A DNA stretch of 64,000 nucleotides from Pezicula radicicola. Taxonomy: Eukaryota; Ascomycota; Leotiomycetes; Helotiales; Dermateaceae. Within the stretch, counting starts at the first letter, position 1; every line of letters starts with the position of its first letter. The DNA lies in contig PDUO01000020.1 in NCBI GenBank assembly GCA_003008705.1, forward strand, positions 746,817 to 810,816, read 5' to 3'. Both the position numbers and the translations under genes were made by a program. Below the pieces are notes generated by a model. The model made no database searches. It worked only from the letters and a program-made list of their open reading frames with translations, and had not been told where the DNA came from. Below, piece by piece: positions 1 to 64,000 of the stretch.

Positions 1-2
1 TA

Positions 3-2430
3 CCATTCGACCAGAGTCCCCTGACCTTCGAGCCTTCTAAGTACGTAGGAGATTTGCAAAGTCATTGGGCAGCCGAGGGAGGAGACGCGTCGTATGCACT
101 TCTTACAAGATGTTTCGTGTTAGTCAATAGCACACAAAGTCGAATCAAGATTGTGGATACTCTTGTTAACCTTTTGAGGGTTATTATCGAAGGTGATTCG
201 AGTAGTTTGTTACCTACTGTACGTACAGCGAATTACTCTTGCAAACCCCTTGCACAATACTACTTTATATCAATAACCTCTGCGCTCCCACCCATTCGCA
301 AGTTGTACGTTGGTCTTGACAAAAGTGACAGGTATGGCTCGCAACAAACGCTATATCTCCACCTTATATATCTCTCGAACTGGGTTTAGGCGGATCAGCA
401 ATCTCGAAAGCATTAAAGAGCGTGTGTGGTTTGGATAGTAAAGGTCTCAAAACTCTCTACGATAAGCATGGAGACGCCGGCGATGTAGCTTTCGAAGCAA
501 AGAAGAGGCAGAGCTTCACTCTCAGAAAACCAAAACCATTATCAATCAAAGGAGTATATCAATCTCTTGTGAAAATAGCGAGTACACAAGGCACCGGGAG
601 CAATGAGGTAAAACAAAGAGTGGTGGACAGATTATTACAAGATGCGAGAGGTGCTGAAGAGAGTCGGTACATTGTCAGAACTCTCTGTCAACATGTAAGT
701 CTTTCTCTGCCCTCCACCTCCTTTTTCTTTTCTAATCCCAGTAGCTCCGAATTGGTGCTGTCAAAACAACAATGCTCATAGCACTATCCCGAGCTTTCTT
801 GCTATCAAGACCACCAGGCGCGGACTCCCGTCTCAAATCACCATCGGAACTCGCCTCACTCAAAAAAGAGAATCTCACAGAAATCTGGTCCAAAGCTGAA
901 GAGATAGTTAAATCCTGCTTCGCAAAAAGACCAAACTACAACGACCTAATTCCTGTGCTCCTGGAGGTTGGTATCTGCGAAGAGCTTCCCCTTAGATGCG
1001 GGTTAGCTCTCCATATTCCTTTACGATCGATGTTAGGCAGTATATCACGTGACCTATCGGAAATGCTCACCAAACTGCAAGGACGAGATTTCAGCTGCGA
1101 GTACAAGTACGACGGACAACGTGCACAAGTTCATTGTGATGAGAAAGGAAAAGTCTCCATCTTTTCCCGGCACCTCGAACTTATGACGGACAAGTATCCA
1201 GATCTAGTAGCATTAATTCCCAAGATCCGAAGCGAGGGAGTAAGTAGTTTCATCATGGAAGGAGAAGTAGTAGCTGTTGATCAATCTTCTGGGGAACTTA
1301 AGACATTCCAAACACTCACGAACAGAGCAAGGAAAGACGTAGCAATCGGCAGCATCACAGTAAAAGTCTGTCTTTTCGCTTTCGATTTAATGTATCTAAA
1401 CGGCGAACCTCTGCTCGACAGACCATTCCGAGAACGACGTTCACTGCTCAGGAGTCTCTTCACCGAAATCCATAATCAATTTACATGGGTAAAAAGCATA
1501 GACGCCACATCCCAAGATTCAGAAACAGTCCTAGAATTCTTCAAATCCGCCATCGACATCAAATGCGAAGGAATAATGGTCAAAATACTCGATAACCTCC
1601 CAAATCCCACGCTCCAGTCAACAGAATCAATCCCAACAGAAAAAGAAAAAGAGTCCACCCCAACTCCAGCCCCAGCACCCACAACAAACAAAACCCCTAA
1701 AAATAAAACAGATCCACAAAACGAAAAGAAATCCACACGCCGAAAACCCCTCCTCTCAACCTATGAGCCCGACAAACGTCTCGACTCCTGGCTAAAAGTG
1801 AAAAAAGACTACTCAACCACCTCAGACACCCTAGACCTAATCCCCATAGCAGGCTGGCACGGCCAAGGACGTAAATCAGCATGGTGGTCCCCTATCCTGC
1901 TCGCAGTACGAAATCCAAAAACTGGTTCTCTAGAAGCTGTCTGTAAATGTATATCCGGATTCACAGATGCGTTTTATAAAGCGAACCGAGCCTTTTATTT
2001 TCCTGCTTCTAATGATGATTCCTCCTCCGATGATGAAGGAGAAAGAGAAAGAGAAAGAGAAAAAGAAGGAAGCAAGGGAAAAAATGTCTTACCTAGTAAA
2101 CCCAGTTATGTAGAATACGACGGTGGATATCCAGATGTATGGTTCGAACCACAAGAAGTCTGGGAGATGGCATTTGCGGATATTACACTAAGTCCGGTTT
2201 ATAAAGCTGCGATAGGGGAGGTGAGTGAAGAGAGGGGATTAAGTTTGAGATTTCCTCGGTTTTTGAGGAAGAGAGAGGATAAGTCTATTGAGGAGGCTAG
2301 TACGTCGGAGTTTTTGGCGGGTTTGTGGTTGAAACAGGTTGAGAGGAACCCTGTTGCTGGGGCTGATAATAGGAAAGAGGCGGGGATGAAGGAGGAAGGG
2401 GGTGAGGATGATATTTATGATGAGGATTGA
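3..2430 (+). CDS. CDC9: DNA ligase I (ATP-dependent), 5' end outside the window
   Basis: Seals nicks between Okazaki fragments and in excision repair, using ATP to adenylate an active-site lysine. Exons are read as <3-218, 332-694 and 745-2430; both introns begin GTACGT or GTAAGT and phases agree. Seen: the end of the N-terminal DNA-binding domain in exons 1-2, the nucleotidyl-transferase motif I KYDGQR with its lysine codon at 1105-1107, motif III-IV elements (FIMEGEVVA, EGIMVK) and motif V (WLKVKKDY), followed by an OB-fold and an acidic tail. A low-complexity Pro/Lys/Thr-rich insert of roughly 50 residues separates motifs IV and V (about 1594-1755), and an Arg/Glu run follows later (about 2039-2075). 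The N-terminus with any PCNA-binding and targeting signals lies upstream of the window. The gene converges on POL2 with 180 bp between the stops. Confidence 0.95.
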
Positions 2431-2610
2431 TGAACAATTGTATGAATTTATGTGTTTCGAATTCCTATTATGAACGCTATACAATGATGCCATACCCGGT
2501 GATACATTCCAATTCCAGCACGCCAACAATACCCAGTTATGGTATGCGACTCCCAAAGGCCATGCTATCCCAACGCCACGATTATACCAATACCCAGACC
2601 CCTAGTCACA

Positions 2611-5600
2611 TCATAGCCCTTCAAAGACCCCCTCAATAACATCTTCCAACATCCTCAAGCTATAAAACCTCGCTACTCCTCTATAAACCTTCAACCTCGC
2701 CACCAGAGCCTCTCTATCCAAGTTAGCCTTCCACTCTCCACTACAGCTACAATGCTCCATGAAATCATTAACGCGAATCGTCTTACACTTCACACACTTA
2801 AGATCCTGTGTTGCCCATTCAGCAATCACGGCCTGCACGCTAGCAATACAGCGTTCCTCAATCTCTAGCCGGTTATACTCTGCCTCACAGAAACTACACT
2901 TCCAACTTTGTAGGCCTAGATCTTCGTCTCGACAGAGATCTATGTCGCGTGCCATGGTGCAGTTCTCGCAGATGAGTTGTTGTATTTTCAGCGAGGAGCT
3001 AGGATTTTGGAAATACGCTTCTTGGGAGAATTCACGCACTTCGAAGAGGGCGAGAAGTTCTTTACGGAGAAGACGTGCTTCTAGGGTGATATTCTTGTCG
3101 AGTGAGAGAACCTGCATCAGGGATTTGACGAGTTGGAGCGATGGATTGCTCAGTTTGAGATGGGAACCTGCAAGGACTGGGAAGTGGTAATCGGAAGCAA
3201 GCTCTGGATGCAGCATCTCGTCCTTCTGACGGCGAATGAGTCCCGCGATCTGGCGCTTAAGTGGCTTCTCGAACTCTTTCCCTAAGATGATCTTGCCTTC
3301 TTTATCATCGCCCAGCGCCCGAACTGGTAGCTGTGTTGGACGTGGAGTAGAATCGATACTCACACGAGGACGCTTCAGTTTGTGCATTACCTCAATGAAC
3401 TCAACCACCCAGTCATTAAATATAGGTTGCATAGGCTCTGGAAGGAATTTTGCAAGTTGCCAATGCATGATGCAATCCAAGGTCTGGTTCTCTGCCTCGA
3501 CAACCTCTTGGCAAGCTTTACCTCCATAGTTAAACTCGTCGTACCATACGAGGTAATCCCAGTATTCCTTGATTTCAAGATCCAGGAAATGAAAAAGTGG
3601 CTTCGCTTTGATGGACTTCAAAATGTATTGACTGTAAGCATAAGCATTACCCACTTCGGCTTTTGTCGTCTGCAATAGTAGTCGATTTGCGTTTGCAAAG
3701 ACCACATGGGATCCCACCCTTCGGAAATCCGTCATAAGTTGCTGGAATGCTTTTCGAGACATCATCTGCACGTAGTAGTGCAATGAACGGTCATAAAGGA
3801 AAGAGTCTGGATTCTCCACCCATCGCACAAGGTGTTGGACCATGATATCGGCCATGTTGCTCCCCTTACAAGCTTCGGTCCACCATGCTTTCACCATTTC
3901 ACGGAGGACTGTGACACCTGCAGTTGCGAAGGCATTGTCGGCATATAGCACGTTCGTCCCGTCGCTTGTTGCATCTTCAGTTGGAGCTGCTGGGTTGAAT
4001 GAAACCGAATCACTTCCCTCAAGCTCGTTAATGAGAGATGACGTCAAGATTGTGTTAATAGCAAGATTGCGAACATCCAGTTCTATACAAACCGATGGAT
4101 AAGTGCCGGGATTATTTACAGAAGGCATCTGTACTGTATCAAGAGGTCCAAGGACGTCATCCAGCTCGTATCCAGCGTGATCTGGCCTGGGTCCTCCAGA
4201 CCACCAGAGTACGACATTATTCTTTTGCAGTCGCCTTGCATAGGCAATGTCGATAAGAAACTTTGGATCGTCGCGCTCAAGATTGCAGAGTGGGACATCG
4301 CCATACCGAGCCAGCTCAGTCAAGTGCAGAATCCATGACCCAAGACTGAGATAGTGATTGACGAGGCGCTTGGCAACAAATGCCTGCCAACCAAGAGGAG
4401 GTAGGTTACTATCCGCAATGTCATATTTGAGCGGCAATACAGGGAATTCATTCAAAATAGGGACGTCATGTAATAGTGTTCGTCTTTGTGGTGATTGCAT
4501 GACGAGCATGAGTGGCTTCACCTCGTCATTTCGCATCTTCTTCACGAGGTCTCCTATCTCAAGTAGTGCTTTACGTCTTGTGGTTACCTGTGTCGTTTTG
4601 AATTGAAGCTTTTCTTGGTACTCAAAGCAGTTCTGCCACGGTTGCCCGTCCGCTTCTTGATTTCGTCTCGCTAACATGTCCGAATATATTTTGGCGATGT
4701 TAGGTAAGTCTTGAGCGGAATCCTTCGACTTCTGCAGCGTAATAACATGAGCTTGTTCCTTTGAGGATGAAAACAATGCAAAACTCTGTCGTTCTCCCGC
4801 AACGACGTGGTAGAGGTATAAGTATGCCATTGGAGATTGCGCCAAGTATGGCTGTTTTGCGGTAGCTCGCACGAGACCTGATAAGTCAAACCCTTGCTCA
4901 AGACCTTTACCTAGTACACCAGGTTGAGTCTCGTCGAACGTGCACAAGCTCCCGAGCTGCAGTACGGCGCGTATGTTGAGCGGTACTTGCTTCTCATAAA
5001 CTCCTTCCACACTGGGATGGTTGAAAAGTAGAGACAGCTTCTGAGCCTCATTGATATACACATCCTCGGACATCGTAAGTTTGAAGAGGTGCACAGAAGG
5101 GTGGCCATTTGGTAGCGTGTGAGTGACTTTCTGGGCTTCACATCCGTCTACCTCAATGTCTGGAAGTTCCCTGCCTTTCAAATTGAGGAAGACTTGGCGG
5201 GGAACATTGACCTTCAATCTGTGTACCTTGGAGTCAATAAGAACATGTGCCATGACTATACCAGGGCTATCAGTCCCCCGCAATTGGAGAACCTGCCAAG
5301 TGCTCTTGAACATTAATTCGGCCTGGTTCCGGAAAGTAGCTCCAATGTTGCTTTGAGCATTAACCCGAGACTCTCCAAAGAGATGTCGTCGTCGGATGCG
5401 AGCTTGCTTCTGAATTTTCCATTTCTGCTTCTGGTACTCAAGAAAGCCAACGTAGTCTTCTGAGGGGTCTGGCATTTTTGCCGGTAACGCTGCATAAGGA
5501 TTTACTGAGACTGGTACAGCAGGCTCAGGGGACTTTCTTTTTGTTCTCTTCTGTGATGACTGAGAAAGCAGGTCACCAATGGCCTTTGGTTTCAGAAGCT

Positions 5601-8600
5601 GAGTTCCATAATCTTCGATGTCCCCCATTCGTGGATCCGCAAGGTTGGTGATCTCCTCGAGAGGTGCTTTTGTGAATATATCCGTCATCTTCTTTTGCTT
5701 CAGCTTGTCATCCTTAACGTTGATACGTCTTTGTAGCCATTCGGGATGTGCTACTCGGGGTACTGGGTTGCGGACTTTCTGCAAAGCAGCAGGAATTGTG
5801 ATCAACTTCTGGATGACGGAACCAAGACGCTCGAGGTAGTAATCCCAATCAAGTAATGCTCTTGGGTCCATATCCGTGGGGTCTTCCTTGAGCCATTTCC
5901 GCAAGAAATACCGTTTGACAGAAGTCTCTGCTGAGAAAATGGCTACAGGAATAGCTCGTTCTGTGACAGGAGCATTTTTCGGTCTTGAACAAATAATGTA
6001 CTTGCAGTTCAACCCTTTATCCTTGACCATCTGCTCACCCAAGAAATCGGCGAGACGTTTCGCAGTCGTAATTGATGTCGATTTCTGAGTTCCATACTCT
6101 TCCAAGGTCTTGGACATACTTCTGTTCTCGCAAATAAGATCAATAAGTTCCTCGTCGGCCAGCGTCTCTCCCTTAGAATGCAGGACATCGAGCCATTGAT
6201 TGGCGACTTTTGCCACTGAGCCGTAAGTCTCTGCTAGTGTTGTTCCTTCCAAGAAGAACTTGAAGATCTGCTGTTGAAATATTTTGATGAGTTTCAGTTC
6301 CCCTCTTCGCTTCACCTCGAACCCTTTGAGTTCTGCAAGACTGCCGTCATCATTGAAGACTGCGTAACGTTTCTTCAAATTCTTATCCTCTTCCTTTGAT
6401 GTAGGCAAGATCATTGCTCTATAGGGACCATCAACTTCAAAGAAGATAGAGTTGTCGCTATGCGTTTCGTACTTGAAGGTTTGAGGATCCACGAGTGTTT
6501 GATATTGGTGATTGGTGAATTTTGCGTGAACAAGATGATTTAACATGACACAAGGGTATGATATTGCGAGCTTCTTGCCGTTCTTCATCGTAAAGCCGTA
6601 GTTTTCAGGAAATGTAGCTGGAAGCATACACCAAATACCATCGGTATCAAGTTCCAATGGACGGCCAATTCGTTCGACCAGTTGCCGGGCCATCTGAATA
6701 ATGTGAGCGCCAGTTAAGCAAGTAACTCCAGCCATTTCCATAGAGTACCAACGCGATCCCTTTCGCATAACATAGCCGTAGAAGGAGTTCAGAATAACTT
6801 TGTGAGCCAATTGCAAAGAATCAAAAAGCACAATCATCTTCTTTCCGTTCTCAATCTCAGCGGCGGAAGCGCCAGACGCCTTAAGGGCTTCGGTCTTTCC
6901 TTTCCAAACCTTTTGTTTGCCTTTATAATCGTAACGCCGATCTCGAAAGTCCTTGACCGTGTCGATGTAGAATGGGTTCTCTCTCTGGCAGATAATGGCT
7001 TCCCGCTCAATGGTCTTAGAATCGTGGATCTTATGGTAAATCTTCTGACTATACGTTTGTAGTCTTTTGCGAATGAGGGAAGCCTGCTCGTCTTGAGTCA
7101 ATTCCTGGAATGTTCGAGTGGGACTACTCGGCCATTTCCCAGGGAATCTTTCGTTTTCCAAAGAATTTCTGATCATGTTATATTCATCTCTCTTCGCAGG
7201 CAAGTACTCTCCTCTCCAAGCCCACGGCATCCTTCGGTCACAGGTCTTTCCTGGTCTGTTGAAGTCACAAGCTGCACAATCTGACTCTTGAATCATAGAA
7301 TCTGGCTGCAATCGATTTGTAGTCATGATGTTTGGATACATGGATGCGACATCAAGATGGTAGATTAAAGGTCGCTCGCTTCGATTCGCAGTCTTCTTCA
7401 GGCTGTTCAGGCGGTCGGTAATTTGCTGTTTGATTTCGTCGTAATTCGTAATGTCATCTAGTGACTTCTTTTCCTCAACGGTAATACTGAACTTCAAGGC
7501 AGCATCCAGGTCGACAAGAAGCTCGTCAATGGCGGTGGTGTCAACTGCGAAATTGACTGGGATATCAGCACGAAACACCCCTGCTTCGATACTCTCAACG
7601 TGACCCCCAACATAGGTTTCTGACTCCAGGAGATGCCCATCCCAGAACGTCTCCTTTGGCTGAACGTGCTTATTCGGCAAGACAATTTCTTTCTGGTAGG
7701 CCTGAACCATGAGCAACATCTCACAAAGTGTTCCAGTGCCTTTCCGGAGAACAGCGTCTGGCCCCAAAGGAATAATTGTACACAAGGAGAAGATGAAGGG
7801 ATGCACATATTTCATGTACAAGTAGTAAGTAGCAACGGCATCTGAGACAGAATATTCTGCAAGAGTCTGAGGTCGCTCGCTTGCATACCGAAGCATCAAT
7901 TCTGGATCCAGCTCATCCGGATCGTAACCAAGTTTGGCTGTCGTGACGGCTTTCAAGCCTCGACTTCCTTGTGGAAGGTAACTGTCTCGATTCACCCAAT
8001 GGAAGCAGTCCATGTGCACACTATAATCGCAGCAGTACTGATCATCGGCACCTTTCCTCCACCCAATTTCCTGGTACATATCGATTCCATTTACACTTGA
8101 TCGAGCATCAACAAAAGGCCAATCGAAGAAATCACCGTTGTAAGTTGATATAACCGTCGGTCTCGCTTCCTTGATGTGCAAAAAAAATCGTTCAATGACG
8201 GCTTTCTCATCTGGCTCGTTGAAAATCATGAATGGGCCATCATATTCTGGTTTTGGCGTGTACTCAAAATCTTCGATATCCTCCGAAACAATCTCACGAT
8301 TGGTGATCAGAAATCCTTGCCCATCAATCATGTATGATATCATCATGATTTGATCAATAGCCGCGTCGGGGAATTTCAGGGGTAGTTTGGTCGTCTCGAT
8401 ATCGTATGCCATAACAACCGGATCAGCTCTGGCCAACCTGTCTTCTATGCACTTAATGGTCGTAGTGCCATGTTTCGCTTCGACGGTGTACCATTTCCCA
8501 GTTCGTATATCTACACATTGTCAATCGTGTTCTTTCGGGTCAGCTTTTGAACTTACCCTGATCTATCATTACCCGTACATGATATGGTACATCCCATTCC

Positions 8601-9357
8601 CTAATATCCACAATGAAATCGCTAGCATCCGCAACAGAAGCATTAAGTCGTCTATCGTCATCTCGTGAGTCGTCAAAAAGGTCGAAACCAGCATTTGCAC
8701 TGTATCTTGTATTAGCTTGTCCGGTTCCGTAATAACAAACATAACATACCTGGCAACCTCAGCATATGTATCCATCGCATTCATGTTCTTCTTATTCTTC
8801 TCGGCAATAGGCATAATATCTCTCCTGGCCGCTAGGAGATCACTAACATTGGAAAACCTCAATTCGAAGAAGGTTCTCCTGTAACCCAGCAAATGATTCG
8901 GCATTTGCAAATCCTCTTTGTCTGTTTTGCGAATAGACTTTACAACACCTCCTCCAGGAGCTCTTTTCAACCATTCCTCAGCTTCTGGCTCATGGCCTCT
9001 CTTCACTGCAACCAGAAAATAGGGGTCGTATTCCAGAGTCGCCTTGAACGTATTGCCATCCTCCTCGATAAAATAACAGTCCAGGCCAGCTCGTCCGTCG
9101 GGAATTTTGTCATCCTCAACTCTTGTCGGTTTTATATTAACGAGCCAGCCTACCTTCTTCTTCCCACTCTCATATCTTGCAAACCCCATTGCTTCATCGA
9201 TACTGTTTGCTAGCTTAACAGCTTCGCGTTTTTCGTCTGTAGAGGTTGCTTCGTTTCGACTTGAGGCAGTAAAGGTCTTTGCTTTCCTAGGTCCATGGTA
9301 GGCCTGCTTTCCTCCCCGGCGGAAGCCATGTTGTGGTTTTCGACTTCCTGGTGCCAT
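2611..9357 (-). CDS. POL2: DNA polymerase epsilon catalytic subunit
   Basis: Leading-strand replicative polymerase with 3'-5' proofreading. Three exons: 9357-8750, 8699-8557 and 8510-2611, with introns of 50 and 46 bp (GTATGT and GTAAGT donors); the sum gives 2216 residues, the usual length. Seen in order: the exonuclease motif DIETTKLPLKFP, the motif A region DVASMYPNIM, motif C LDTDGIWC, the long inactive second polymerase-like half, and two C-terminal zinc modules. CysA is at about residues 2098-2125 (CENC and CSFC pairs) and CysB at about 2156-2173 (CVKC and CSC). All catalytic motifs look intact. The start is the ATG at 9355-9357, giving a basic N-terminus before a conserved region. It shares a 384-bp divergent promoter with COX20 that carries an MCB-like box. 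Confidence 0.97.
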
Positions 9358-9741
9358 TGTGGTGCTGAACGCCCCAAATGGGACGACGTTGTCTGGTGTA
9401 TTTCAGGAGTTTAAGAGAAGTGTGAGTCTAATTAAAGAATCACTCTTACTTACGACCTGAAATTTGGTCCTTTTTGTTGACGGACACGAGTGTGGAAAGG
9501 CGGGGAGGTGTCTAGAGAGGCATTGATGTTAGACAGCGGAAGTGGTATTTAGAAATTGGATCAAGAACCTCGACGCGTCCTTTCGCGTTTTGGCACTTAA
9601 CGCGCTCAACGCAGGGATCTCGCGACTCGCGACCTACCTTGGCACACTAAAATACGGTAACCAAGAAATACATTTTGACATCATCGTTAAGCTCTGCTCC
9701 AAAGCCGCCTTCTACTTCTACCTAAAGTACCTTTGGCAACA
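9358..9741. promoter_or_regulatory. Divergent POL2 / COX20 promoter with MCB-like box
   Basis: The 384 bp between the two start codons contain the palindrome ACGCGT at 9573-9578. A TTCGCG and two further CGCG clusters follow within about 60 bp (to about 9630). ACGCGT is the MluI cell-cycle box bound by MBF (Mbp1/Swi6) at G1/S genes in yeasts, and POL2 is a classic target there. Assigning it to POL2 rather than COX20 is an inference. Confidence 0.4.
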
Positions 9742-10375
9742 ATGGCCGGCGATACAAGGGATTCGCAAGATCCCACCCCTCGAGGGCCTCCTCCGGGAGC
9801 AACCGAACCTCCCGATCATGTTAAATCGCCAAAAATCTACGAGGTCTTCAATGCGCCTCCGTCCAATGCAAATGCTCTTCCAGATGGCTCCGGCCAAAAT
9901 ACAGCTGGTGGAAGGAGCGAGGCGCCCAGTCTGACGAGTGCGATCAAGACTGTTCGACTAGAGGATTTTAAACAGGTCCACATGTATCCTTGTGTCAGGG
10001 AATCGTTGCTTACAGGAATTGGAGGTGCATTTGCAATGGGTGGCGTGAGAGCTTTACTAGGAGGTATGAGTGGCACATCTCACCTCGTGTGAATGGAGAA
10101 GCTGACTGCTATTTGATATAGCACGTTTACCAAAAGCAGCCAATTGGGCAGTAGGGACCTTTGCCTTCGCGTCCCTTGGCAATTACGAGTTTTGTCTCTA
10201 CAAAAGGAAACTGGAAAGAGCACACATGAAACGGGCCGTGGAGATTATTGATCGCAAGAAGAGCGAAAAGGAAGCACAGAAGGAAGAACAACGCAAAGCA
10301 AGGAGGGCCGCAAAAGAAGAAGCCGATAGGAAGGCTGAAGAAACTGCTAAAAAGAGCAGCTGGAAATTCTGGTAG
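9742..10375 (+). CDS. COX20: Cytochrome c oxidase assembly protein Cox20
   Basis: Inner mitochondrial membrane chaperone for the Cox2 subunit. Exons are 9742-10063 and 10122-10375 (58-bp intron, donor GTATGA, acceptor ATATAG), giving 191 residues. Seen: a Pro-rich N-terminal region, then the conserved block with VHMYPCVRESLLTG and a Gly-rich membrane segment (GIGGAFAMGGVRALLG). The second membrane segment follows the intron (NWAVGTFAFASLGNYEFC). The C-terminal tail is strongly charged and coiled-coil-like, rich in Lys/Glu/Ala. Two hydrophobic segments joined by a short loop match the family. The start is the first ATG in frame. Long overlapping frames upstream lack support. Confidence 0.88.
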
Positions 10376-10664
10376 CATATTATAATTGCTTTATGATGTA
10401 TAACTATCGTGGAAGATTCGTGAGTTTCGAAAACCTTTGCTTCTGTAACCTGTTGAAGCTAAAATCCAATCCATCCGAACGCCATGCTATGCCGTACAAC
10501 CAAGTTTTATGTGAGAGCTCATTGCTGTGTGAAAGTAGGTGTGAGTTGTTGGGTAACGGATCTCGTACCACCACAGACTAACCCAGTATTGACTCAGCAG
10601 TTTACTAGGCGCCGCAAAACCGTGAGATCCATTTACTGGCGTCAATCCTATTCCCGTCGAATGG

Positions 10665-11657
10665 TTATACAGTCGAGATGACGCTATTTACTTCCGTCTC
10701 AAGGAACCTTACCCTCCTTGCAGTTTCGGCCTCTTCTCTCGAACTTGTTGACTTCGAAATATCGGTCGCTCTTCTTCTCGAGCTTCTTTTCGCTCGAGCT
10801 TCTCGCGCCTCTCTAGCCCTGTACTCTTCCATCTGCTGCCTCCGTTTCGCCGTCCTTGCATATGCGATAGCTGCAGTTGGCTTGAACCCGATACCATTGA
10901 TCCCCTCCCCATCATCGTCAGGATCCGTCGGATTGTGCCCAGTGATCTCATCATCATGCCATGTCAAAGCAGCACGATCTGGGTCTACGATTGTGCTTGC
11001 TTCAGGTTCTAGGCTTGCATCCGCAGCTTCAAATAGCGGCGGAGTTCCTGCTCGTTTCTTCGATCGTGATTTGGATTCTGAGAGCCGATTTATTGAAGGG
11101 TATGCACGGTGCAAAGCTTCGCCCTTGACTCTATTAACATTTCCCTTAAATATCACCGGATCGAGATTGTTATGCAGTATGACCTGGCTGGCTTTCTCCT
11201 GTATGGTAGGATCAACCGTTCGTTCTCGTCCTACGCTAATTGTAAAAGCCTTGGGGGTTTCTGGAATCTCGCGATCTCCTCCTTTCAGAACCTTCATGCG
11301 CTTCCGTACATTGCTTTCATCTCTCTGACTGTCCATCATGTCATCCCGTTCATAGCCTTTTACCAGATCAAACTTGCTAACGGATTGCCCTCCTTCTAAC
11401 TTCAGGCCTTGAAAGTTGTAGGCCACTTTCGTCCTCGGACTTCCTTGCAATGCATCCTCAATTGATACAACGGCGCCGGGTATATTTGCGCTCAATTGCG
11501 TTGTGGACTGTTGGGAGGTTGGTTGTAACGAGGATTTGCGCGGCGACAGATTGCGAGACGGGGCTTCAAGGGAGGTTTTCAAGGGCGACGAGGAGGGTGG
11601 AGTCTCAGGAAGATGATCGCGTTTGCGCTTTGGTGAGTCGAAAGTAAGGTCGGCCAT
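10665..11657 (-). CDS. Unrecognised 330-residue nuclear-looking protein
   Basis: A single uninterrupted frame starting at the ATG at 11655-11657. I do not recognise a catalytic domain. Visible features are a short basic cluster near the N-terminus (PKRKRD), Ser/Pro-rich disordered stretches with several SP/TP sites, a second basic cluster (SKSRSKKRAG) mid-protein, an acidic patch (DPDDDGEG) and an Arg/Glu/Ala-rich C-terminal helix. The composition suggests a disordered nuclear protein, possibly phosphorylated by proline-directed kinases. It is convergent with COX20 (289 bp between stops). Codon use resembles the neighbouring genes, so I consider it real, but no function is assigned. Confidence 0.7.
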   Translation of the reverse strand: MADLTFDSPKRKRDHLPETPPSSSPLKTSLEAPSRNLSPRKSSLQPTSQQSTTQLSANIPGAVVSIEDALQGSPRTKVAYNFQGLKLEGGQSVSKFDLVKGYERDDMMDSQRDESNVRKRMKVLKGGDREIPETPKAFTISVGRERTVDPTIQEKASQVILHNNLDPVIFKGNVNRVKGEALHRAYPSINRLSESKSRSKKRAGTPPLFEAADASLEPEASTIVDPDRAALTWHDDEITGHNPTDPDDDGEGINGIGFKPTAAIAYARTAKRRQQMEEYRAREAREARAKRSSRRRATDISKSTSSREEAETARRVRFLETEVNSVISTV

Positions 11658-12530
11658 GGTGGGCTATTTGAACATTCGGCTTTCGATCAAGCAAGCTGAC
11701 TGAGGGGTGAAGCGCACAGGCCTGTCCGATGATGTCGTTTGTGCTGTCGGTGGTGGCTGACTTGACAGGGGACGGCAACTTGAACGACGATGATGAGGTA
11801 TTCTATCCTGTCGTGGGAAGCTTGGAATGGCGCGCCTTATTATTACCACCGTGTTCGAGTTGAAGTTGTGATTGCGGAATCCTACATAGAGGCGGAAGTG
11901 TTAAAGAGATAGGTGAACTCGACTGCTACTCGGGAGGTGGTATTCACCGCCTGACAGCTTGTTGTTCAGGTGACTTGGTTCAGACTGGCCAGTGAACAAG
12001 ACACAGCTGTCCTGAAGTATTATGGCACGTTGATCCTCGAGCTACCACATGCAGTTGCAACTTATTGTTTACATCGGAACGTAAAGTCATGATGGTTTGG
12101 CTGAAACAACACACAATTGCCAAGCTGTGGAGAGCTTCAAAATGCGCCGCTACGGACGAAGTACCTCGCAGTGATTCACGACTGTCGCTTTCCTTATCTA
12201 TCGGTACGATTTATTATCATCCTTCCTGTATCCTGGCGAGGTTTCCCACAGATACTACGATGATGCGTGGTCTTGTTTTCATGGAGCAATACGATAGAGC
12301 TTCGCTATTCGCGCGCAAAAGTGTGGCTACTAGCCTCGTCCTGAGCTTCATCTTCCCCGCTGAGCTGCCCCACCATGGAGGAGAACTCTGCCGGTATTTA
12401 ACTTACGACATCAGCCTGAATATGATATGACTTGATCGCAGAATAGCATATAAATATCTTCTCTGCTACTATATTTTCTACCTGTTCGGTGACTTGGAAC
12501 TTCCCAAGTCGGAAAAAAAAAATCATCAAC
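11658..12530. other. Intergenic region upstream of aldose 1-epimerase
   Basis: This region separates two divergently oriented genes. A 121-codon frame (12065-12430) lies here but shows no recognisable feature. A TATA-like stretch (catataaatat, about 12446-12456) lies some 75 bp before the epimerase ATG and probably marks its core promoter, with pyrimidine-rich DNA after it. Confidence 0.5.
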
Positions 12531-13616
12531 ATGTCGTCCTCCGCAGATTTCGAATTCTTACCCCTCGGAGCAATTATCAAGACCTTCCAAGTCGGTAGCA
12601 CGAATATCGTCCAAAACTTCGATTCCCCAGCGCAATACGAAGCACACAACGCACCCTACTTTGGCGAGACTATAGGACGCGTTGCTAATCGCATCAGCAA
12701 CGCGAAGATCGAAAAGCTAAATGGAAATTCGTACAAGCTTGCGGCGAACAATGGCCCAAATGCGCTACATGGAGGAGAGAAGGGCTGGGGTAAAAGGGTG
12801 TGGGACGGTCCAACACCTATTGGTGTAAGGAAGATTGATGGGTTGGAAGGCGAGCTGAAGTCTGGCGAGAGTGTGACGTTTAAGCTGAGAAGTGAGGATG
12901 GTGATCAAGGATATCCAGGAGAGGTGCTTGCTGAGGTCATTTACACTCCTGGGACTCAAACCTCGCCTGATGGGAAGAAGGTCAAGGTCTTAGGAATTGA
13001 ATATCAAGCCAAGCTTGTGGCTGGAGCGGATGAGACTGTCTTGAACATTACCAACCATTCGTAAGTTTTCTTCCAGGGATATGAATGAATCAGACTGACA
13101 TGAGTTAGGTACTTCAACCTATCCGGTCTACCAACAATCGAGGGAACAGAAGTAGCATTGACTACGAATTCTTACCTTCCAGTCGATGCTGGTGGGATAC
13201 CAACAAAGGGTCCCGAGCCATACAAGAGCATCGAAGCCAACAAAACTTTTACATTAGGTGCCAAAGAGCCATCAGTCGACGATTGCTTCATTATCAATGA
13301 GAACTCATCTTCCATACCGATAGACACAAGATCAGAACCTCTAAGAAAACTTGTCTCAGCATATCATCCAAAGACTGGAATCCATCTCGAGGTGCTGAGC
13401 ACTGAGCCTGCTTTCCAATTCTACACTGGAGGCTTTATTGATGTGCCAGCTGTTGACAGTCTCCCTGCGAGGGGTGTTCGCAGCGGTTTCTGTGTCGAGC
13501 CAAGCAGATATGTTAACGCACCGAATGTGGAGGAATGGAAAAATCAGGTACTGGTTAAAAAGGGCCAAACCTATGGAAGCCGTATTGTGTACAGGGGTTG
13601 GAGTGATAAGGAGTAG
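12531..13616 (+). CDS. Aldose 1-epimerase (galactose mutarotase)
   Basis: Interconverts alpha and beta anomers of hexoses, feeding beta-galactose into the Leloir pathway; expected to be cytosolic. Exons are 12531-13060 and 13109-13616 (48-bp intron, GTAAGT...TTAG, phase 2), giving 345 residues. Seen: GETIGRVANRI near the N-terminus (substrate-binding Arg region), NALHGGEKGWGKRVW, the NHSYFNL motif with the catalytic acid His spanning the intron, and CVEPSRY with the catalytic-base Glu near the C-terminus. Length and motif spacing are normal for the family. No signal peptide is visible. Neighbouring genes are not other galactose-pathway genes, so no cluster is implied. Confidence 0.93.
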
Positions 13617-14899
13617 ATATAGCGATACATGATGGGACTTCGCTCCCTAGATTTTACTAATAAGGTCAAAATAACACTCAATTTATGAGGGGCATGACAA
13701 ATACCGCTGTTCATAGACCAGTAGAACGGGGCTGACACGATTCTCTTTGAGACGTGCGCCCTACAACCTTATTGTCCCCCTTTTTGACTTGCTAGAGTTG
13801 GAGGCCGATTTGCTGCCCACTGAGGGTTTTGGTTACAATTAATTATTCTGCCAGTAATTTAACCACTATAAGTCGCTAATCGACTACAGTAAGTCACTTT
13901 TAACTACATATTGTGGCATTTTAGATATCGCCACTGACAGATACTGTTATATTAAATTATTTTACAAATACTTATTGAAGGAATGCATTTAGATAGTCAG
14001 CAGAAAGAAGAGCTGTTTACACGTCTTGCTTCTGTTGCATTTCAAAGGAGCTTGTAGACTACCGTAGCTCTGTGCAGACGCTTTTCGTCGCTTAGCTTGT
14101 GCAGATAGGCCATGCAATGTTACGTAAATTACTGTCCATACCCTATACTTATTTCATCTAGGAGGATATCTGCGGGTTTAGAACTTAAAAGGGATCGAGA
14201 TTGATGTGCTTCTCCTGTCCGCAAGCTGTATGCAGCCTTGTTGCGGGGATACGGTGCTTTATAAGCGAACTGCATGAAAGTTCAACATATGAAATCCACG
14301 AACATGTGAATATATATCAGATAGAGATCCGAGCGCTTGGACGTCATTACTTAAAAGACATGTATGTTCTGAAACCAACGGTGTTATCCTGTGGTTTCAC
14401 TGGATACCAGCCTAAACTTATGATTTCATAGTAAACATTTTGATACGAGCTTTGGGTTTTTTCCTAAGCGATGGCGCAATGCTAGCGCAAATCAGTTCCT
14501 GTCTAAACGGATTGCCAAGAACTAGTTACATAGCCTAGATTGATTACTCATGAGCAGGCTGCATGATAGCGCACTATATCCACCACTCCCAGTAAATGTA
14601 AAGTAATCGGGAGCGTTGTGAAGTAAAAGTTATTGGTTATGCTTCTCCACAAACTAGTATATGGTCGCCTTGCAGCTGTCGTGCTAACACAGTCAGCTTT
14701 GCTGATAAGGCTGGCCCATTGCACATGAATTTGATTGACGAAAATAGGATAGTATCAGCTCCTTCGAAATAGTACTTAGATCACTTCAAACGGCAGAGTT
14801 TTGAAGTCCAGAATCATTCACCTTGGAAAGACAACCAAGCCACTAGGCCCTCAGGCGACTCCAACGACAGTTTAAAGCTTAAGCGACGAAGAAAAAAAC
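13617..14899. other. Intergenic region, nothing recognised
   Basis: About 1.3 kb of moderately AT-rich DNA between the epimerase and the catalase-like gene. Short frames are present (for example 14201-14431) but none has coding character. No repeat family or RNA gene is evident by eye. Confidence 0.5.
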
Positions 14900-16006
14900 A
14901 TGCCTCTCCCATCCGATGAACAGGTGGTGAAAACAGCACAAGAGTTGGTGTCCACATTCCAAGCAATATTGTAAGCAATCTATTTCTTTGTTCTCATGCC
15001 CTCGAAACACTGTCTTACGGCTCTGAGAGCATGTCTCAAAGTTCTTGCTCGTTGAGAAAGAAACAGTACTAATTTGTTGAAGTGGAAAACACCCTGGAAT
15101 AAGACCTGGTAAAATAAACTAGCCACCATCCTTCCCAACCTTTTCACAAATCGCACTAATATTCCAACAGCCCACGCAAAAGGAATCCTCCTAAACGGAA
15201 CCTTCACACCAACCACCAAAGCAGCAGAACTATCCAGCGCACCCCACTTCACACAATCCAGTACACCAATCCTCGTCCGTTTCTCCAACAGCACCGGTAT
15301 TCCCATAATCCCCGATACAGACCCCAATGCCGATCCACGCGGAATCGCCATCCGTTTCCAACTACCCTCAACACCCGATGGAAAAAGGGTCCACACAGAT
15401 ATAATCTCGCACTCAATCCCTTTCTTTCCAACTCGTACAGGTGCCGAATTTCTCGAATTCCTACACGCACTCATCGGTGGAACTATTGATGAATACCTCG
15501 GTTCTCATCCTGCTGCAGCTGCGTTTGTGACAGCTCCAAAACAAGCACCTAGTAGCTATGCTCGCGAACCATATTATAGTGTCACTGCATTCGCACTTGT
15601 TTCATCCACCGGCAAAAAGACTTTCATTCGATATCATATCCATCCTATTTTAGGACATGAAACTCTTTCGGCTGAAGAATTGAAGGAGAAGGAACCGAAT
15701 TTTTTGCAGACTGAGATTAAGGAACGGTTGGGGAAGGGTCCGGTGGAATTCAAATTGTTGGCGCAGGTTGCGGAGGAGGGTGATGTTACGGATGATTGTA
15801 CTGTTCATTGGCCTGATAGTAGAGAGGTTGTAGAATTGGGAACTGTGAGGATTGAAGGTGTTGAGAATGATGGTGACACTACGATGAAGGGTCTTATCTT
15901 TGATCCTATTCCGAGGGTTGAGGGTGTTGAACCGAGTGAGGATCCGTTGTTGGAGATGCGTGCTGCTATTTATTTGATTAGTGGGCGTGAGAGGAGAGCT
16001 GCTTGA
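14900..16006 (+). CDS. Small catalase-like heme protein (catalase-related peroxidase)
   Basis: A short member of the catalase superfamily (310 residues against 500 or more for true catalases), of the kind annotated as catalase-related peroxidase or SrpA-like. Exons are 14900-14970, 15083-15108 and 15171-16006; the second exon is only 26 bp. Seen: FGKHPGIRPAHAKG with the distal His, assembled across both introns. It is followed by LVRFSNSTG (the Asn-containing distal motif), DPRGIAIRF and, near the C-terminus, WPDSREVVELGTV, typical of the short form. No signal peptide is visible. Known short catalases are heme peroxidases; the substrate here is unknown. The first intron is an introner-like element (14971-15082). 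An alternative start is unlikely because the ATG directly precedes the conserved first exon. Confidence 0.85.
14971..15082 (+). repeat. Introner-like element, copy A (intron 1 of the catalase-like gene)
   Basis: A 112-bp intron starting GTAAGCAATC and ending ACTAATTTGTTGAAG, in phase 2. It is closely related to introns at 42522-42639 and 29556-29639, which sit in unrelated genes. Against copy B I count 11 mismatches over the first 80 ungapped bases, and the last 18 bases are identical. An imperfect stem can form: ttctca (14991-14996) with tgagaa, and tttct (14983-14987) with agaaa, within 15053-15063, leaving a 3-base bulge. Confidence 0.85.
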
Positions 16007-16235
16007 TTATTATTGGAGAAACTAACGCCCGTTACTGTCGTTTCAGATCCGGGTTAGTTGAGAGACCTGGAGATTTTGCAAACTGGCGAGCTTTATTTTA
16101 AGTTTTTTTTTTCGGAGCAAGGATGAGAATACATTGTGATATTGAGTATGCAGTTTTCAGAGCACTACATACATGGTATGCGGCCGGACTCTAATCTTCT
16201 AGCAGAAGCTTCTCTCAGGTGAGAGTTAGCAATTA

Positions 16236-17183
16236 CTACATGTACTTTCCAAAAAAGTCCAACAACATCTTGTAGCCTCGTGTGTATTCCTCTTTAACCC
16301 GGCTATCATCCAGGTTTGCCCTAAGACGGTTAGCATTTTGTTCTAATTTGCTAAACACTACTTTCGACCTAGGAAATCCACAGATAAAGAAAATAGAACT
16401 CTAAGTAGGTAGAGGTCCTATCCTGTGCAATGAATTCGCGAGAAAGAAGTATTGAAACTCACCTCGCAGCTAACCACCCATGAACCTGATCCCTAAATAT
16501 CTCCACAACCTTCTCGCCCTTCAAATTCCCTCCAAAAGCTTCCACATCATCTTTGACCTCATCGCCACTCGCTAGAATAGCAAACGGAATTTGAATATTC
16601 AAAGCATCACTCGGATCCAACATAGCCGGATGAACCTGAGCAGCAACTTTCCAAATAGTCTCCTTCCCAGCAGCGCCAAGAGTAACAACTTTTCCACCCC
16701 AACACACACCAAGAGCTCCCCATTCAACAATACTTTTAGAGATTTTCAACTCCTCAATAACGTTGGGGATTCGGGCAAGAGTAAGAGGCGGAGATGCTTT
16801 TGCTGCAAAGAATTCGCTGATTTTGGCTGGCCCTTCTACGGAATCGGGTGAGAACCATGATGGGTCCGCAGGTACGCCATCGAAGAAATCGGGAATGATG
16901 ACAAGATTTGGTGAGGTTTTGTTGGTGTGGGCTAGAATGTCGGCTCCTTGAAGAAGTTGGGGACTGAAGCCGAAGATGTCGTAGACAATGAGGATTGCTT
17001 TCTTGGCATCGGCTGGCCCAGTAATATCTTTTGAAACTTTCAGTTCGTGTATTTTAGTCGTGAGATAAAGAGAAATGACTTACAGGCTTTCATATTGGCG
17101 ATTTGAGAATATGAGCCTTTTGGCTTGTAGTCTTTTGCGACCACTGGGGGGATTGAACAGCAAGCGGATGATGGTTGAGACAT
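16236..17183 (-). CDS. Dienelactone hydrolase family protein
   Basis: An alpha/beta-hydrolase with a Cys-His-Asp triad; the founding enzymes open dienelactones in aromatic degradation, but fungal paralogues vary widely in substrate. Exons are 17183-17084, 17036-16463 and 16320-16236, giving 252 residues. Seen: the N-terminal CCSIPP segment, AILIVYDIFGF, the nucleophile motif GVCWGGK, the Asp region (ASGDEVKDD) and the His motif QVHGWLAAR just before the second intron. The short last exon encodes a typical amphipathic C-terminal helix ending LLDFFGKYM. A TATA-like run (about 17279-17287) lies roughly 100 bp upstream of the ATG. It is convergent with the catalase-like gene (229 bp between stops). 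Confidence 0.9.
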
Positions 17184-18343
17184 GTTTTTTTTTGTCGTTG
17201 AATTGATATTTAACTTGAATATGATGATTGTATTCTGTTTGAATTGAATTGGAAATTTTGAAGAGGAATCCAACATCATATATATACATCTCCATGTGAG
17301 CCAAGACTCTCAAACTAACTTTTCTACGCTACATCCTTTGGCGTTATTTCGAGGCCTCGAACTGTTAATCTCAGACTTAAACATGCGAAGAAAAGGAGAT
17401 AAATGGGGATAAGAGTGCTTTCTAATCTGAGATGGATTTCTGGCAGATATCTCCGTTGTTCTGTAGCCTCCGGTTTTCGCATCTATCGCTTCCGGTCTTC
17501 GGATTCGGTACCTTTACGTCATAATCTGCTTCGATCATAGCAAGTTGTTGTTTCTAACAAATTTCTGTTTACTTTTATTAATGTTAGCGACACCCATCGA
17601 AACGTGTTTAGCATATGTTTAAATTATACGATTCTTTGGGTGTCTTCTTCTTTCTAATTTACAAAATTACAGCCGCTTTCTCCTGAAACCAGAGACAACA
17701 CTGTCTCTAAATAATTTTGTACCTACTTGTAACTGTATTCAAGGACTTTATTCCTACTAAAGTGCCGGTTGAAAATCTGGGGTTTGGAATCTCAATAATT
17801 GAGCCATCAATGGTGAAAATAATGGTTCTATGACTAGGTTGTAAATGTAAAACTTGTGAACCTCAGAATAGTAAATTGGTCTACAGAGAGGGGGAAGTAC
17901 CACAATGGTATAGAAAAGTTTTAGAGGTAGTTGCTAAACAGCAGAGGCTGAACATGTATGTTTACGTTGTGAGTCTAGTTAAGCGATCTCAGCTCGCTAA
18001 CTGAGCCATTTATTTGTAAAAGGGGCGACTGTCGCATGACTGAAAATTCTATAGAACGTAGTGTACGTGACTATAAATAAGAGGATAATACCCACATATA
18101 GGCGTAGTAACCGCACTTGATTTGAGTAATCCACCTTACCCTCACATGACTAGAAATCTTGCGCCAGACTAACGCTTGAACTACAAATAGTTTTAGAAAT
18201 ATTTCTTTAATAGAATATAAGACCCCTTTTGCTGTTCATTCCTTACATTGTTGCTGCTTTGATAAGAACGATTCAATATTCATTATTATCAGCGGCAATA
18301 TTACCATCCTAGAGCCAGATACATTGCTAACACAAGACTATGG
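17184..18343. other. AT-rich intergenic region, nothing recognised
   Basis: About 1.2 kb without coding character. It marks the start of the gene-poor block that runs to about 38.9 kb. Confidence 0.5.
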
Positions 18344-20143
18344 TCAAACATTCTTCTTATCCGCCCCAGCATACAGATTTCCTGGTACAGGTTTCGAGAC
18401 CTCATAACTACTAAACCCACAATGCCCAACTTCCCCGCCTGAACCTTCCTGTATAACACCCCACTTTAGGGGTAGTAACGACGCCGATAAGTCTTCTGCA
18501 GGGTGTTTATGGCATGCAGCGGAAATTGCAGCACTGCAACTGCCAACTAACGGCATGCCAACAGGGTAACGACGGAACCCATTGATGATGCCACCAACCA
18601 CGGCTATACTGCCCACAACCAAGCCTGAAAATATCGCAATACATGAGTATCCGACCTTCGAGATGGAGTCATCAGTATCCAACTGCCCTGAATCATCATA
18701 CACTGTCACAAATGCTAAAAACAACGACTGTAACATAAGCCAATGAAGCATAGCTGACATGAGGAGTAGTGGCTGTTAAATAAGAATTAATCGCCTGAGA
18801 TAGTTTAGCTATAGATGAAGTAACTTACAAGGGCATATGTATAAGGCAGTTGAAGATAATATGTTGAACGTTGTTGCCCCCTTGGAGAAGTTACACGTAA
18901 AGCTTTCCGATGGTGTGCAAATTGGCTCCATTCACGGGCACCTAATACGCACGAGAATAGGCCGTTATAAGTCAGATAGAGAAATGAGAGAATGCCTTGT
19001 GGAAGATTTGCTAAAAGCACCATCGTAAGAAGATTAGTGATCTCAAGATTAACCACAGAATTCGCATGAATTGCCCCAAAACCTAGCTCATACATAGACT
19101 TAATGTTGGAAGTTCCGATGCCAATCATCCCTAGGTTTAGGAGCCATATCCCGACAGCTATAACTGATATACACCTATAGAGCATTAGCTTACAGTAGTG
19201 TTAGAAGGTAGATTTTCGTACAGAATATTACATGTAAACCACCGTTTCAAATTCGCTACCTTGAACCAAAAACTCCTCTTAGATATCCATGGTCTGGCAG
19301 CCTTTATTTTCCACTTATATATTTTTTTTGAGTATCCTCTTTGGTAGTTAGGCAAATCCCGACGGTTGTAGGATCTGGGCTATCAAGATACGAGGCTACG
19401 GCATCGCCAAGAGTAACCAGTGTTGGTGTTTTTAGCTTCCAAACAGTGAAAATCATCACAGTAGCCTTTACGATATTTGCTGCAATAACGACAAGCATAA
19501 TCATAAGACGAAAACTCAGGTGGCACTTTTTGACTACTGTTTCTATCATACAGTAGCTGATAGGATAATCGCCTACCTCCCAAGTCGACGCAGCCGCGGT
19601 TGCCTTGGATAATGTGCAGACCGGCTCCCTATCCGTGTAAGGCCTGCTATACCAATCATCACCGCATATCCAGTAATATGGGACTTCGTCATAAGAGCTC
19701 CAAGAATTAGAATACCTAACATCATTAGTGGCATTAACGTTTGTAGTAATAAGAAGAACATTCCGGACTTTACTAGTGAAATTGACCGCATACTGTGACA
19801 TGCAAGCGGTTGCGGTATGAATCAAAGCCATTGTCTTTGGAGATTAGTCGCTCTTGCACTTTTGGGTTCTTGGAAAAGTCGCTCAAGACCCAGCTACAAG
19901 TAAATTGTCAGTTACAGTTTGCCAAATCATAAAATTTTATACTTACGACCCTAGTTCATAGCTATCGTACTTGGAGTCTAACTGAGGCCGACTAGATGTG
20001 CTGTACTGCGATTGCCGATTGGAATTTTCACTCTGCGCGGTGTATTCCTGAAGAACATAAGGATTGACATTTGAAAAAGGCTGTTGATAGCCAATATCAC
20101 TTTCTTCTAAGGGCGTGTAAGCTGAATGATATTGCCATGCCAT
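18344..20143 (-). pseudogene. Broken DUF6536 membrane protein gene
   Basis: Similar to fungal multi-pass DUF6536 proteins (function unknown). The 3' part is well preserved: YLTYNGLFSCVL, FAHHRKALRVTSPRGQQRST and a clean intron (18773-18828), then PLVGSCSAAISAACH, LLPLKWGV and VGHCGFSSYEV. The middle part has PYYWICG, WEVGDYPISYC and LVTLGDAVASYL. Three defects are visible. The N-terminal transmembrane block, which normally carries a GWRTG-like motif, is absent between the first exon (20143-19947) and the next. The WVLSDF segment and the CMSQYAVNF segment are in different frames (break near 19835). The frame ending KEDTQKK in an A8 run near 19321 must shift by one base to continue into KAARPWISKRSFWF. 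Unrecognised introns cannot repair all of these, so I call it a pseudogene, although sequencing errors in homopolymers could explain part of it. Confidence 0.75.
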
Positions 20144-21163
20144 AATAACGTGAAACGGATAAGAAGTCGTCCTCCTACACCGATATACAGATTGCTTGTG
20201 TAATGCTGCAAGTTCAAATATGAGCACGCGACTACACCCGTAACTGACTTCATTGAATTCAGTTAGTGACTTGATATAAGTTGGATGACTGACTTGAGGA
20301 GCTTGTTTAGATTAAGTCAATTACTTCTTAGGTAGCTATTTATATTAATTAACTCACTTAATTAATGCAGCAGACCGGAGAAACCTACCAAGTAGCCTTC
20401 AGGCAAGACGCAGCCGAAGAATGCACTAATTGGATTACAGTTAGCACGTGGGTAGTGTACTTGGTGAAAGTAGGGGCGGGAATCATGTGCTTTTCTTTTT
20501 CTTGTCTTACTCTAGGTAAACTCTAAGTACGCATACCCTAGGCCGTAGGTGTTTTACTAGTGATCATCATAACCAAGTCTCCTTCAGTATCATGGAACAT
20601 ATCAGCGTTTGTGGTTGCTGAATGTGGAAAGATCAAGGGCTTTCAGAATTTTTCAATTATTTATCTGCAGTTAGGCCAAACCCTCGGTTTTTGGGCTGGC
20701 CATCGGGACACCGATTCGTCTACACGTATGGCTAGGCCATCTTATAGAGATTGAATTTGCTGGAGATCTAAGGTTTATGGCTTGGAGCTGAGAACTGATA
20801 ACTTTTAGGGGTCAGCATCGTGCTCCGAGGACTTGCAGGATTCGCTTGCATCCTGCTTCTAGTTTAGCGACGAACTTAGTAGACGACTAAGGAAGGCCAA
20901 GCTCAAGTCTAAAGTCTTTGGCATACTCCTCTGATTTGCAGTGTATTACTGCTAATCAGCAATGGCTGGAATGGGCTGAAAATGGCGCATATCATGTAAC
21001 ATTTCAACTCATACCACATTAGGTGCTTGTAACAAATATATTGAAAATCCCACAGTACTTAGTTACTGACACTAGTATCGTCCAAATTTCTCCCCAAAAG
21101 TGGAAATCAGTATGCCCCCCCCCACAACGCGGTCTGCATTTTATCTCAGCTAAATATGCTCCC
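20144..21163. other. AT-rich intergenic region
   Basis: No gene is supported. A copy of a dispersed AACTCACTTAA-type motif lies near 20348-20362. A run of nine C around 21116-21124 precedes the glycoprotein stop. Confidence 0.45.
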
Positions 21164-22403
21164 TTAATGTAATTCGTGCACAGGCTCATGCGCCACCTCA
21201 TGCATACCTACAGGATTTGTTGGAAACCCAGTGGGACTCGTCGGTGGAGAATATGGTGGAGCAATAACACTCATGCGGTCTGGATCGGAGCCAGCTGCAA
21301 CCGCATGAGAATTCAGCTGTGCTGTATTCTTTCCAGCATAAGGGTTCGAAGGGGTAACTGCAGACTCGTTTACTGGATGAGCAGAAGGCACAGCATGTGC
21401 TTGCCCGTAAGCATTTCCTTGATTCTCATATCCGGTTTGAACTCCCTGTGGGTTAATGCTTTGAGTGGCTGGGAATCTAGGATCGTAAGTGTTGTTGTTT
21501 GTCGACATTATTTCGGGGTGTTGAGGCGGGTTACGTCCGCCTTTGTTCCTCCTAAATAGGAAAAATGCCAATACTCCCAAGACACAAAGAAGTGCTAATC
21601 CTCCAATCGTGCCACCTACAATTGCTCCTATTGGTGTTTTCGGTTTAGGTGGAGGACTGGGAGTAGTTGGTAACGAGGGGGTTGTAATAGTTGGTGACGA
21701 AGGGATTGTAAAAGTTGGTGACGAGGAGGTTGTAGAAGTTGGTGACCAGTATGCGTTATAGATGTATAAAGTGCTCTGTGAAGTTGTTGCATTGTCATAT
21801 GTTGTGTAGTATGTCTCTTCTAAAAGATCGCCTGAGCTTCCACAGTCCCACGCAGTGGCAACATAGTCAAACTCGAAAGTCTCTGTAATACAGAGTGGTG
21901 CGGTAGCATCAGTACTAAGTGGCCATTCAGTCAAATGATGGCTTCTAGATTGATGCTAGATTTTATTTACCATGAAGTGACTAGCCAATTATCCAGGAAG
22001 GAGGATGCATAATGGCTCATAGCTGTGCTGTCGATACACGTAGTTGGCAGTGCACAATTATCAACACCTCGACCTATTGTTCTGCAGCATCCTGCGGCAC
22101 CGAACTCGTTTGTAGCGCAAACTGCACCACTGAGACAGTATATTGCGCCAGCTTTACAAATGTAAGTATCTCAAAATTTTGTGAATGGGTAAGAGGATTC
22201 TTACCCGAAGACTTTTGGTAGTATCCGCACGTAAAGTCACCAGGTTGCTGTCTTCTCCGTAGAGGTTTAGGAGCTGCCGTGGGCTGTAAGGGGATCTGAG
22301 TTGCAAGGTCATACTGCCCTTGCTTGGTAGGTTGAACACCATCCCAAGGTATACCGTATGTTGTGCCAATAATGGCAAGCAGGTAGAAGACAGTGGAAAG
22401 CAT
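21164..22403 (-). CDS. Type I membrane glycoprotein with Cys-rich ectodomain
   Basis: Exons are 22403-22205, 22151-21971 and 21941-21164, summing to 385 residues. The N-terminus is a signal peptide (MLSTVFYLLAIIGTTYG). A short Pro-rich stretch follows, then a Cys-rich region assembled across two introns (TCGYY, AIYCLSGAVC, GAAGCCRTI, TTCIDS). Next are a Ser/Thr/Pro-rich stalk, a single transmembrane helix at about residues 230-257 (PIGAIVGGTIGGLALL, then FFLFRRNK), and a Pro/Asn/Tyr-rich cytoplasmic tail. The architecture resembles fungal cell-surface sensor-like proteins of the WSC/Mid2 style, but I see no diagnostic domain. The last acceptor was chosen as CTAGAAG because the earlier AG would create an immediate stop; this splice is the least certain part. 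Confidence 0.72.
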
Positions 22404-25400
22404 TGTTAGAAACCTCAAAGTTGCATAGTATCACGGAGTTTTAAGAAATTTTGGAGAGAAACAAGAGGCTACTGGGCAAGTTATAAGATTTGGAACTGCC
22501 TTCCCAATTAATTTTCAACTGATAACTAGGCACAATTTGACGTATGATTCTTGGTAGGGCGATAAGACGCTTGTTAGTTTCGGTGTAGGAGTTTATTAGG
22601 AGGCTTACCAGCTGTGGCTTGCACTACTCAGGCCCATGCCATGGTCTGGATCTGTCTGCCAGAGCTAAACTGGATTACATAAGGTATATTCCGTATATCA
22701 TGCCACTCTGGTTTCATCGCGCAGGTCTAACTAACAGTACTACGACTTGACACAAAGCAGAACTCTTAGCAAACTGCACTTAAAACGCTTCTGTCTGCAA
22801 TAATAATACTATTTTGTGGTCTGTGCAAAGCTAGGTAACACCAATCTGCATGTGTGAGTAGGCGCATCTTAAGTAAAAACTGCACAGTAAAGTTAAGGCA
22901 CTTTTATAGGCGTTGAGACTTATGGCATAATTTTTGCGTTAGACAATCGGTTCCTGGATCTTCCACTGCAAATGTAATCCAAGATGTTCTGGTTCGAAAA
23001 GGCAATAGGTGTCAAATTGAGAAAATTAATACTAGGTTTCGTTGTTATAGCCATCTGAACAAGCTAACCTAGGGAGATGTGAACTTTCTTCAAGAGAGCT
23101 CTGATGTAGGTCTAATTGTAGGGGCACGATTACATGACCATTCCCTTTCAACAATTTGAGTAGCTCGCTTAATTTGAGTAGACTAGTATTTCTCAACGGC
23201 GGTTATAATAAATTAGCTCGGAGTCGTAACTTAAATTTATAGGGCCTAAAGTAGAACCTTGGGTGGTGGAGTCACCCACAGCAAGAGATTCTCAGGTAAA
23301 ACCATCCTCGTAGCCTTCTTCACTACCAAGAGCTTCACTCTAAATTAGTTGGTCAGAAAAATATTGCCTCGGGAGCCACTGTACTATTTAAATTCGAAAC
23401 CTATGGCTTTGGAATTGCTACAGGCATATCTGTCGTTTTATTTGGGAAGAGCACTTCCAAAGAAGAATACATATGCCTTGTTGGTGAGCGAGAAAGAAAT
23501 ATTTCAGGCTTCAGGGAAGAGAGTTTCTTCTGTGTTTTTGGGAATGCAGTTGATGGTGTTACAACTAACAACATTCTGGTGTCAAGGCTCGGGGTTAGGT
23601 AGCATATTATACTTGTGAGGGGATAGGCAAACAAACCTGATGCTAACCCTATCCCTTACACCGTTTCCTGTCATTTTGTACAGGGATTCGACACCCAGAG
23701 GATTTCGCCTCCAAAATATATATGAAATTTGTTGTGCACGTCCCGTTGGTCCGTGGGAATGGCAGCAAACGGTGCAAGGGATAGAGGGTTTTTTTTACCG
23801 TTCAGGGCTGAGAGGATGATAAAGCTACCATTCTTCACTTGAAGCCGCAAGAGGTAGTCGATAATGAAATTTAAAATGGAGCTTCCAGAATCCTTTCTCT
23901 CCTTTTATTTAAGACTGACCCTGGTGAGGAACTAGTAATATAACGAAATCACCACATTGATGGATACCCATAGTTCGATACTTGTATGGTATTTAAAATG
24001 GAAAGCTTTCATTGGAGGTTATAAGTCAGAGTTGAAGCTGTGGTTTGTGTGCGCCATCGAAAATACAAATCCTGATCCATTGCCTAGTTTTTGTTTGCAG
24101 GAAGCCTTTTCTTTGGAAACCTCTTATTTATAAGAGTCTTAAATTCCAAGTTTTCGGGAGAGGGTATAAGATCCCGATAGGTCGCTTGGCGCTTTGTCGG
24201 ACTTATCACTTAAGTGAGTTACTCAAATCAAAGTTAAGCAAGTTAGATAACTTTGAGTTTTTATAAGTTATCCAGACTAAGTGAGTGATTTAAACTACCT
24301 TAAGTTACTATGAGTCTACATGACCTGTTGTGTTATGAATGATCACGTGACAGCGTGACAGAAACCGCATGTAGATACACAAATTTCACACTATGGGCTC
24401 ATTTCAATCATTCAATTAAGATTAGCATATTCTTACAGTCCCAAGATTTATTTTCGTCTTTTTTTCAATATTTCTGTTACTTTCCTCTATCCTTGCTTCG
24501 TTATGACCAATACAATAACAGATAGACGAAACATCTCAGCAAACAAGACAAACAGCTCATGGGGATGTAACTCAGTGGTAGAGTGCCTCGTTTGCAAGCT
24601 TCTCAGCTTAAAAATCGATGAAGTCCAGGTTTCGATCACCTGCCTCTCCAATTTTTTTCCTACCTCAAACAACTTTGTAACCTGTACCACCGAGGGAATT
24701 TGAGTTGGATTTTCTTTTGGCTGGGGCTGATGCAACCTTTTTGAGCTTCACGAATCACCAGTGTTTGTTTGTGGTGGCTGAAAAGTTAGGCTGACGACAT
24801 TTTAGGCTTAGAATCCACTAAACCCCTTCGTTTGTACGCCACCCCCTTCGCTTACCAATTACCGAGCGGCAAAATTCGCTTACGAGCGCTAGAATCTTAC
24901 TCAGTCTATTTCTAAATCATTTTAGACTTTGGCAGTTCTGTGGTGAAGATTGGTGTAGTTTATTTTTAGATCTTGACATTTGTGTCTAGATGCTTGCGGT
25001 GCGGAAGGTACCTTAGGGCTGAGGCTTACTTTCGAAGTCTTCTATCAGCCATTTATGCAGAACAGCAAGGCTTTGTTGTACAAGGCTTGTTCACAGGATA
25101 CTTAGTTGTCGAATACATCATAGATGGTCTTAGTCTTAGGTGAGTTTTACGAGATTTAAGTGTAGTGAGTGACACAGCCTAACCTCACATCAGCAGCTGT
25201 TGCGGGGAAAACTTCAGCTATTGTTTAGCGAAGCGGTACTTAGGTCTCCCCATGTACTGTAGGAGAAATAACGGAGAATAAGCTTCCCCACACTTTTAGC
25301 ATTTTCCAAAAAGCTCTTCCTTACAGCCTACAAAATCGGCCTTCATAGATACAATTATAATTATAAATCTGCAAACTACAATCTGCAAACTACGAAATTG

Positions 25401-25838
25401 TCAAGCGAAGGATTCGAAGCTACTTCGTAGTTCACAGTAGTGTATTGAAAACCAATTATGTAGAAGTCAGACTTGTACAACGTGAAAATGGCTTGCAGGA
25501 AGCATATTTCTAGGCAGAATCGGTGATACAAGGCGTTATACAAAGCAGCATAGTAAACGTAATAAGACTTTGGTAGTCAGTCAGCTCCTTGGCAACAGGC
25601 TGAGTATAATCTCATCATTTACGAGAACAAACTCTCAGCTCCATTCATAATTCTCTTGACTACTCTTCTAAAAATCTATATAAACCGTCCTCACTCCCGT
25701 CAAAAAGTCCATTCCATTCAGCATCAACTCGAGCACTTCAAAAAAAAACTCCCCATGCTACCAACTATCTAATCAATCCAAACAACTTCTTAATTCTTTA
25801 ATCTAATACAACTTCAAGTCAAATCAAAATCCCTCAAA
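22404..25838. other. Long gene-poor stretch containing one tRNA-like locus
   Basis: About 3.4 kb of AT-rich DNA. Apart from the tRNA-like locus at 24561-24650 I see no gene. The frames at 23349-23618 and 24045-24266 have no features. Copies of a dispersed TTTGAGTAACTCACTTAA-like motif lie at about 23153-23180 and 24207-24228. Confidence 0.5.
24561..24650 (+). tRNA. tRNA-Ala (UGC)-like gene with an intron, possibly decayed
   Basis: Folds by eye as a tRNA. The acceptor GGGGATG pairs with CCTCTCC (one mismatch; the G3-U70 pair that identifies tRNA-Ala is kept). The D arm is ACTC/GAGT, the anticodon stem CCTCG is followed by loop TTTGCA (anticodon TGC), and the T arm CAGGT-TTCGATC-ACCTG is perfect. 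The anticodon stem only closes (one mismatch) if about 18 bases after the anticodon are an intron. A T7 run directly follows and could terminate Pol III. The A-box and B-box deviate from consensus and two stem mismatches exist, so this may be a tRNA pseudogene. Confidence 0.5.
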
Positions 25839-26222
25839 ATGAAGACCACAGCCAGTACCATCTTCGCACTCCTCTCAACCCTCTCCCTTACTACTGCCCT
25901 CCCATCCGTCAAAGCCCGTGACTATGGTCTCGGCTCGATTCAGGTGACACTCCTCGGGGCTACCAACAACCCACAACAGGAGTACTACGTCACTGTCGAT
26001 ATCAGCCCTGATGGTGATTGTCCTCCCACATATACAGCCCCATACGATCCATACCACCTGAGCATCTCCTACGTCCAGTACAATCACAACGTAGCAAAAT
26101 GCTACTTCGAAGGTGTAGACGATTACAATAATGCTCCGCCTGTAGAGCAGGTTATTGATTCTTACCATGGACAATTGGGCCCCCCTCAGACAATTGTGGC
26201 CATTACTTGTGTCGCTGTTTAG
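25839..26222 (+). CDS. Small secreted protein, effector-like
   Basis: A single-exon frame of 127 residues. The N-terminus is a clear signal peptide (MKTTASTIFALLSTLSLTTA) with likely cleavage near ALPSVKA; a KAR site could follow. The mature part is short, rich in Tyr, Pro and Asn, and has three cysteines (motifs GDCPPTY, AKCYFEG and AITCVAV at the very end). Codons are C-rich at third positions, unlike the AT-rich surroundings, which supports real coding. A TATATAAA box lies at 25677-25684, about 155 bp before the ATG. No family is recognised. Isolation in a gene-poor block fits a secreted effector or another small extracellular protein; this is an inference. Confidence 0.75.
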   Translation: MKTTASTIFALLSTLSLTTALPSVKARDYGLGSIQVTLLGATNNPQQEYYVTVDISPDGDCPPTYTAPYDPYHLSISYVQYNHNVAKCYFEGVDDYNNAPPVEQVIDSYHGQLGPPQTIVAITCVAV

Positions 26223-26921
26223 ACTGCGATATAGAGGTTTTCAAGACTAAAGGGATGGAAAATGGGAGCATATGAATTATGAGGATATGATGACATGATT
26301 TTTTTCTTCGCTTATTTCTTTGGTTGAGACAATGTTTGATTTTTGAGGACTTTTGAGTCGGCGGTATGTATTGGATACTGCAGGGACACACTGGGATTGG
26401 TGGTAGCTTATTGGATAGAATATGTTGCATTGTCGGGGTCTGTAGGACTAGGCGTTGCTTAATCATATGTTCATCCCATATCTTTTGCTCGCTACGGAAT
26501 TTCAAACTCTCCTCGCTTGACTTACAACTTGTGCTACATGTGTCAATCACTAATGACTAAGTCTTCCGCATTACATAAAGTGAAGTATTTGGCCCAATTT
26601 TCATTTCGTGGCTACCCTTAGACAAGAATATATAATGTAGAAACGATAGCAGCAATGCTGCATTTCAGTTGGTCGGCAGTCAAGAAATTTCTTTCGCCTA
26701 AGAGCCTTTACCTTCCCACACCTCCACCCTTGGATACCCGTCGTGAATTTCATTTCACGGTGTATACCCAAGATGAGGATACATGATCATTTGAAGAGAA
26801 TGTATAGTGTTTTTTGAACACCCCCAGCGCCCCCTTAACCAGGATAGAGGCCTCCTATAATTTCCTTCATCACAATAACTCCCCGGTTTCACCACTCCTT
26901 TGAAAGAGAGCGTGACTTAAA
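26223..26921. other. Intergenic region
   Basis: About 700 bp between the secreted protein and the end of the b561-like gene (tail-to-tail). No further feature is seen. Confidence 0.45.
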
Positions 26922-29900
26922 TCACGTCTGGTAAGATTTGGCGTCCGACAAGGACGGCATGCGAGGCTTCGGGTTTGGACCCAGATGTTGAATTTCCACT
27001 ATTTTGACATCGCGATTCTTCTCGATAAGTCGACCCCTCATATCGTCATCGACTGCGCCTTCACTTCCCAACCACTTTTTCATAATCCAGTATACAATGA
27101 ATATAGTGACGCCGCTGACAAGGCTTATTGACACAAGAATGCTGACAACTAGGAAGGCAGCGTCAGGTAGTTGAACTGTACAGAGCGAGATGCGTCTGCC
27201 CGTAAAGGGGGAGTTAGCAATTACTTCTTCTGTAGGGTATTTGGAGTTGTTGCTCCCGAGACATGTCTCGAGAGAAAACGTCTTGAAAGGGGATATTTCA
27301 AGAGGAACTCCTCTTAAAATACTCTAGAATAGGAATGAAAGTGCTCCCCCCATACGTACTGGATATCGACAAAGCCGGTGACAAAGGCGATTATGGAGAG
27401 GAGTAGGAGAAGACTGAGGATGATGAAACGTAAAGGCTTGAGATTTTTGCCAACTGGGGTTTCAAGTGCGGCGGCTATGAACAAGACAATTGTGGTCACG
27501 AGACCAATGATACCATGAGGTGTGATGAAGTGAGAAGCAGAACCGAGGAGGACGACCTGCATAGTGTTAGTTAGCATACGGACTGTAATACATGAAGATA
27601 CTTACCCCGAGGATGAAGCCAACAATAGCCAGAGGAAGGACGCCCAAGGCCCAGATGAAAGTTTTCCATCGCGGTGCATTAAGTAACTTCTGTGGCCTGA
27701 CGATGAGGACTGCAATAGCATGACCATATTCGAGAGAGAGTGCCAAAGGAATGAACACGAAGTAGGCGAGAATGACAAGGAAAGCTATCGTATGGGTATT
27801 AGCAAAAGAAGTACATGTTATCAAGGATATACGCACCATGAAAAACGATCAAAAGAGTGAGTTTATTTATAGTGAGCCCGTTAACGAAAATGCCGAAGTT
27901 TTTGGGGTCAATAACAAACTTGTTGCCGCCACTAAAGAGAGTGAAAGTGGCGTTTGGCAAAATTCCAGGTGGAAGGGTGGTGGTTGTGGGGAGTGAGCCG
28001 CTTGATTTTAAACCCGCGAAGATCTGTGAAGCTCCTCCCACTCCCTCACAAGTTAGAGAGTCAACTCCTTTCTGTTGCACGAGATTTTTAGTAAAAAATC
28101 ATCATAGCTGGAAAGAAAAATTAACCATGCTTTATTTCTTACCTGGAGAACAGAGTTCACGTCAGAGCTGTTTATACTGGCAAATATACCTGAGAGGTCT
28201 ATTGCGCGCTTTCGGACAATGGATTTCTTACCAGGTTCAAGGCCACGTTTGGGAAGATGTGCTTTGTTGCCAGGAGCCAAGCTGCGGGCTGCTACCGTAG
28301 AGAGATTACCGGTCGTTTCTGGTGGCGCTGGTACTGCATCTGGGGTTGTTGATGGTGCTGGCGCTGTTTTCTTTCCGATCGCTATTAAGACCACATTGAC
28401 ACCTTCCGCACCTAATCCATACCCAAAGCCAGTGGCGGCGCCGCTAACCGAATCATTGAATCCGCTCGAATCTCCAAAGATACTGCTTGAGGTGCTCATG
28501 GCATTCTCGACCTTGCTAGTTCCAAGGATCGCCTGCACACCACCAGCATTATTGATGCTAGCTCCGGCGCCATCAATGAATCCTCGCGCTGCTCCTTCAG
28601 CGACCTGACTAATGCTAAGAGACGATAGGGAAAATGATGACCCCGCAGAGAAATTGCTTGCAGCTTTTTGGATTTGGGCGACTGTGTCGTTGGCAAGGAA
28701 GCTACTTGTAAGCCCATAGGTGAAATCACGAGCTACCATTGCAACATCTCCGCCGGATGCTGTGTTTGAAGCAGCCTGTTGCAGACCAAGACCAACCGCC
28801 ACACCTTGTCCAATACCGCTGCCTGCACCCTGTGCCGCTGGGCCAATCATAGCTGTCACATTGGTCATGCCAGCGCTCTTGAGTGCCTTGCTTAGTCCAT
28901 CTACTGTTCCGTTGGCGAGGAAGCTTGTTGTGAGTTGGTAGGCGAAGTTCTTTCCTACGGTTGATGCATCGGCATCCGCTGATATCACCGATGCAACCTC
29001 AGACTGGAGACCCAAGCCTACAGCTGCGCCTGACCCGAAACCAGAACCAGCTCCAACAAGAGCCGGTGTGATCATACCAGTAATATTGCTCATACTACCA
29101 GAGGCACTTGAGACCAGCTTGCTGACATCGACGGACCCAAGGAAAGAAGAAGATAGAGACTTTGTGAAATCATAAGCAACCGAGGCGATATCGATGGACG
29201 AGTTAGCTGTGCCAGTGGAACTAACGGCGGCAGTGCTAGTAGTTGCAGCTCTTTTTGCAATGGTTGCAGCTGGTAGTTTGAGTCCCTGCGCAGCGCCTTC
29301 GCCCAATCCTGTGTCCTGTTAGTATACGTTACTCAAATATGACTCTTGAATGCTTACCTTTGCCGGCATTTGTGATGGCAGATACCACTTGAGTCCCGCT
29401 GATCCCGGTCATAAGAGATGAAAGAGAAGCTGACTTGAAGAAGGAGGACGTGAGTCCATTTCCCAAATTCCCAGCGATCAGAGCAACGCCGGTTTGATTT
29501 CCAACTGGAACTGCAGTGGTATTGAGATTCAGACCAGTAGCAGCACCACCGCCCACTTCAATGAGTTAGTCTTAGAGCAAGGGTAATAGCCATGAAACAG
29601 TATTTCGAGAGAACGAGGGCAAAGAAATGTATTGCTTACAACCGGCCCCAAGCGCATTGGCGGCATCACCTAGTGACCCTCCGGACGTAAGTGTGCTTAG
29701 GTTCAGTGATCCAGTCAAACCATTTGCTACACTACATATTACGAATGTTAGTAAAGGTCGATATTAAAAGCAACAGCCCATACGAAAATACTACATACCC
29801 AAACCCGAGGTTGTCTGCAATGGCATTAAGACCAGTCGGTTTTTGTGCGGAAGTTACGGCATTATTAGTGACCTTCAACCCAGCAGTTACGCCTCGTCCC

Positions 29901-30481
29901 ACTCCATCACCCAAGTATTGGGCTGGATCAGCAAGTGCTCCAAGAGTAATGTTTCCAAGACCACCAAGAAGCTTTCCAAAGATCCCAGTGATCCCGCTCA
30001 TGGCAGCAGCCCCCGTCGCTCCAGCACTTGCTCCCGAGGCTCCTCCTCCCTTGCCACCACCTGTTACCAAGTTCCCGAGATCCTCAAGAAATCCTCTCGC
30101 TTCCAGTTCCTTTGAGGCCGCGGCGATCAAAGTTGACTTGTGCGCATCCGCGGCATGTTTTCTCAGGTCCTTGCTGAGACTCTTCAATGAGTCGAGGTGA
30201 TATTCTTTGCTGATTGTATCGAGGAAGTCTGATGTTGTCTTCAAGACCTTGGCAAGATCTTCGCGACTTTCAGCGGCCGTAGACTGACCTGAAGACACGA
30301 CATCTGATGGAAAGCGTTGGACCGCTAAGCTGTGACCTCCCTCATGACCTGCAAGATGGAAGTAGAGCGAACCCGATATTTGAGAGATAGATGCATATAA
30401 AATGAGAGTAATAGCTGCAAGAAAAAATATCAAGGGTCTAGCCCATGACGCCCGGCGAGTCGCTTGCTCAGAAAATCCCAT
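26922..30481 (-). CDS. Gly/Ala-repeat protein with cytochrome b561-like membrane domain
   Basis: Eight exons on the minus strand: 30481-29799, 29731-29640, 29555-29358, 29308-28143, 28071-27837, 27784-27606, 27556-27360 and 27312-26922, summing to 1046 residues. Seen: an N-terminal membrane anchor (about residues 15-35), then several loosely repeated units of about 75-80 residues. Each has a Gly-rich core such as GAGSGFGSGAAVGLGL or GAGSGIGQGVAVGLGL, followed by a segment like FTYGLTSSFLAN. After a basic linker with KR sites and a Cys-containing segment comes a run of hydrophobic helices. They contain FHGAFLVILAYFVFIPLAL and SHFITPHGIIGLV, whose His residues resemble cytochrome b561 heme ligands. 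A final helix and a basic tail follow. The last intron (27313-27359) is the least certain splice. Function is unknown; transmembrane electron transfer is a guess from the His-bearing helices. Intron 2 is an introner-like element. Confidence 0.68.
29556..29639 (-). repeat. Introner-like element, copy C (intron 2 of the b561-like gene)
   Basis: An 84-bp intron that on the minus strand starts GTAAGCAATA and ends ACTAACTCATTGAAG, in phase 1. It aligns to copy A with 11 mismatches over the first 52 bases, many of them C/T changes. It then lacks most of the middle, and resumes at the branch site and 3' end. It is the shortest and most diverged of the three copies in the window. Confidence 0.72.
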
Positions 30482-33400
30482 GATGCAAAAATATAATTAT
30501 ATAACAAGAAAAGAGACAAAGCAAGAAGAATAGGCAACAAAAACTGGGCAACAGCCCTTTCCACGATTAACCACGACGAAATTAACAAAAGCCAAACCTT
30601 GAGAGAGTGCTCACTCATTCTATACTTATTTCCTCAATGGCGGGACTAGTTTGGGAAGGCGTTGCGGTAGCCTTCACTGAGATGACTCGATTGAGAATTC
30701 CATGCGACGACCAGATGACAAACACCGCAGTGAGGAGGAGGAGGCACGGGGCAAAGCCCTCCGTGCAACAGTCGGCCAAACTCCAAACTCGGGGAACCTT
30801 CATTTTGACCGATAAGGTTCCATAGCCGCAATTACTGAGCTGCCAAAATCTGAACACCGATACCCATCTTATTGTTGCAGATCGGTCTGATTCGATGCTT
30901 TGTAAGGGACCAGTCCGGGTGTTTTGACTCGTAGAGAGATTGAATCATCAGTCAGGGGTCGAAAAGATCAGATGAAACAAGGCAGGAGCTGAGAACGAAT
31001 GAGAAGAATTGACGACCAACTGAAGTCTGAAAGTTGTCTTCAAAGGCTGTCATAGACGACAGCCTAATAGAAAGATTTGACGGCAAACGCAATAGACGAG
31101 AGTGAAACTTGCACATAGCAAGGATATAAAACGACTACACGGACTCGCCTAGGTTTGATTGAGCGAGAAAGGAAAAGTGACAATAGGGGCAAGAAAACCA
31201 AAAAAGGACATGGCCACTCGCATCGCAGCTTTTGGGACTATTTACCCACTACTTTCTTTCTTGCTGGGCATCTTTCTGTTTTATATGTGGAATGGAAGAT
31301 TTCCGAAGGAGGAGGAGGAGAAGAAGAAGAGAAGAATGAAACGAAGAAATTCGAAATGGCTTCCCCAGATTTTACTACCGACTAGGCCTAATTGGGCGAC
31401 CACGACGTTAGCGTCCCTTTTTCATCACCTGAGATCTAGTTGGCTATTTCTATTCCAGCTTACTTACTCTCTTCAACTTATCATGCCTAGGTACTTTTAT
31501 TAAATCTTATTAAATCGCCTTATATTAGCACCTAATTTATCCATTTACATCAATGGACTTTGTATACAACCGGCCAGAACTAGAACTTATTGTTCAGGAT
31601 GTACAGTACTTGTGTACTAGCAAGCACTCTATCCTTAATGGATATCCTCAGTCCGTGGGTCTCGGAGGATCATTCAATCGTCGGATGGATACCCAAAGAA
31701 CGGTTGATATGTTTCACTTGAGCATCAGAGCGTGGCGAACGGTGGCTTACCACAACATCGACGTTGTGCCACGGGTGCCGGATTACTCAACCCTTAGTAC
31801 GGTATCCTCTACGTGTCAAACATGGTCAAATCAGTTGGACATTGACAACCAAGCTCTCGGAGACAAGCAGTGGGTACAGGAGTCTTTGAACCTCTCCGCT
31901 ATATTTGGGTAGTCGCACCTACCTAACTATAAGGTCCAATAATATCCTCCCCAGTACGGTACCTGAGCGCGGTAATTGAAATTTTCTCCTGCCACCCCGC
32001 CATATTCAAAACCGAATATCCTAACATCAGAATAATGTCAAACCTCAAAGAACCCTAGGGTCCACTTTCGAGATTTACAGCAATCTCTCTCCTATCTTCC
32101 TCAGTTAATGTGGTCGGCAGTTCAACCACAAGTTACTGTACGCGGACGTTCGACTTCATAAAAAAAACATTGAAACAGTTCAAAAACTTGTTTCTGCGGT
32201 TTCCTTTGGTGGTTAATAGGTGCTTGAAGTGCCAGCCTCATAAAGAAAGGTGTCAAGCTACTATACTGTACAATCCAAGCAAATTCATAAATCAGTAGTC
32301 GGGATCGGCCTTGTAATATATCCTGAAAAGTGCGGAGAATCGCGCTATTTCCAGCCTTAAAGGCCCTGAACACTGTCAAAACCCTCGGTTGAAGCGTGAA
32401 AAGCATCACTCTTCAGGGGTTTTTGCAAGGCAGATCCCGACCAATGATTTATGAATTTGCTTGGATTGTACGGTATATTCTCAAGCTACTTCGGTGTACA
32501 TTCTCAACAACAACAGCACCCTACCTTTCCTAGCAGCAGTGAGATGGTGATCTTTCTAGATTATAATAAGTAGCCTCCCACAGCCTTTTCCCTAGCAAGC
32601 TGACTCTGCTGAGCTTATATCTTGGCTTAATTGAGGAATTACAACTGTCACATGATGAATTTGATTATAATAGTTATCTATTCTATCTAACCCTATGTAA
32701 CCTGCTGGAAGATATCTTCTATTAAAAAATCACTTTCCCTTATACTTTCAATCTCGAGCAATTACGAAAAACTTCCTGTACCTCAAAAACCGCCGGGATG
32801 GCCGCTTTCTTTCTCCAAGGTTAACGTAGTTGAGGTTTTTTCATCCTCTATCCAGAATATTACCACAATGATACGACAACGAGGCAACAGAGGATCAACT
32901 TGACAAATCCAATGACACAATAACCTCATTTCAACAACAGCTTCCCAATGACAAATCTTAAATTCGATCAAACTGTCGTATATTTCGACTCTTTGTTATA
33001 CAAGGACACGAGGCAAGATTGGCAATAACCTTCGTTGATCACCCTCTAAAAAATGGTCTCGTTTTCTGGCATCTCGTTCCGGATATAGAAAGAGCTAAAC
33101 CATAAATACTGCAAGGAGAAGTGCGCAGAATATTACGAAGAGGACACTAAAGACCTCAAGAAGCTCATAAATGAAGTGTAGCATTTTGTTCTTATTTGAT
33201 ATATTGTGGTTTGTGTAATCAAATGGTGTTTAGAGGTAAATCGGGAGGTTTGTGTGTAGTGTGTGTTTTTTTTTGTATGTAAATATTAGTCTAGTTGGTT
33301 GAGTTTTAGTATGTACTGTATATTATTACTACAAGGTAGTCGGAGAGTTGAAGGTGGGAGAACTCATTATTGGAGTATCCTAAAAAGGACTTGTACTTTT

Positions 33401-34734
33401 TAGAATCTTGGCAGGCAAATAGGTAAGGTACGTAAAATAATAGTAGAATCATTCTGAACTTGCTAAATTAAGCGAGAGCCAACCCCGAGTGCTAGAAGTG
33501 TAGTGTAACCCTAGGAAAGCGACTTAACAGCAATGATTCAATTCTACTACCTTGAATAGGAATCCGGTACGAAGAAGTGTAGCACATAGGGACCTCACAC
33601 CCTTCATAATTGTATTAATTCTAATGGCTGAGGTTGCTCTGGTGGCCACTAGATAATTTAATAGTACGCATAAGTGTGTCTTCATTTGTATCAGTTCCTC
33701 GTTCCATCTACCTGTTGCGGGCCTGTAGGACTGTCTCTAGCCCGCTCGTTCCTATCCTGGCCTGCTCTTATTCGAAATGCGTACGAACAACCGTCTAATA
33801 TCCGCAAGTTGTTGGAAACTGTCTTGTATCTGATGTTGTAGGAGCACATTACAGTATTGCAGCTAACGTGCCCTGGAAACTCGTCACGCCACCGTTTTCT
33901 TGATATATTGTATACCTATCTGCATCCCTATAAGAACCTACGAATTATTGTTCCATCGCCTTGATCATGTATAATCAACTGGGTCAAGATATGACGCCTT
34001 TGTACGTGAGTACGACATACGCACAGTTTTCGGGGATGTTGAGGCTTTGCTTTAATATTTGTGTTTGCGAATGGCAATATTGTGAAAATTGTTGTTGAAA
34101 GACAATATAGATAGATGCAAGTGATGACGTTTGGAGTTCAGAGTAATGGAGCTATCCAAATTAGGATCAGCGTCCTCTGCAATCAACCAACATTTCCTCG
34201 TACTCAACTCCTCGATTACTCAGTTAATCAAAATCTTCAGCGCAACGCTGCATCTTGCACAGTCCCGATATTCAAACAAAAGAGGCATCAAATGATATCA
34301 CCTTGGGTGGAGTTCAACATCGAGATCTTTCGTACTCGCTCTCATCTGTACGAAAGGTGCAGTACATATCCCCATGCGATTGGTTGTTCAAGTGCTGAGC
34401 GAACTTCAAAGCTGTGAAAGGTGCGAAACCAGGCTTCACGCCGCACTTTTAGGCCCAAACGGAACTATGTAGCTTAGACTTATGGGAAGTATGAGATCCG
34501 TGGACAATAAGTTTATTTTGTAGATGTTGTAGGCTTTTGGCCTTTGTTTCTTTATTCCTTGCGAGTAGTACCCTCTATATCAGATCTATTATCTACCTTA
34601 TTCTTTCTGTCTAGTCCTATCTATACTATTGCCTCGGGCATTTCAAATCTAAAGTCTATATATCTAGAAGGAAAAGGGAAAGAGATGGTCTCGGATGGAA
34701 CTACACAAGCCGAATCTCCAACTGGGGACTCCTT
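30482..34734. other. Gene-poor stretch with hairpin element
   Basis: About 4.2 kb. It contains the inverted-repeat element at 32262-32477 and a small perfect 8-bp hairpin (AGGCTGTC/GACAGCCT at 31044-31065), otherwise AT-rich sequence. Frames at 30615-30857, 31159-31503 and 31553-31912 are open but show no convincing protein features, so they are not called. Confidence 0.45.
32262..32477. repeat. Palindromic hairpin element (MITE-like)
   Basis: Two arms of about 70 bp, at 32262-32332 and 32407-32477, are reverse complements. The core pairs gtacaatccaagcaaattca with its exact complement around 32450-32471, and the pairing continues imperfectly through cctgaaaagtg against cactcttcagg. Several differences between the arms are of the C/T or G/A type. 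No open frame of note lies inside. The structure fits a small non-autonomous inverted-repeat transposon; no clear target duplication was found. Confidence 0.6.
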
Positions 34735-36060
34735 TCAATAAGTCAAAACTCTATCGACCTTATTTATCTCTGGTTTTCCATCAGCAAGGCGTTCCAAGTT
34801 ATAGTCCAAAATGGCAAGCACGCGCTCCATATAGTGACTAGAGTGACCACTCGTATGAGGAGTGATAATAAGGTTAGGAGCCTTCCACAACGGATGATCT
34901 TTGGGCAATGGCTCTGGATCCGTAACATCGAGAGCAGCGCCACGAATTTGGTTCGTCTCTAGAGCCGTAATCAAGTCGGCAGTATTGACGTGGGGTCCTC
35001 TTCCAATATTCGAGAGGAAAGTTTTCTTCTTAGACAAGATCTGGAACCTAAATTATCCGCGAGTTAACAACTTCCTAATTTGCCAAGTTTCAAGAGATTG
35101 AGGATATCAGATGAAGCTAATTAAGATCTGGGGCAGGAAGATAAGAAAGTAAGCGTTCTTACTGCTCTGCTGCGATCATGTTTCGAGTGATGCTAGTCAA
35201 TGGGAGACAGATGACAAGGATATCAAGATCTTGTGCGAGGAAATTATTCAAATCTTCCTTGGTAGTCCCATGAAACCACTTAGACGGGAAAACGCCTTCA
35301 GGGTCTCCGGTTCCCGGAACGCAGTAACTGTCGTCTTTTCTCGATTCTGGAGTTGATCTTTCTCGCATCGTATAGGCCACAACATCCATCGCCATAGCCT
35401 TTGCAATTCTGGCACATTGACGACCAATAGCTCCATAACCCAAAATACCCCTTTGCGAACTCGTTAGTCTGGAGATACATAGAATGGTCGAGGACGAATT
35501 TTACATTCTCAAGCCCGGAGCATCCTCGACGCCAAGCATGTCATCAGTCACCCAGTCCCCCGTCTCCATAGCCTTCAGATACCGAGGAAAACGATGCTGA
35601 AACATCAGAAAGGTAGTAATGACCCATTCAGCAATCTGTGGCCTAGATACTAAAAATCAACAATTCAATCCGTATTATCCGTCAACCATTGAAAGGAGGG
35701 AGTGAGCAAGACTAACGGATGAACACCATTCGCTGTACAAAAAGCAATATCCGTATCCTCATACAGCGGATTCCCATGTAGATGATTAGCACCCGCGGAA
35801 GATAACTGCACATATTCCAACTTGGGAGCTTGTTCTTTCTTTGGAAATACGTTGTATGAACAAAGTGCCGTTACATTCTCCCAGAGCTCTGCTGGGACTT
35901 CTGTGTCTCCCTGGAATCTCAATTGATGATATACAATTTCTAAACCCGTGTACTTGGCTCTAAGCTTTTCGAGGTATTCTTTTGGTGGATTTTGCGATCT
36001 TGCGATTACGAGTTTGTGTCCTGCTAAAGTTGGATTGACCTCGTGGGTTGTTTTGGACAT
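34735..36060 (-). CDS. D-isomer-specific 2-hydroxyacid dehydrogenase
   Basis: An NAD(P)-dependent oxidoreductase of the family that includes glyoxylate/hydroxypyruvate reductase and D-lactate dehydrogenase. Exons are 36060-35717, 35642-35505, 35450-35163 and 35047-34735, giving 360 residues. Seen: an N-terminal flavodoxin-like part with SSAGANHLHGN; PPQIAEWVITTF restored across intron 1; the nucleotide-binding GYGAIGRQCAR; and the catalytic triad regions NIGRGPHV (Arg), DVTDPEPLP (Glu) and TPHTSGHS (His). All three catalytic residues are present. Acceptor choices were set by reading phase: the first intron must end at TATCTAG, because the earlier AG gives a stop. The exact substrate cannot be told. 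Confidence 0.9.
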
Positions 36061-37219
36061 CTTTGGTTTAAGGTAAGGTAAGTAAGTAAGATAAGTGCCC
36101 CTGTTAATACCGCTTATTTTGTTGCTCTTCTCTTGGTGATGGGTTTAGAGCCTTTAGGGTAGGATAACAGGTAGAGTTTTCATAGGTTAAAGGATGAAGA
36201 AATTTCTAAGTTTCTTTCTTCTTAATTTCTCTCCTTCTCCCACCTTTAATTTCCTCGAGAAGCTTATTAATGAGTCAATGATAAAGCAAGAGTGGGGATT
36301 TACCCTATGGCGCAAGAGGAAACATCTCGCACGTGACGCAGAAATGGAAGACTTTCCTTCTGGCGAAATATCGGGACTGAGTTTGAATGAGAGCTTGTTA
36401 GCATTTAACTTAAGCCTGATAAGTGAAGTCTTTGTTGTTTACAAATCCTCTAGATAGAGTGAGTAGCTTACAGTTGTTCCTTCTAAGGTTATAGCTATCC
36501 AAATTAGTGACTTATGACTTCCAAATACAAATAGACATAGTACGAATCTACATAGAGTAAGAGTGCTAGTGTACTGGCCCTCTAATAAACGTCTAGAATA
36601 GCAATCTTAAGCTACAGTCAGAACGTCCAATCCTCTAGTATAAACACTTTCGGCTTCTCGTATATTATATAGAGAGGAATCTCTAAAGGCTTTTGACTTC
36701 TTCCCTTTTAGAATTTAGTATCTACCTACATTCCTTTGACTGCTTCTGCTTCTAAACGTAAGCAACATTACACTTACAATACTCTAATTACTTTCCAATC
36801 ACCTTTAGTTCACTATAGAGAGAAGTAATATTCTTAAGTGGACTTTAATATATGCTTGGTAATCAACACCTAGTTACAGAATGTTACAATTCTAAGCTCC
36901 CGGCATATATAAAAGCTACTAAAGCTTGATATAACTAAGCCTATAACTTTAGTCTAGGTCCGACCTCGATATAATTCCTTCCTACTACTTTTACTAACAG
37001 AAAGGTACTTTACAAAGTAGGTAAAAGAAAAATTAAACAATGACAACACTATACTACCTAACAACTAACAAGTGAATTCGTCGAAGCCTTTAGATTCGCA
37101 ATAGGACCTTTCCTAAACCCTGGATCTACACTCTGTGTCGTAATATCTCTGACATGAACGTGTCTAGCTTTTATAGTGTGGGCTCCTAGCTGGTCTTGTC
37201 GTGTTACCGACATTATTAT
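36061..37219. other. AT-rich intergenic region
   Basis: About 1.2 kb of AT-rich DNA upstream of the dehydrogenase and next to the palindromic element. The frame at 36194-36457 has no recognisable content. No further feature is supported. Confidence 0.4.
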
Positions 37220-37224
37220 AAACC

Positions 37225-38368
37225 TGTTGCCAAATCTGGTATTACTAAAATAGGCTACTCCGAGCTATTACTACAATAGGAAATACCCTACCCCCCCAGC
37301 CTACAGATGTATATATATACTACCTCTAGACCTTACTTTATTCTACAATCGAGTCCATTTCTACTTTCTAATATGTTGCTAATAGCAGAATATATTGACG
37401 AATATATGGATCGGAAGTCAAGAGATAGTTGCTTGATTCTATATAGGTAGTAAAATGAGAGTATATATACACAAACGAGAGTGAGTAATTGCTAATGCCG
37501 AAACAGCTTGCATAGCATCGGAGAAACAGTCTTCTTGTATGTGAAACGCTTAGAAATCAACTGTCTGACTAATGCCATAGGCTCGTCTATAGCATGAACT
37601 GAATATGAACCATATTTATGGTTTCTGAACGAGTGGCAATACTGTTATATTTGGCAACACACCCCCTCAGGTTTTATACAGAGTAGAGAACCTGAATAGT
37701 ATAACCTGTAACCGCTAAATCTATGCCCTTAAATCCTACTCCTCCTTCCCCTACAGCCCGTATATATATATATCCGTCGTGTATCGAAGAGAAGGGAGGT
37801 TTGTCGTATATATACGTAGGCAGGGTGGCGCAGAGAGAGGCTTTTCGTGTATTTCGTGTACAAGCAGAGGTACAGAGAGATGTATGACGTCTAGATAAGT
37901 GAATGTGACAGTCATTGGTGTATTTATGTACAGGCAGAGGTACAGAGAGGCTTGTTGTATACGAACAGAGGCGTAGAGAGAGGCGTATTGTATATAGACA
38001 GAGGCGTAGATAGAGAGCCTTATTGTAATATAGACAGAGGCGTAGTGAGGGGCTTGTTGTATATAGATAAAGGTATGTTATTTATGTCGAGGTACTCCTA
38101 CTACTTTAATGTTTGTAAGAGTAGGTGGTAGAGCTCGACGTCGAATACAATACTCTTAAGAGTAAGGGAATCGAGTAGGGATGTCGGAAATCCTAGGTCG
38201 GAAGTCCCGGGCTCATAACTATTAGAAAGTAGAAATGGACTCGATTGTAGAATAAAGTAAGGTCTAGAGGTAGTATATATATANATCTGTAGGCTGGGGG
38301 GGTAGGGTATTTCCTATTGTAGTAATAGCTCGGAGTAGCCTATTTTAGTAATACCAGATTTGGCAACA
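37225..38368. mobile_element. Mobile element with identical 149-bp inverted ends and 5-bp target duplication
   Basis: Left end 37225-37373 and right end 38220-38368 are exact reverse complements over 149 bp, apart from one ambiguous base (N at 38284, predicted C from the left arm). The element begins TGTTGCCAAATCTGG and ends CCAGATTTGGCAACA, and is flanked by the direct repeat AAACC (37220-37224 and 38369-38373). Inside, 37225-37659 itself starts TGTTGCCAAAT and ends ATTTGGCAACA, i.e. a 435-bp TG...CA unit with 11-bp inverted ends, like a retrotransposon LTR. The interior also carries tandem repeats. No transposase or reverse transcriptase frame is present, so it is non-autonomous. Confidence 0.82.
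37800..38075. repeat. Degenerate tandem repeats inside the mobile element
   Basis: About seven imperfect units of roughly 30-40 bp built on a core like acagaggcgtagagagaggc followed by ttgttgtatata. The best-preserved units lie between 37930 and 38070; they differ by small indels and substitutions. They carry no coding content. Confidence 0.65.
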
Positions 38369-38373
38369 AAACC

Positions 38374-38892
38374 TAGGTGAATAAAATTAATGTACATTAA
38401 CCTAAAGAGTCCCTTTTAGTATTAAGTAGTACACATAAAGCAAGCCTAAACACTACCCTAACAAAAAATCTATTAATACAGTGCCTAACCAGATCACTAT
38501 AACGATAAGACCCGTCTATTTGAATTATAATAAGACTAAACTAGTTATCCTGTAAGCACTTAGGACTTGTCTCGTAGATGCTTGTGACTCTTCTATACAT
38601 CCCCCTGCGGGCTTTGAACTATTCAAGCTACTTATCTATAGAAAATATAAAATGTTCTATTAATACAGTTACTGCCACATGATTAGCTGTATAATATATA
38701 TTTCTTCGAGCCTAAAATTAGCCATGCAGGATGTAAGGCCTTTTACTTAGATAACCTACTTCAGCTAGGTAGTCTACTTATCTAATTTGAGTAACTCACT
38801 TGATTTTCCTGTATTTGATTCGAAGCTTGTACTACCTCCATTAATTCAACTCGTTTCCGAGAAAATAATCTCTTAGCTAAACTTCACTCTGT
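38374..38892. other. AT-rich intergenic region
   Basis: AT-rich spacer between the mobile element and the end of the sugar transporter gene. It contains a copy of the dispersed ATTTGAGTAACTCACTTGA motif at about 38784-38804. Confidence 0.4.
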
Positions 38893-40866
38893 TCAAACCG
38901 CAACCTCCTTAGCACTCACCCCCTTCTCATTCTCCCCATCTCCCTCACCATCCCCGCCATCCCTACCCTCTAAAACCTCAACCCCAACCCCAACTCCAGT
39001 CATCTGTCTAATCTCCAGTCCCACCTTAACATCAACATCTCCCCTGATAACAGCAAGCAACGGAGGAGCAGAAGAATGCATATCCCCATCAATAAGTTCA
39101 TCAATCTCCTCCAGGGTCTTCTGACTAGTTTCAACCCAATAGAAAATAATGAAGAGGACTTCTAGGACATCCCAGGAGGCGTTTATCATGTATGTTTTCC
39201 AGCCGATGGCTTCAAGAGCATAGGGGAAAGCGAATGTTACTACGGTTCTAGTGGACGGGGGTTGTTAGGTTTTGAGTGATGGGGTTGGAGGGAAGGAGGG
39301 AATGAGGAAGGAAAACTTACGCGGCGCCGTTCGATAAAAATGTGTAGATTGACATGCCGTTTCCACGAAGGGAGAAATTGAGGACTTCAGGTGGATACAT
39401 AACTAGTAATGTACTCCAGCCAAAAGCATAAATACCTAAAATTCATCAGTACATCAGCAATATACCCTCAACTACTAGAGTATAAAAAGGTAGCTTACCT
39501 TGATAAAGAAAGATACAAGCAACAGTGCCATAAACACCGGATTTGTTTTCTCCTGAGCCATAGACTTCGTTTCTGTTAGTCGAGAATATTATAGTAGGTA
39601 AGTTTGGTAAGTAGGTGAATTAGAAGAACTTACGCTTGGTAAATGCTCCCGCTAGGAACAAGAAAATAAGTGATATACTAAGACTTCCAGCACCTAATCG
39701 TTTACGGCCGATTTTATCGGCGAGAGATGTACCGAGTATAGCTGTGAAGAGACACCACACAGATAGATAGATATTGATTTCTAGTTGTGTCGTAGTGTTC
39801 GTAATTCCGGCTTGAGTGAGCATAGTTCCGAGGTAATACCTTTGACATTAATCAGTTCCAATTCTCAGTATCAATACAGAAGAAAGGAAGGAGTAAACCT
39901 ACGAAATAATCCCACTCCCACTCATGTTCCCAAAGATAGCACAAGAACAAGCCAATAGCATCCTCTTTCGAGTCTGCGGAGTCTCAAAAGCATCCAACCA
40001 ATTCTGACTAGGCTTATGAGCCTTCTCAAAAGCAATAGTATCAGCAATCTGATGATATTGCGTTATAACAACTGCATCACTGATGTCTCCATCAGCAGAC
40101 ATAATAGCAAGGACTTCAAGAGCCTCATCATGTCGATCTTGATACATTAACCAACGTGGGGATTCCGGGATGAATGGTACGATGACCAAGCATAGAAGAC
40201 TTGGAACAACCTGAAGCATCGATGGGATTCTCCAAGCCCAAGAACTCACTATCTTGGCTGTTCCGTAAGTAACTCCTGAAGCTATCATTCCACCGCCGTA
40301 CCAAAAGTCGTAGTAGAAACCGAGGGAGAAGGCTCGCCATTTTAATTGGGCTACTTCGGATATGTAGGTTGGGCAGGCGACTGAACTGACTCCAACTCCA
40401 ATGCCGACTATGAGACGTCCTACGAGGAACATGGCTGGGTTTTGAGCTGCAGATTGAAGTATGATTCCAATCACTGTTACGAGTACTGCACCTGCCATTC
40501 CTGCTTTTCGACCCCATTTATCAATAATCCAACCGGAGAACAAACCAGCGACACATCCTCCGACCCAGATGATTCCTGTGTTGGCCGACTCGCCGGCTGT
40601 GTTCAAATTGATCTCATTATAAAACGAGGGTAGAATGTTTAGACCGTTCCTGCTAAGTTTAGCCACCACTTCCACTAAGATAGTACTGTTTGACAAAAGA
40701 AAGATAGTCCACAGAATTAAGTGGTCGCTTCTTACATCATGTTACCATCGTACCCCATTGTCATCGAATTAACGAGACAAGCAAGAACAGTGAGCACAAC
40801 TAGACCAACTGAGCTTCGAGGGACCCAACGCCCAACATGCGAATTGATGGGCGACCTGACCGCCAT
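38893..40866 (-). CDS. MFS sugar transporter (sugar porter family)
   Basis: A plasma-membrane proton-coupled uptake carrier for a sugar or related compound. Six exons: 40866-40736, 40649-39903, 39839-39634, 39564-39499, 39435-39321 and 39247-38893, giving 539 residues, the usual length with about 12 membrane helices. Seen: MTMGYDGNMM in helix 1; the loop motif DKWGRKAG after helix 2; GRLIVGIGVGVSS; the central PESPRWLMYQ; a second DKIGRKRLG loop; and a hydrophilic acidic Gly-rich tail. The helix-10/11 region is rebuilt across short exons (YGSGENKSGVYGTVAC, FGWSTLLVMYPPEVL). I prefer the ATG at 40866 (MAVRSPINSH) to one 69 bp upstream. It is divergent from the PhyH dioxygenase; it resembles lactose-permease-type fungal carriers, but the substrate is unknown. 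Confidence 0.9.
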
Positions 40867-41887
40867 TGTCAAAGAGTTTGAGGATAAAAAACAGGAGGAG
40901 TGAGAACAGAATGAAGGGAGTAAGGAAATTCTCATGTACTCTACTTTATAGAATATCTCAGGAGATCGAAATCCATCGAGGAGTTAAAACCCGCAATGGA
41001 AGCCGTATGCAAGTCCCATGCAAGCAACCCGAAATACTACGCCTTAATTATCTTGAAGATAAGCAAAATAAAGATATGGAAACTAGACAAACCTTTAACA
41101 GCCATCTTCAAGTGCCTTTCTGCCACCATGAAACAGTTAGATATGGAATGATACCCCATCTTCACAGTTATATAAGATGGGATGTTGGATTGGAGAAAGG
41201 ATACCTACCAAGCTAGTCCTATTATAGCTGGCCAATGGAGAACTAGGCCTTTTTAAGCGTACTGTACTAGGAACAGGGCCGTTGGCTCTGTCGTTATCCG
41301 GAGGTGTGGAGCAATTCCCGGACCATGTTAACGCAAGTTGCCTGGAGCATGGAGAACTAAGCCCTTTTGGTTTGAGGTACATAAATCAATTGCCGGTGGA
41401 AGCGAGCTCTTCGGCAATCTGCCTATCTACAAGTAGCTTTTGCTGGCCTATAGCAGATTCCATATTGCGAACTCTTGAGCACATGTCAAGGACTCAAGGA
41501 GTTCTAATTATGATGCTCGATAGAAGTTCAGCAACTGGAACAAATTTCCTAGTCTGGTAGTGAGGGCGAGAGTTTCTGCCGAACAGAGTGATGAACACCA
41601 GGCGCATATCTTCCCTATGGTCCTGCCAATCATCCACAAAACGCAGTTGCTTAGAGTAAGTAAAATAGCCACAGAGGAGCTGCTACATGGTGGATGATCA
41701 TGTGGCTGCATGCCAATGGCTGTAGCCAAAGGACCCATTCGTGGGATAGCTACCTCATGGAAGATAAATACCGAAGTCTGCTGGCCCTCCGCAACCTACT
41801 ATGTCTGATCGTTATCAAACGCTCTTGAACAAAGTTTTTGAAAATCCTCATATCGTTCTACAAGATTTCATCCAATTCAATCTAAAA
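40867..41887. promoter_or_regulatory. Divergent promoter region, transporter / PhyH dioxygenase
   Basis: A 1.0-kb spacer separating two divergent genes. It contains an inverted CGG triplet pair, CGG-N16-CCG at 41299-41320, embedded in a tccgg/ccgga palindrome. Zn2Cys6 factors typically bind such pairs, and one is encoded 3 kb away. No convincing gene lies in the spacer. Confidence 0.3.
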
Positions 41888-43043
41888 ATGGCTCCATCGG
41901 CAATCGATCCTGTTCCACTGACCGAGAAATCCACCAAGGACGAACCCAAGATCGAACGTTTCGATGCTAAAGACCCCAAAACAACCTGCGAAGCGCTCGT
42001 GGAAGTCCTGAAGCGAGATGGTGGTGTCATCGTCGAAAACCTCATCAGCACCGAGCTCGCAGCCCAAATCAAAGGAGAATTGAAACCCTACTTTGACACT
42101 GATCGTATTGACAAGACTGGCTTCTTTCCGGAGACTACTCAACGAGCTTCAGGCCTCATAAGTATATCCGAAGGTTGTATTGATTACCTGACAACGCCAC
42201 TGCTGATCGAGGTCGCCGATGCTATACTTTCCTCTACTTACAGCTTCTGGATCGGCGAAAAACTCAGAACGGTGACGTCTAAGCCTCAAATCTCGTCAAC
42301 AGTAGGATTTCGAGTCAACCCAGGCGGAAGACAACAGGCATTACACAGAGATGATTCGTTGGTGGCCCCCTCAACATTTTCCTTAAGATCGATTTTAACG
42401 TATTAATAGTGACTACCATACGCGCAACGTCGACTTCCCGGTATTACTTGGCTGTGTCGCAGCATTAACTAAGACTACCAAAGAAAACGGTGCCACGGTA
42501 GTTATTCCTGGCTCGCATACAGTAAGCAACATATTTCTTTGTTCTCATGGTCTCGAAACACTGTCTCACGACTCAGGGAGCATGTCTCAAGGCTCTTACT
42601 CTTACTCTTTGGAAAAAACATAGTACTAATTTGTTGAAGTGGGGCCCAGAAAGGGCACCCAAGGAGCACGAGGCTATCCCCGCAGAGCTAGAAATTGGCA
42701 GCGCTCTCATTTTCTTTGGAAACACCTACCACGCTGGTGGCAAGAATACTACAACGTTCGTGATCTACTGGTTGTATCCTGAGGTAAAATCAAACTGACA
42801 TTTCCAATCGCGTACAGGGACTCGGTGAGAGAGACTGTTGGATTGTTTTTGACAAAAGGCTACTACCGTCAAGCGGAAAATCAGTACCTCATGGTGCCGG
42901 TCGAAAAGGCCCGTGGAATGTCGACCCAGGTGAAAAGGTTACTTGGATACGGAATTAGTCCTCCAGGTATGGGCTTTTATGAGTACCAGGATCCCATGAG
43001 AGTTCTCTATGGTGTGGAGGATGACGAGACTGTAGAGCTCTGA
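41888..43043 (+). CDS. PhyH-type Fe(II)/2-oxoglutarate dioxygenase
   Basis: A phytanoyl-CoA dioxygenase-like enzyme; fungal members hydroxylate, desaturate or endoperoxidise small molecules and are common in secondary metabolism. Exons are 41888-42357, 42410-42521, 42640-42755 and 42818-43043, giving 307 residues. Seen: an N-terminal DGGVIVENLIS element, the iron-binding HRDD (His-x-Asp) motif, TKENGATVVIPGSHT, the distal iron His in TYHAGG, and a C-terminal block with GFYEYQDPMRVLYG. Both iron ligands are present. Intron 1 uses a GTTGGT donor and intron 3 a GTTCGT donor, chosen by phase; intron 2 is an introner-like element. An in-frame ATG exists 87 bp upstream of the chosen start. The gene converges on the Zn2Cys6 regulator. 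Confidence 0.87.
42522..42639 (+). repeat. Introner-like element, copy B (intron 2 of the PhyH gene)
   Basis: A 118-bp intron, phase 0, starting GTAAGCAACA and ending AGTACTAATTTGTTGAAG. It splits the conserved GSHT|WGPERAP motif exactly. It is nearly identical to copy A in the catalase-like gene: the last 18 bases match perfectly and 69 of the first 80 match. Confidence 0.85.
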
Positions 43044-43244
43044 GGACAGTGCTGTGTATTATTGAGAGCTGAATGTCGTATGCACATGATGATTGTGATC
43101 TATAACGAGTGAATCTTAGCTTATCTTTGAGGTATAACGACACTTACCATTCCCCGAAAATTCATAAACGATGATGCCTCCGTAAATTCTTCTTCTATCG
43201 GTACCCAAAGCTGCGCAGTCTTGAATGTTTGGGAATATCTCTGT

Positions 43245-44852
43245 TCAAAGCACCACAAATCCATCCTCGTTTCTTGCCCTTTCACGTGCAACTTGAATCC
43301 AGCTGAGTGACTCCCTTTGATCTTCCTGCAACTTCCAAAACAACTTTAAAAAGTCTAGCATCTTGATTCGATCCAGGGCCCCATTACGTTTGACAATCTC
43401 AGTCATTTTTGTTTTAACCAAGGTCTGGTTCTCTAAATTCCCACAGCACTCTGTCCCTGCGATAAAAACAGGCCACGCCATTTCTTGTATGACAGGATCC
43501 ATATTAAGACCACGCAGATGCTGAAAGAGGGAATTGCAAGAAGCCATAACCAGAGGAGCTGCTTCTGCCGGCTCCAGCAACGCTCTATGAGCATAGATGA
43601 AGACGGAATCATAGAAAATTTGCACGAAGTGGTGAAATTCTCTCTCGGCTTGTGATGAGCTGAAAGTCAAAGCACGGCAGCAATTTAGAGCATGCTCGCG
43701 AGCTTGAGCTAGATCGAAATGTAAGTTTGCGAGACTTGTAGTAGTGAACGAGATACCCATATGTGAGTCCACGAGGTGTTGGCGTTCAATTCCCGTAACA
43801 TTACGAATAATGCGCAGGAAGCCAAAGAATATTGCGTTGTCATCACTAGGCTCATCATCTTGTATCAATTCGTCTGTGCAGTCGAACTTCGTAATGACGT
43901 GCATGGCATTTATGGCGAAGAATTCTTGCTTCAAGAACGTCCATGTACTATCGCTTGAATGATCGATGAGGCTACTATTAATGACTGTTCGAGCAGCTCG
44001 TAGATGAAGAAGCCACAGGCCCGAATCCGGCCATTTCATCTCGTAGTAGCAGAGCAAAATAATAGATGCCAAGACGGAAGTAGCAGGTCTATGATCGGTG
44101 ACTTTAGAAGTACAATGGCGCAAACTCTCCGTTAGAAGTGCTAATGCTTGGTCATGATAGTGAGGGAAGGCATATAGGCTATCTTCTGTGGGCCTCGTGC
44201 CACCGCAGTATCTGCTTGAAAGGTCTCCAGCGGCACTGGCTAGCACCGTGGAGAGTAACGATGGTGATTCAAACGCCATAGGGAGAATGATATTTCGCCA
44301 CGGATTTTCGAGGGTGTCTACCCAGGCTAAATGTGGTGCCATAAAGTGGTCATAGTGGTGAAGAAGTTGACGCTTGAAGGGGTGCTGCAACGCTGCAGGC
44401 ATCGGTGGATGAAGCTGCATGAGAGGAATTTCACTCCGGCTGTCTATACTTAATAACTGCTCGCTCATTCGTCCACACATACTCCTCTCCGGCAAGGATA
44501 CTTTTGGGAGAGAAGATCGAGCAACATACTCATCATCTGCCGTACATAATGGCTTCATACCAGCCGAGGAAGGGCGCGTGGAATCAATTTCCTGGACAGG
44601 TGAAGTAAGTCCCTTGAGCCGTCCTCTGGAAGCAATGCCCTGGTCCCATTTTAAGGCCAAACCGTAACCTGGACACTCGAGACTTCGGCTGTGGCATTTT
44701 TGACATCCGGGAAGACCTCGATCGCATTTTATCCTCCGTCGATTACATTTCCGGCAATCTAGAGTTCATCTTGTCAACAAATATGGGATAAGATTGGATT
44801 GGCAGGAGTAGCTACCCTTTACAGGTCTTGTAGAATCTTGTTCCACAGCCAT
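43245..44852 (-). CDS. Zn2Cys6 fungal transcription factor
   Basis: A sequence-specific nuclear regulator. Exons are 44852-44816 and 44758-43245 (57-bp intron, GTAGCT...CTCTAG), giving 516 residues. The binuclear zinc cluster is near the N-terminus, starting right after the intron: CRKCNRRRIKC, then CDRGLPGCQKC and HSRSLEC, the canonical six cysteines. The rest is a helical middle and C-terminal region of the fungal-specific regulatory type (probably the Fungal_trans_2 group), with motifs such as AAGDLSSRYCGG and LLCYYEMKWPDSG. The two-exon structure places only 12 residues before the intron. It lies beside a transporter and a dioxygenase, so local regulation is plausible but not shown. Confidence 0.9.
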
Positions 44853-46244
44853 TAAAAAAAAATTCACACATGGAGTGATGTTTGTGTTGAAGAAGGAGGA
44901 GGTGGGGTAGAAGTCGAGGTCTTATCAGAGGTTGGTCTTGAAGTTAGGCTTCTCGCTTGACTACAACTAGTCTAAATACAGACTAGTATCATATGTAAGA
45001 AAGAAAGGGGGGACTAGTGCTTAGGGAACCTGGCATTTAAGTGTTGTTGCAAATGATTTACTATAAGACTTCATTCCCGCTAAGGAAGTTAAACAAACGG
45101 CTTTCTTGAACGAAATGGTGATTAGTTGTTCTCAAAAAGCTTAGCTGTGAATGCTCTTTATCAACAACTTAATAATAAGCCTCAATGACATAAGCTATTT
45201 AGAATGTTCATAGCGGGTAAGAAAAGATACAGCTCCTTCTGTTAGTGCTACTTGAAAGCCTCGGCCGAGATTGGAAGAGTTCAAACGACTAGAATTGGTT
45301 GAGTGACTAGAATAGTTTCATCGACTGAAATAGTTGAACGTGTAGATCGTAGTGCTACGAAGTGAGGAAGCTAGCTTAGCTTATTCAAGTTATATTAACA
45401 ATCGCGGTAGATCCAGTGAAAATACACCATTAGGTCACCTTGGCTAGTAATATTAACACTATATACTCTTCATTTACTATAATTACCAAGAAAAATTATA
45501 TTGCAACCCTTAGAAGAACTATAGATAAGTTCCTTTTATAGTTGCTTTGTTAAGTTCTTAGATCTTACATTTGATAACCCTTAATCTAGCAACAACAATC
45601 TCTCTTAATTCAGATAGATAGGTACCTGTAATTCTTCTAAGAAAGGACTATAGTTAGCTACAAACAACTTTCATGTGAGATGTGATGTAAAAAGAGCTAT
45701 CCATTCAGTTTCAAAATGTTCTTTTAGCTCTATATTTGTGATAGTGATTCTGAAATGGTTTATAACGGAGTAAAATCGCAGTTGGATGGAATGGAGATGT
45801 GGAGCAACAGCTAATTCATGGAACTCAGATCGGTAGTTCTATCTAATTATAAGCATTTTCTACTTTACCAAGATTCTTAAGGAAATAACCAGACCTTTAA
45901 TTTACAGATGCAACAAGCAAGATACTCTGCACTTATCTGTACCACTGCTGCGACAAGAGTGTTTGCCACACCCCTTTTTAAGCGAATACAGGATTCATAG
46001 TAATCGTGTTTATCCATTGATAGAATACCTACCTATATTGTGTCTATGCTTTGTATGTAAGAACTAGAACGTCTTCCGTGGAACTTGACCACCCCATAGG
46101 ACTGATTTAACTTAAGCAACGCAATCTGTCCTTACGTGACGGCCGTGATAGCCCTTTGCGCCAAGGTATTTCCATATCTCGATATCTCATTTTCTACACC
46201 ATCATAATTTTGGCTTCATTATTTTACATTGGAAGAAAAACTCT
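44853..46244. other. AT-rich intergenic region
   Basis: About 1.4 kb without coding character. A short run around 45285-45345 repeats a gactagaat/gactgaaat-like word three times. Nothing else is evident. Confidence 0.45.
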
Positions 46245-48412
46245 TTATGAGAGCAAAACTCGAATCTCTCCGCTCGTTCTCGGAAACAGAGCTCTTAGCG
46301 ACTGAGTCCCGGCGTCCGCACCTTCTTCCTCCAACAGCTCATCAGCTGCAATGAGCTTGTCTTCCACTTTTTCGAAATCATCACAGAACTTCTCTGCCGC
46401 TTCTTCCGTTATTTCGCCGGCTAGCTTTGCACTTTGAAGTAAACTCAAATTCTCCGTCGCATCCATTAACGCCGACGGCAAGAAGTCGTCCAGTATCTGA
46501 CTTGCCTGCGTCAGAGGCTCAGGCTGGAAAGGTACTAGTGTGCGAATTGTAGCGAGGTCTTCCTTTGCATCCGATAAAGGCGCCAGGGCTTCCAACAAGG
46601 GTTGTAGTGCCGAATTTATTCGGAAGAACGTGTATTGGTGCTCGACGAGGACTGTTGCATGCTCTTCCATGTAGCCTTGTATTTCGAGGACTCGCTGGCA
46701 TGTGAAGTCAAAGGGTGCCAGTACGCTTCTTGCTGCATGTAAACAGTTGATTGAGAAAATTGCGCTTGCTGGCGGTTCCATCTCCTTCGCTATACCCTCA
46801 GTGGTTTTGATGAACGGATCAAAGGATTCCACAAGTGTGGACTGGAAATCAGCCTCCCTGCTGCTAGCAGAAGTGAAAGAGGTTTCATAGGTCTTCATAA
46901 TAGCTGTCAACTGCTTCAGGCCATCTTGAAGAAAGTCTGGAGGTGAAAGGTCTTGGGGAGCTGACAAAGTTTCTCCTTGCAGAGCACTGACATGGTCCCG
47001 CATCAATGCTCTGAACTGACGTAATGCAGATTCCTCAAGTGTTGTTAATGAGTCGAGTAACACAGAATCGTCTCCCAGAAGTTTAGAAAAGGTGACACGA
47101 TAGAAGTTAAGCAAATTGGCAATTTTATATGCCATGATTGTTTCCTCATGACTTTGAATAACCTGGCCAATCCGTTGTCGAAGAACCCTCGCAACACCAG
47201 TAACATCTCGGTCTGTGAGCTCGTTCAAAGCCTTGAGGCCATCAAAGTCACTCGCGCCATCTAGCCCCTCGGCATCACGATTCCAAGGTTCATTATCCCT
47301 TCCTGCCTGAATTCCTTTGGCAAGTTCGTCGCCGTCGGATATAAACAACACCTCGAGCGCTTCTCGCTCGCTAACAGTGGCTGAGTGAGTCCATGCTAAC
47401 ATGTCTCCAACATATCGTAAAGGATCATGGGCTACTAGTTCGATAGGCTTAATCGAGTTGTCTTCCTCCCCGTTCGCTGAAGTACCAGTTAAGGCAGTAT
47501 AGAAAGAATCGGACAGAATCTGCTCCCGCGCTTCAGCGAAGAAATCAAGGCAATTTTGAAAGAGCGAAGGTCTTTCGGCTAACACTCGGAGCGCTCTTCG
47601 TATGGACGAGCTGATCTGTGGATTTTCTAGATTAAGTGACTTAAACTCCCGTTGTATCCAGCGGTAGAGCTTCTGAAAGGCACCGTTCACATTTTTGGAG
47701 GTCTGTTCCATGATCTCGAGTCCAAGGCGTTGGTTTTCCGTGCCCAGGAGAATCTCACAGTCGTTTTGGATCTTCTTCGCCCTGACAAGAACGATAAAAA
47801 ACCGGTCGTTCACAGGTTCTGCTGTAGAGGTAAGAGTTGCTATATCCTCATCGGATAAGATGAAATGTGCATTGAAAGCTTTCAGGAGCTGTTGCTTTGC
47901 TTCAACCTGGTCCTTCTGGTTCATCAAATCAGAAGCTTCCTCGAGTACTGGTGCCGTTTCTTGATGAGCTGCTGAAATGTGTCGCTTCATCTCCTCACAG
48001 CCTTGGTTGAGAGCGGCTATTGTGAGGCCAATGCGTTTGAGTTGCTACACTGTATATTAATATCATTTCTTTCCAAAAGACCAAAGAGATATCTCATTTG
48101 CCATCCTAGGTGCAGACATACCTCGGCCACGTGACCAAACTCGCGGATGATTTCTCCATTGCTCTCTATGATTTCTTTCTGTACATTGAGACGTAGTTGC
48201 CTGCGTGTCTCGGCACTATTCTCGAGGCCACGCTTGTCCAATACATTCAGTGCATCCCTGATGTCGGAATCGGCATAAGATGCAGAAAGGACACTTGTAA
48301 GCTTGGAAGATAATGGATTGCTTCGAAGTGCAAGAGGAGTGTTTGGAGAGCCAGGTGAGTCGCCGCCGTCAACTATTGATGTGCGTTTCTTGGACACAAA
48401 ATAGTCAGTCAT
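46245..48412 (-). CDS. COG6: Conserved oligomeric Golgi complex subunit 6
   Basis: A lobe B subunit of the COG tethering complex, which directs retrograde vesicles within the Golgi. Exons are 48412-48122 and 48044-46245 (77-bp intron, GTATGT...GTGTAG), giving 696 residues, the usual size. Seen: the N-terminal [15 protein letters not shown] motif, a coiled-coil segment with [19 protein letters not shown] spanning the intron, [28 protein letters not shown], and the [15 protein letters not shown] core, which is strongly characteristic of Cog6. The protein is soluble with no membrane segments. It shares a 496-bp divergent promoter with ATG9. Confidence 0.95.
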
Positions 48413-48908
48413 GGCTGGATTTGCTGGTCAATAGGTATACTAGGTATACTAAGAGCTGACCGCTTGAGAACAGGTCCTGGTGGTCCATGTTCAACGAATG
48501 TCAGATTTGGAAGCGGTGTATAGTTAGTGGTGTGGGCAGAATCCCGAAGCGAGCACTTGGTGCGGTCATTCATGGGTGCCTCGTGCTCATTCGTGATGCT
48601 TCTTCTTCCTAAACAATCAACATCCCTCCAAGAACATTCATACAGCTTTTGCACTTACATACATCCCGGTGACTCAGACAACTCCGAACTGCACCATGAC
48701 ATAGTATATGTGCACAGCAAATATTCACTTCTCACATATGCATCCGCCTTCTAGTTCCCCAAATGCCCATCTATCTGCTATCAACTTGCATCGTTCCTCC
48801 TGGCGATAGCTCGTTGCCTCCACTCTTTCGAAAACACAACTATTCAAGCCGAGGACAACGACAGCTTGGAGACAATAAATCACAACTTATCTGCCTTTCT
48901 GCTGCGTC
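48413..48908. promoter_or_regulatory. Divergent COG6 / ATG9 promoter
   Basis: A 496-bp region between the two start codons of opposite genes. No strong TATA box or known operator was found by eye. It is the only spacer through which both genes can be controlled. Confidence 0.5.
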
Positions 48909-51762
48909 ATGATGGCTTCCAACCTCCTCTCTCGTCTACTTCCACCTTCTGCCCGCTCAATCTACCAGGACCTTCGAGCCCACGATGATGCATCCGATGA
49001 TTCAGATCTCGAAGAGCGGGCAGGTTTGGCGCTGGATGAGGAGAATTTGCGCTTCCGCGACGACGAGCTACACAATGCGGATGTCTTTAATGGTGACGAC
49101 AGCCGGCTCACAACTGCAAGCACTGCATTCCTTGCAGGACAGCATGCGAATCAACAAACGGCTGGGGATGAACGAAAACTAAAAAGTCCAAAAGGCCATT
49201 CAAGATGGGAAGCTCAGTCCCCTAGACTGATAGAGGATGATGGTGACGACGATGTCCCTGAATCTCTTCTTATTGAGGGAAACCCTAGTCCTGGGCCAAG
49301 TAGTGCAGCTCAGCAACGGAAGCATGCAAGGCAAGGGGCTATACCTGGTCCCTCTACGAGAGAAAGCCGAGCTCGGTGGGAGTCTGCACAAGCACAACAG
49401 CGTCTACATCAGGACGACGGTGCAGGCGACCGCAGAAACCCAAAGCCCTTGCGGCAGAAGAGTGGAATACTTACAGGGAGCCCACGAGATAAGGCCATGT
49501 GGACTTGGGTGAATGTAACCAACCTTGACAACTTTATGCATCAAGTCTATCACTACTATCTTGGCGCTGGGATCTGGTGTATTGTTTTGGAACAGGCATT
49601 GAGTCTTTTGTAAGTCAATCAAACTAATGAGTGATAATTGCTTATTCTGGAAATAGGACGTTCATATTTGTGACAGTCTTTATAACGTTTCTCACACAGT
49701 GCATTGATTACAAGAGCATACCTTACAGCAAGCATTTGAATGAGGTTTTGGTGGGCCAGTGTACGAAGAAAATGTCAGGGCTCGCAAACGTGGCTATCTG
49801 GCTATCGGTTTTGTATGTCTTTGGGAGGACCTACCAGCTCTTGATCGACCTCCCGCGGTTGATGCGAATGCATGATTTCTATCTCCATCTACTAGATATT
49901 CCAGACGGAGATATGCAAACGATTTCGTGGCAGGATGTTGTTGCACGTATCATGGCACTGCGGGACTCCAACCCGATTACAGCGAATAATGTTGCGCCAT
50001 CAGTTCGTAAATATATCGGCAGCCAGTCAAAAGAGAGACTAGATGCCCATGACATTGCGAATAGACTGATGCGGAAGGACAACTATCTCATCGCTCTATT
50101 CAACAAAGACATTCTAGATTTGACCCTACCAATTCCATTTTTGCGAGGCCGTCAGCTCTACTCAAAGACACTGGAATGGAGTTTGAATTACTGTGTAACA
50201 GACTTGGTATTCAATCGTATGGGCCAGATTAATCAGATGGTCTTGAAAGATTCACACCGAGCTGAACTCAGCCGAACTCTGAAGAACCGTTTCTGGTTCG
50301 CAGGCCTCATGAATGTACTTTTTGGGCCTGTTGCAGTAATATATCTGCTCATTGTTTACTTCTTCAAATATGCAAATGTACAGTATCCTTCCTTGGCTTG
50401 AGAATTCCGCTAACAAATTGATAGGAGTACCAAAAGAACCCAGCAGCCCTTGGTGCACGACAATATACTCCTCTGGCAGAGTGGAAATTCCGTGAGTTCA
50501 ATGAACTTGATCACCTATTCAAGAAGCGACTCCATATGTCCTATACCTTTGCGAATCGTTACCTCGACCAATTTCCTAAGAGAAAGTTGGTCCACCTAGC
50601 AGGATTTGTATCCTTCATAGCTGGAGCAGTAATAGCCGTCTTCGCTGCAGTCTCCTTGCTCGATCCAGATCTGTTCTTGACGTTCGAATTGACGTCTGGT
50701 AGGACTGTTCTCTTCTACATTACTATCGCGGGTTCCATATGGGGTATTACCCACGGCATGATCCCGGAAGAAAACGACGTTTTCGAACCTGAATTGGCGT
50801 TGAATAATGTGATCGCATACACACACTACGAGCCGGCCAGCTGGCAGGGCCGACTCCATAGCGACGACGTGAAACGGGACTTTGCTGCTCTCTACCAGAT
50901 GAAGATTGTGATCTTCCTGGAAGAGATTCTAGGCTTCATTGTAACCCCCATACTGCTCTGGTACAGCTTACCAAAATCGAGTGACCAGATTATCGACTTC
51001 TTCCGCGAGTTTACTATTCATGTTGATGGTGTGGGATATGTATGCTCATTTGCTGTTTTCGACTTCAAGAAGGGTCTTGGCAAAACAGGCCAACAACGTG
51101 TTGATAGCAAGGACCTCCGGGACGACTACTATTCTACTAAGCACGGAAAGATGGCTGCTTCTTACTATGGATTCCTCGACAATTATGCACTCAATCCCAA
51201 AACTGGAGTTCCAGGCCACATGACTCCCGCAATGCGTCGACAGTTCCATCCACCACCTGCATTTCCTAACCCGATGTCACCAACTTTACCTGCGGACCTT
51301 CAGATGTCACGCATGGGAAGAAGTGATAGGAGGGCTGCAACTTGGGGTTCAGGCGGAGCTGGAGCTCTTTCAACCGGTCGTACTCCTCGATTTCCGCCAA
51401 CAAGGACACATGGGTCGTCGCCCATGGCATCAATCCTGCTCGATCCTCACCACCAACCATCAAGCTCGGGATTCGGCACGCGTACTAAACGTAATTCTAA
51501 TTCTCGATCGAGGTACCAATCGCGAGCACATATAAAAGAAGAAACACATGAGGACGAGGACGAAGCCGGGCCACACACTAATCCGTATGAAAGTGAAGTC
51601 GGACTCGACCAGTCCAAGTGGGAGTTATCTCCACTGAAAACTGTACCCAAAGGAGCAGAAGACGAGGAGGACTCAGAGGGTGCTGGTGCTGGTGGAGGTG
51701 TGTTGGGGATAGTTAAATTTATTAAGGCGCAAACGGATGGTAGACCTGGGCTCAATATCTAG
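48909..51762 (+). CDS. ATG9: Autophagy-related protein 9
   Basis: A multi-pass lipid scramblase on Atg9 vesicles that seeds phagophore growth. Exons are 48909-49609, 49657-50377 and 50425-51762 (two 47-bp introns), giving 919 residues. Seen: a long hydrophilic acidic N-terminus; the core entry [18 protein letters not shown] followed by membrane helices; the conserved [10 protein letters not shown] and [10 protein letters not shown] blocks; [15 protein letters not shown] in exon 3; and the [13 protein letters not shown] and [20 protein letters not shown] motifs. A disordered Ser/Arg/Pro-rich C-terminal tail follows. Two adjacent ATG codons open the frame; either could be used. No defects are seen. 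Confidence 0.96.
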
Positions 51763-52882
51763 TAGAGCGGAGAAGGTAGGCATGTTGCATGTTGGAGTTT
51801 GTGGAGTCTGTCAGATAGAATACCCCGGGATTCGGGAGGCAGCATCGGCATCCTGCTAGGTTAGTTATTCGTATTGCAGCATTAGCAATAATTAGGGCCC
51901 TCTTTAAGGAGGAGCTAGCTAAGGGGTTTCTGATATTCCGTACCTCCCATGACTCTATTCCGTAGTCAGTCAAGTCAGGTGATTGCGGCGCTCGACTTTT
52001 CCAGAACCTGGAAAGGATCTGATAAGGACCGACTCCCTGCTCTGTATCTACCGGTAAGGAGCTGCGAGCCATCTTCCCCAGATCAGCATGTGGTTGTCAG
52101 CCTCAAATGCATGCCATTGTTGTATATTCCAATGAAATTTAGACAAATGAAGCCATTTTGCTTCACAGTCGTACGATGTTTGCAGGCAGAGAACAATGAC
52201 GATAGATCTGATAAAGAAACCCCAGAAACCAAAGTGTTTGGGTCCAGCCCCCCTGTTGTCCAGCGGCGCCGAGGAGAAGTCCGTGATGGTGCGTGCGAAA
52301 AGCCTGCGAAAACGGCGGACGTCAGTCAAATCTGTATGGCCCGAATTCAGCGGAGCTCGGAGATGTGTCTGTCAATGTGGAAGTACAAATTGGGCAACTT
52401 CGAGAAATAAAGTACGTGGATGTGCTACCTATCTAGGTAGACGACTGTTTTAGCATACCGCGCGCGGATCTCATCTTCAGTGCTCTACAGTATCTTTGCC
52501 ATCGACCTAAATTTATTTTGTGTTTTTATTACTACCTACCTACGCCCTAGGTACAAAGTAACCTGGAAATTACCTTAAATTTCACGCCTCGGTGAATCGG
52601 TGGCCCGCGAAAAATCCACCTCAGCACGGTGCTAAAATACAAGACCCCTGCAACACTTCCTTTGAAGCACTAATCATCATCTGTATTGCTACGAGAAAGA
52701 ATCCCTTTGTCCCAAACCACCACATCGCCATTCACTATCACTGCCCCATTGCACGCTTCATCTTTGAGATCAGCATCTATAAGGTCGACTGTCACTCTCT
52801 CGCTCCCCTTAAAATCCTTCAAGCCGGCATCCTGGCTCTGCAATCGACGACGTACGGAGGAGGATCTGTGGCCGTGGCCCCA
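51763..52882. other. Intergenic region
   Basis: About 1.1 kb between ATG9 and the mitoferrin gene. Several frames overlap here on both strands (for example 51949-52410) but none has protein-family character. Nothing else is seen. Confidence 0.45.
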
Positions 52883-54234
52883 ATGGCCCAGCCAAATGCA
52901 GAGCCAGTTGAAGAGTATGAGTACGTGCCGCCGCAATAATTGCAACCAGATGCATCTCCTTGAGCTGGGCACCTAACTAACCTGGTGTTGGATAGCTATG
53001 AGGGACTGCCACCAAATTTTTCGTTGCTCCAGAATATGACGGCAGGCGCTTTTGCGGGCATCGCTGTAAGCCTCTCAACGCTGAAGCTAAGGTTCAAAAA
53101 GCCGAGTATACTAATTGTATTACAGGAGCATACCGTCATGTACCCGATTGATTCAATCAAGGTGCGCCATTATTGTCCGCCATACCGTTAAGATTCGCTA
53201 TTGACACTATCGCAGACTCGCATGCAAATCCTGAATCCGACCCCTTCAGCAGTCTACAATGGCATTGTACAAGGAGGATACCGAATAGCGACAGGGGAGG
53301 GAATCCTCAGTCTCTGGAGAGGCATGTCCAGTGTGGTTGTTGGAGCTGGTAGGTTTATGCACATAGTGGCCAAAATATACGACGAACGAGACAAATACTG
53401 ATGTATGAGTAGGGCCTGCGCACGCTGTCTACTTTGCCACATATGAAGCAGTGAAGCATGTTATGGGAGGAAACCAGGCCGGTGTTCATCACCCAGTTGC
53501 TGCTGGTGAGTCCTCAACTTTATCTCCACCGCTCATCCAAAGTATCACTAACAACTTCCTTCAGCTACCAGTGGAGCTTGCGCAACTATCGCCAGTGATG
53601 CTCTTATGAATCCATTCGATGGTATGTCTCACCGACACTGATCTGCGACCTTGTACTAATAGCATGCAAGTCATCAAGCAGCGCATGCAGATCCACAATT
53701 CTAGCAAGATGTACAAATCCATGTTTGCTTGTGCCAAGTACGTTTACCGGAACGAAGGGTTATCAGCATTCTATGTCTCATATCCTACGACGTTGTCAAT
53801 GACAGTGCCATTCACTGCTCTGCAGTTCTTGGCCTACGAATCCATGTCGACTGCCATGAACCCTTCAAAGAAATACGACCCATTTACCCACTGTACTGCG
53901 GGTGCAGTTGCTGGAGGATTCGCTGCGGCACTTACAACGCCGATGGATGTTGTTAAGACGATGTTACAGACAAGAGGTACTGCTAACGATGCGGAATTAA
54001 GAAGTGTAAATGGACTGGTTCAAGGAATAAAGTTGCTTCACCGGAGAGAAGGCTTCAAGGGATTCTTCAAGGGTGTGCGGCCACGAGTGGTCACTACTAT
54101 GCCAAGCACAGCCATTTGTTGGTCAGCATATGAGGCTTGCAAGTGAGTTTAATTTGAGCTGGCTAGAAGTACAATGGGTTGCTAACAATTCACCTAGGGC
54201 TTACTTCATCAGACAAAACGATGTCGTTGTCTAA
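52883..54234 (+). CDS. Mitoferrin, mitochondrial iron carrier
   Basis: A mitochondrial carrier family member of the Mrs3/Mrs4 (mitoferrin) type, importing ferrous iron across the inner membrane. Eight exons: 52883-52920, 52996-53065, 53126-53161, 53216-53348, 53413-53505, 53565-53621, 53671-54142 and 54198-54234, giving 311 residues. The three carrier repeats each carry the Px[D/E]xx[K/R] signature: YPIDSIKTR (split by an intron), NPFDVIKQRMQ and TPMDVVKTML. Other family marks are GPAHAVYFATYE, ATIASDALMNPFD and AICWSAYEACKAYF. Introns fall inside the first two repeats, while the third repeat sits in one long exon. The start is inferred from the first in-frame ATG before a short acidic leader. 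Confidence 0.93.
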
Positions 54235-55326
54235 TCATCTCGACGACCGCTAGAATTGCCAAACTTACCGGCTACTACGCTTCAATAGTTCGTACTAAGA
54301 GAGTGATTCTGGATCGGATGGATCACAGGCATTCAATGCTTCACCGGAATTTTTCCATGGATGGCACGTGTGTCGATTTCAACGCGGACTCAGTCCAGGA
54401 ATTTCAATATAATCCAGGAACCTCCTTCCGCCATTTCTGGATATTTCTTTCCGAGCTATAAAACTGGCTCTACCTTTTGCAAAAGTTTTTGCAGCTTTAC
54501 GCGGGAGTTTTTTCTTCTGATCTGTACATATTTCTCTAGATCTCGTTCCATGGAGCTCGGGGGATACGATCATGAGCGCTTTCAATCAGCTGGAAGGGCA
54601 AAGGTGCTTACGGCGTTTTGTGAAGATGGCATCCGGCCGATATGGGCTTAGAGCTGGCTATGTACTTATAAGAATTGGGAGCGGCAGATACGGGAGGCTC
54701 ATATTGTCTCTAATGAAATGACCTCGATCAGGCTCATTGATGATTGAGTGAGGCTTATGACACGTGCTGAATATTGTGAGCGAGTGAAACTTGGCCTTGT
54801 GAGCAACACGGCGCCCCTAATAGTCAGAAAGATCTTACAGTATTGCAGTAGGCCAGTTGAGTAGATGCATGAGTTTCCATGAGCAACGACGTTGTAGGAA
54901 ACGCCATTCAAGATGCATCTTATCCTTTCACAGGCAAGACGATCAGCCACTAAACGACGAAGTGCTAACTTAAATAGTAACACAACACTGCCCCTCTCTG
55001 TACGCGGCTTCTAGTACTTCGTAAATAAGAAAGAACGTTGCCATTGCCATTGACACCACAAAAATATGGAGAGAAATAATTCAACAAACAGACAATAAAG
55101 TGTTCGGTACTTTATCCAGCATCACTTTCAGGGCCCCCCCCAATCACTAAATTTTCGTTCTAGGTTGACCTCTCGCCTACGTCACAGGCTCAGCCTTCTC
55201 GATAGGGAACCGCAAGACCCCTCAACAGCACTCCAGCATACCCCATACACGGTTCATAATTTGAGTCCGACTCTTGCTCTCTCACGACATTATCTATGCC
55301 CTCGCGCAGAGACTTTAGGACCGGTC
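54235..55326. other. Intergenic region with open frame running into the AAA gene
   Basis: About 1.1 kb. From about 55101 to 55326 the frame of the downstream ATPase stays open without an ATG. An upstream exon is therefore possible (acceptor-like TTCTAG at about 55159-55164), or the stretch is just 5' leader. Confidence 0.4.
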
Positions 55327-58011
55327 ATGATGCGCAACAAGACCTCGTCGTCTCTGCAGAAGACATACGATGAATGTTATCTGATCTGTTCGACTGCTGT
55401 TTACTTTGAGGGACAGGTGAGGCTGAATGCGCTCTCCAATCCCTGTTTGGGCATGTGCCTTTGCTCAGGATGTCTGCTGATATTATCATGGTGATAGGGT
55501 AACGAAACAGAAGCTTTAAGATCATGGCGTGCTGCTCTCGACCAAATCTACTACCACAATGCCTACAAAGTTCCTGCAGGCTATGTACCCAAGTCCGAAA
55601 CCGAGAAGGCTCTGAAGGATAGCCTGAGGGATATGGAAATGCAGTGCAAGGAGCGAGTTGATCTTTTGGAGGCTTTGAGGATTTCTCGACAAGAGGATGC
55701 TGCTGAGGGGAAGGAGGAGTCTAATGGCAAGCTTACGAAGAATCAGAATTCGACCCCGCGAGCATCTTCTGAGGGTGAGCGTGCTGAGAAGGGATTTATT
55801 GGAAACGGCACGATACCTGCAGTCAACTATCCCGAACTCTCGAAGCCAGCGCCACCTCTTCCCCAACGCCCTTCGTTGCAATCCAAACATAGCTCTGAGA
55901 TCGCGGTCGTTGGGAGGCGGTCATCAAGCAATGTGACATATGCCCCTTCGTCTTCAAAATTATCGCCAATGCCTGCAGCTTCTTCATTCCCAAGCCTGGT
56001 GCCACCAATGAAGAAGACATCTAGGAGTCCGAGTCCTGACAAGGTTAGGAGCATGAGAACCACGTTAAGGACATCTGATAAGAAATCGTCTTCAAGATCC
56101 CCAAGGGTTTCATCTGGCCGTCCTGTTCCCAACAAGGCTGCCTCACTCGCATGGACCTCACAATCTGTGGGCAAGTCCGGAAGAGATAGACTTGGCCGAA
56201 GTCTGAATGTGGAGCATGACAATAGCAGTGCCACGTTGAGCGATAGTGCTCGCAAGACAAGTGTGGAGTCAACACATCCGTCTAGCTTGTCAGGGCCAGT
56301 GCGGTATGATAGTAAGACGAGGACACTAGTACCAACACCAGGCCCACGATCTCCAAGCCCGATAGACATGCTGACCGGCTGGTCTGGTAACTTCGAATCT
56401 TCTGGCCGTTCAAACGCTTATCCCTTCCCAACAGCAACTCCTGGTCAACCAGGTGCCTCTACTCCGACTGGAGGACCTGATCTGATTGATTTAGAGCCTA
56501 AGTCCTCATCTGATGATCTTAAAGGATCACGCCGTAGAAGAACAACTCCACCACCACCACCCCATTCAAAACCTTCCAAGCTCGAACCATTAAGCTACCC
56601 TACCTACCTCAAGGAATATCCAGAGACTACTGCAAAGAAAACAAGATCTGAAAATGAACTACCAGTGCGTAGAAAGCCTACAGAGGCTTCTGGGTCCTCT
56701 ACGAAATTGAGCAGAAAGCCAGTTGCGAATAGTTCTTCACCTCGACATCGCGATCGGCATATGGATAGAGATGAAGCGAGACAGAGGCAAAGACGGGAAT
56801 CCAAAATGAAAGACGAGGATGCAGCTTCCGAGAGTATTGACGATGATACGAATAGTAGTAGTGGGCCACCTCCAAGGCCCAAGAGAAAAGTAAAACAGAA
56901 AGAGGCACCTATACTGGCAGGGCCCACTACACCGACATCTGAGGACTCTGATGACTCTCCTGACAGTGGAGCGAGGAGTGCTTGGGAAGAAAAGGTGGCA
57001 TATCTCATGAAACACCTTCCAAAGGGTGTGGATGAAGGGGCCGCTAAACAGATCTTCAACGAGATTGTTGTTCAAGGCGACGAGGTTCATTGGAGCGACG
57101 TTGCAGGACTGGAGATTGCAAAGAACGCACTGAAGGAGGCTGTAGTTTATCCTTTCCTTCGGCCAGATTTGTTCAGGGGGCTTCGAGAGCCATGCCGAGG
57201 CATGTTACTTTTCGGACCTCCAGGTACAGGAAAGACCATGCTTGCCAGAGCTGTGGCCACCGAGTCAAAATCTACATTTTTCTCCATCTCAGCCAGTAGC
57301 TTGACAAGCAAATATCTCGGCGAGTCGGAAAAATTAGTACGAGCCTTGTTTTCTCTGGCTAAAGCACTGGCTCCAAGTATCATCTTCGTAGATGAGATTG
57401 ACTCGCTTCTTTCCTCGAGGTCTGGATCAGGGGAACACGAAGCTACAAGACGCATCAAAACCGAATTTTTAATCCAGTGGAGCGACTTACAGCGGGCCGC
57501 AGCTGGTAGTGAACAAAGTGACAAGCAAAGAGAAAGAGGTGATGCGAGTCGAGTTTTGGTTCTCGCGGCTACGAATTTACCTTGGGCTATCGATGAAGCA
57601 GCAAGACGTCGGTTCGTGAGAAGGCAGTATATACCTCTACCAGAAGACGAGACGCGAGCTGTCCAGCTAAGGACCTTACTGAGTCATCAAAACCATGACT
57701 TGAGTGAAGAGGACATCCAAAAGCTGGTTGAAGTGACTGATGGTATGTTTCTTCTCTTTGGTATTGAAAACTATGCTAATTCCAATCAAGGTTTCTCTGG
57801 ATCCGACATTACGGCTCTGGCAAAAGATGCAGCTATGGGGCCGCTACGTTCTCTTGGTGAAGCACTGCTCCACATGACCATGGACGAAATCCGTCCTATC
57901 CAATATATCGATTTTGAAGCAAGTCTTGTAAATATCAGACCTAGTGTTAGTAAACAGGGTCTAAAGAAGTTTGAGGATTGGGCAAAGGAGTTTGGTGAAA
58001 GGGGTGGTTAA
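55327..58011 (+). CDS. MIT-domain AAA ATPase (Sap1/Yta6-like)
   Basis: A classic AAA ATPase of the Vps4/katanin/fidgetin subfamily, close to yeast Sap1 and Yta6; members remodel ESCRT-III or microtubule-related targets. Exons are 55327-55416, 55498-57742 and 57791-58011, giving 851 residues. Seen: an N-terminal MIT-like region ([33 protein letters not shown]), a long Ser/Pro/Arg-rich linker, then the AAA module. That module has [18 protein letters not shown], Walker A GPPGTGKT (near residue 604), Walker [15 protein letters not shown], and the arginine-finger region with [11 protein letters not shown] Vps4-type C-terminus follows. The last intron (48 bp) is a multiple of three without stops, so it can be read through. 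It is removed here because [18 protein letters not shown] is then restored. The start Met is uncertain. Confidence 0.9.
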
Positions 58012-58678
58012 GTGACTAGGTGCTTAGGCGATCTGGTGTATCGGTTTGATTGGGGTTTATTAGGTATGATAGCATGGGTGAGGGGTCGGACGAGGTCGGA
58101 GTATGGAGGAAATAGACATGCGAATTGAAACGAAATACAAGTAGTTGTAATCGTGAGCGAAGCAGCCTTTTATGTACTCATATATCAAAAGGGAATTGCG
58201 TTCTTTGTGTGTTTGTATAGATTTGTTTTTCTCACTACGCCTGATATTTCTAAACAGAGAGCAAGAACCTCATTTAGGTACCGGATTCTTTTGACTTAGT
58301 CTTAGTAAATTAGAGGGTCAGTTATTCGAGTTGTAGAAGAGAAGATAGATAGATTCTTGCTCATTAGCTAGATGGTTTCTTAAGGTAAGGTACTTTGATA
58401 TCGTTCTTGCTAATTTCGTACATATCTATGATACAAGTATATATACATACAAGTGAAGTAAGTGCTATGCTACAAGTTCTACCTAAACGCCAATCTTTGC
58501 AATCACCTGGCTAGAGTTTTGCAGAAAGGAAGATATGACTGCGTCTCCTCCCTGAACCTTTGTTTTTTCTTGTTGATTGATCTCCGCTCTTCTGCTCAAG
58601 TTCCTTTTCTTGGTTTTTATATAATCTCTTTAGGAGTACCGGGATGGCTAGGTCTTGAGTTCTGTGGTATTCGCAAGA
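58012..58678. other. Intergenic region between convergent genes
   Basis: About 670 bp, AT-rich, between two convergent genes, holding their 3' ends. No gene is supported in it. Confidence 0.45.
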
Positions 58679-59435
58679 TTATGAGAACCATCCTTTCTTC
58701 TTTGGCGGCGTCTCAACTTCCTGTACTTCAGGTACTGATTCCTCTATCCTGTCCTGGACAACCTCACCCTCTGTCTGTCCCTCAGCCTCAACCTCAACCT
58801 CACTTGCCCTCGCAACAACCTCCTCCCCAGCATCCTCAACAATCTCCCCCCTCTCAACCCTCAACTCCGCCTCCCTCTCCTCTTGCAGCTTCCGTCTCCC
58901 CTCCCTCTTTCTCTCCCTCTTAACCTCCATCTTCCTCTCCCTCTCTCTCAATCTCTCCTTCTCACTAGGAACAGCCGGCCGTTCCTCAATCGGTTTCCCA
59001 AATGGTGCTATGATACTATTCACTACGTGATGAACATGTTTTGATACCCTCCATCCCGGGGAGATTGATATTACGTCGCCGGTGCAGAGGGATGATCGGG
59101 GGTCGTGGACTAAGAGGTGGCGGTGGCGGGAGAATTGCTTTGGGTTACAATGTCAGCTTGAGAATGGATTTTGAGGGGGGAATTGGGAGTAAGGTGGGAA
59201 ATTAGTGGAGGAAGAGATGGGAAAGATGGTCAGGAGTGTTGATCGGGGTTGTATTAAGTAAAAGGGAAATGAACAAGTAAAAACATACCTTCCGAATATG
59301 ATTGTTCCATTTCTGCTCTCCAATCCTGACCTTCACCGTCTTCTGCATCTTTCCAGCCGATACAACCACAGCGTTTATCTGGCGCGCTGTCGTTGTGCTC
59401 GTTGCCGTCTTTGCGACTTTTTGGAGTGTCGCCAT
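58679..59435 (-). CDS. Mitochondrial small-subunit ribosomal protein uS17m
   Basis: Binds 16S-like rRNA in the small subunit of the mitochondrial ribosome. Exons are 59435-59289 and 59137-58679 (151-bp intron), giving 201 residues. The S17 core is clear: VVVSAGKMQKTVKVRIGEQKW in exon 1; then SRHRHLLVHDP, a CTGDVISISPGW loop, and RVSKHVHHVVNSIIAPFG in exon 2. The N-terminus is Ala/Thr-rich with basic residues, consistent with a mitochondrial presequence. After the core comes a C-terminal extension of about 90 residues dominated by Arg/Lys/Glu, then Glu/Val, ending PPKKKGWFS. Such extensions are frequent in fungal mitochondrial ribosomal proteins. Confidence 0.9.
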
Positions 59436-60109
59436 TGTGAAGGATGGGCGCCGCGCGCGGATGTGACGATTGGTATTTGCTGATGCTGAGATTTGGTAAT
59501 TGATTTATCTAGGCTGGAATGCCGATATGGCAGGCTTGGGAAAGGAGCGTGTGTTTGTGGTTATGCCACTCACTGCCTGGCTGCTTCTTGGGTTGTGGTG
59601 CAATAGCTTGATAATTTGAAAGACTGTCGGAGGAACGGATGATGTGTTGATCCGTTTATCACATGATCCAGATACGCTAACTATGTTGGGTAGCTGTTCA
59701 CCTTTTTCATGATGGTTTGCTTTTAATCGTATTATTATTTCTATTCTGGTGGTTGATATCCATTTGATTATGCCGTAAGAGGGTATATTATAAAGCTTTG
59801 AATCCAGCTTAAAAAGGAAAACAGCTAAAGTGCCTGGGCGTTGAAAAGTGTGACAGCTCTTCTGATAGCATATCAGTGACTCAAGTACGGAGGAGTTTAT
59901 TAAAGATAATAAAAATATAATTATATGTTACCATAAAACAAAGATTACTCTAACTTGTCATACGGAGTTTGATACTCACACCAAACTCCAGAACTCGTGT
60001 TCTCGGAAAGAGTGATTGGCTCAAGAACTCTTCAAACGCCAAAACCAGACCTATCCCAGCTGTATTATGAGTACCGCAAATCTTTCAACTCCTTCTGAAT
60101 AGACATCGC
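59436..60109. other. Intergenic region
   Basis: About 670 bp holding the promoter of the uS17m gene and the 3' side of the next gene. No additional gene is supported. Confidence 0.45.
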
Positions 60110-62520
60110 TCAAGCGCTAAAGTTGATGCTCCCAGTCGTACTCTCAATCATGACCGCGCCTGCCTCAATATCCTTTCCCTTCGGCTTCCGCGCAACCACC
60201 TCCTTACGGACCCAGTCCTTTCTCCCATCCTTGATTATCTCAATATCCGAGCCTTGAATATCAATACTACCCGTAATAGTAGTTGCCTGAATAGTACCTT
60301 CCCAAGCTGATGGATAGCGAAGTTGAACCGTGCCAGATATCGAAGTGTGGCTAGAAATTAGCGAACGGAGTTTCGATAATGTGGTAGATTCTTCTACACT
60401 TTCTTCTGCCACATTCGGAAGTGTATCATATGGATCGTCGTTACCGATAGGTACAAAAGGAACGTGTGATTGATCTGGAACAGCTGGTGGTTCCTTGTCT
60501 ACGAATACAGGTGCTCGCTTAGGAATGAAAATAGGCTCAAGAAGGTCAATATGTGACGATCCACTGGAAGTATAGGTATGGAACTCGTTCTTATTATCCC
60601 GCGATATCTCAATTATCGGTAATACCTCGATATTCACATTACCAGACTCAGTGGACCAATCTCCTCTTGGTCCTGTAATATAAGATCCATGCAGGCTTCC
60701 GGATATAGCTTTTACAGACGTGATGTAGTCTCGAGGTGGGAGCATCCATGCTGGGCCATGAATGGGAAAAGTGACCTGGACTGAACTTGATTTTGTCTCG
60801 ACCTCTAGTTCAGCAGGAGCTGGCTTTTCAGGTGAGATCTTCTGCGGAGACACAGCTATGCTGACCGATCCAGAGCTTGAACTTATACCTAAATAATCGT
60901 ACAGTGGATAGCCCCCACTGATGGAACCCGAGACTGTTGAGACTGTGATACGTCGAGAAGAATAGTTGTAGCCAGGGACTACTGAGAGATCTGGGAATTC
61001 TCCGCGGTAGTTTGGCAAGTCCGGTAGCTTAGGCAAATCCGGCAGCTTCGGGAGGGGAAATCGGCCTGGTAAGGACTCTACGTTGGCCTCGTCTGTTGCG
61101 TAATCGTTCTTGTTCTTTGGACTTTTCCTCCATACTGGATTGGACTCATCTACTTTGGGAAAGTGTATGTTTCCTGTGATAGATTGGAAGTTTGATAGAC
61201 CAGAAACGGTAACATTTGTTCCCTCGAAGACTCTTTGTGAAAGTTGAATGGTTTCTATATTAATATCATTGAATTGAGACCCCTCTGGTATCCAGGCTGT
61301 GACTTCGATAGAGATACAATGGGGGCCTGGCGTGTCGAGTTTTTGATATCTTGGGGTCCGAATCTTCAGGGAGCGGTCATTGCTGTTGAAGTCTCTCTGC
61401 ACCCCAAGATCTGGATGACTCGTGTACACGCATACCGTGTAGTAACCATAATTTTCGTGCGGCGAATTCTTCGGGATCGGACGCAGACGAACTTCCCCAT
61501 ATATTGATATGGAATAACCATCGGTTCCACTAGTGTCTGAATATTCCTTGATATATAGCCTACTGTCCATGGGAAATGCAAATGCAGATTCTGAATCCCG
61601 GTATATGGCAGCAGGGCAGTAAGAGCCGCTGGGGCCAGGTACTAATGGAGGCACTTGGCTCTCTGGCTCCTTGGGGTCTGAAGGAGTTGGCCTTTTTGGT
61701 TGTTCAATTGGTGAGCCATCGGAAGGGGCCTTAGAGGGGCCGCCAGAACGGGACTTGGAAAGGTTAGCTGGTGGTAACTCATTGTGAGAGCAAAGCTGCT
61801 TACCGAATGTCCTGACCGGAATATGGACGTAATAATCCCCATTGCGACTGAGAGCATAAGTAGCGTGAATAGGAGTTTCTGAATCACAGTTCTACGTTTC
61901 CAGGTGCGGGTGCGCCTCATCCATAAAGGAGAGGACTCAGTCGGTTCATTGGGTGGTGGACCGCCCATACTTTGTGGAATAGCTTCTTCGAGCTGATGCT
62001 GTGGAAACGTACTGTAACCTCTGCCTGGCTGAGGTGATTGAGGCGAGCTAGCTGATGATGGAGTAGCTGGAGAATATGCTGGTGGAGGTCCTACTGGCCC
62101 TCCAAGTAATGAACTTCGCTCTGGATATAGATCATGATAGGTGCGCCGCGGTGAGACTGGTGACGACAGTGGGTGAGGTGGCAGCGGTGATGGAGAAGCC
62201 AAATGATATGGACTCGAGCGAGGTGACGTGTATTGTTGTTGTGAAGATGAAGGAGAGGTTGGTAACACTGCCTGTGCTTGTGATAGAGTGCTCCTTCCCT
62301 GGCTGGCCGAATATGCCTCTGCTTCCTGTCTAGCCTCTTGTGCTTTTGCTTCGGCCGTGTTGTTTGCATCCAGAGATGGATCTGAGACCATAACGTTCGG
62401 TGGCATATCACTCCGATTGAAGTATCCATCTGTCGGACTGAGCTGGTCACTCAGTGATTGCGAGTCTCCCAAGTCATCATCCGAATCATCGGCACTATAC
62501 AGATTATCTGAGAAGGGCAT
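60110..62520 (-). CDS. Type II membrane protein with beta-repeat ectodomain
   Basis: Exons are 62520-61804 and 61753-60110 (49-bp intron), giving 786 residues. Seen: a 210-residue hydrophilic cytoplasmic region rich in Ser, Pro and Gln (including PPPAYSPATPS), a cluster of Arg/Lys (MRRTRTWKRRTVIQK), and one hydrophobic helix at about residues 213-232. A long extracellular or lumenal part follows. It contains repeated short beta-type motifs such as SISGSI-like words (STVSGSISGGY, KAISGSLHGSY, TSISGTVQL, TTITGSIDI, STTGSINFS), typical of DUF4097-like right-handed beta repeats. The positive-inside rule predicts N-in orientation. No enzyme motif was recognised. Similar single-pass proteins are widespread in filamentous ascomycetes; the function is unknown to me. 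Confidence 0.8.
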
Positions 62521-63539
62521 GTCTGGCGCAGAAGGCAGCCAGCGTACGCAGCTTCACAATAATTGAATCAACGTTTATGGAACTACTATTCAATCTCGCT
62601 TGAGACAAAATATAGAAGGAAAAATGAAGAAATGAGGCAGGAATACTTTCGCGATTCTCGTCCTTGAGACGGGTAAGCGCTAGCAAAAGACCCAAGGAGA
62701 CGGAAGATGCAAAAGAGGACGTTGCAGTCATCGCATTCGCGGTCTCTGCACGTCGCCGCGTAACTCCAGGGCGAAAACGACTAGGCAACCAAAAGATAAG
62801 AGGATAACAGGAGAGAAAGACGAGAAAAACCTTCATCGGTGTGCATGTTCTTGCAGGTCAACCCCGCATCGCAAACGCGTCAAATTGGAGAGACATTGCG
62901 TGAGGGCTGTCATGATGGCGTGCTGATTGGGGGGGAGGTAGAGTCGCGGCACGATGATGCAAATGTAGCCATGCCTGATTAGGAGGGTGCAAAGGAACCT
63001 GGAATTCAGAGAAGCTTGGGAGAAGGTTCAGGATCGAAACTGATCAAATGAGTGGTTGACGGAGAGTGGGTGGAATGGAGTGCAGATAAGCTTAATCAAT
63101 TGATGACAACGTTCCGGACAAACTTCGCACCGTAGCAAGCATCGCGCCCAGCTTCTGCTAGATATCGTGCTATTCTGATCTCCAAACATACATACCTATG
63201 ATATCCCAACACTCAGCCTGGAAGTGCCATTTGTACGAGGTGAGTATAGCGTCTTTTCCGACATGGTTATAAGTAGAGGACGTTGTGCCAAGCCTTTTGG
63301 AGTGATATACCAGTCACGTGCTGTTCATATTACGCGAGACGAGAAAAGGAGTTGAGGTGAGAACTTCGTGACAGCGGAACTGTTCCAACGTCTTCAAAAA
63401 AAAAAAGGACTGGTTTTAAGATTGCTCGGGTTCAAGATAATCAATTTAAATATTCACAGTAGATATAAAAGGTCCTAGGATAGAAAATTTTGCAATATAG
63501 CACGGTCATAACATCGCATCAGCTACTACAAGACCTCGC
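62521..63539. other. Intergenic region, CT/GA-rich
   Basis: About 1.0 kb upstream of the type II membrane protein gene and downstream of the terminal oxygenase. The frame at 62504-62836 overlaps the 5' leader and is not considered coding. A 12-base A run lies near 63397-63408. Nothing else is seen. Confidence 0.45.
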
Positions 63540-64000
63540 TTAACTAGCAGCCTTCACCGCATTCCCAGCATGCTTATACCTCGCAGCCATCAACCTCCTA
63601 TGAAAATACTCTCCAACACCAACCTCCTCATAAGTCTCACCCTCCTTTCTACAACTCGGTAAAACACTAACAACAGCATCCTCATTCGGACTAACAAAAA
63701 AAGGCATCGAATACCTCTTTTCACCCGACAAATTCAAAACCCTATGAACAGTAGATTGAAACTTATTATTCGTAGCTTGCATCAAGAAATCTCCAATGTT
63801 TACAACAAAGGTGTTGAGGACTGGTGGTGCTTTGATCCATATCCCGTTTGCGTTTAGGACTTCGAGGGCTTGGACTTTGTCCTGGCAGACTAGTGTGAAC
63901 CAGCAGTAATCTGTATGCGCTCCTATTCCTATATCGTTGCTTGAGGGGCTTGATTGGGGTGGGTAGTGAAGGGCTCGGATGCCTGTCATTGGGAAGGTGG
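63540..64000 (-). CDS. 2-oxoglutarate/Fe(II) oxygenase, isopenicillin-N-synthase-like (partial)
   Basis: The C-terminal part of a plant/fungal-type 2OG-Fe(II) dioxygenase; the N-terminus lies beyond the right edge and the reading frame is open to base 64000. Seen: RALHYPPQ; the iron motif HTDYCWFT (His-x-Asp); LQALEVLNANG-like strand content; the FVVNIGDFLMQATNN block; the distal iron His in STVHRVLN; and the 2-oxoglutarate-binding RYSMPFF (Arg-x-Ser type). All iron and cosubstrate ligands expected in this portion are present. The stop is at 63540-63542. Such enzymes act in small-molecule oxidation; the substrate cannot be deduced. Confidence 0.92.
   Translation of the reverse strand, partial: TFPMTGIRALHYPPQSSPSSNDIGIGAHTDYCWFTLVCQDKVQALEVLNANGIWIKAPPVLNTFVVNIGDFLMQATNNKFQSTVHRVLNLSGEKRYSMPFFVSPNEDAVVSVLPSCRKEGETYEEVGVGEYFHRRLMAARYKHAGNAVKAAS

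Follow-up and report, generated by a model that had tools for sequence, protein, structure and literature searches.

The question raised by this locus is how three introns in three different genes of Pezicula radicicola have come to share one sequence within a window of 64,000 nucleotides, which is the whole stretch of DNA analysed here. Copy A (14971..15082, plus strand, 112 nt, phase 2) lies in a catalase-like gene, copy B (42522..42639, plus strand, 118 nt, phase 0) in a PhyH dioxygenase gene, and copy C (29556..29639, minus strand, 84 nt, phase 1), a shortened member that has diverged, in a Gly/Ala-rich gene. The coordinates and phases given in the initial annotation were all correct, as were the common start GTAAGCAA, the common end TTGAAG and the ACTAA shortly before it. 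The first 80 positions of A and B include 69 matches, and the last 18 are identical. The relatedness of all three was confirmed by local alignment, with identities of 99/110 (A–B), 61/82 (A–C) and 60/81 (B–C); the score of each pair was reached by 0/1000 shuffles that preserved both intron ends.

The spliced protein of the copy A host, in which excision joins ..QAIF/GKHPG.. (the slash marks the insertion point here and below), matches Pfam Catalase. The host of B, with inferred exons 1 and 2 at 41888..42357 and 42410..42521 (plus strand, the latter ending at the copy), matches Pfam PhyH. The label "b561-like" proposed for the gene of C remained unconfirmed, because the one neighbouring ORF scanned (28056-29306) gave no Pfam family. 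As the genes and the phases differ, inheritance of one ancestral intron by the trio is rejected, in agreement with the annotation. We consider it very probable that all three introns belong to one family of fungal introner-like elements, which proliferate by seamless insertion, the moving form most likely being the excised intron RNA.

A genome-wide search gave 124 pattern matches to the 5' end of this family (family 1), compared with 9 for the reversed control, showing that it is dispersed in the genome. Among 67 candidates found, all 40 that were scored matched copy A, 34 of them over positions 1-112. Four of 20 loci (L112, L121, L127, L128) held no usable copy and were excluded before counting, and the family-1 sample comprised the 84 copies read. 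Boundaries were set by hand for 16 family-1 copies, one L028 copy and 11 copies of a second family described below. Family 1 has copies on the order of a hundred-odd, which makes the trio a local cluster and its density of three per 64 kb unrepresentative: only ~0.13 copies would be expected in such a window from the 124 matches. A DNA search of the genome with copy C matched only copy C itself, and the family profile recovered it (39 bits, E 1.7e-10). Two other copies, L009 and L003, each differ from copy B by a single mismatch, and the closest pairs among the 84 copies differ at 1 of 118 bases, a sign of youth.

Throughout the genome, the similarity between copies ends at GT and AG, so that the copies are bounded by exact splice sites; in part of family 1 the 3' end is shifted, as in TTGATAG. 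Most family-1 copies (63/84) are 112-122 nt long and exceed ordinary introns, 21 of 28 predicted introns being 46-75 nt and four of the remainder being copies of the second family, in a prediction that admitted 45-130 nt only. The restored reading frames suggest that the copies are spliced out. A test for stwintrons, in which an internal intron splits the donor, was negative, as the frame is restored once a single GT-AG unit is taken out. The hosts are unrelated: ten that were scanned fell into nine different families, with one host having no family. The annotation had also considered that these introns might be parts of a longer dispersed transposon; no common longer element was found beside 49 copies in flanks of 1300 bases. 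Of 37 cross-matches between flanks, the best 15 were self-overlaps of one locus, matches at second-family introns and a further 175-base repeat that lies apart from the copies.

The second introner family present in the genome (family 2) was sampled as 31 copies, and eight older copies were read later; two weak hits of 13 (L028 1257-1338 and L020) were left unused. Its copies carry a near-terminal inverted repeat, CTCGGAGT, starting from position 15-16 at each end, and one folded copy gave a z of -2.69 against shuffles. Five of five tested family-1 copies folded no better than their shuffles (z -0.21 to 0.77).

The exon trinucleotide TGG follows directly after all three introns of the window, which the initial annotation did not mention. 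After copy B it is an in-frame Trp codon (42640..42642, plus strand), while after copy A (15083..15085, plus strand, codons TTT GGA) and copy C (29553..29555, minus strand, codons TTG GGC) it is out of frame. The PhyH residue after copy B is Trp in 120/120 listed homologs, and the alignment is gap-free before it. The site residue was likewise matched gap-free in all four printed alignments of an M1 aminopeptidase host (Trp), all four of a GH53 host (Trp), both of a PhoD host (Trp) and all three of an enoyl-CoA hydratase host (Gln). For one permease host, old paralogs from the same genome (33-41% identical) stood in for relatives: 6/6 of those fetched have no intron at the site, and 5/6 have TGG there. 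By these comparisons, the target codon is older than the intron in several hosts; TGG as a part of the element is opposed by both the conserved residues and the empty paralog sites. Ordinary shared ancestry, in which paralogous hosts inherited one intron, might be thought of because some hosts are members of large transporter families, but host families and phases differ, the flanks do not align and the six permease paralogs have no intron, which leaves this explanation a negligible probability.

For the analysis of codons at the cut, the best of three sense frames was called when ahead by at least 3 bits, which was the case for 81/84 family-1 and 31/31 family-2 copies. When the antisense frames were scored as well, the longest-ORF sense frame had a lead of more than 3 bits over each of the other five frames in only 58/84 and 24/31 copies, and an antisense frame scored best in 10/84 and 3/31. 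The two ways of assigning a sense frame, by score and by longest ORF, disagree in 9/84 and 5/31 copies. At L038 the codon-usage frame conflicts with an H3-like protein. One copy at L028 was counted with GTG at the cut instead of the true ATG, because a neighbouring intron was left in.

In the called frames, the intron interrupts or adjoins a Trp codon in 36/81 family-1 and 13/37 family-2 copies, compared with a Trp share of 1.8% of codons. The longest-ORF frames give fewer (33/84 and 9/31), against 13.8 and 2.9 expected from the four bases at the cut. Where TGG lies at the cut, it is read in frame in 49/66 copies (36/48 in family 1 and 13/18 in family 2) versus 27% in host ORFs, and C/AA is in frame in 10/11. 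The five rarest residues in host ORFs, Trp followed by Met, Gln, Cys and His, are the only five enriched more than 2-fold at the cut. Ordinary introns did not have the same bias in a small control, where 1 of 24 (the 28 predicted minus the four family-2 copies) abuts Trp. The idea that the first Trp codon is preferred was rejected, as Trp density is 0.0161 upstream and 0.0164 downstream of 24 sites. An effect of the amino-acid context around the target Trp was likewise rejected, the lowest p being 0.009 among 240 tests. Taken together, the in-frame Trp excess hints that insertion sites follow the reading frame.

A Trp excess noted beforehand as a prediction for the eight older family-2 copies was not seen: 0/6 called copies were at Trp, and TGG was in frame in 0/4, TG/G recurring out of frame. 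One of the two uncalled copies would be at Trp in its second-best frame. A tree of the 75 of 84 family-1 copies with lengths of 85-145 nt showed clustering of the TGG class (15 changes versus 25 shuffled, 0/500 as low), partly because an older-looking 12-copy TTGATAG subclade (support 83/91) has 11 copies without TGG. For C/AA, there were 6 changes for 8 copies, and 16/500 shuffles were as low. A flank motif handed from donor to copy is conceivable.

How the copies move can be weighed against these data. The element would be a short spliceosomal intron of the GT-AG type whose new copies enter coding exons seamlessly and are removed again by splicing; the excised RNA would be inserted either in a transcript or in the transcribed strand of a gene, after which the copy would become fixed in DNA. 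We infer that splicing occurs, that the intermediate is RNA and that the copy is returned to DNA, and regard the spread through intron RNA as likely. A non-autonomous DNA transposon carrying both splice sites, as in algal and protist introners, would fit the family-2 inverted repeat, equalled by only 18/1000 shuffled ends, and DNA transposition often involves target motifs. It is nevertheless improbable, since flank agreement over lengths 1-10 in 68 family-1 copies was no better than in shuffled flanks, which rules out a target-site duplication there, family 1 has no clear terminal inverted repeat (371/1000 shuffled ends equal its score), and a transposase acting on DNA is not known to have a means of sensing the reading frame. 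The excess may instead reflect selection after insertion or sampling, with no targeting involved, which we judge possible but rather unlikely. Batches were chosen by similarity to one query, and the excess is missing from the older family-2 copies as TGG is from 11 of 12 in the older-looking family-1 subclade, but young copies are already biased (10/16 of the starred young family-1 clade are at Trp) and no fitness reason for a Trp codon was found. Selection on codon phase alone is contradicted, because /TGG favours phase 0 and C/AA favours phase 1.

Within the preferred RNA route, the intron RNA could be reverse-spliced into a transcript or an R-loop, or else ligated into a double-strand break, at sites set by a TGG-like nucleotide motif and irrespective of the frame. 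This has an appreciable probability, though below an even chance: it accounts for seamless insertion, is discussed as a model for other fungal elements in the parts of PMC8469720 and PMC12403724 considered here, and agrees with the clear nucleotide bias (TGG is the right flank in 41/84 family-1 copies) and with the out-of-frame TG/G of the later family-2 copies. It is opposed by the in-frame proportions of TGG and C/AA and by the excess of Trp over the four-base expectation. Known models leave a reading-frame dependence of the target unexplained. Tentatively, and with a rather low probability, insertion may be coupled to translation and thereby sense the frame: ribosomes would stall where a codon calls for a scarce amino acid (Trp foremost, followed by Met, Gln, Cys and His), the mRNA would be cut in the decoding site, and the excised intron RNA would be joined in and the product copied back into DNA. 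Enrichment alone does not separate residue rarity from a dinucleotide taste, because all five residues have TG or CA codons.

A frame-dependent target, if true, would argue against the frame-blind models of DNA transposition, reverse splicing and break repair, and would shift the insertion step to translated RNA. The in-frame Trp signature is simple, countable and applicable to other genomes. What is new here is a second introner family and the apparent dependence of insertion sites on the reading frame; even without the latter, two introner families are present in this genome, and one of them includes copies that are ~99% identical.

The large survey PMC9860276 mentions neither Leotiomycetes nor Helotiales in its main text, and it describes ascomycete introners as having no duplications or terminal repeats; family 1 resembles them in showing no target-site duplication and no clear terminal inverted repeat. 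With the DNA-transposon introners of the same survey, the copies share similarity up to the splice boundaries but differ in that family 1 has neither target-site duplication nor clear terminal inverted repeat. As described in PMC4457414, the introner-like elements of Fulvia fulva, Zymoseptoria tritici and relatives likewise occur in unrelated genes as spliceosomal introns that are nearly identical to one another and exceed ordinary fungal introns in length, with several families per genome and two elements in one gene. The Pezicula radicicola copies differ from them by the Leotiomycete host, the in-frame Trp-codon excess and the rarity of G directly before family-1 introns (10% of 68 copies). 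A stable RNA fold is reported for other fungal elements, whereas none was seen in the five family-1 copies; in the account of PMC4457414, such structure lies outside the group definition. With the sister stwintrons and cropped sister introns of Hypoxylaceae and Xylariaceae (PMC8469720, PMC12403724), for which the portions of those papers used here report no exon bias at insertion sites, the elements share seamless insertion at new positions and, in family 1, the absence of a target-site duplication. The near-terminal inverted repeat of family 2 resembles the short ones of sister stwintrons, but the latter are nested pairs, whereas the elements described here are single introns.

The three introns singled out in the initial annotation, copies A (14971–15082, plus strand), B (42522–42639, plus strand) and C (29556–29639, minus strand), lie exactly at these coordinates and have sequence common to all three from end to end. 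The large family suspected from them was borne out by a search of the genome (61.0 Mb, 152 contigs) with copy A, in which 40 of 67 candidates were scored and every one of the 40 matched, 34 along the entire 112-base query. Across the genome, the 5′-end pattern of this family (family 1) gave 124 matches versus 9 for the pattern read backwards, and the 3′-end pattern gave 72 versus 11 for the control. We read 84 family-1 copies, 68 distinct ones first and 16 later. For most of the 30 displayed loci, the likeness begins with GT and ends with AG, in agreement with the proposed exact splice-site bounds; the remaining loci of these 30 were family-1 copies completed in the later reading of the 68. 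No longer common element was found in the 1300-base flanks of 49 copies. The closest copies, window copy B among them, differ by 1 mismatch in 118 bases. One copy (L030, 1501–1642) is lengthened to 142 nt by a TTACTC microsatellite, and in three the 5′ part is set apart from the 3′ part by additional sequence (L049, 405 nt, and L034, 208 nt, both on the minus strand; L111, 212 nt). At some distance from the introner copies, the flanks of the unrelated loci L061 and L003 have 175 bases in common at 86% identity, which may represent a further repeat or intron family.

The host genes had been described as unrelated, and the scanning of ten host proteins upheld this, yielding nine different matches (catalase, PhyH dioxygenase, amino-acid permease, PhoD phosphatase, an RCC1-like match, MFS transporter, tannase, arylsulfotransferase and TPMT) and one protein without a family. 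The best named homologs of the COG6 protein of the window include those of Phlyctema, Coleophoma, Cudoniella and Mollisia (79–81% identity), all of them Leotiomycetes, so that this fungus too probably belongs there. In the PhyH gene, the final intron (window 42783–42817) shows no canonical GT–AG pair when read in the frame that fits the protein family. On the minus strand of locus L012, two family-1 copies lie ~340 bp apart in one gene, which by its motifs resembles that of a short-chain dehydrogenase.

A second family was found by comparing the predicted introns of the fetched loci among themselves. Its members begin with GTAAGTCTC, carry CTCCGAGTTTCTGATTTATAG near the end and are mostly 126–131 nt long. 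The family-1 profile gave no match in 20 family-2 loci, and a profile search detected no family-2 copy in the window. In the genome search for family 2, all 40 scored candidates (162 candidates in all) matched; 31 copies were read, then 8 more. One gene at locus L028, whose motifs suggest an M1 aminopeptidase, contains two copies of family 1 alongside at least two of family 2. On the minus strand of this locus (680–931 in reverse-complement coordinates), an intron of family 2 and one of family 1 are parted by a single exon base, the T of an ATG codon.

At lengths of 1–10, the agreement between left and right flanks of 68 family-1 copies does not exceed that of shuffled flanks, and thus nothing points to a target-site duplication. 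A protein search of the genome starting from the permease host brought up 50 matches, of which two are the host; all six fetched paralogs that span the site (33–41% identical) are uninterrupted there, and five have TGG. The Trp that follows the intron of the PhyH host is present, with no gap before it, in all 120 homologs listed (the best 120 of 293). In the displayed alignments, the Trp at the site is matched in one host each of the M1 aminopeptidase, GH53 galactanase and PhoD types, as is the Gln in one of the enoyl-CoA hydratase type; the Gln of an aminopeptidase-P host is aligned to Pro, likewise gap-free. We conclude that in these hosts the site predates the intron.

The exon after the intron starts with TGG in 41 of the 84 family-1 copies, and G directly before the intron is rare (10% of the first 68). 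Reading frames were called by codon usage in the flanks, with the codon at the cut left out, and the best frame led by 3 bits or more in 81/84 family-1 and 31/31 family-2 copies. A TGG touching or spanning the cut is in frame in 36 of 48 family-1 cases (p 8e-12 versus 27% in host ORFs) and in 13 of 14 among the first 31 family-2 copies, or 13 of 18 with the later eight included (p 9e-5). Trp codons are hit by family 2 in every phase (3, 5 and 5 copies). For CAA cut after its C, the in-frame counts are 8/9 in family 1 and 2/2 in family 2. A tally of 112 sites, made without the final eight copies of family 2, has a Trp codon at the cut in 49 cases, 24 times the frequency of Trp, besides Gln in 11, Met in 9, His in 6 and Cys in 5, and never Lys or Arg. 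A frame-blind model of the four bases at the cut predicts 13.8 Trp in family 1 and 2.9 in family 2, versus 33 and 9 observed in longest-ORF frames. One of the three window copies, B, is at Trp. At the L038 junction region, a family-1 intron cuts a Gln codon in a long ORF, within a stretch (RTKQTARRSTGGKAPRKQLASKAP) that closely resembles the histone H3 tail.

The copies under study are a non-random sample, and the exon frame reading rests on sense placement, which is clear against all five other frames in only 58/84 family-1 and 24/31 family-2 copies. The 16 later family-1 copies, for which no prediction was set down, are in line with the bias (TGG in frame in 5/6). For the last eight family-2 copies, a Trp excess was predicted before reading, and the prediction failed: none of six called frames was at Trp, and none of four TGG was in frame. 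These copies are further diverged from the query (81–87% identity), as is a family-1 subclade mostly without TGG. Read after the fact, the Trp bias may therefore be a property of recently active lineages.

A spread through RNA would fit both the insertion into coding frames and the absence of duplications. The chain of steps coupled to translation, in which intron RNA would be joined into mRNA cut in the decoding site of stalled ribosomes, is put forward as a hypothesis; in starved yeast, excised linear introns persist. The mRNA cut mapped 8 bases upstream of the P site in one study does not fit this translation-coupled reading. Among the matches listed in the open-licence literature, titles and abstract openings do not mention a Trp-codon bias at intron or introner insertion sites, nor does the word introner appear there for Helotiales or Leotiomycetes. 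RNA routes are discussed for other fungi (PMC8469720, PMC12403724, PMC9860276), and frame dependence is not expected under the models they name. No exon bias is reported in the two stwintron papers (PMC8469720 and PMC12403724). A passage in one of these two, citing earlier work, states that other fungal elements prefer codon phases as well as AG/GY sites; an effect of frame may therefore have been seen already in those elements.
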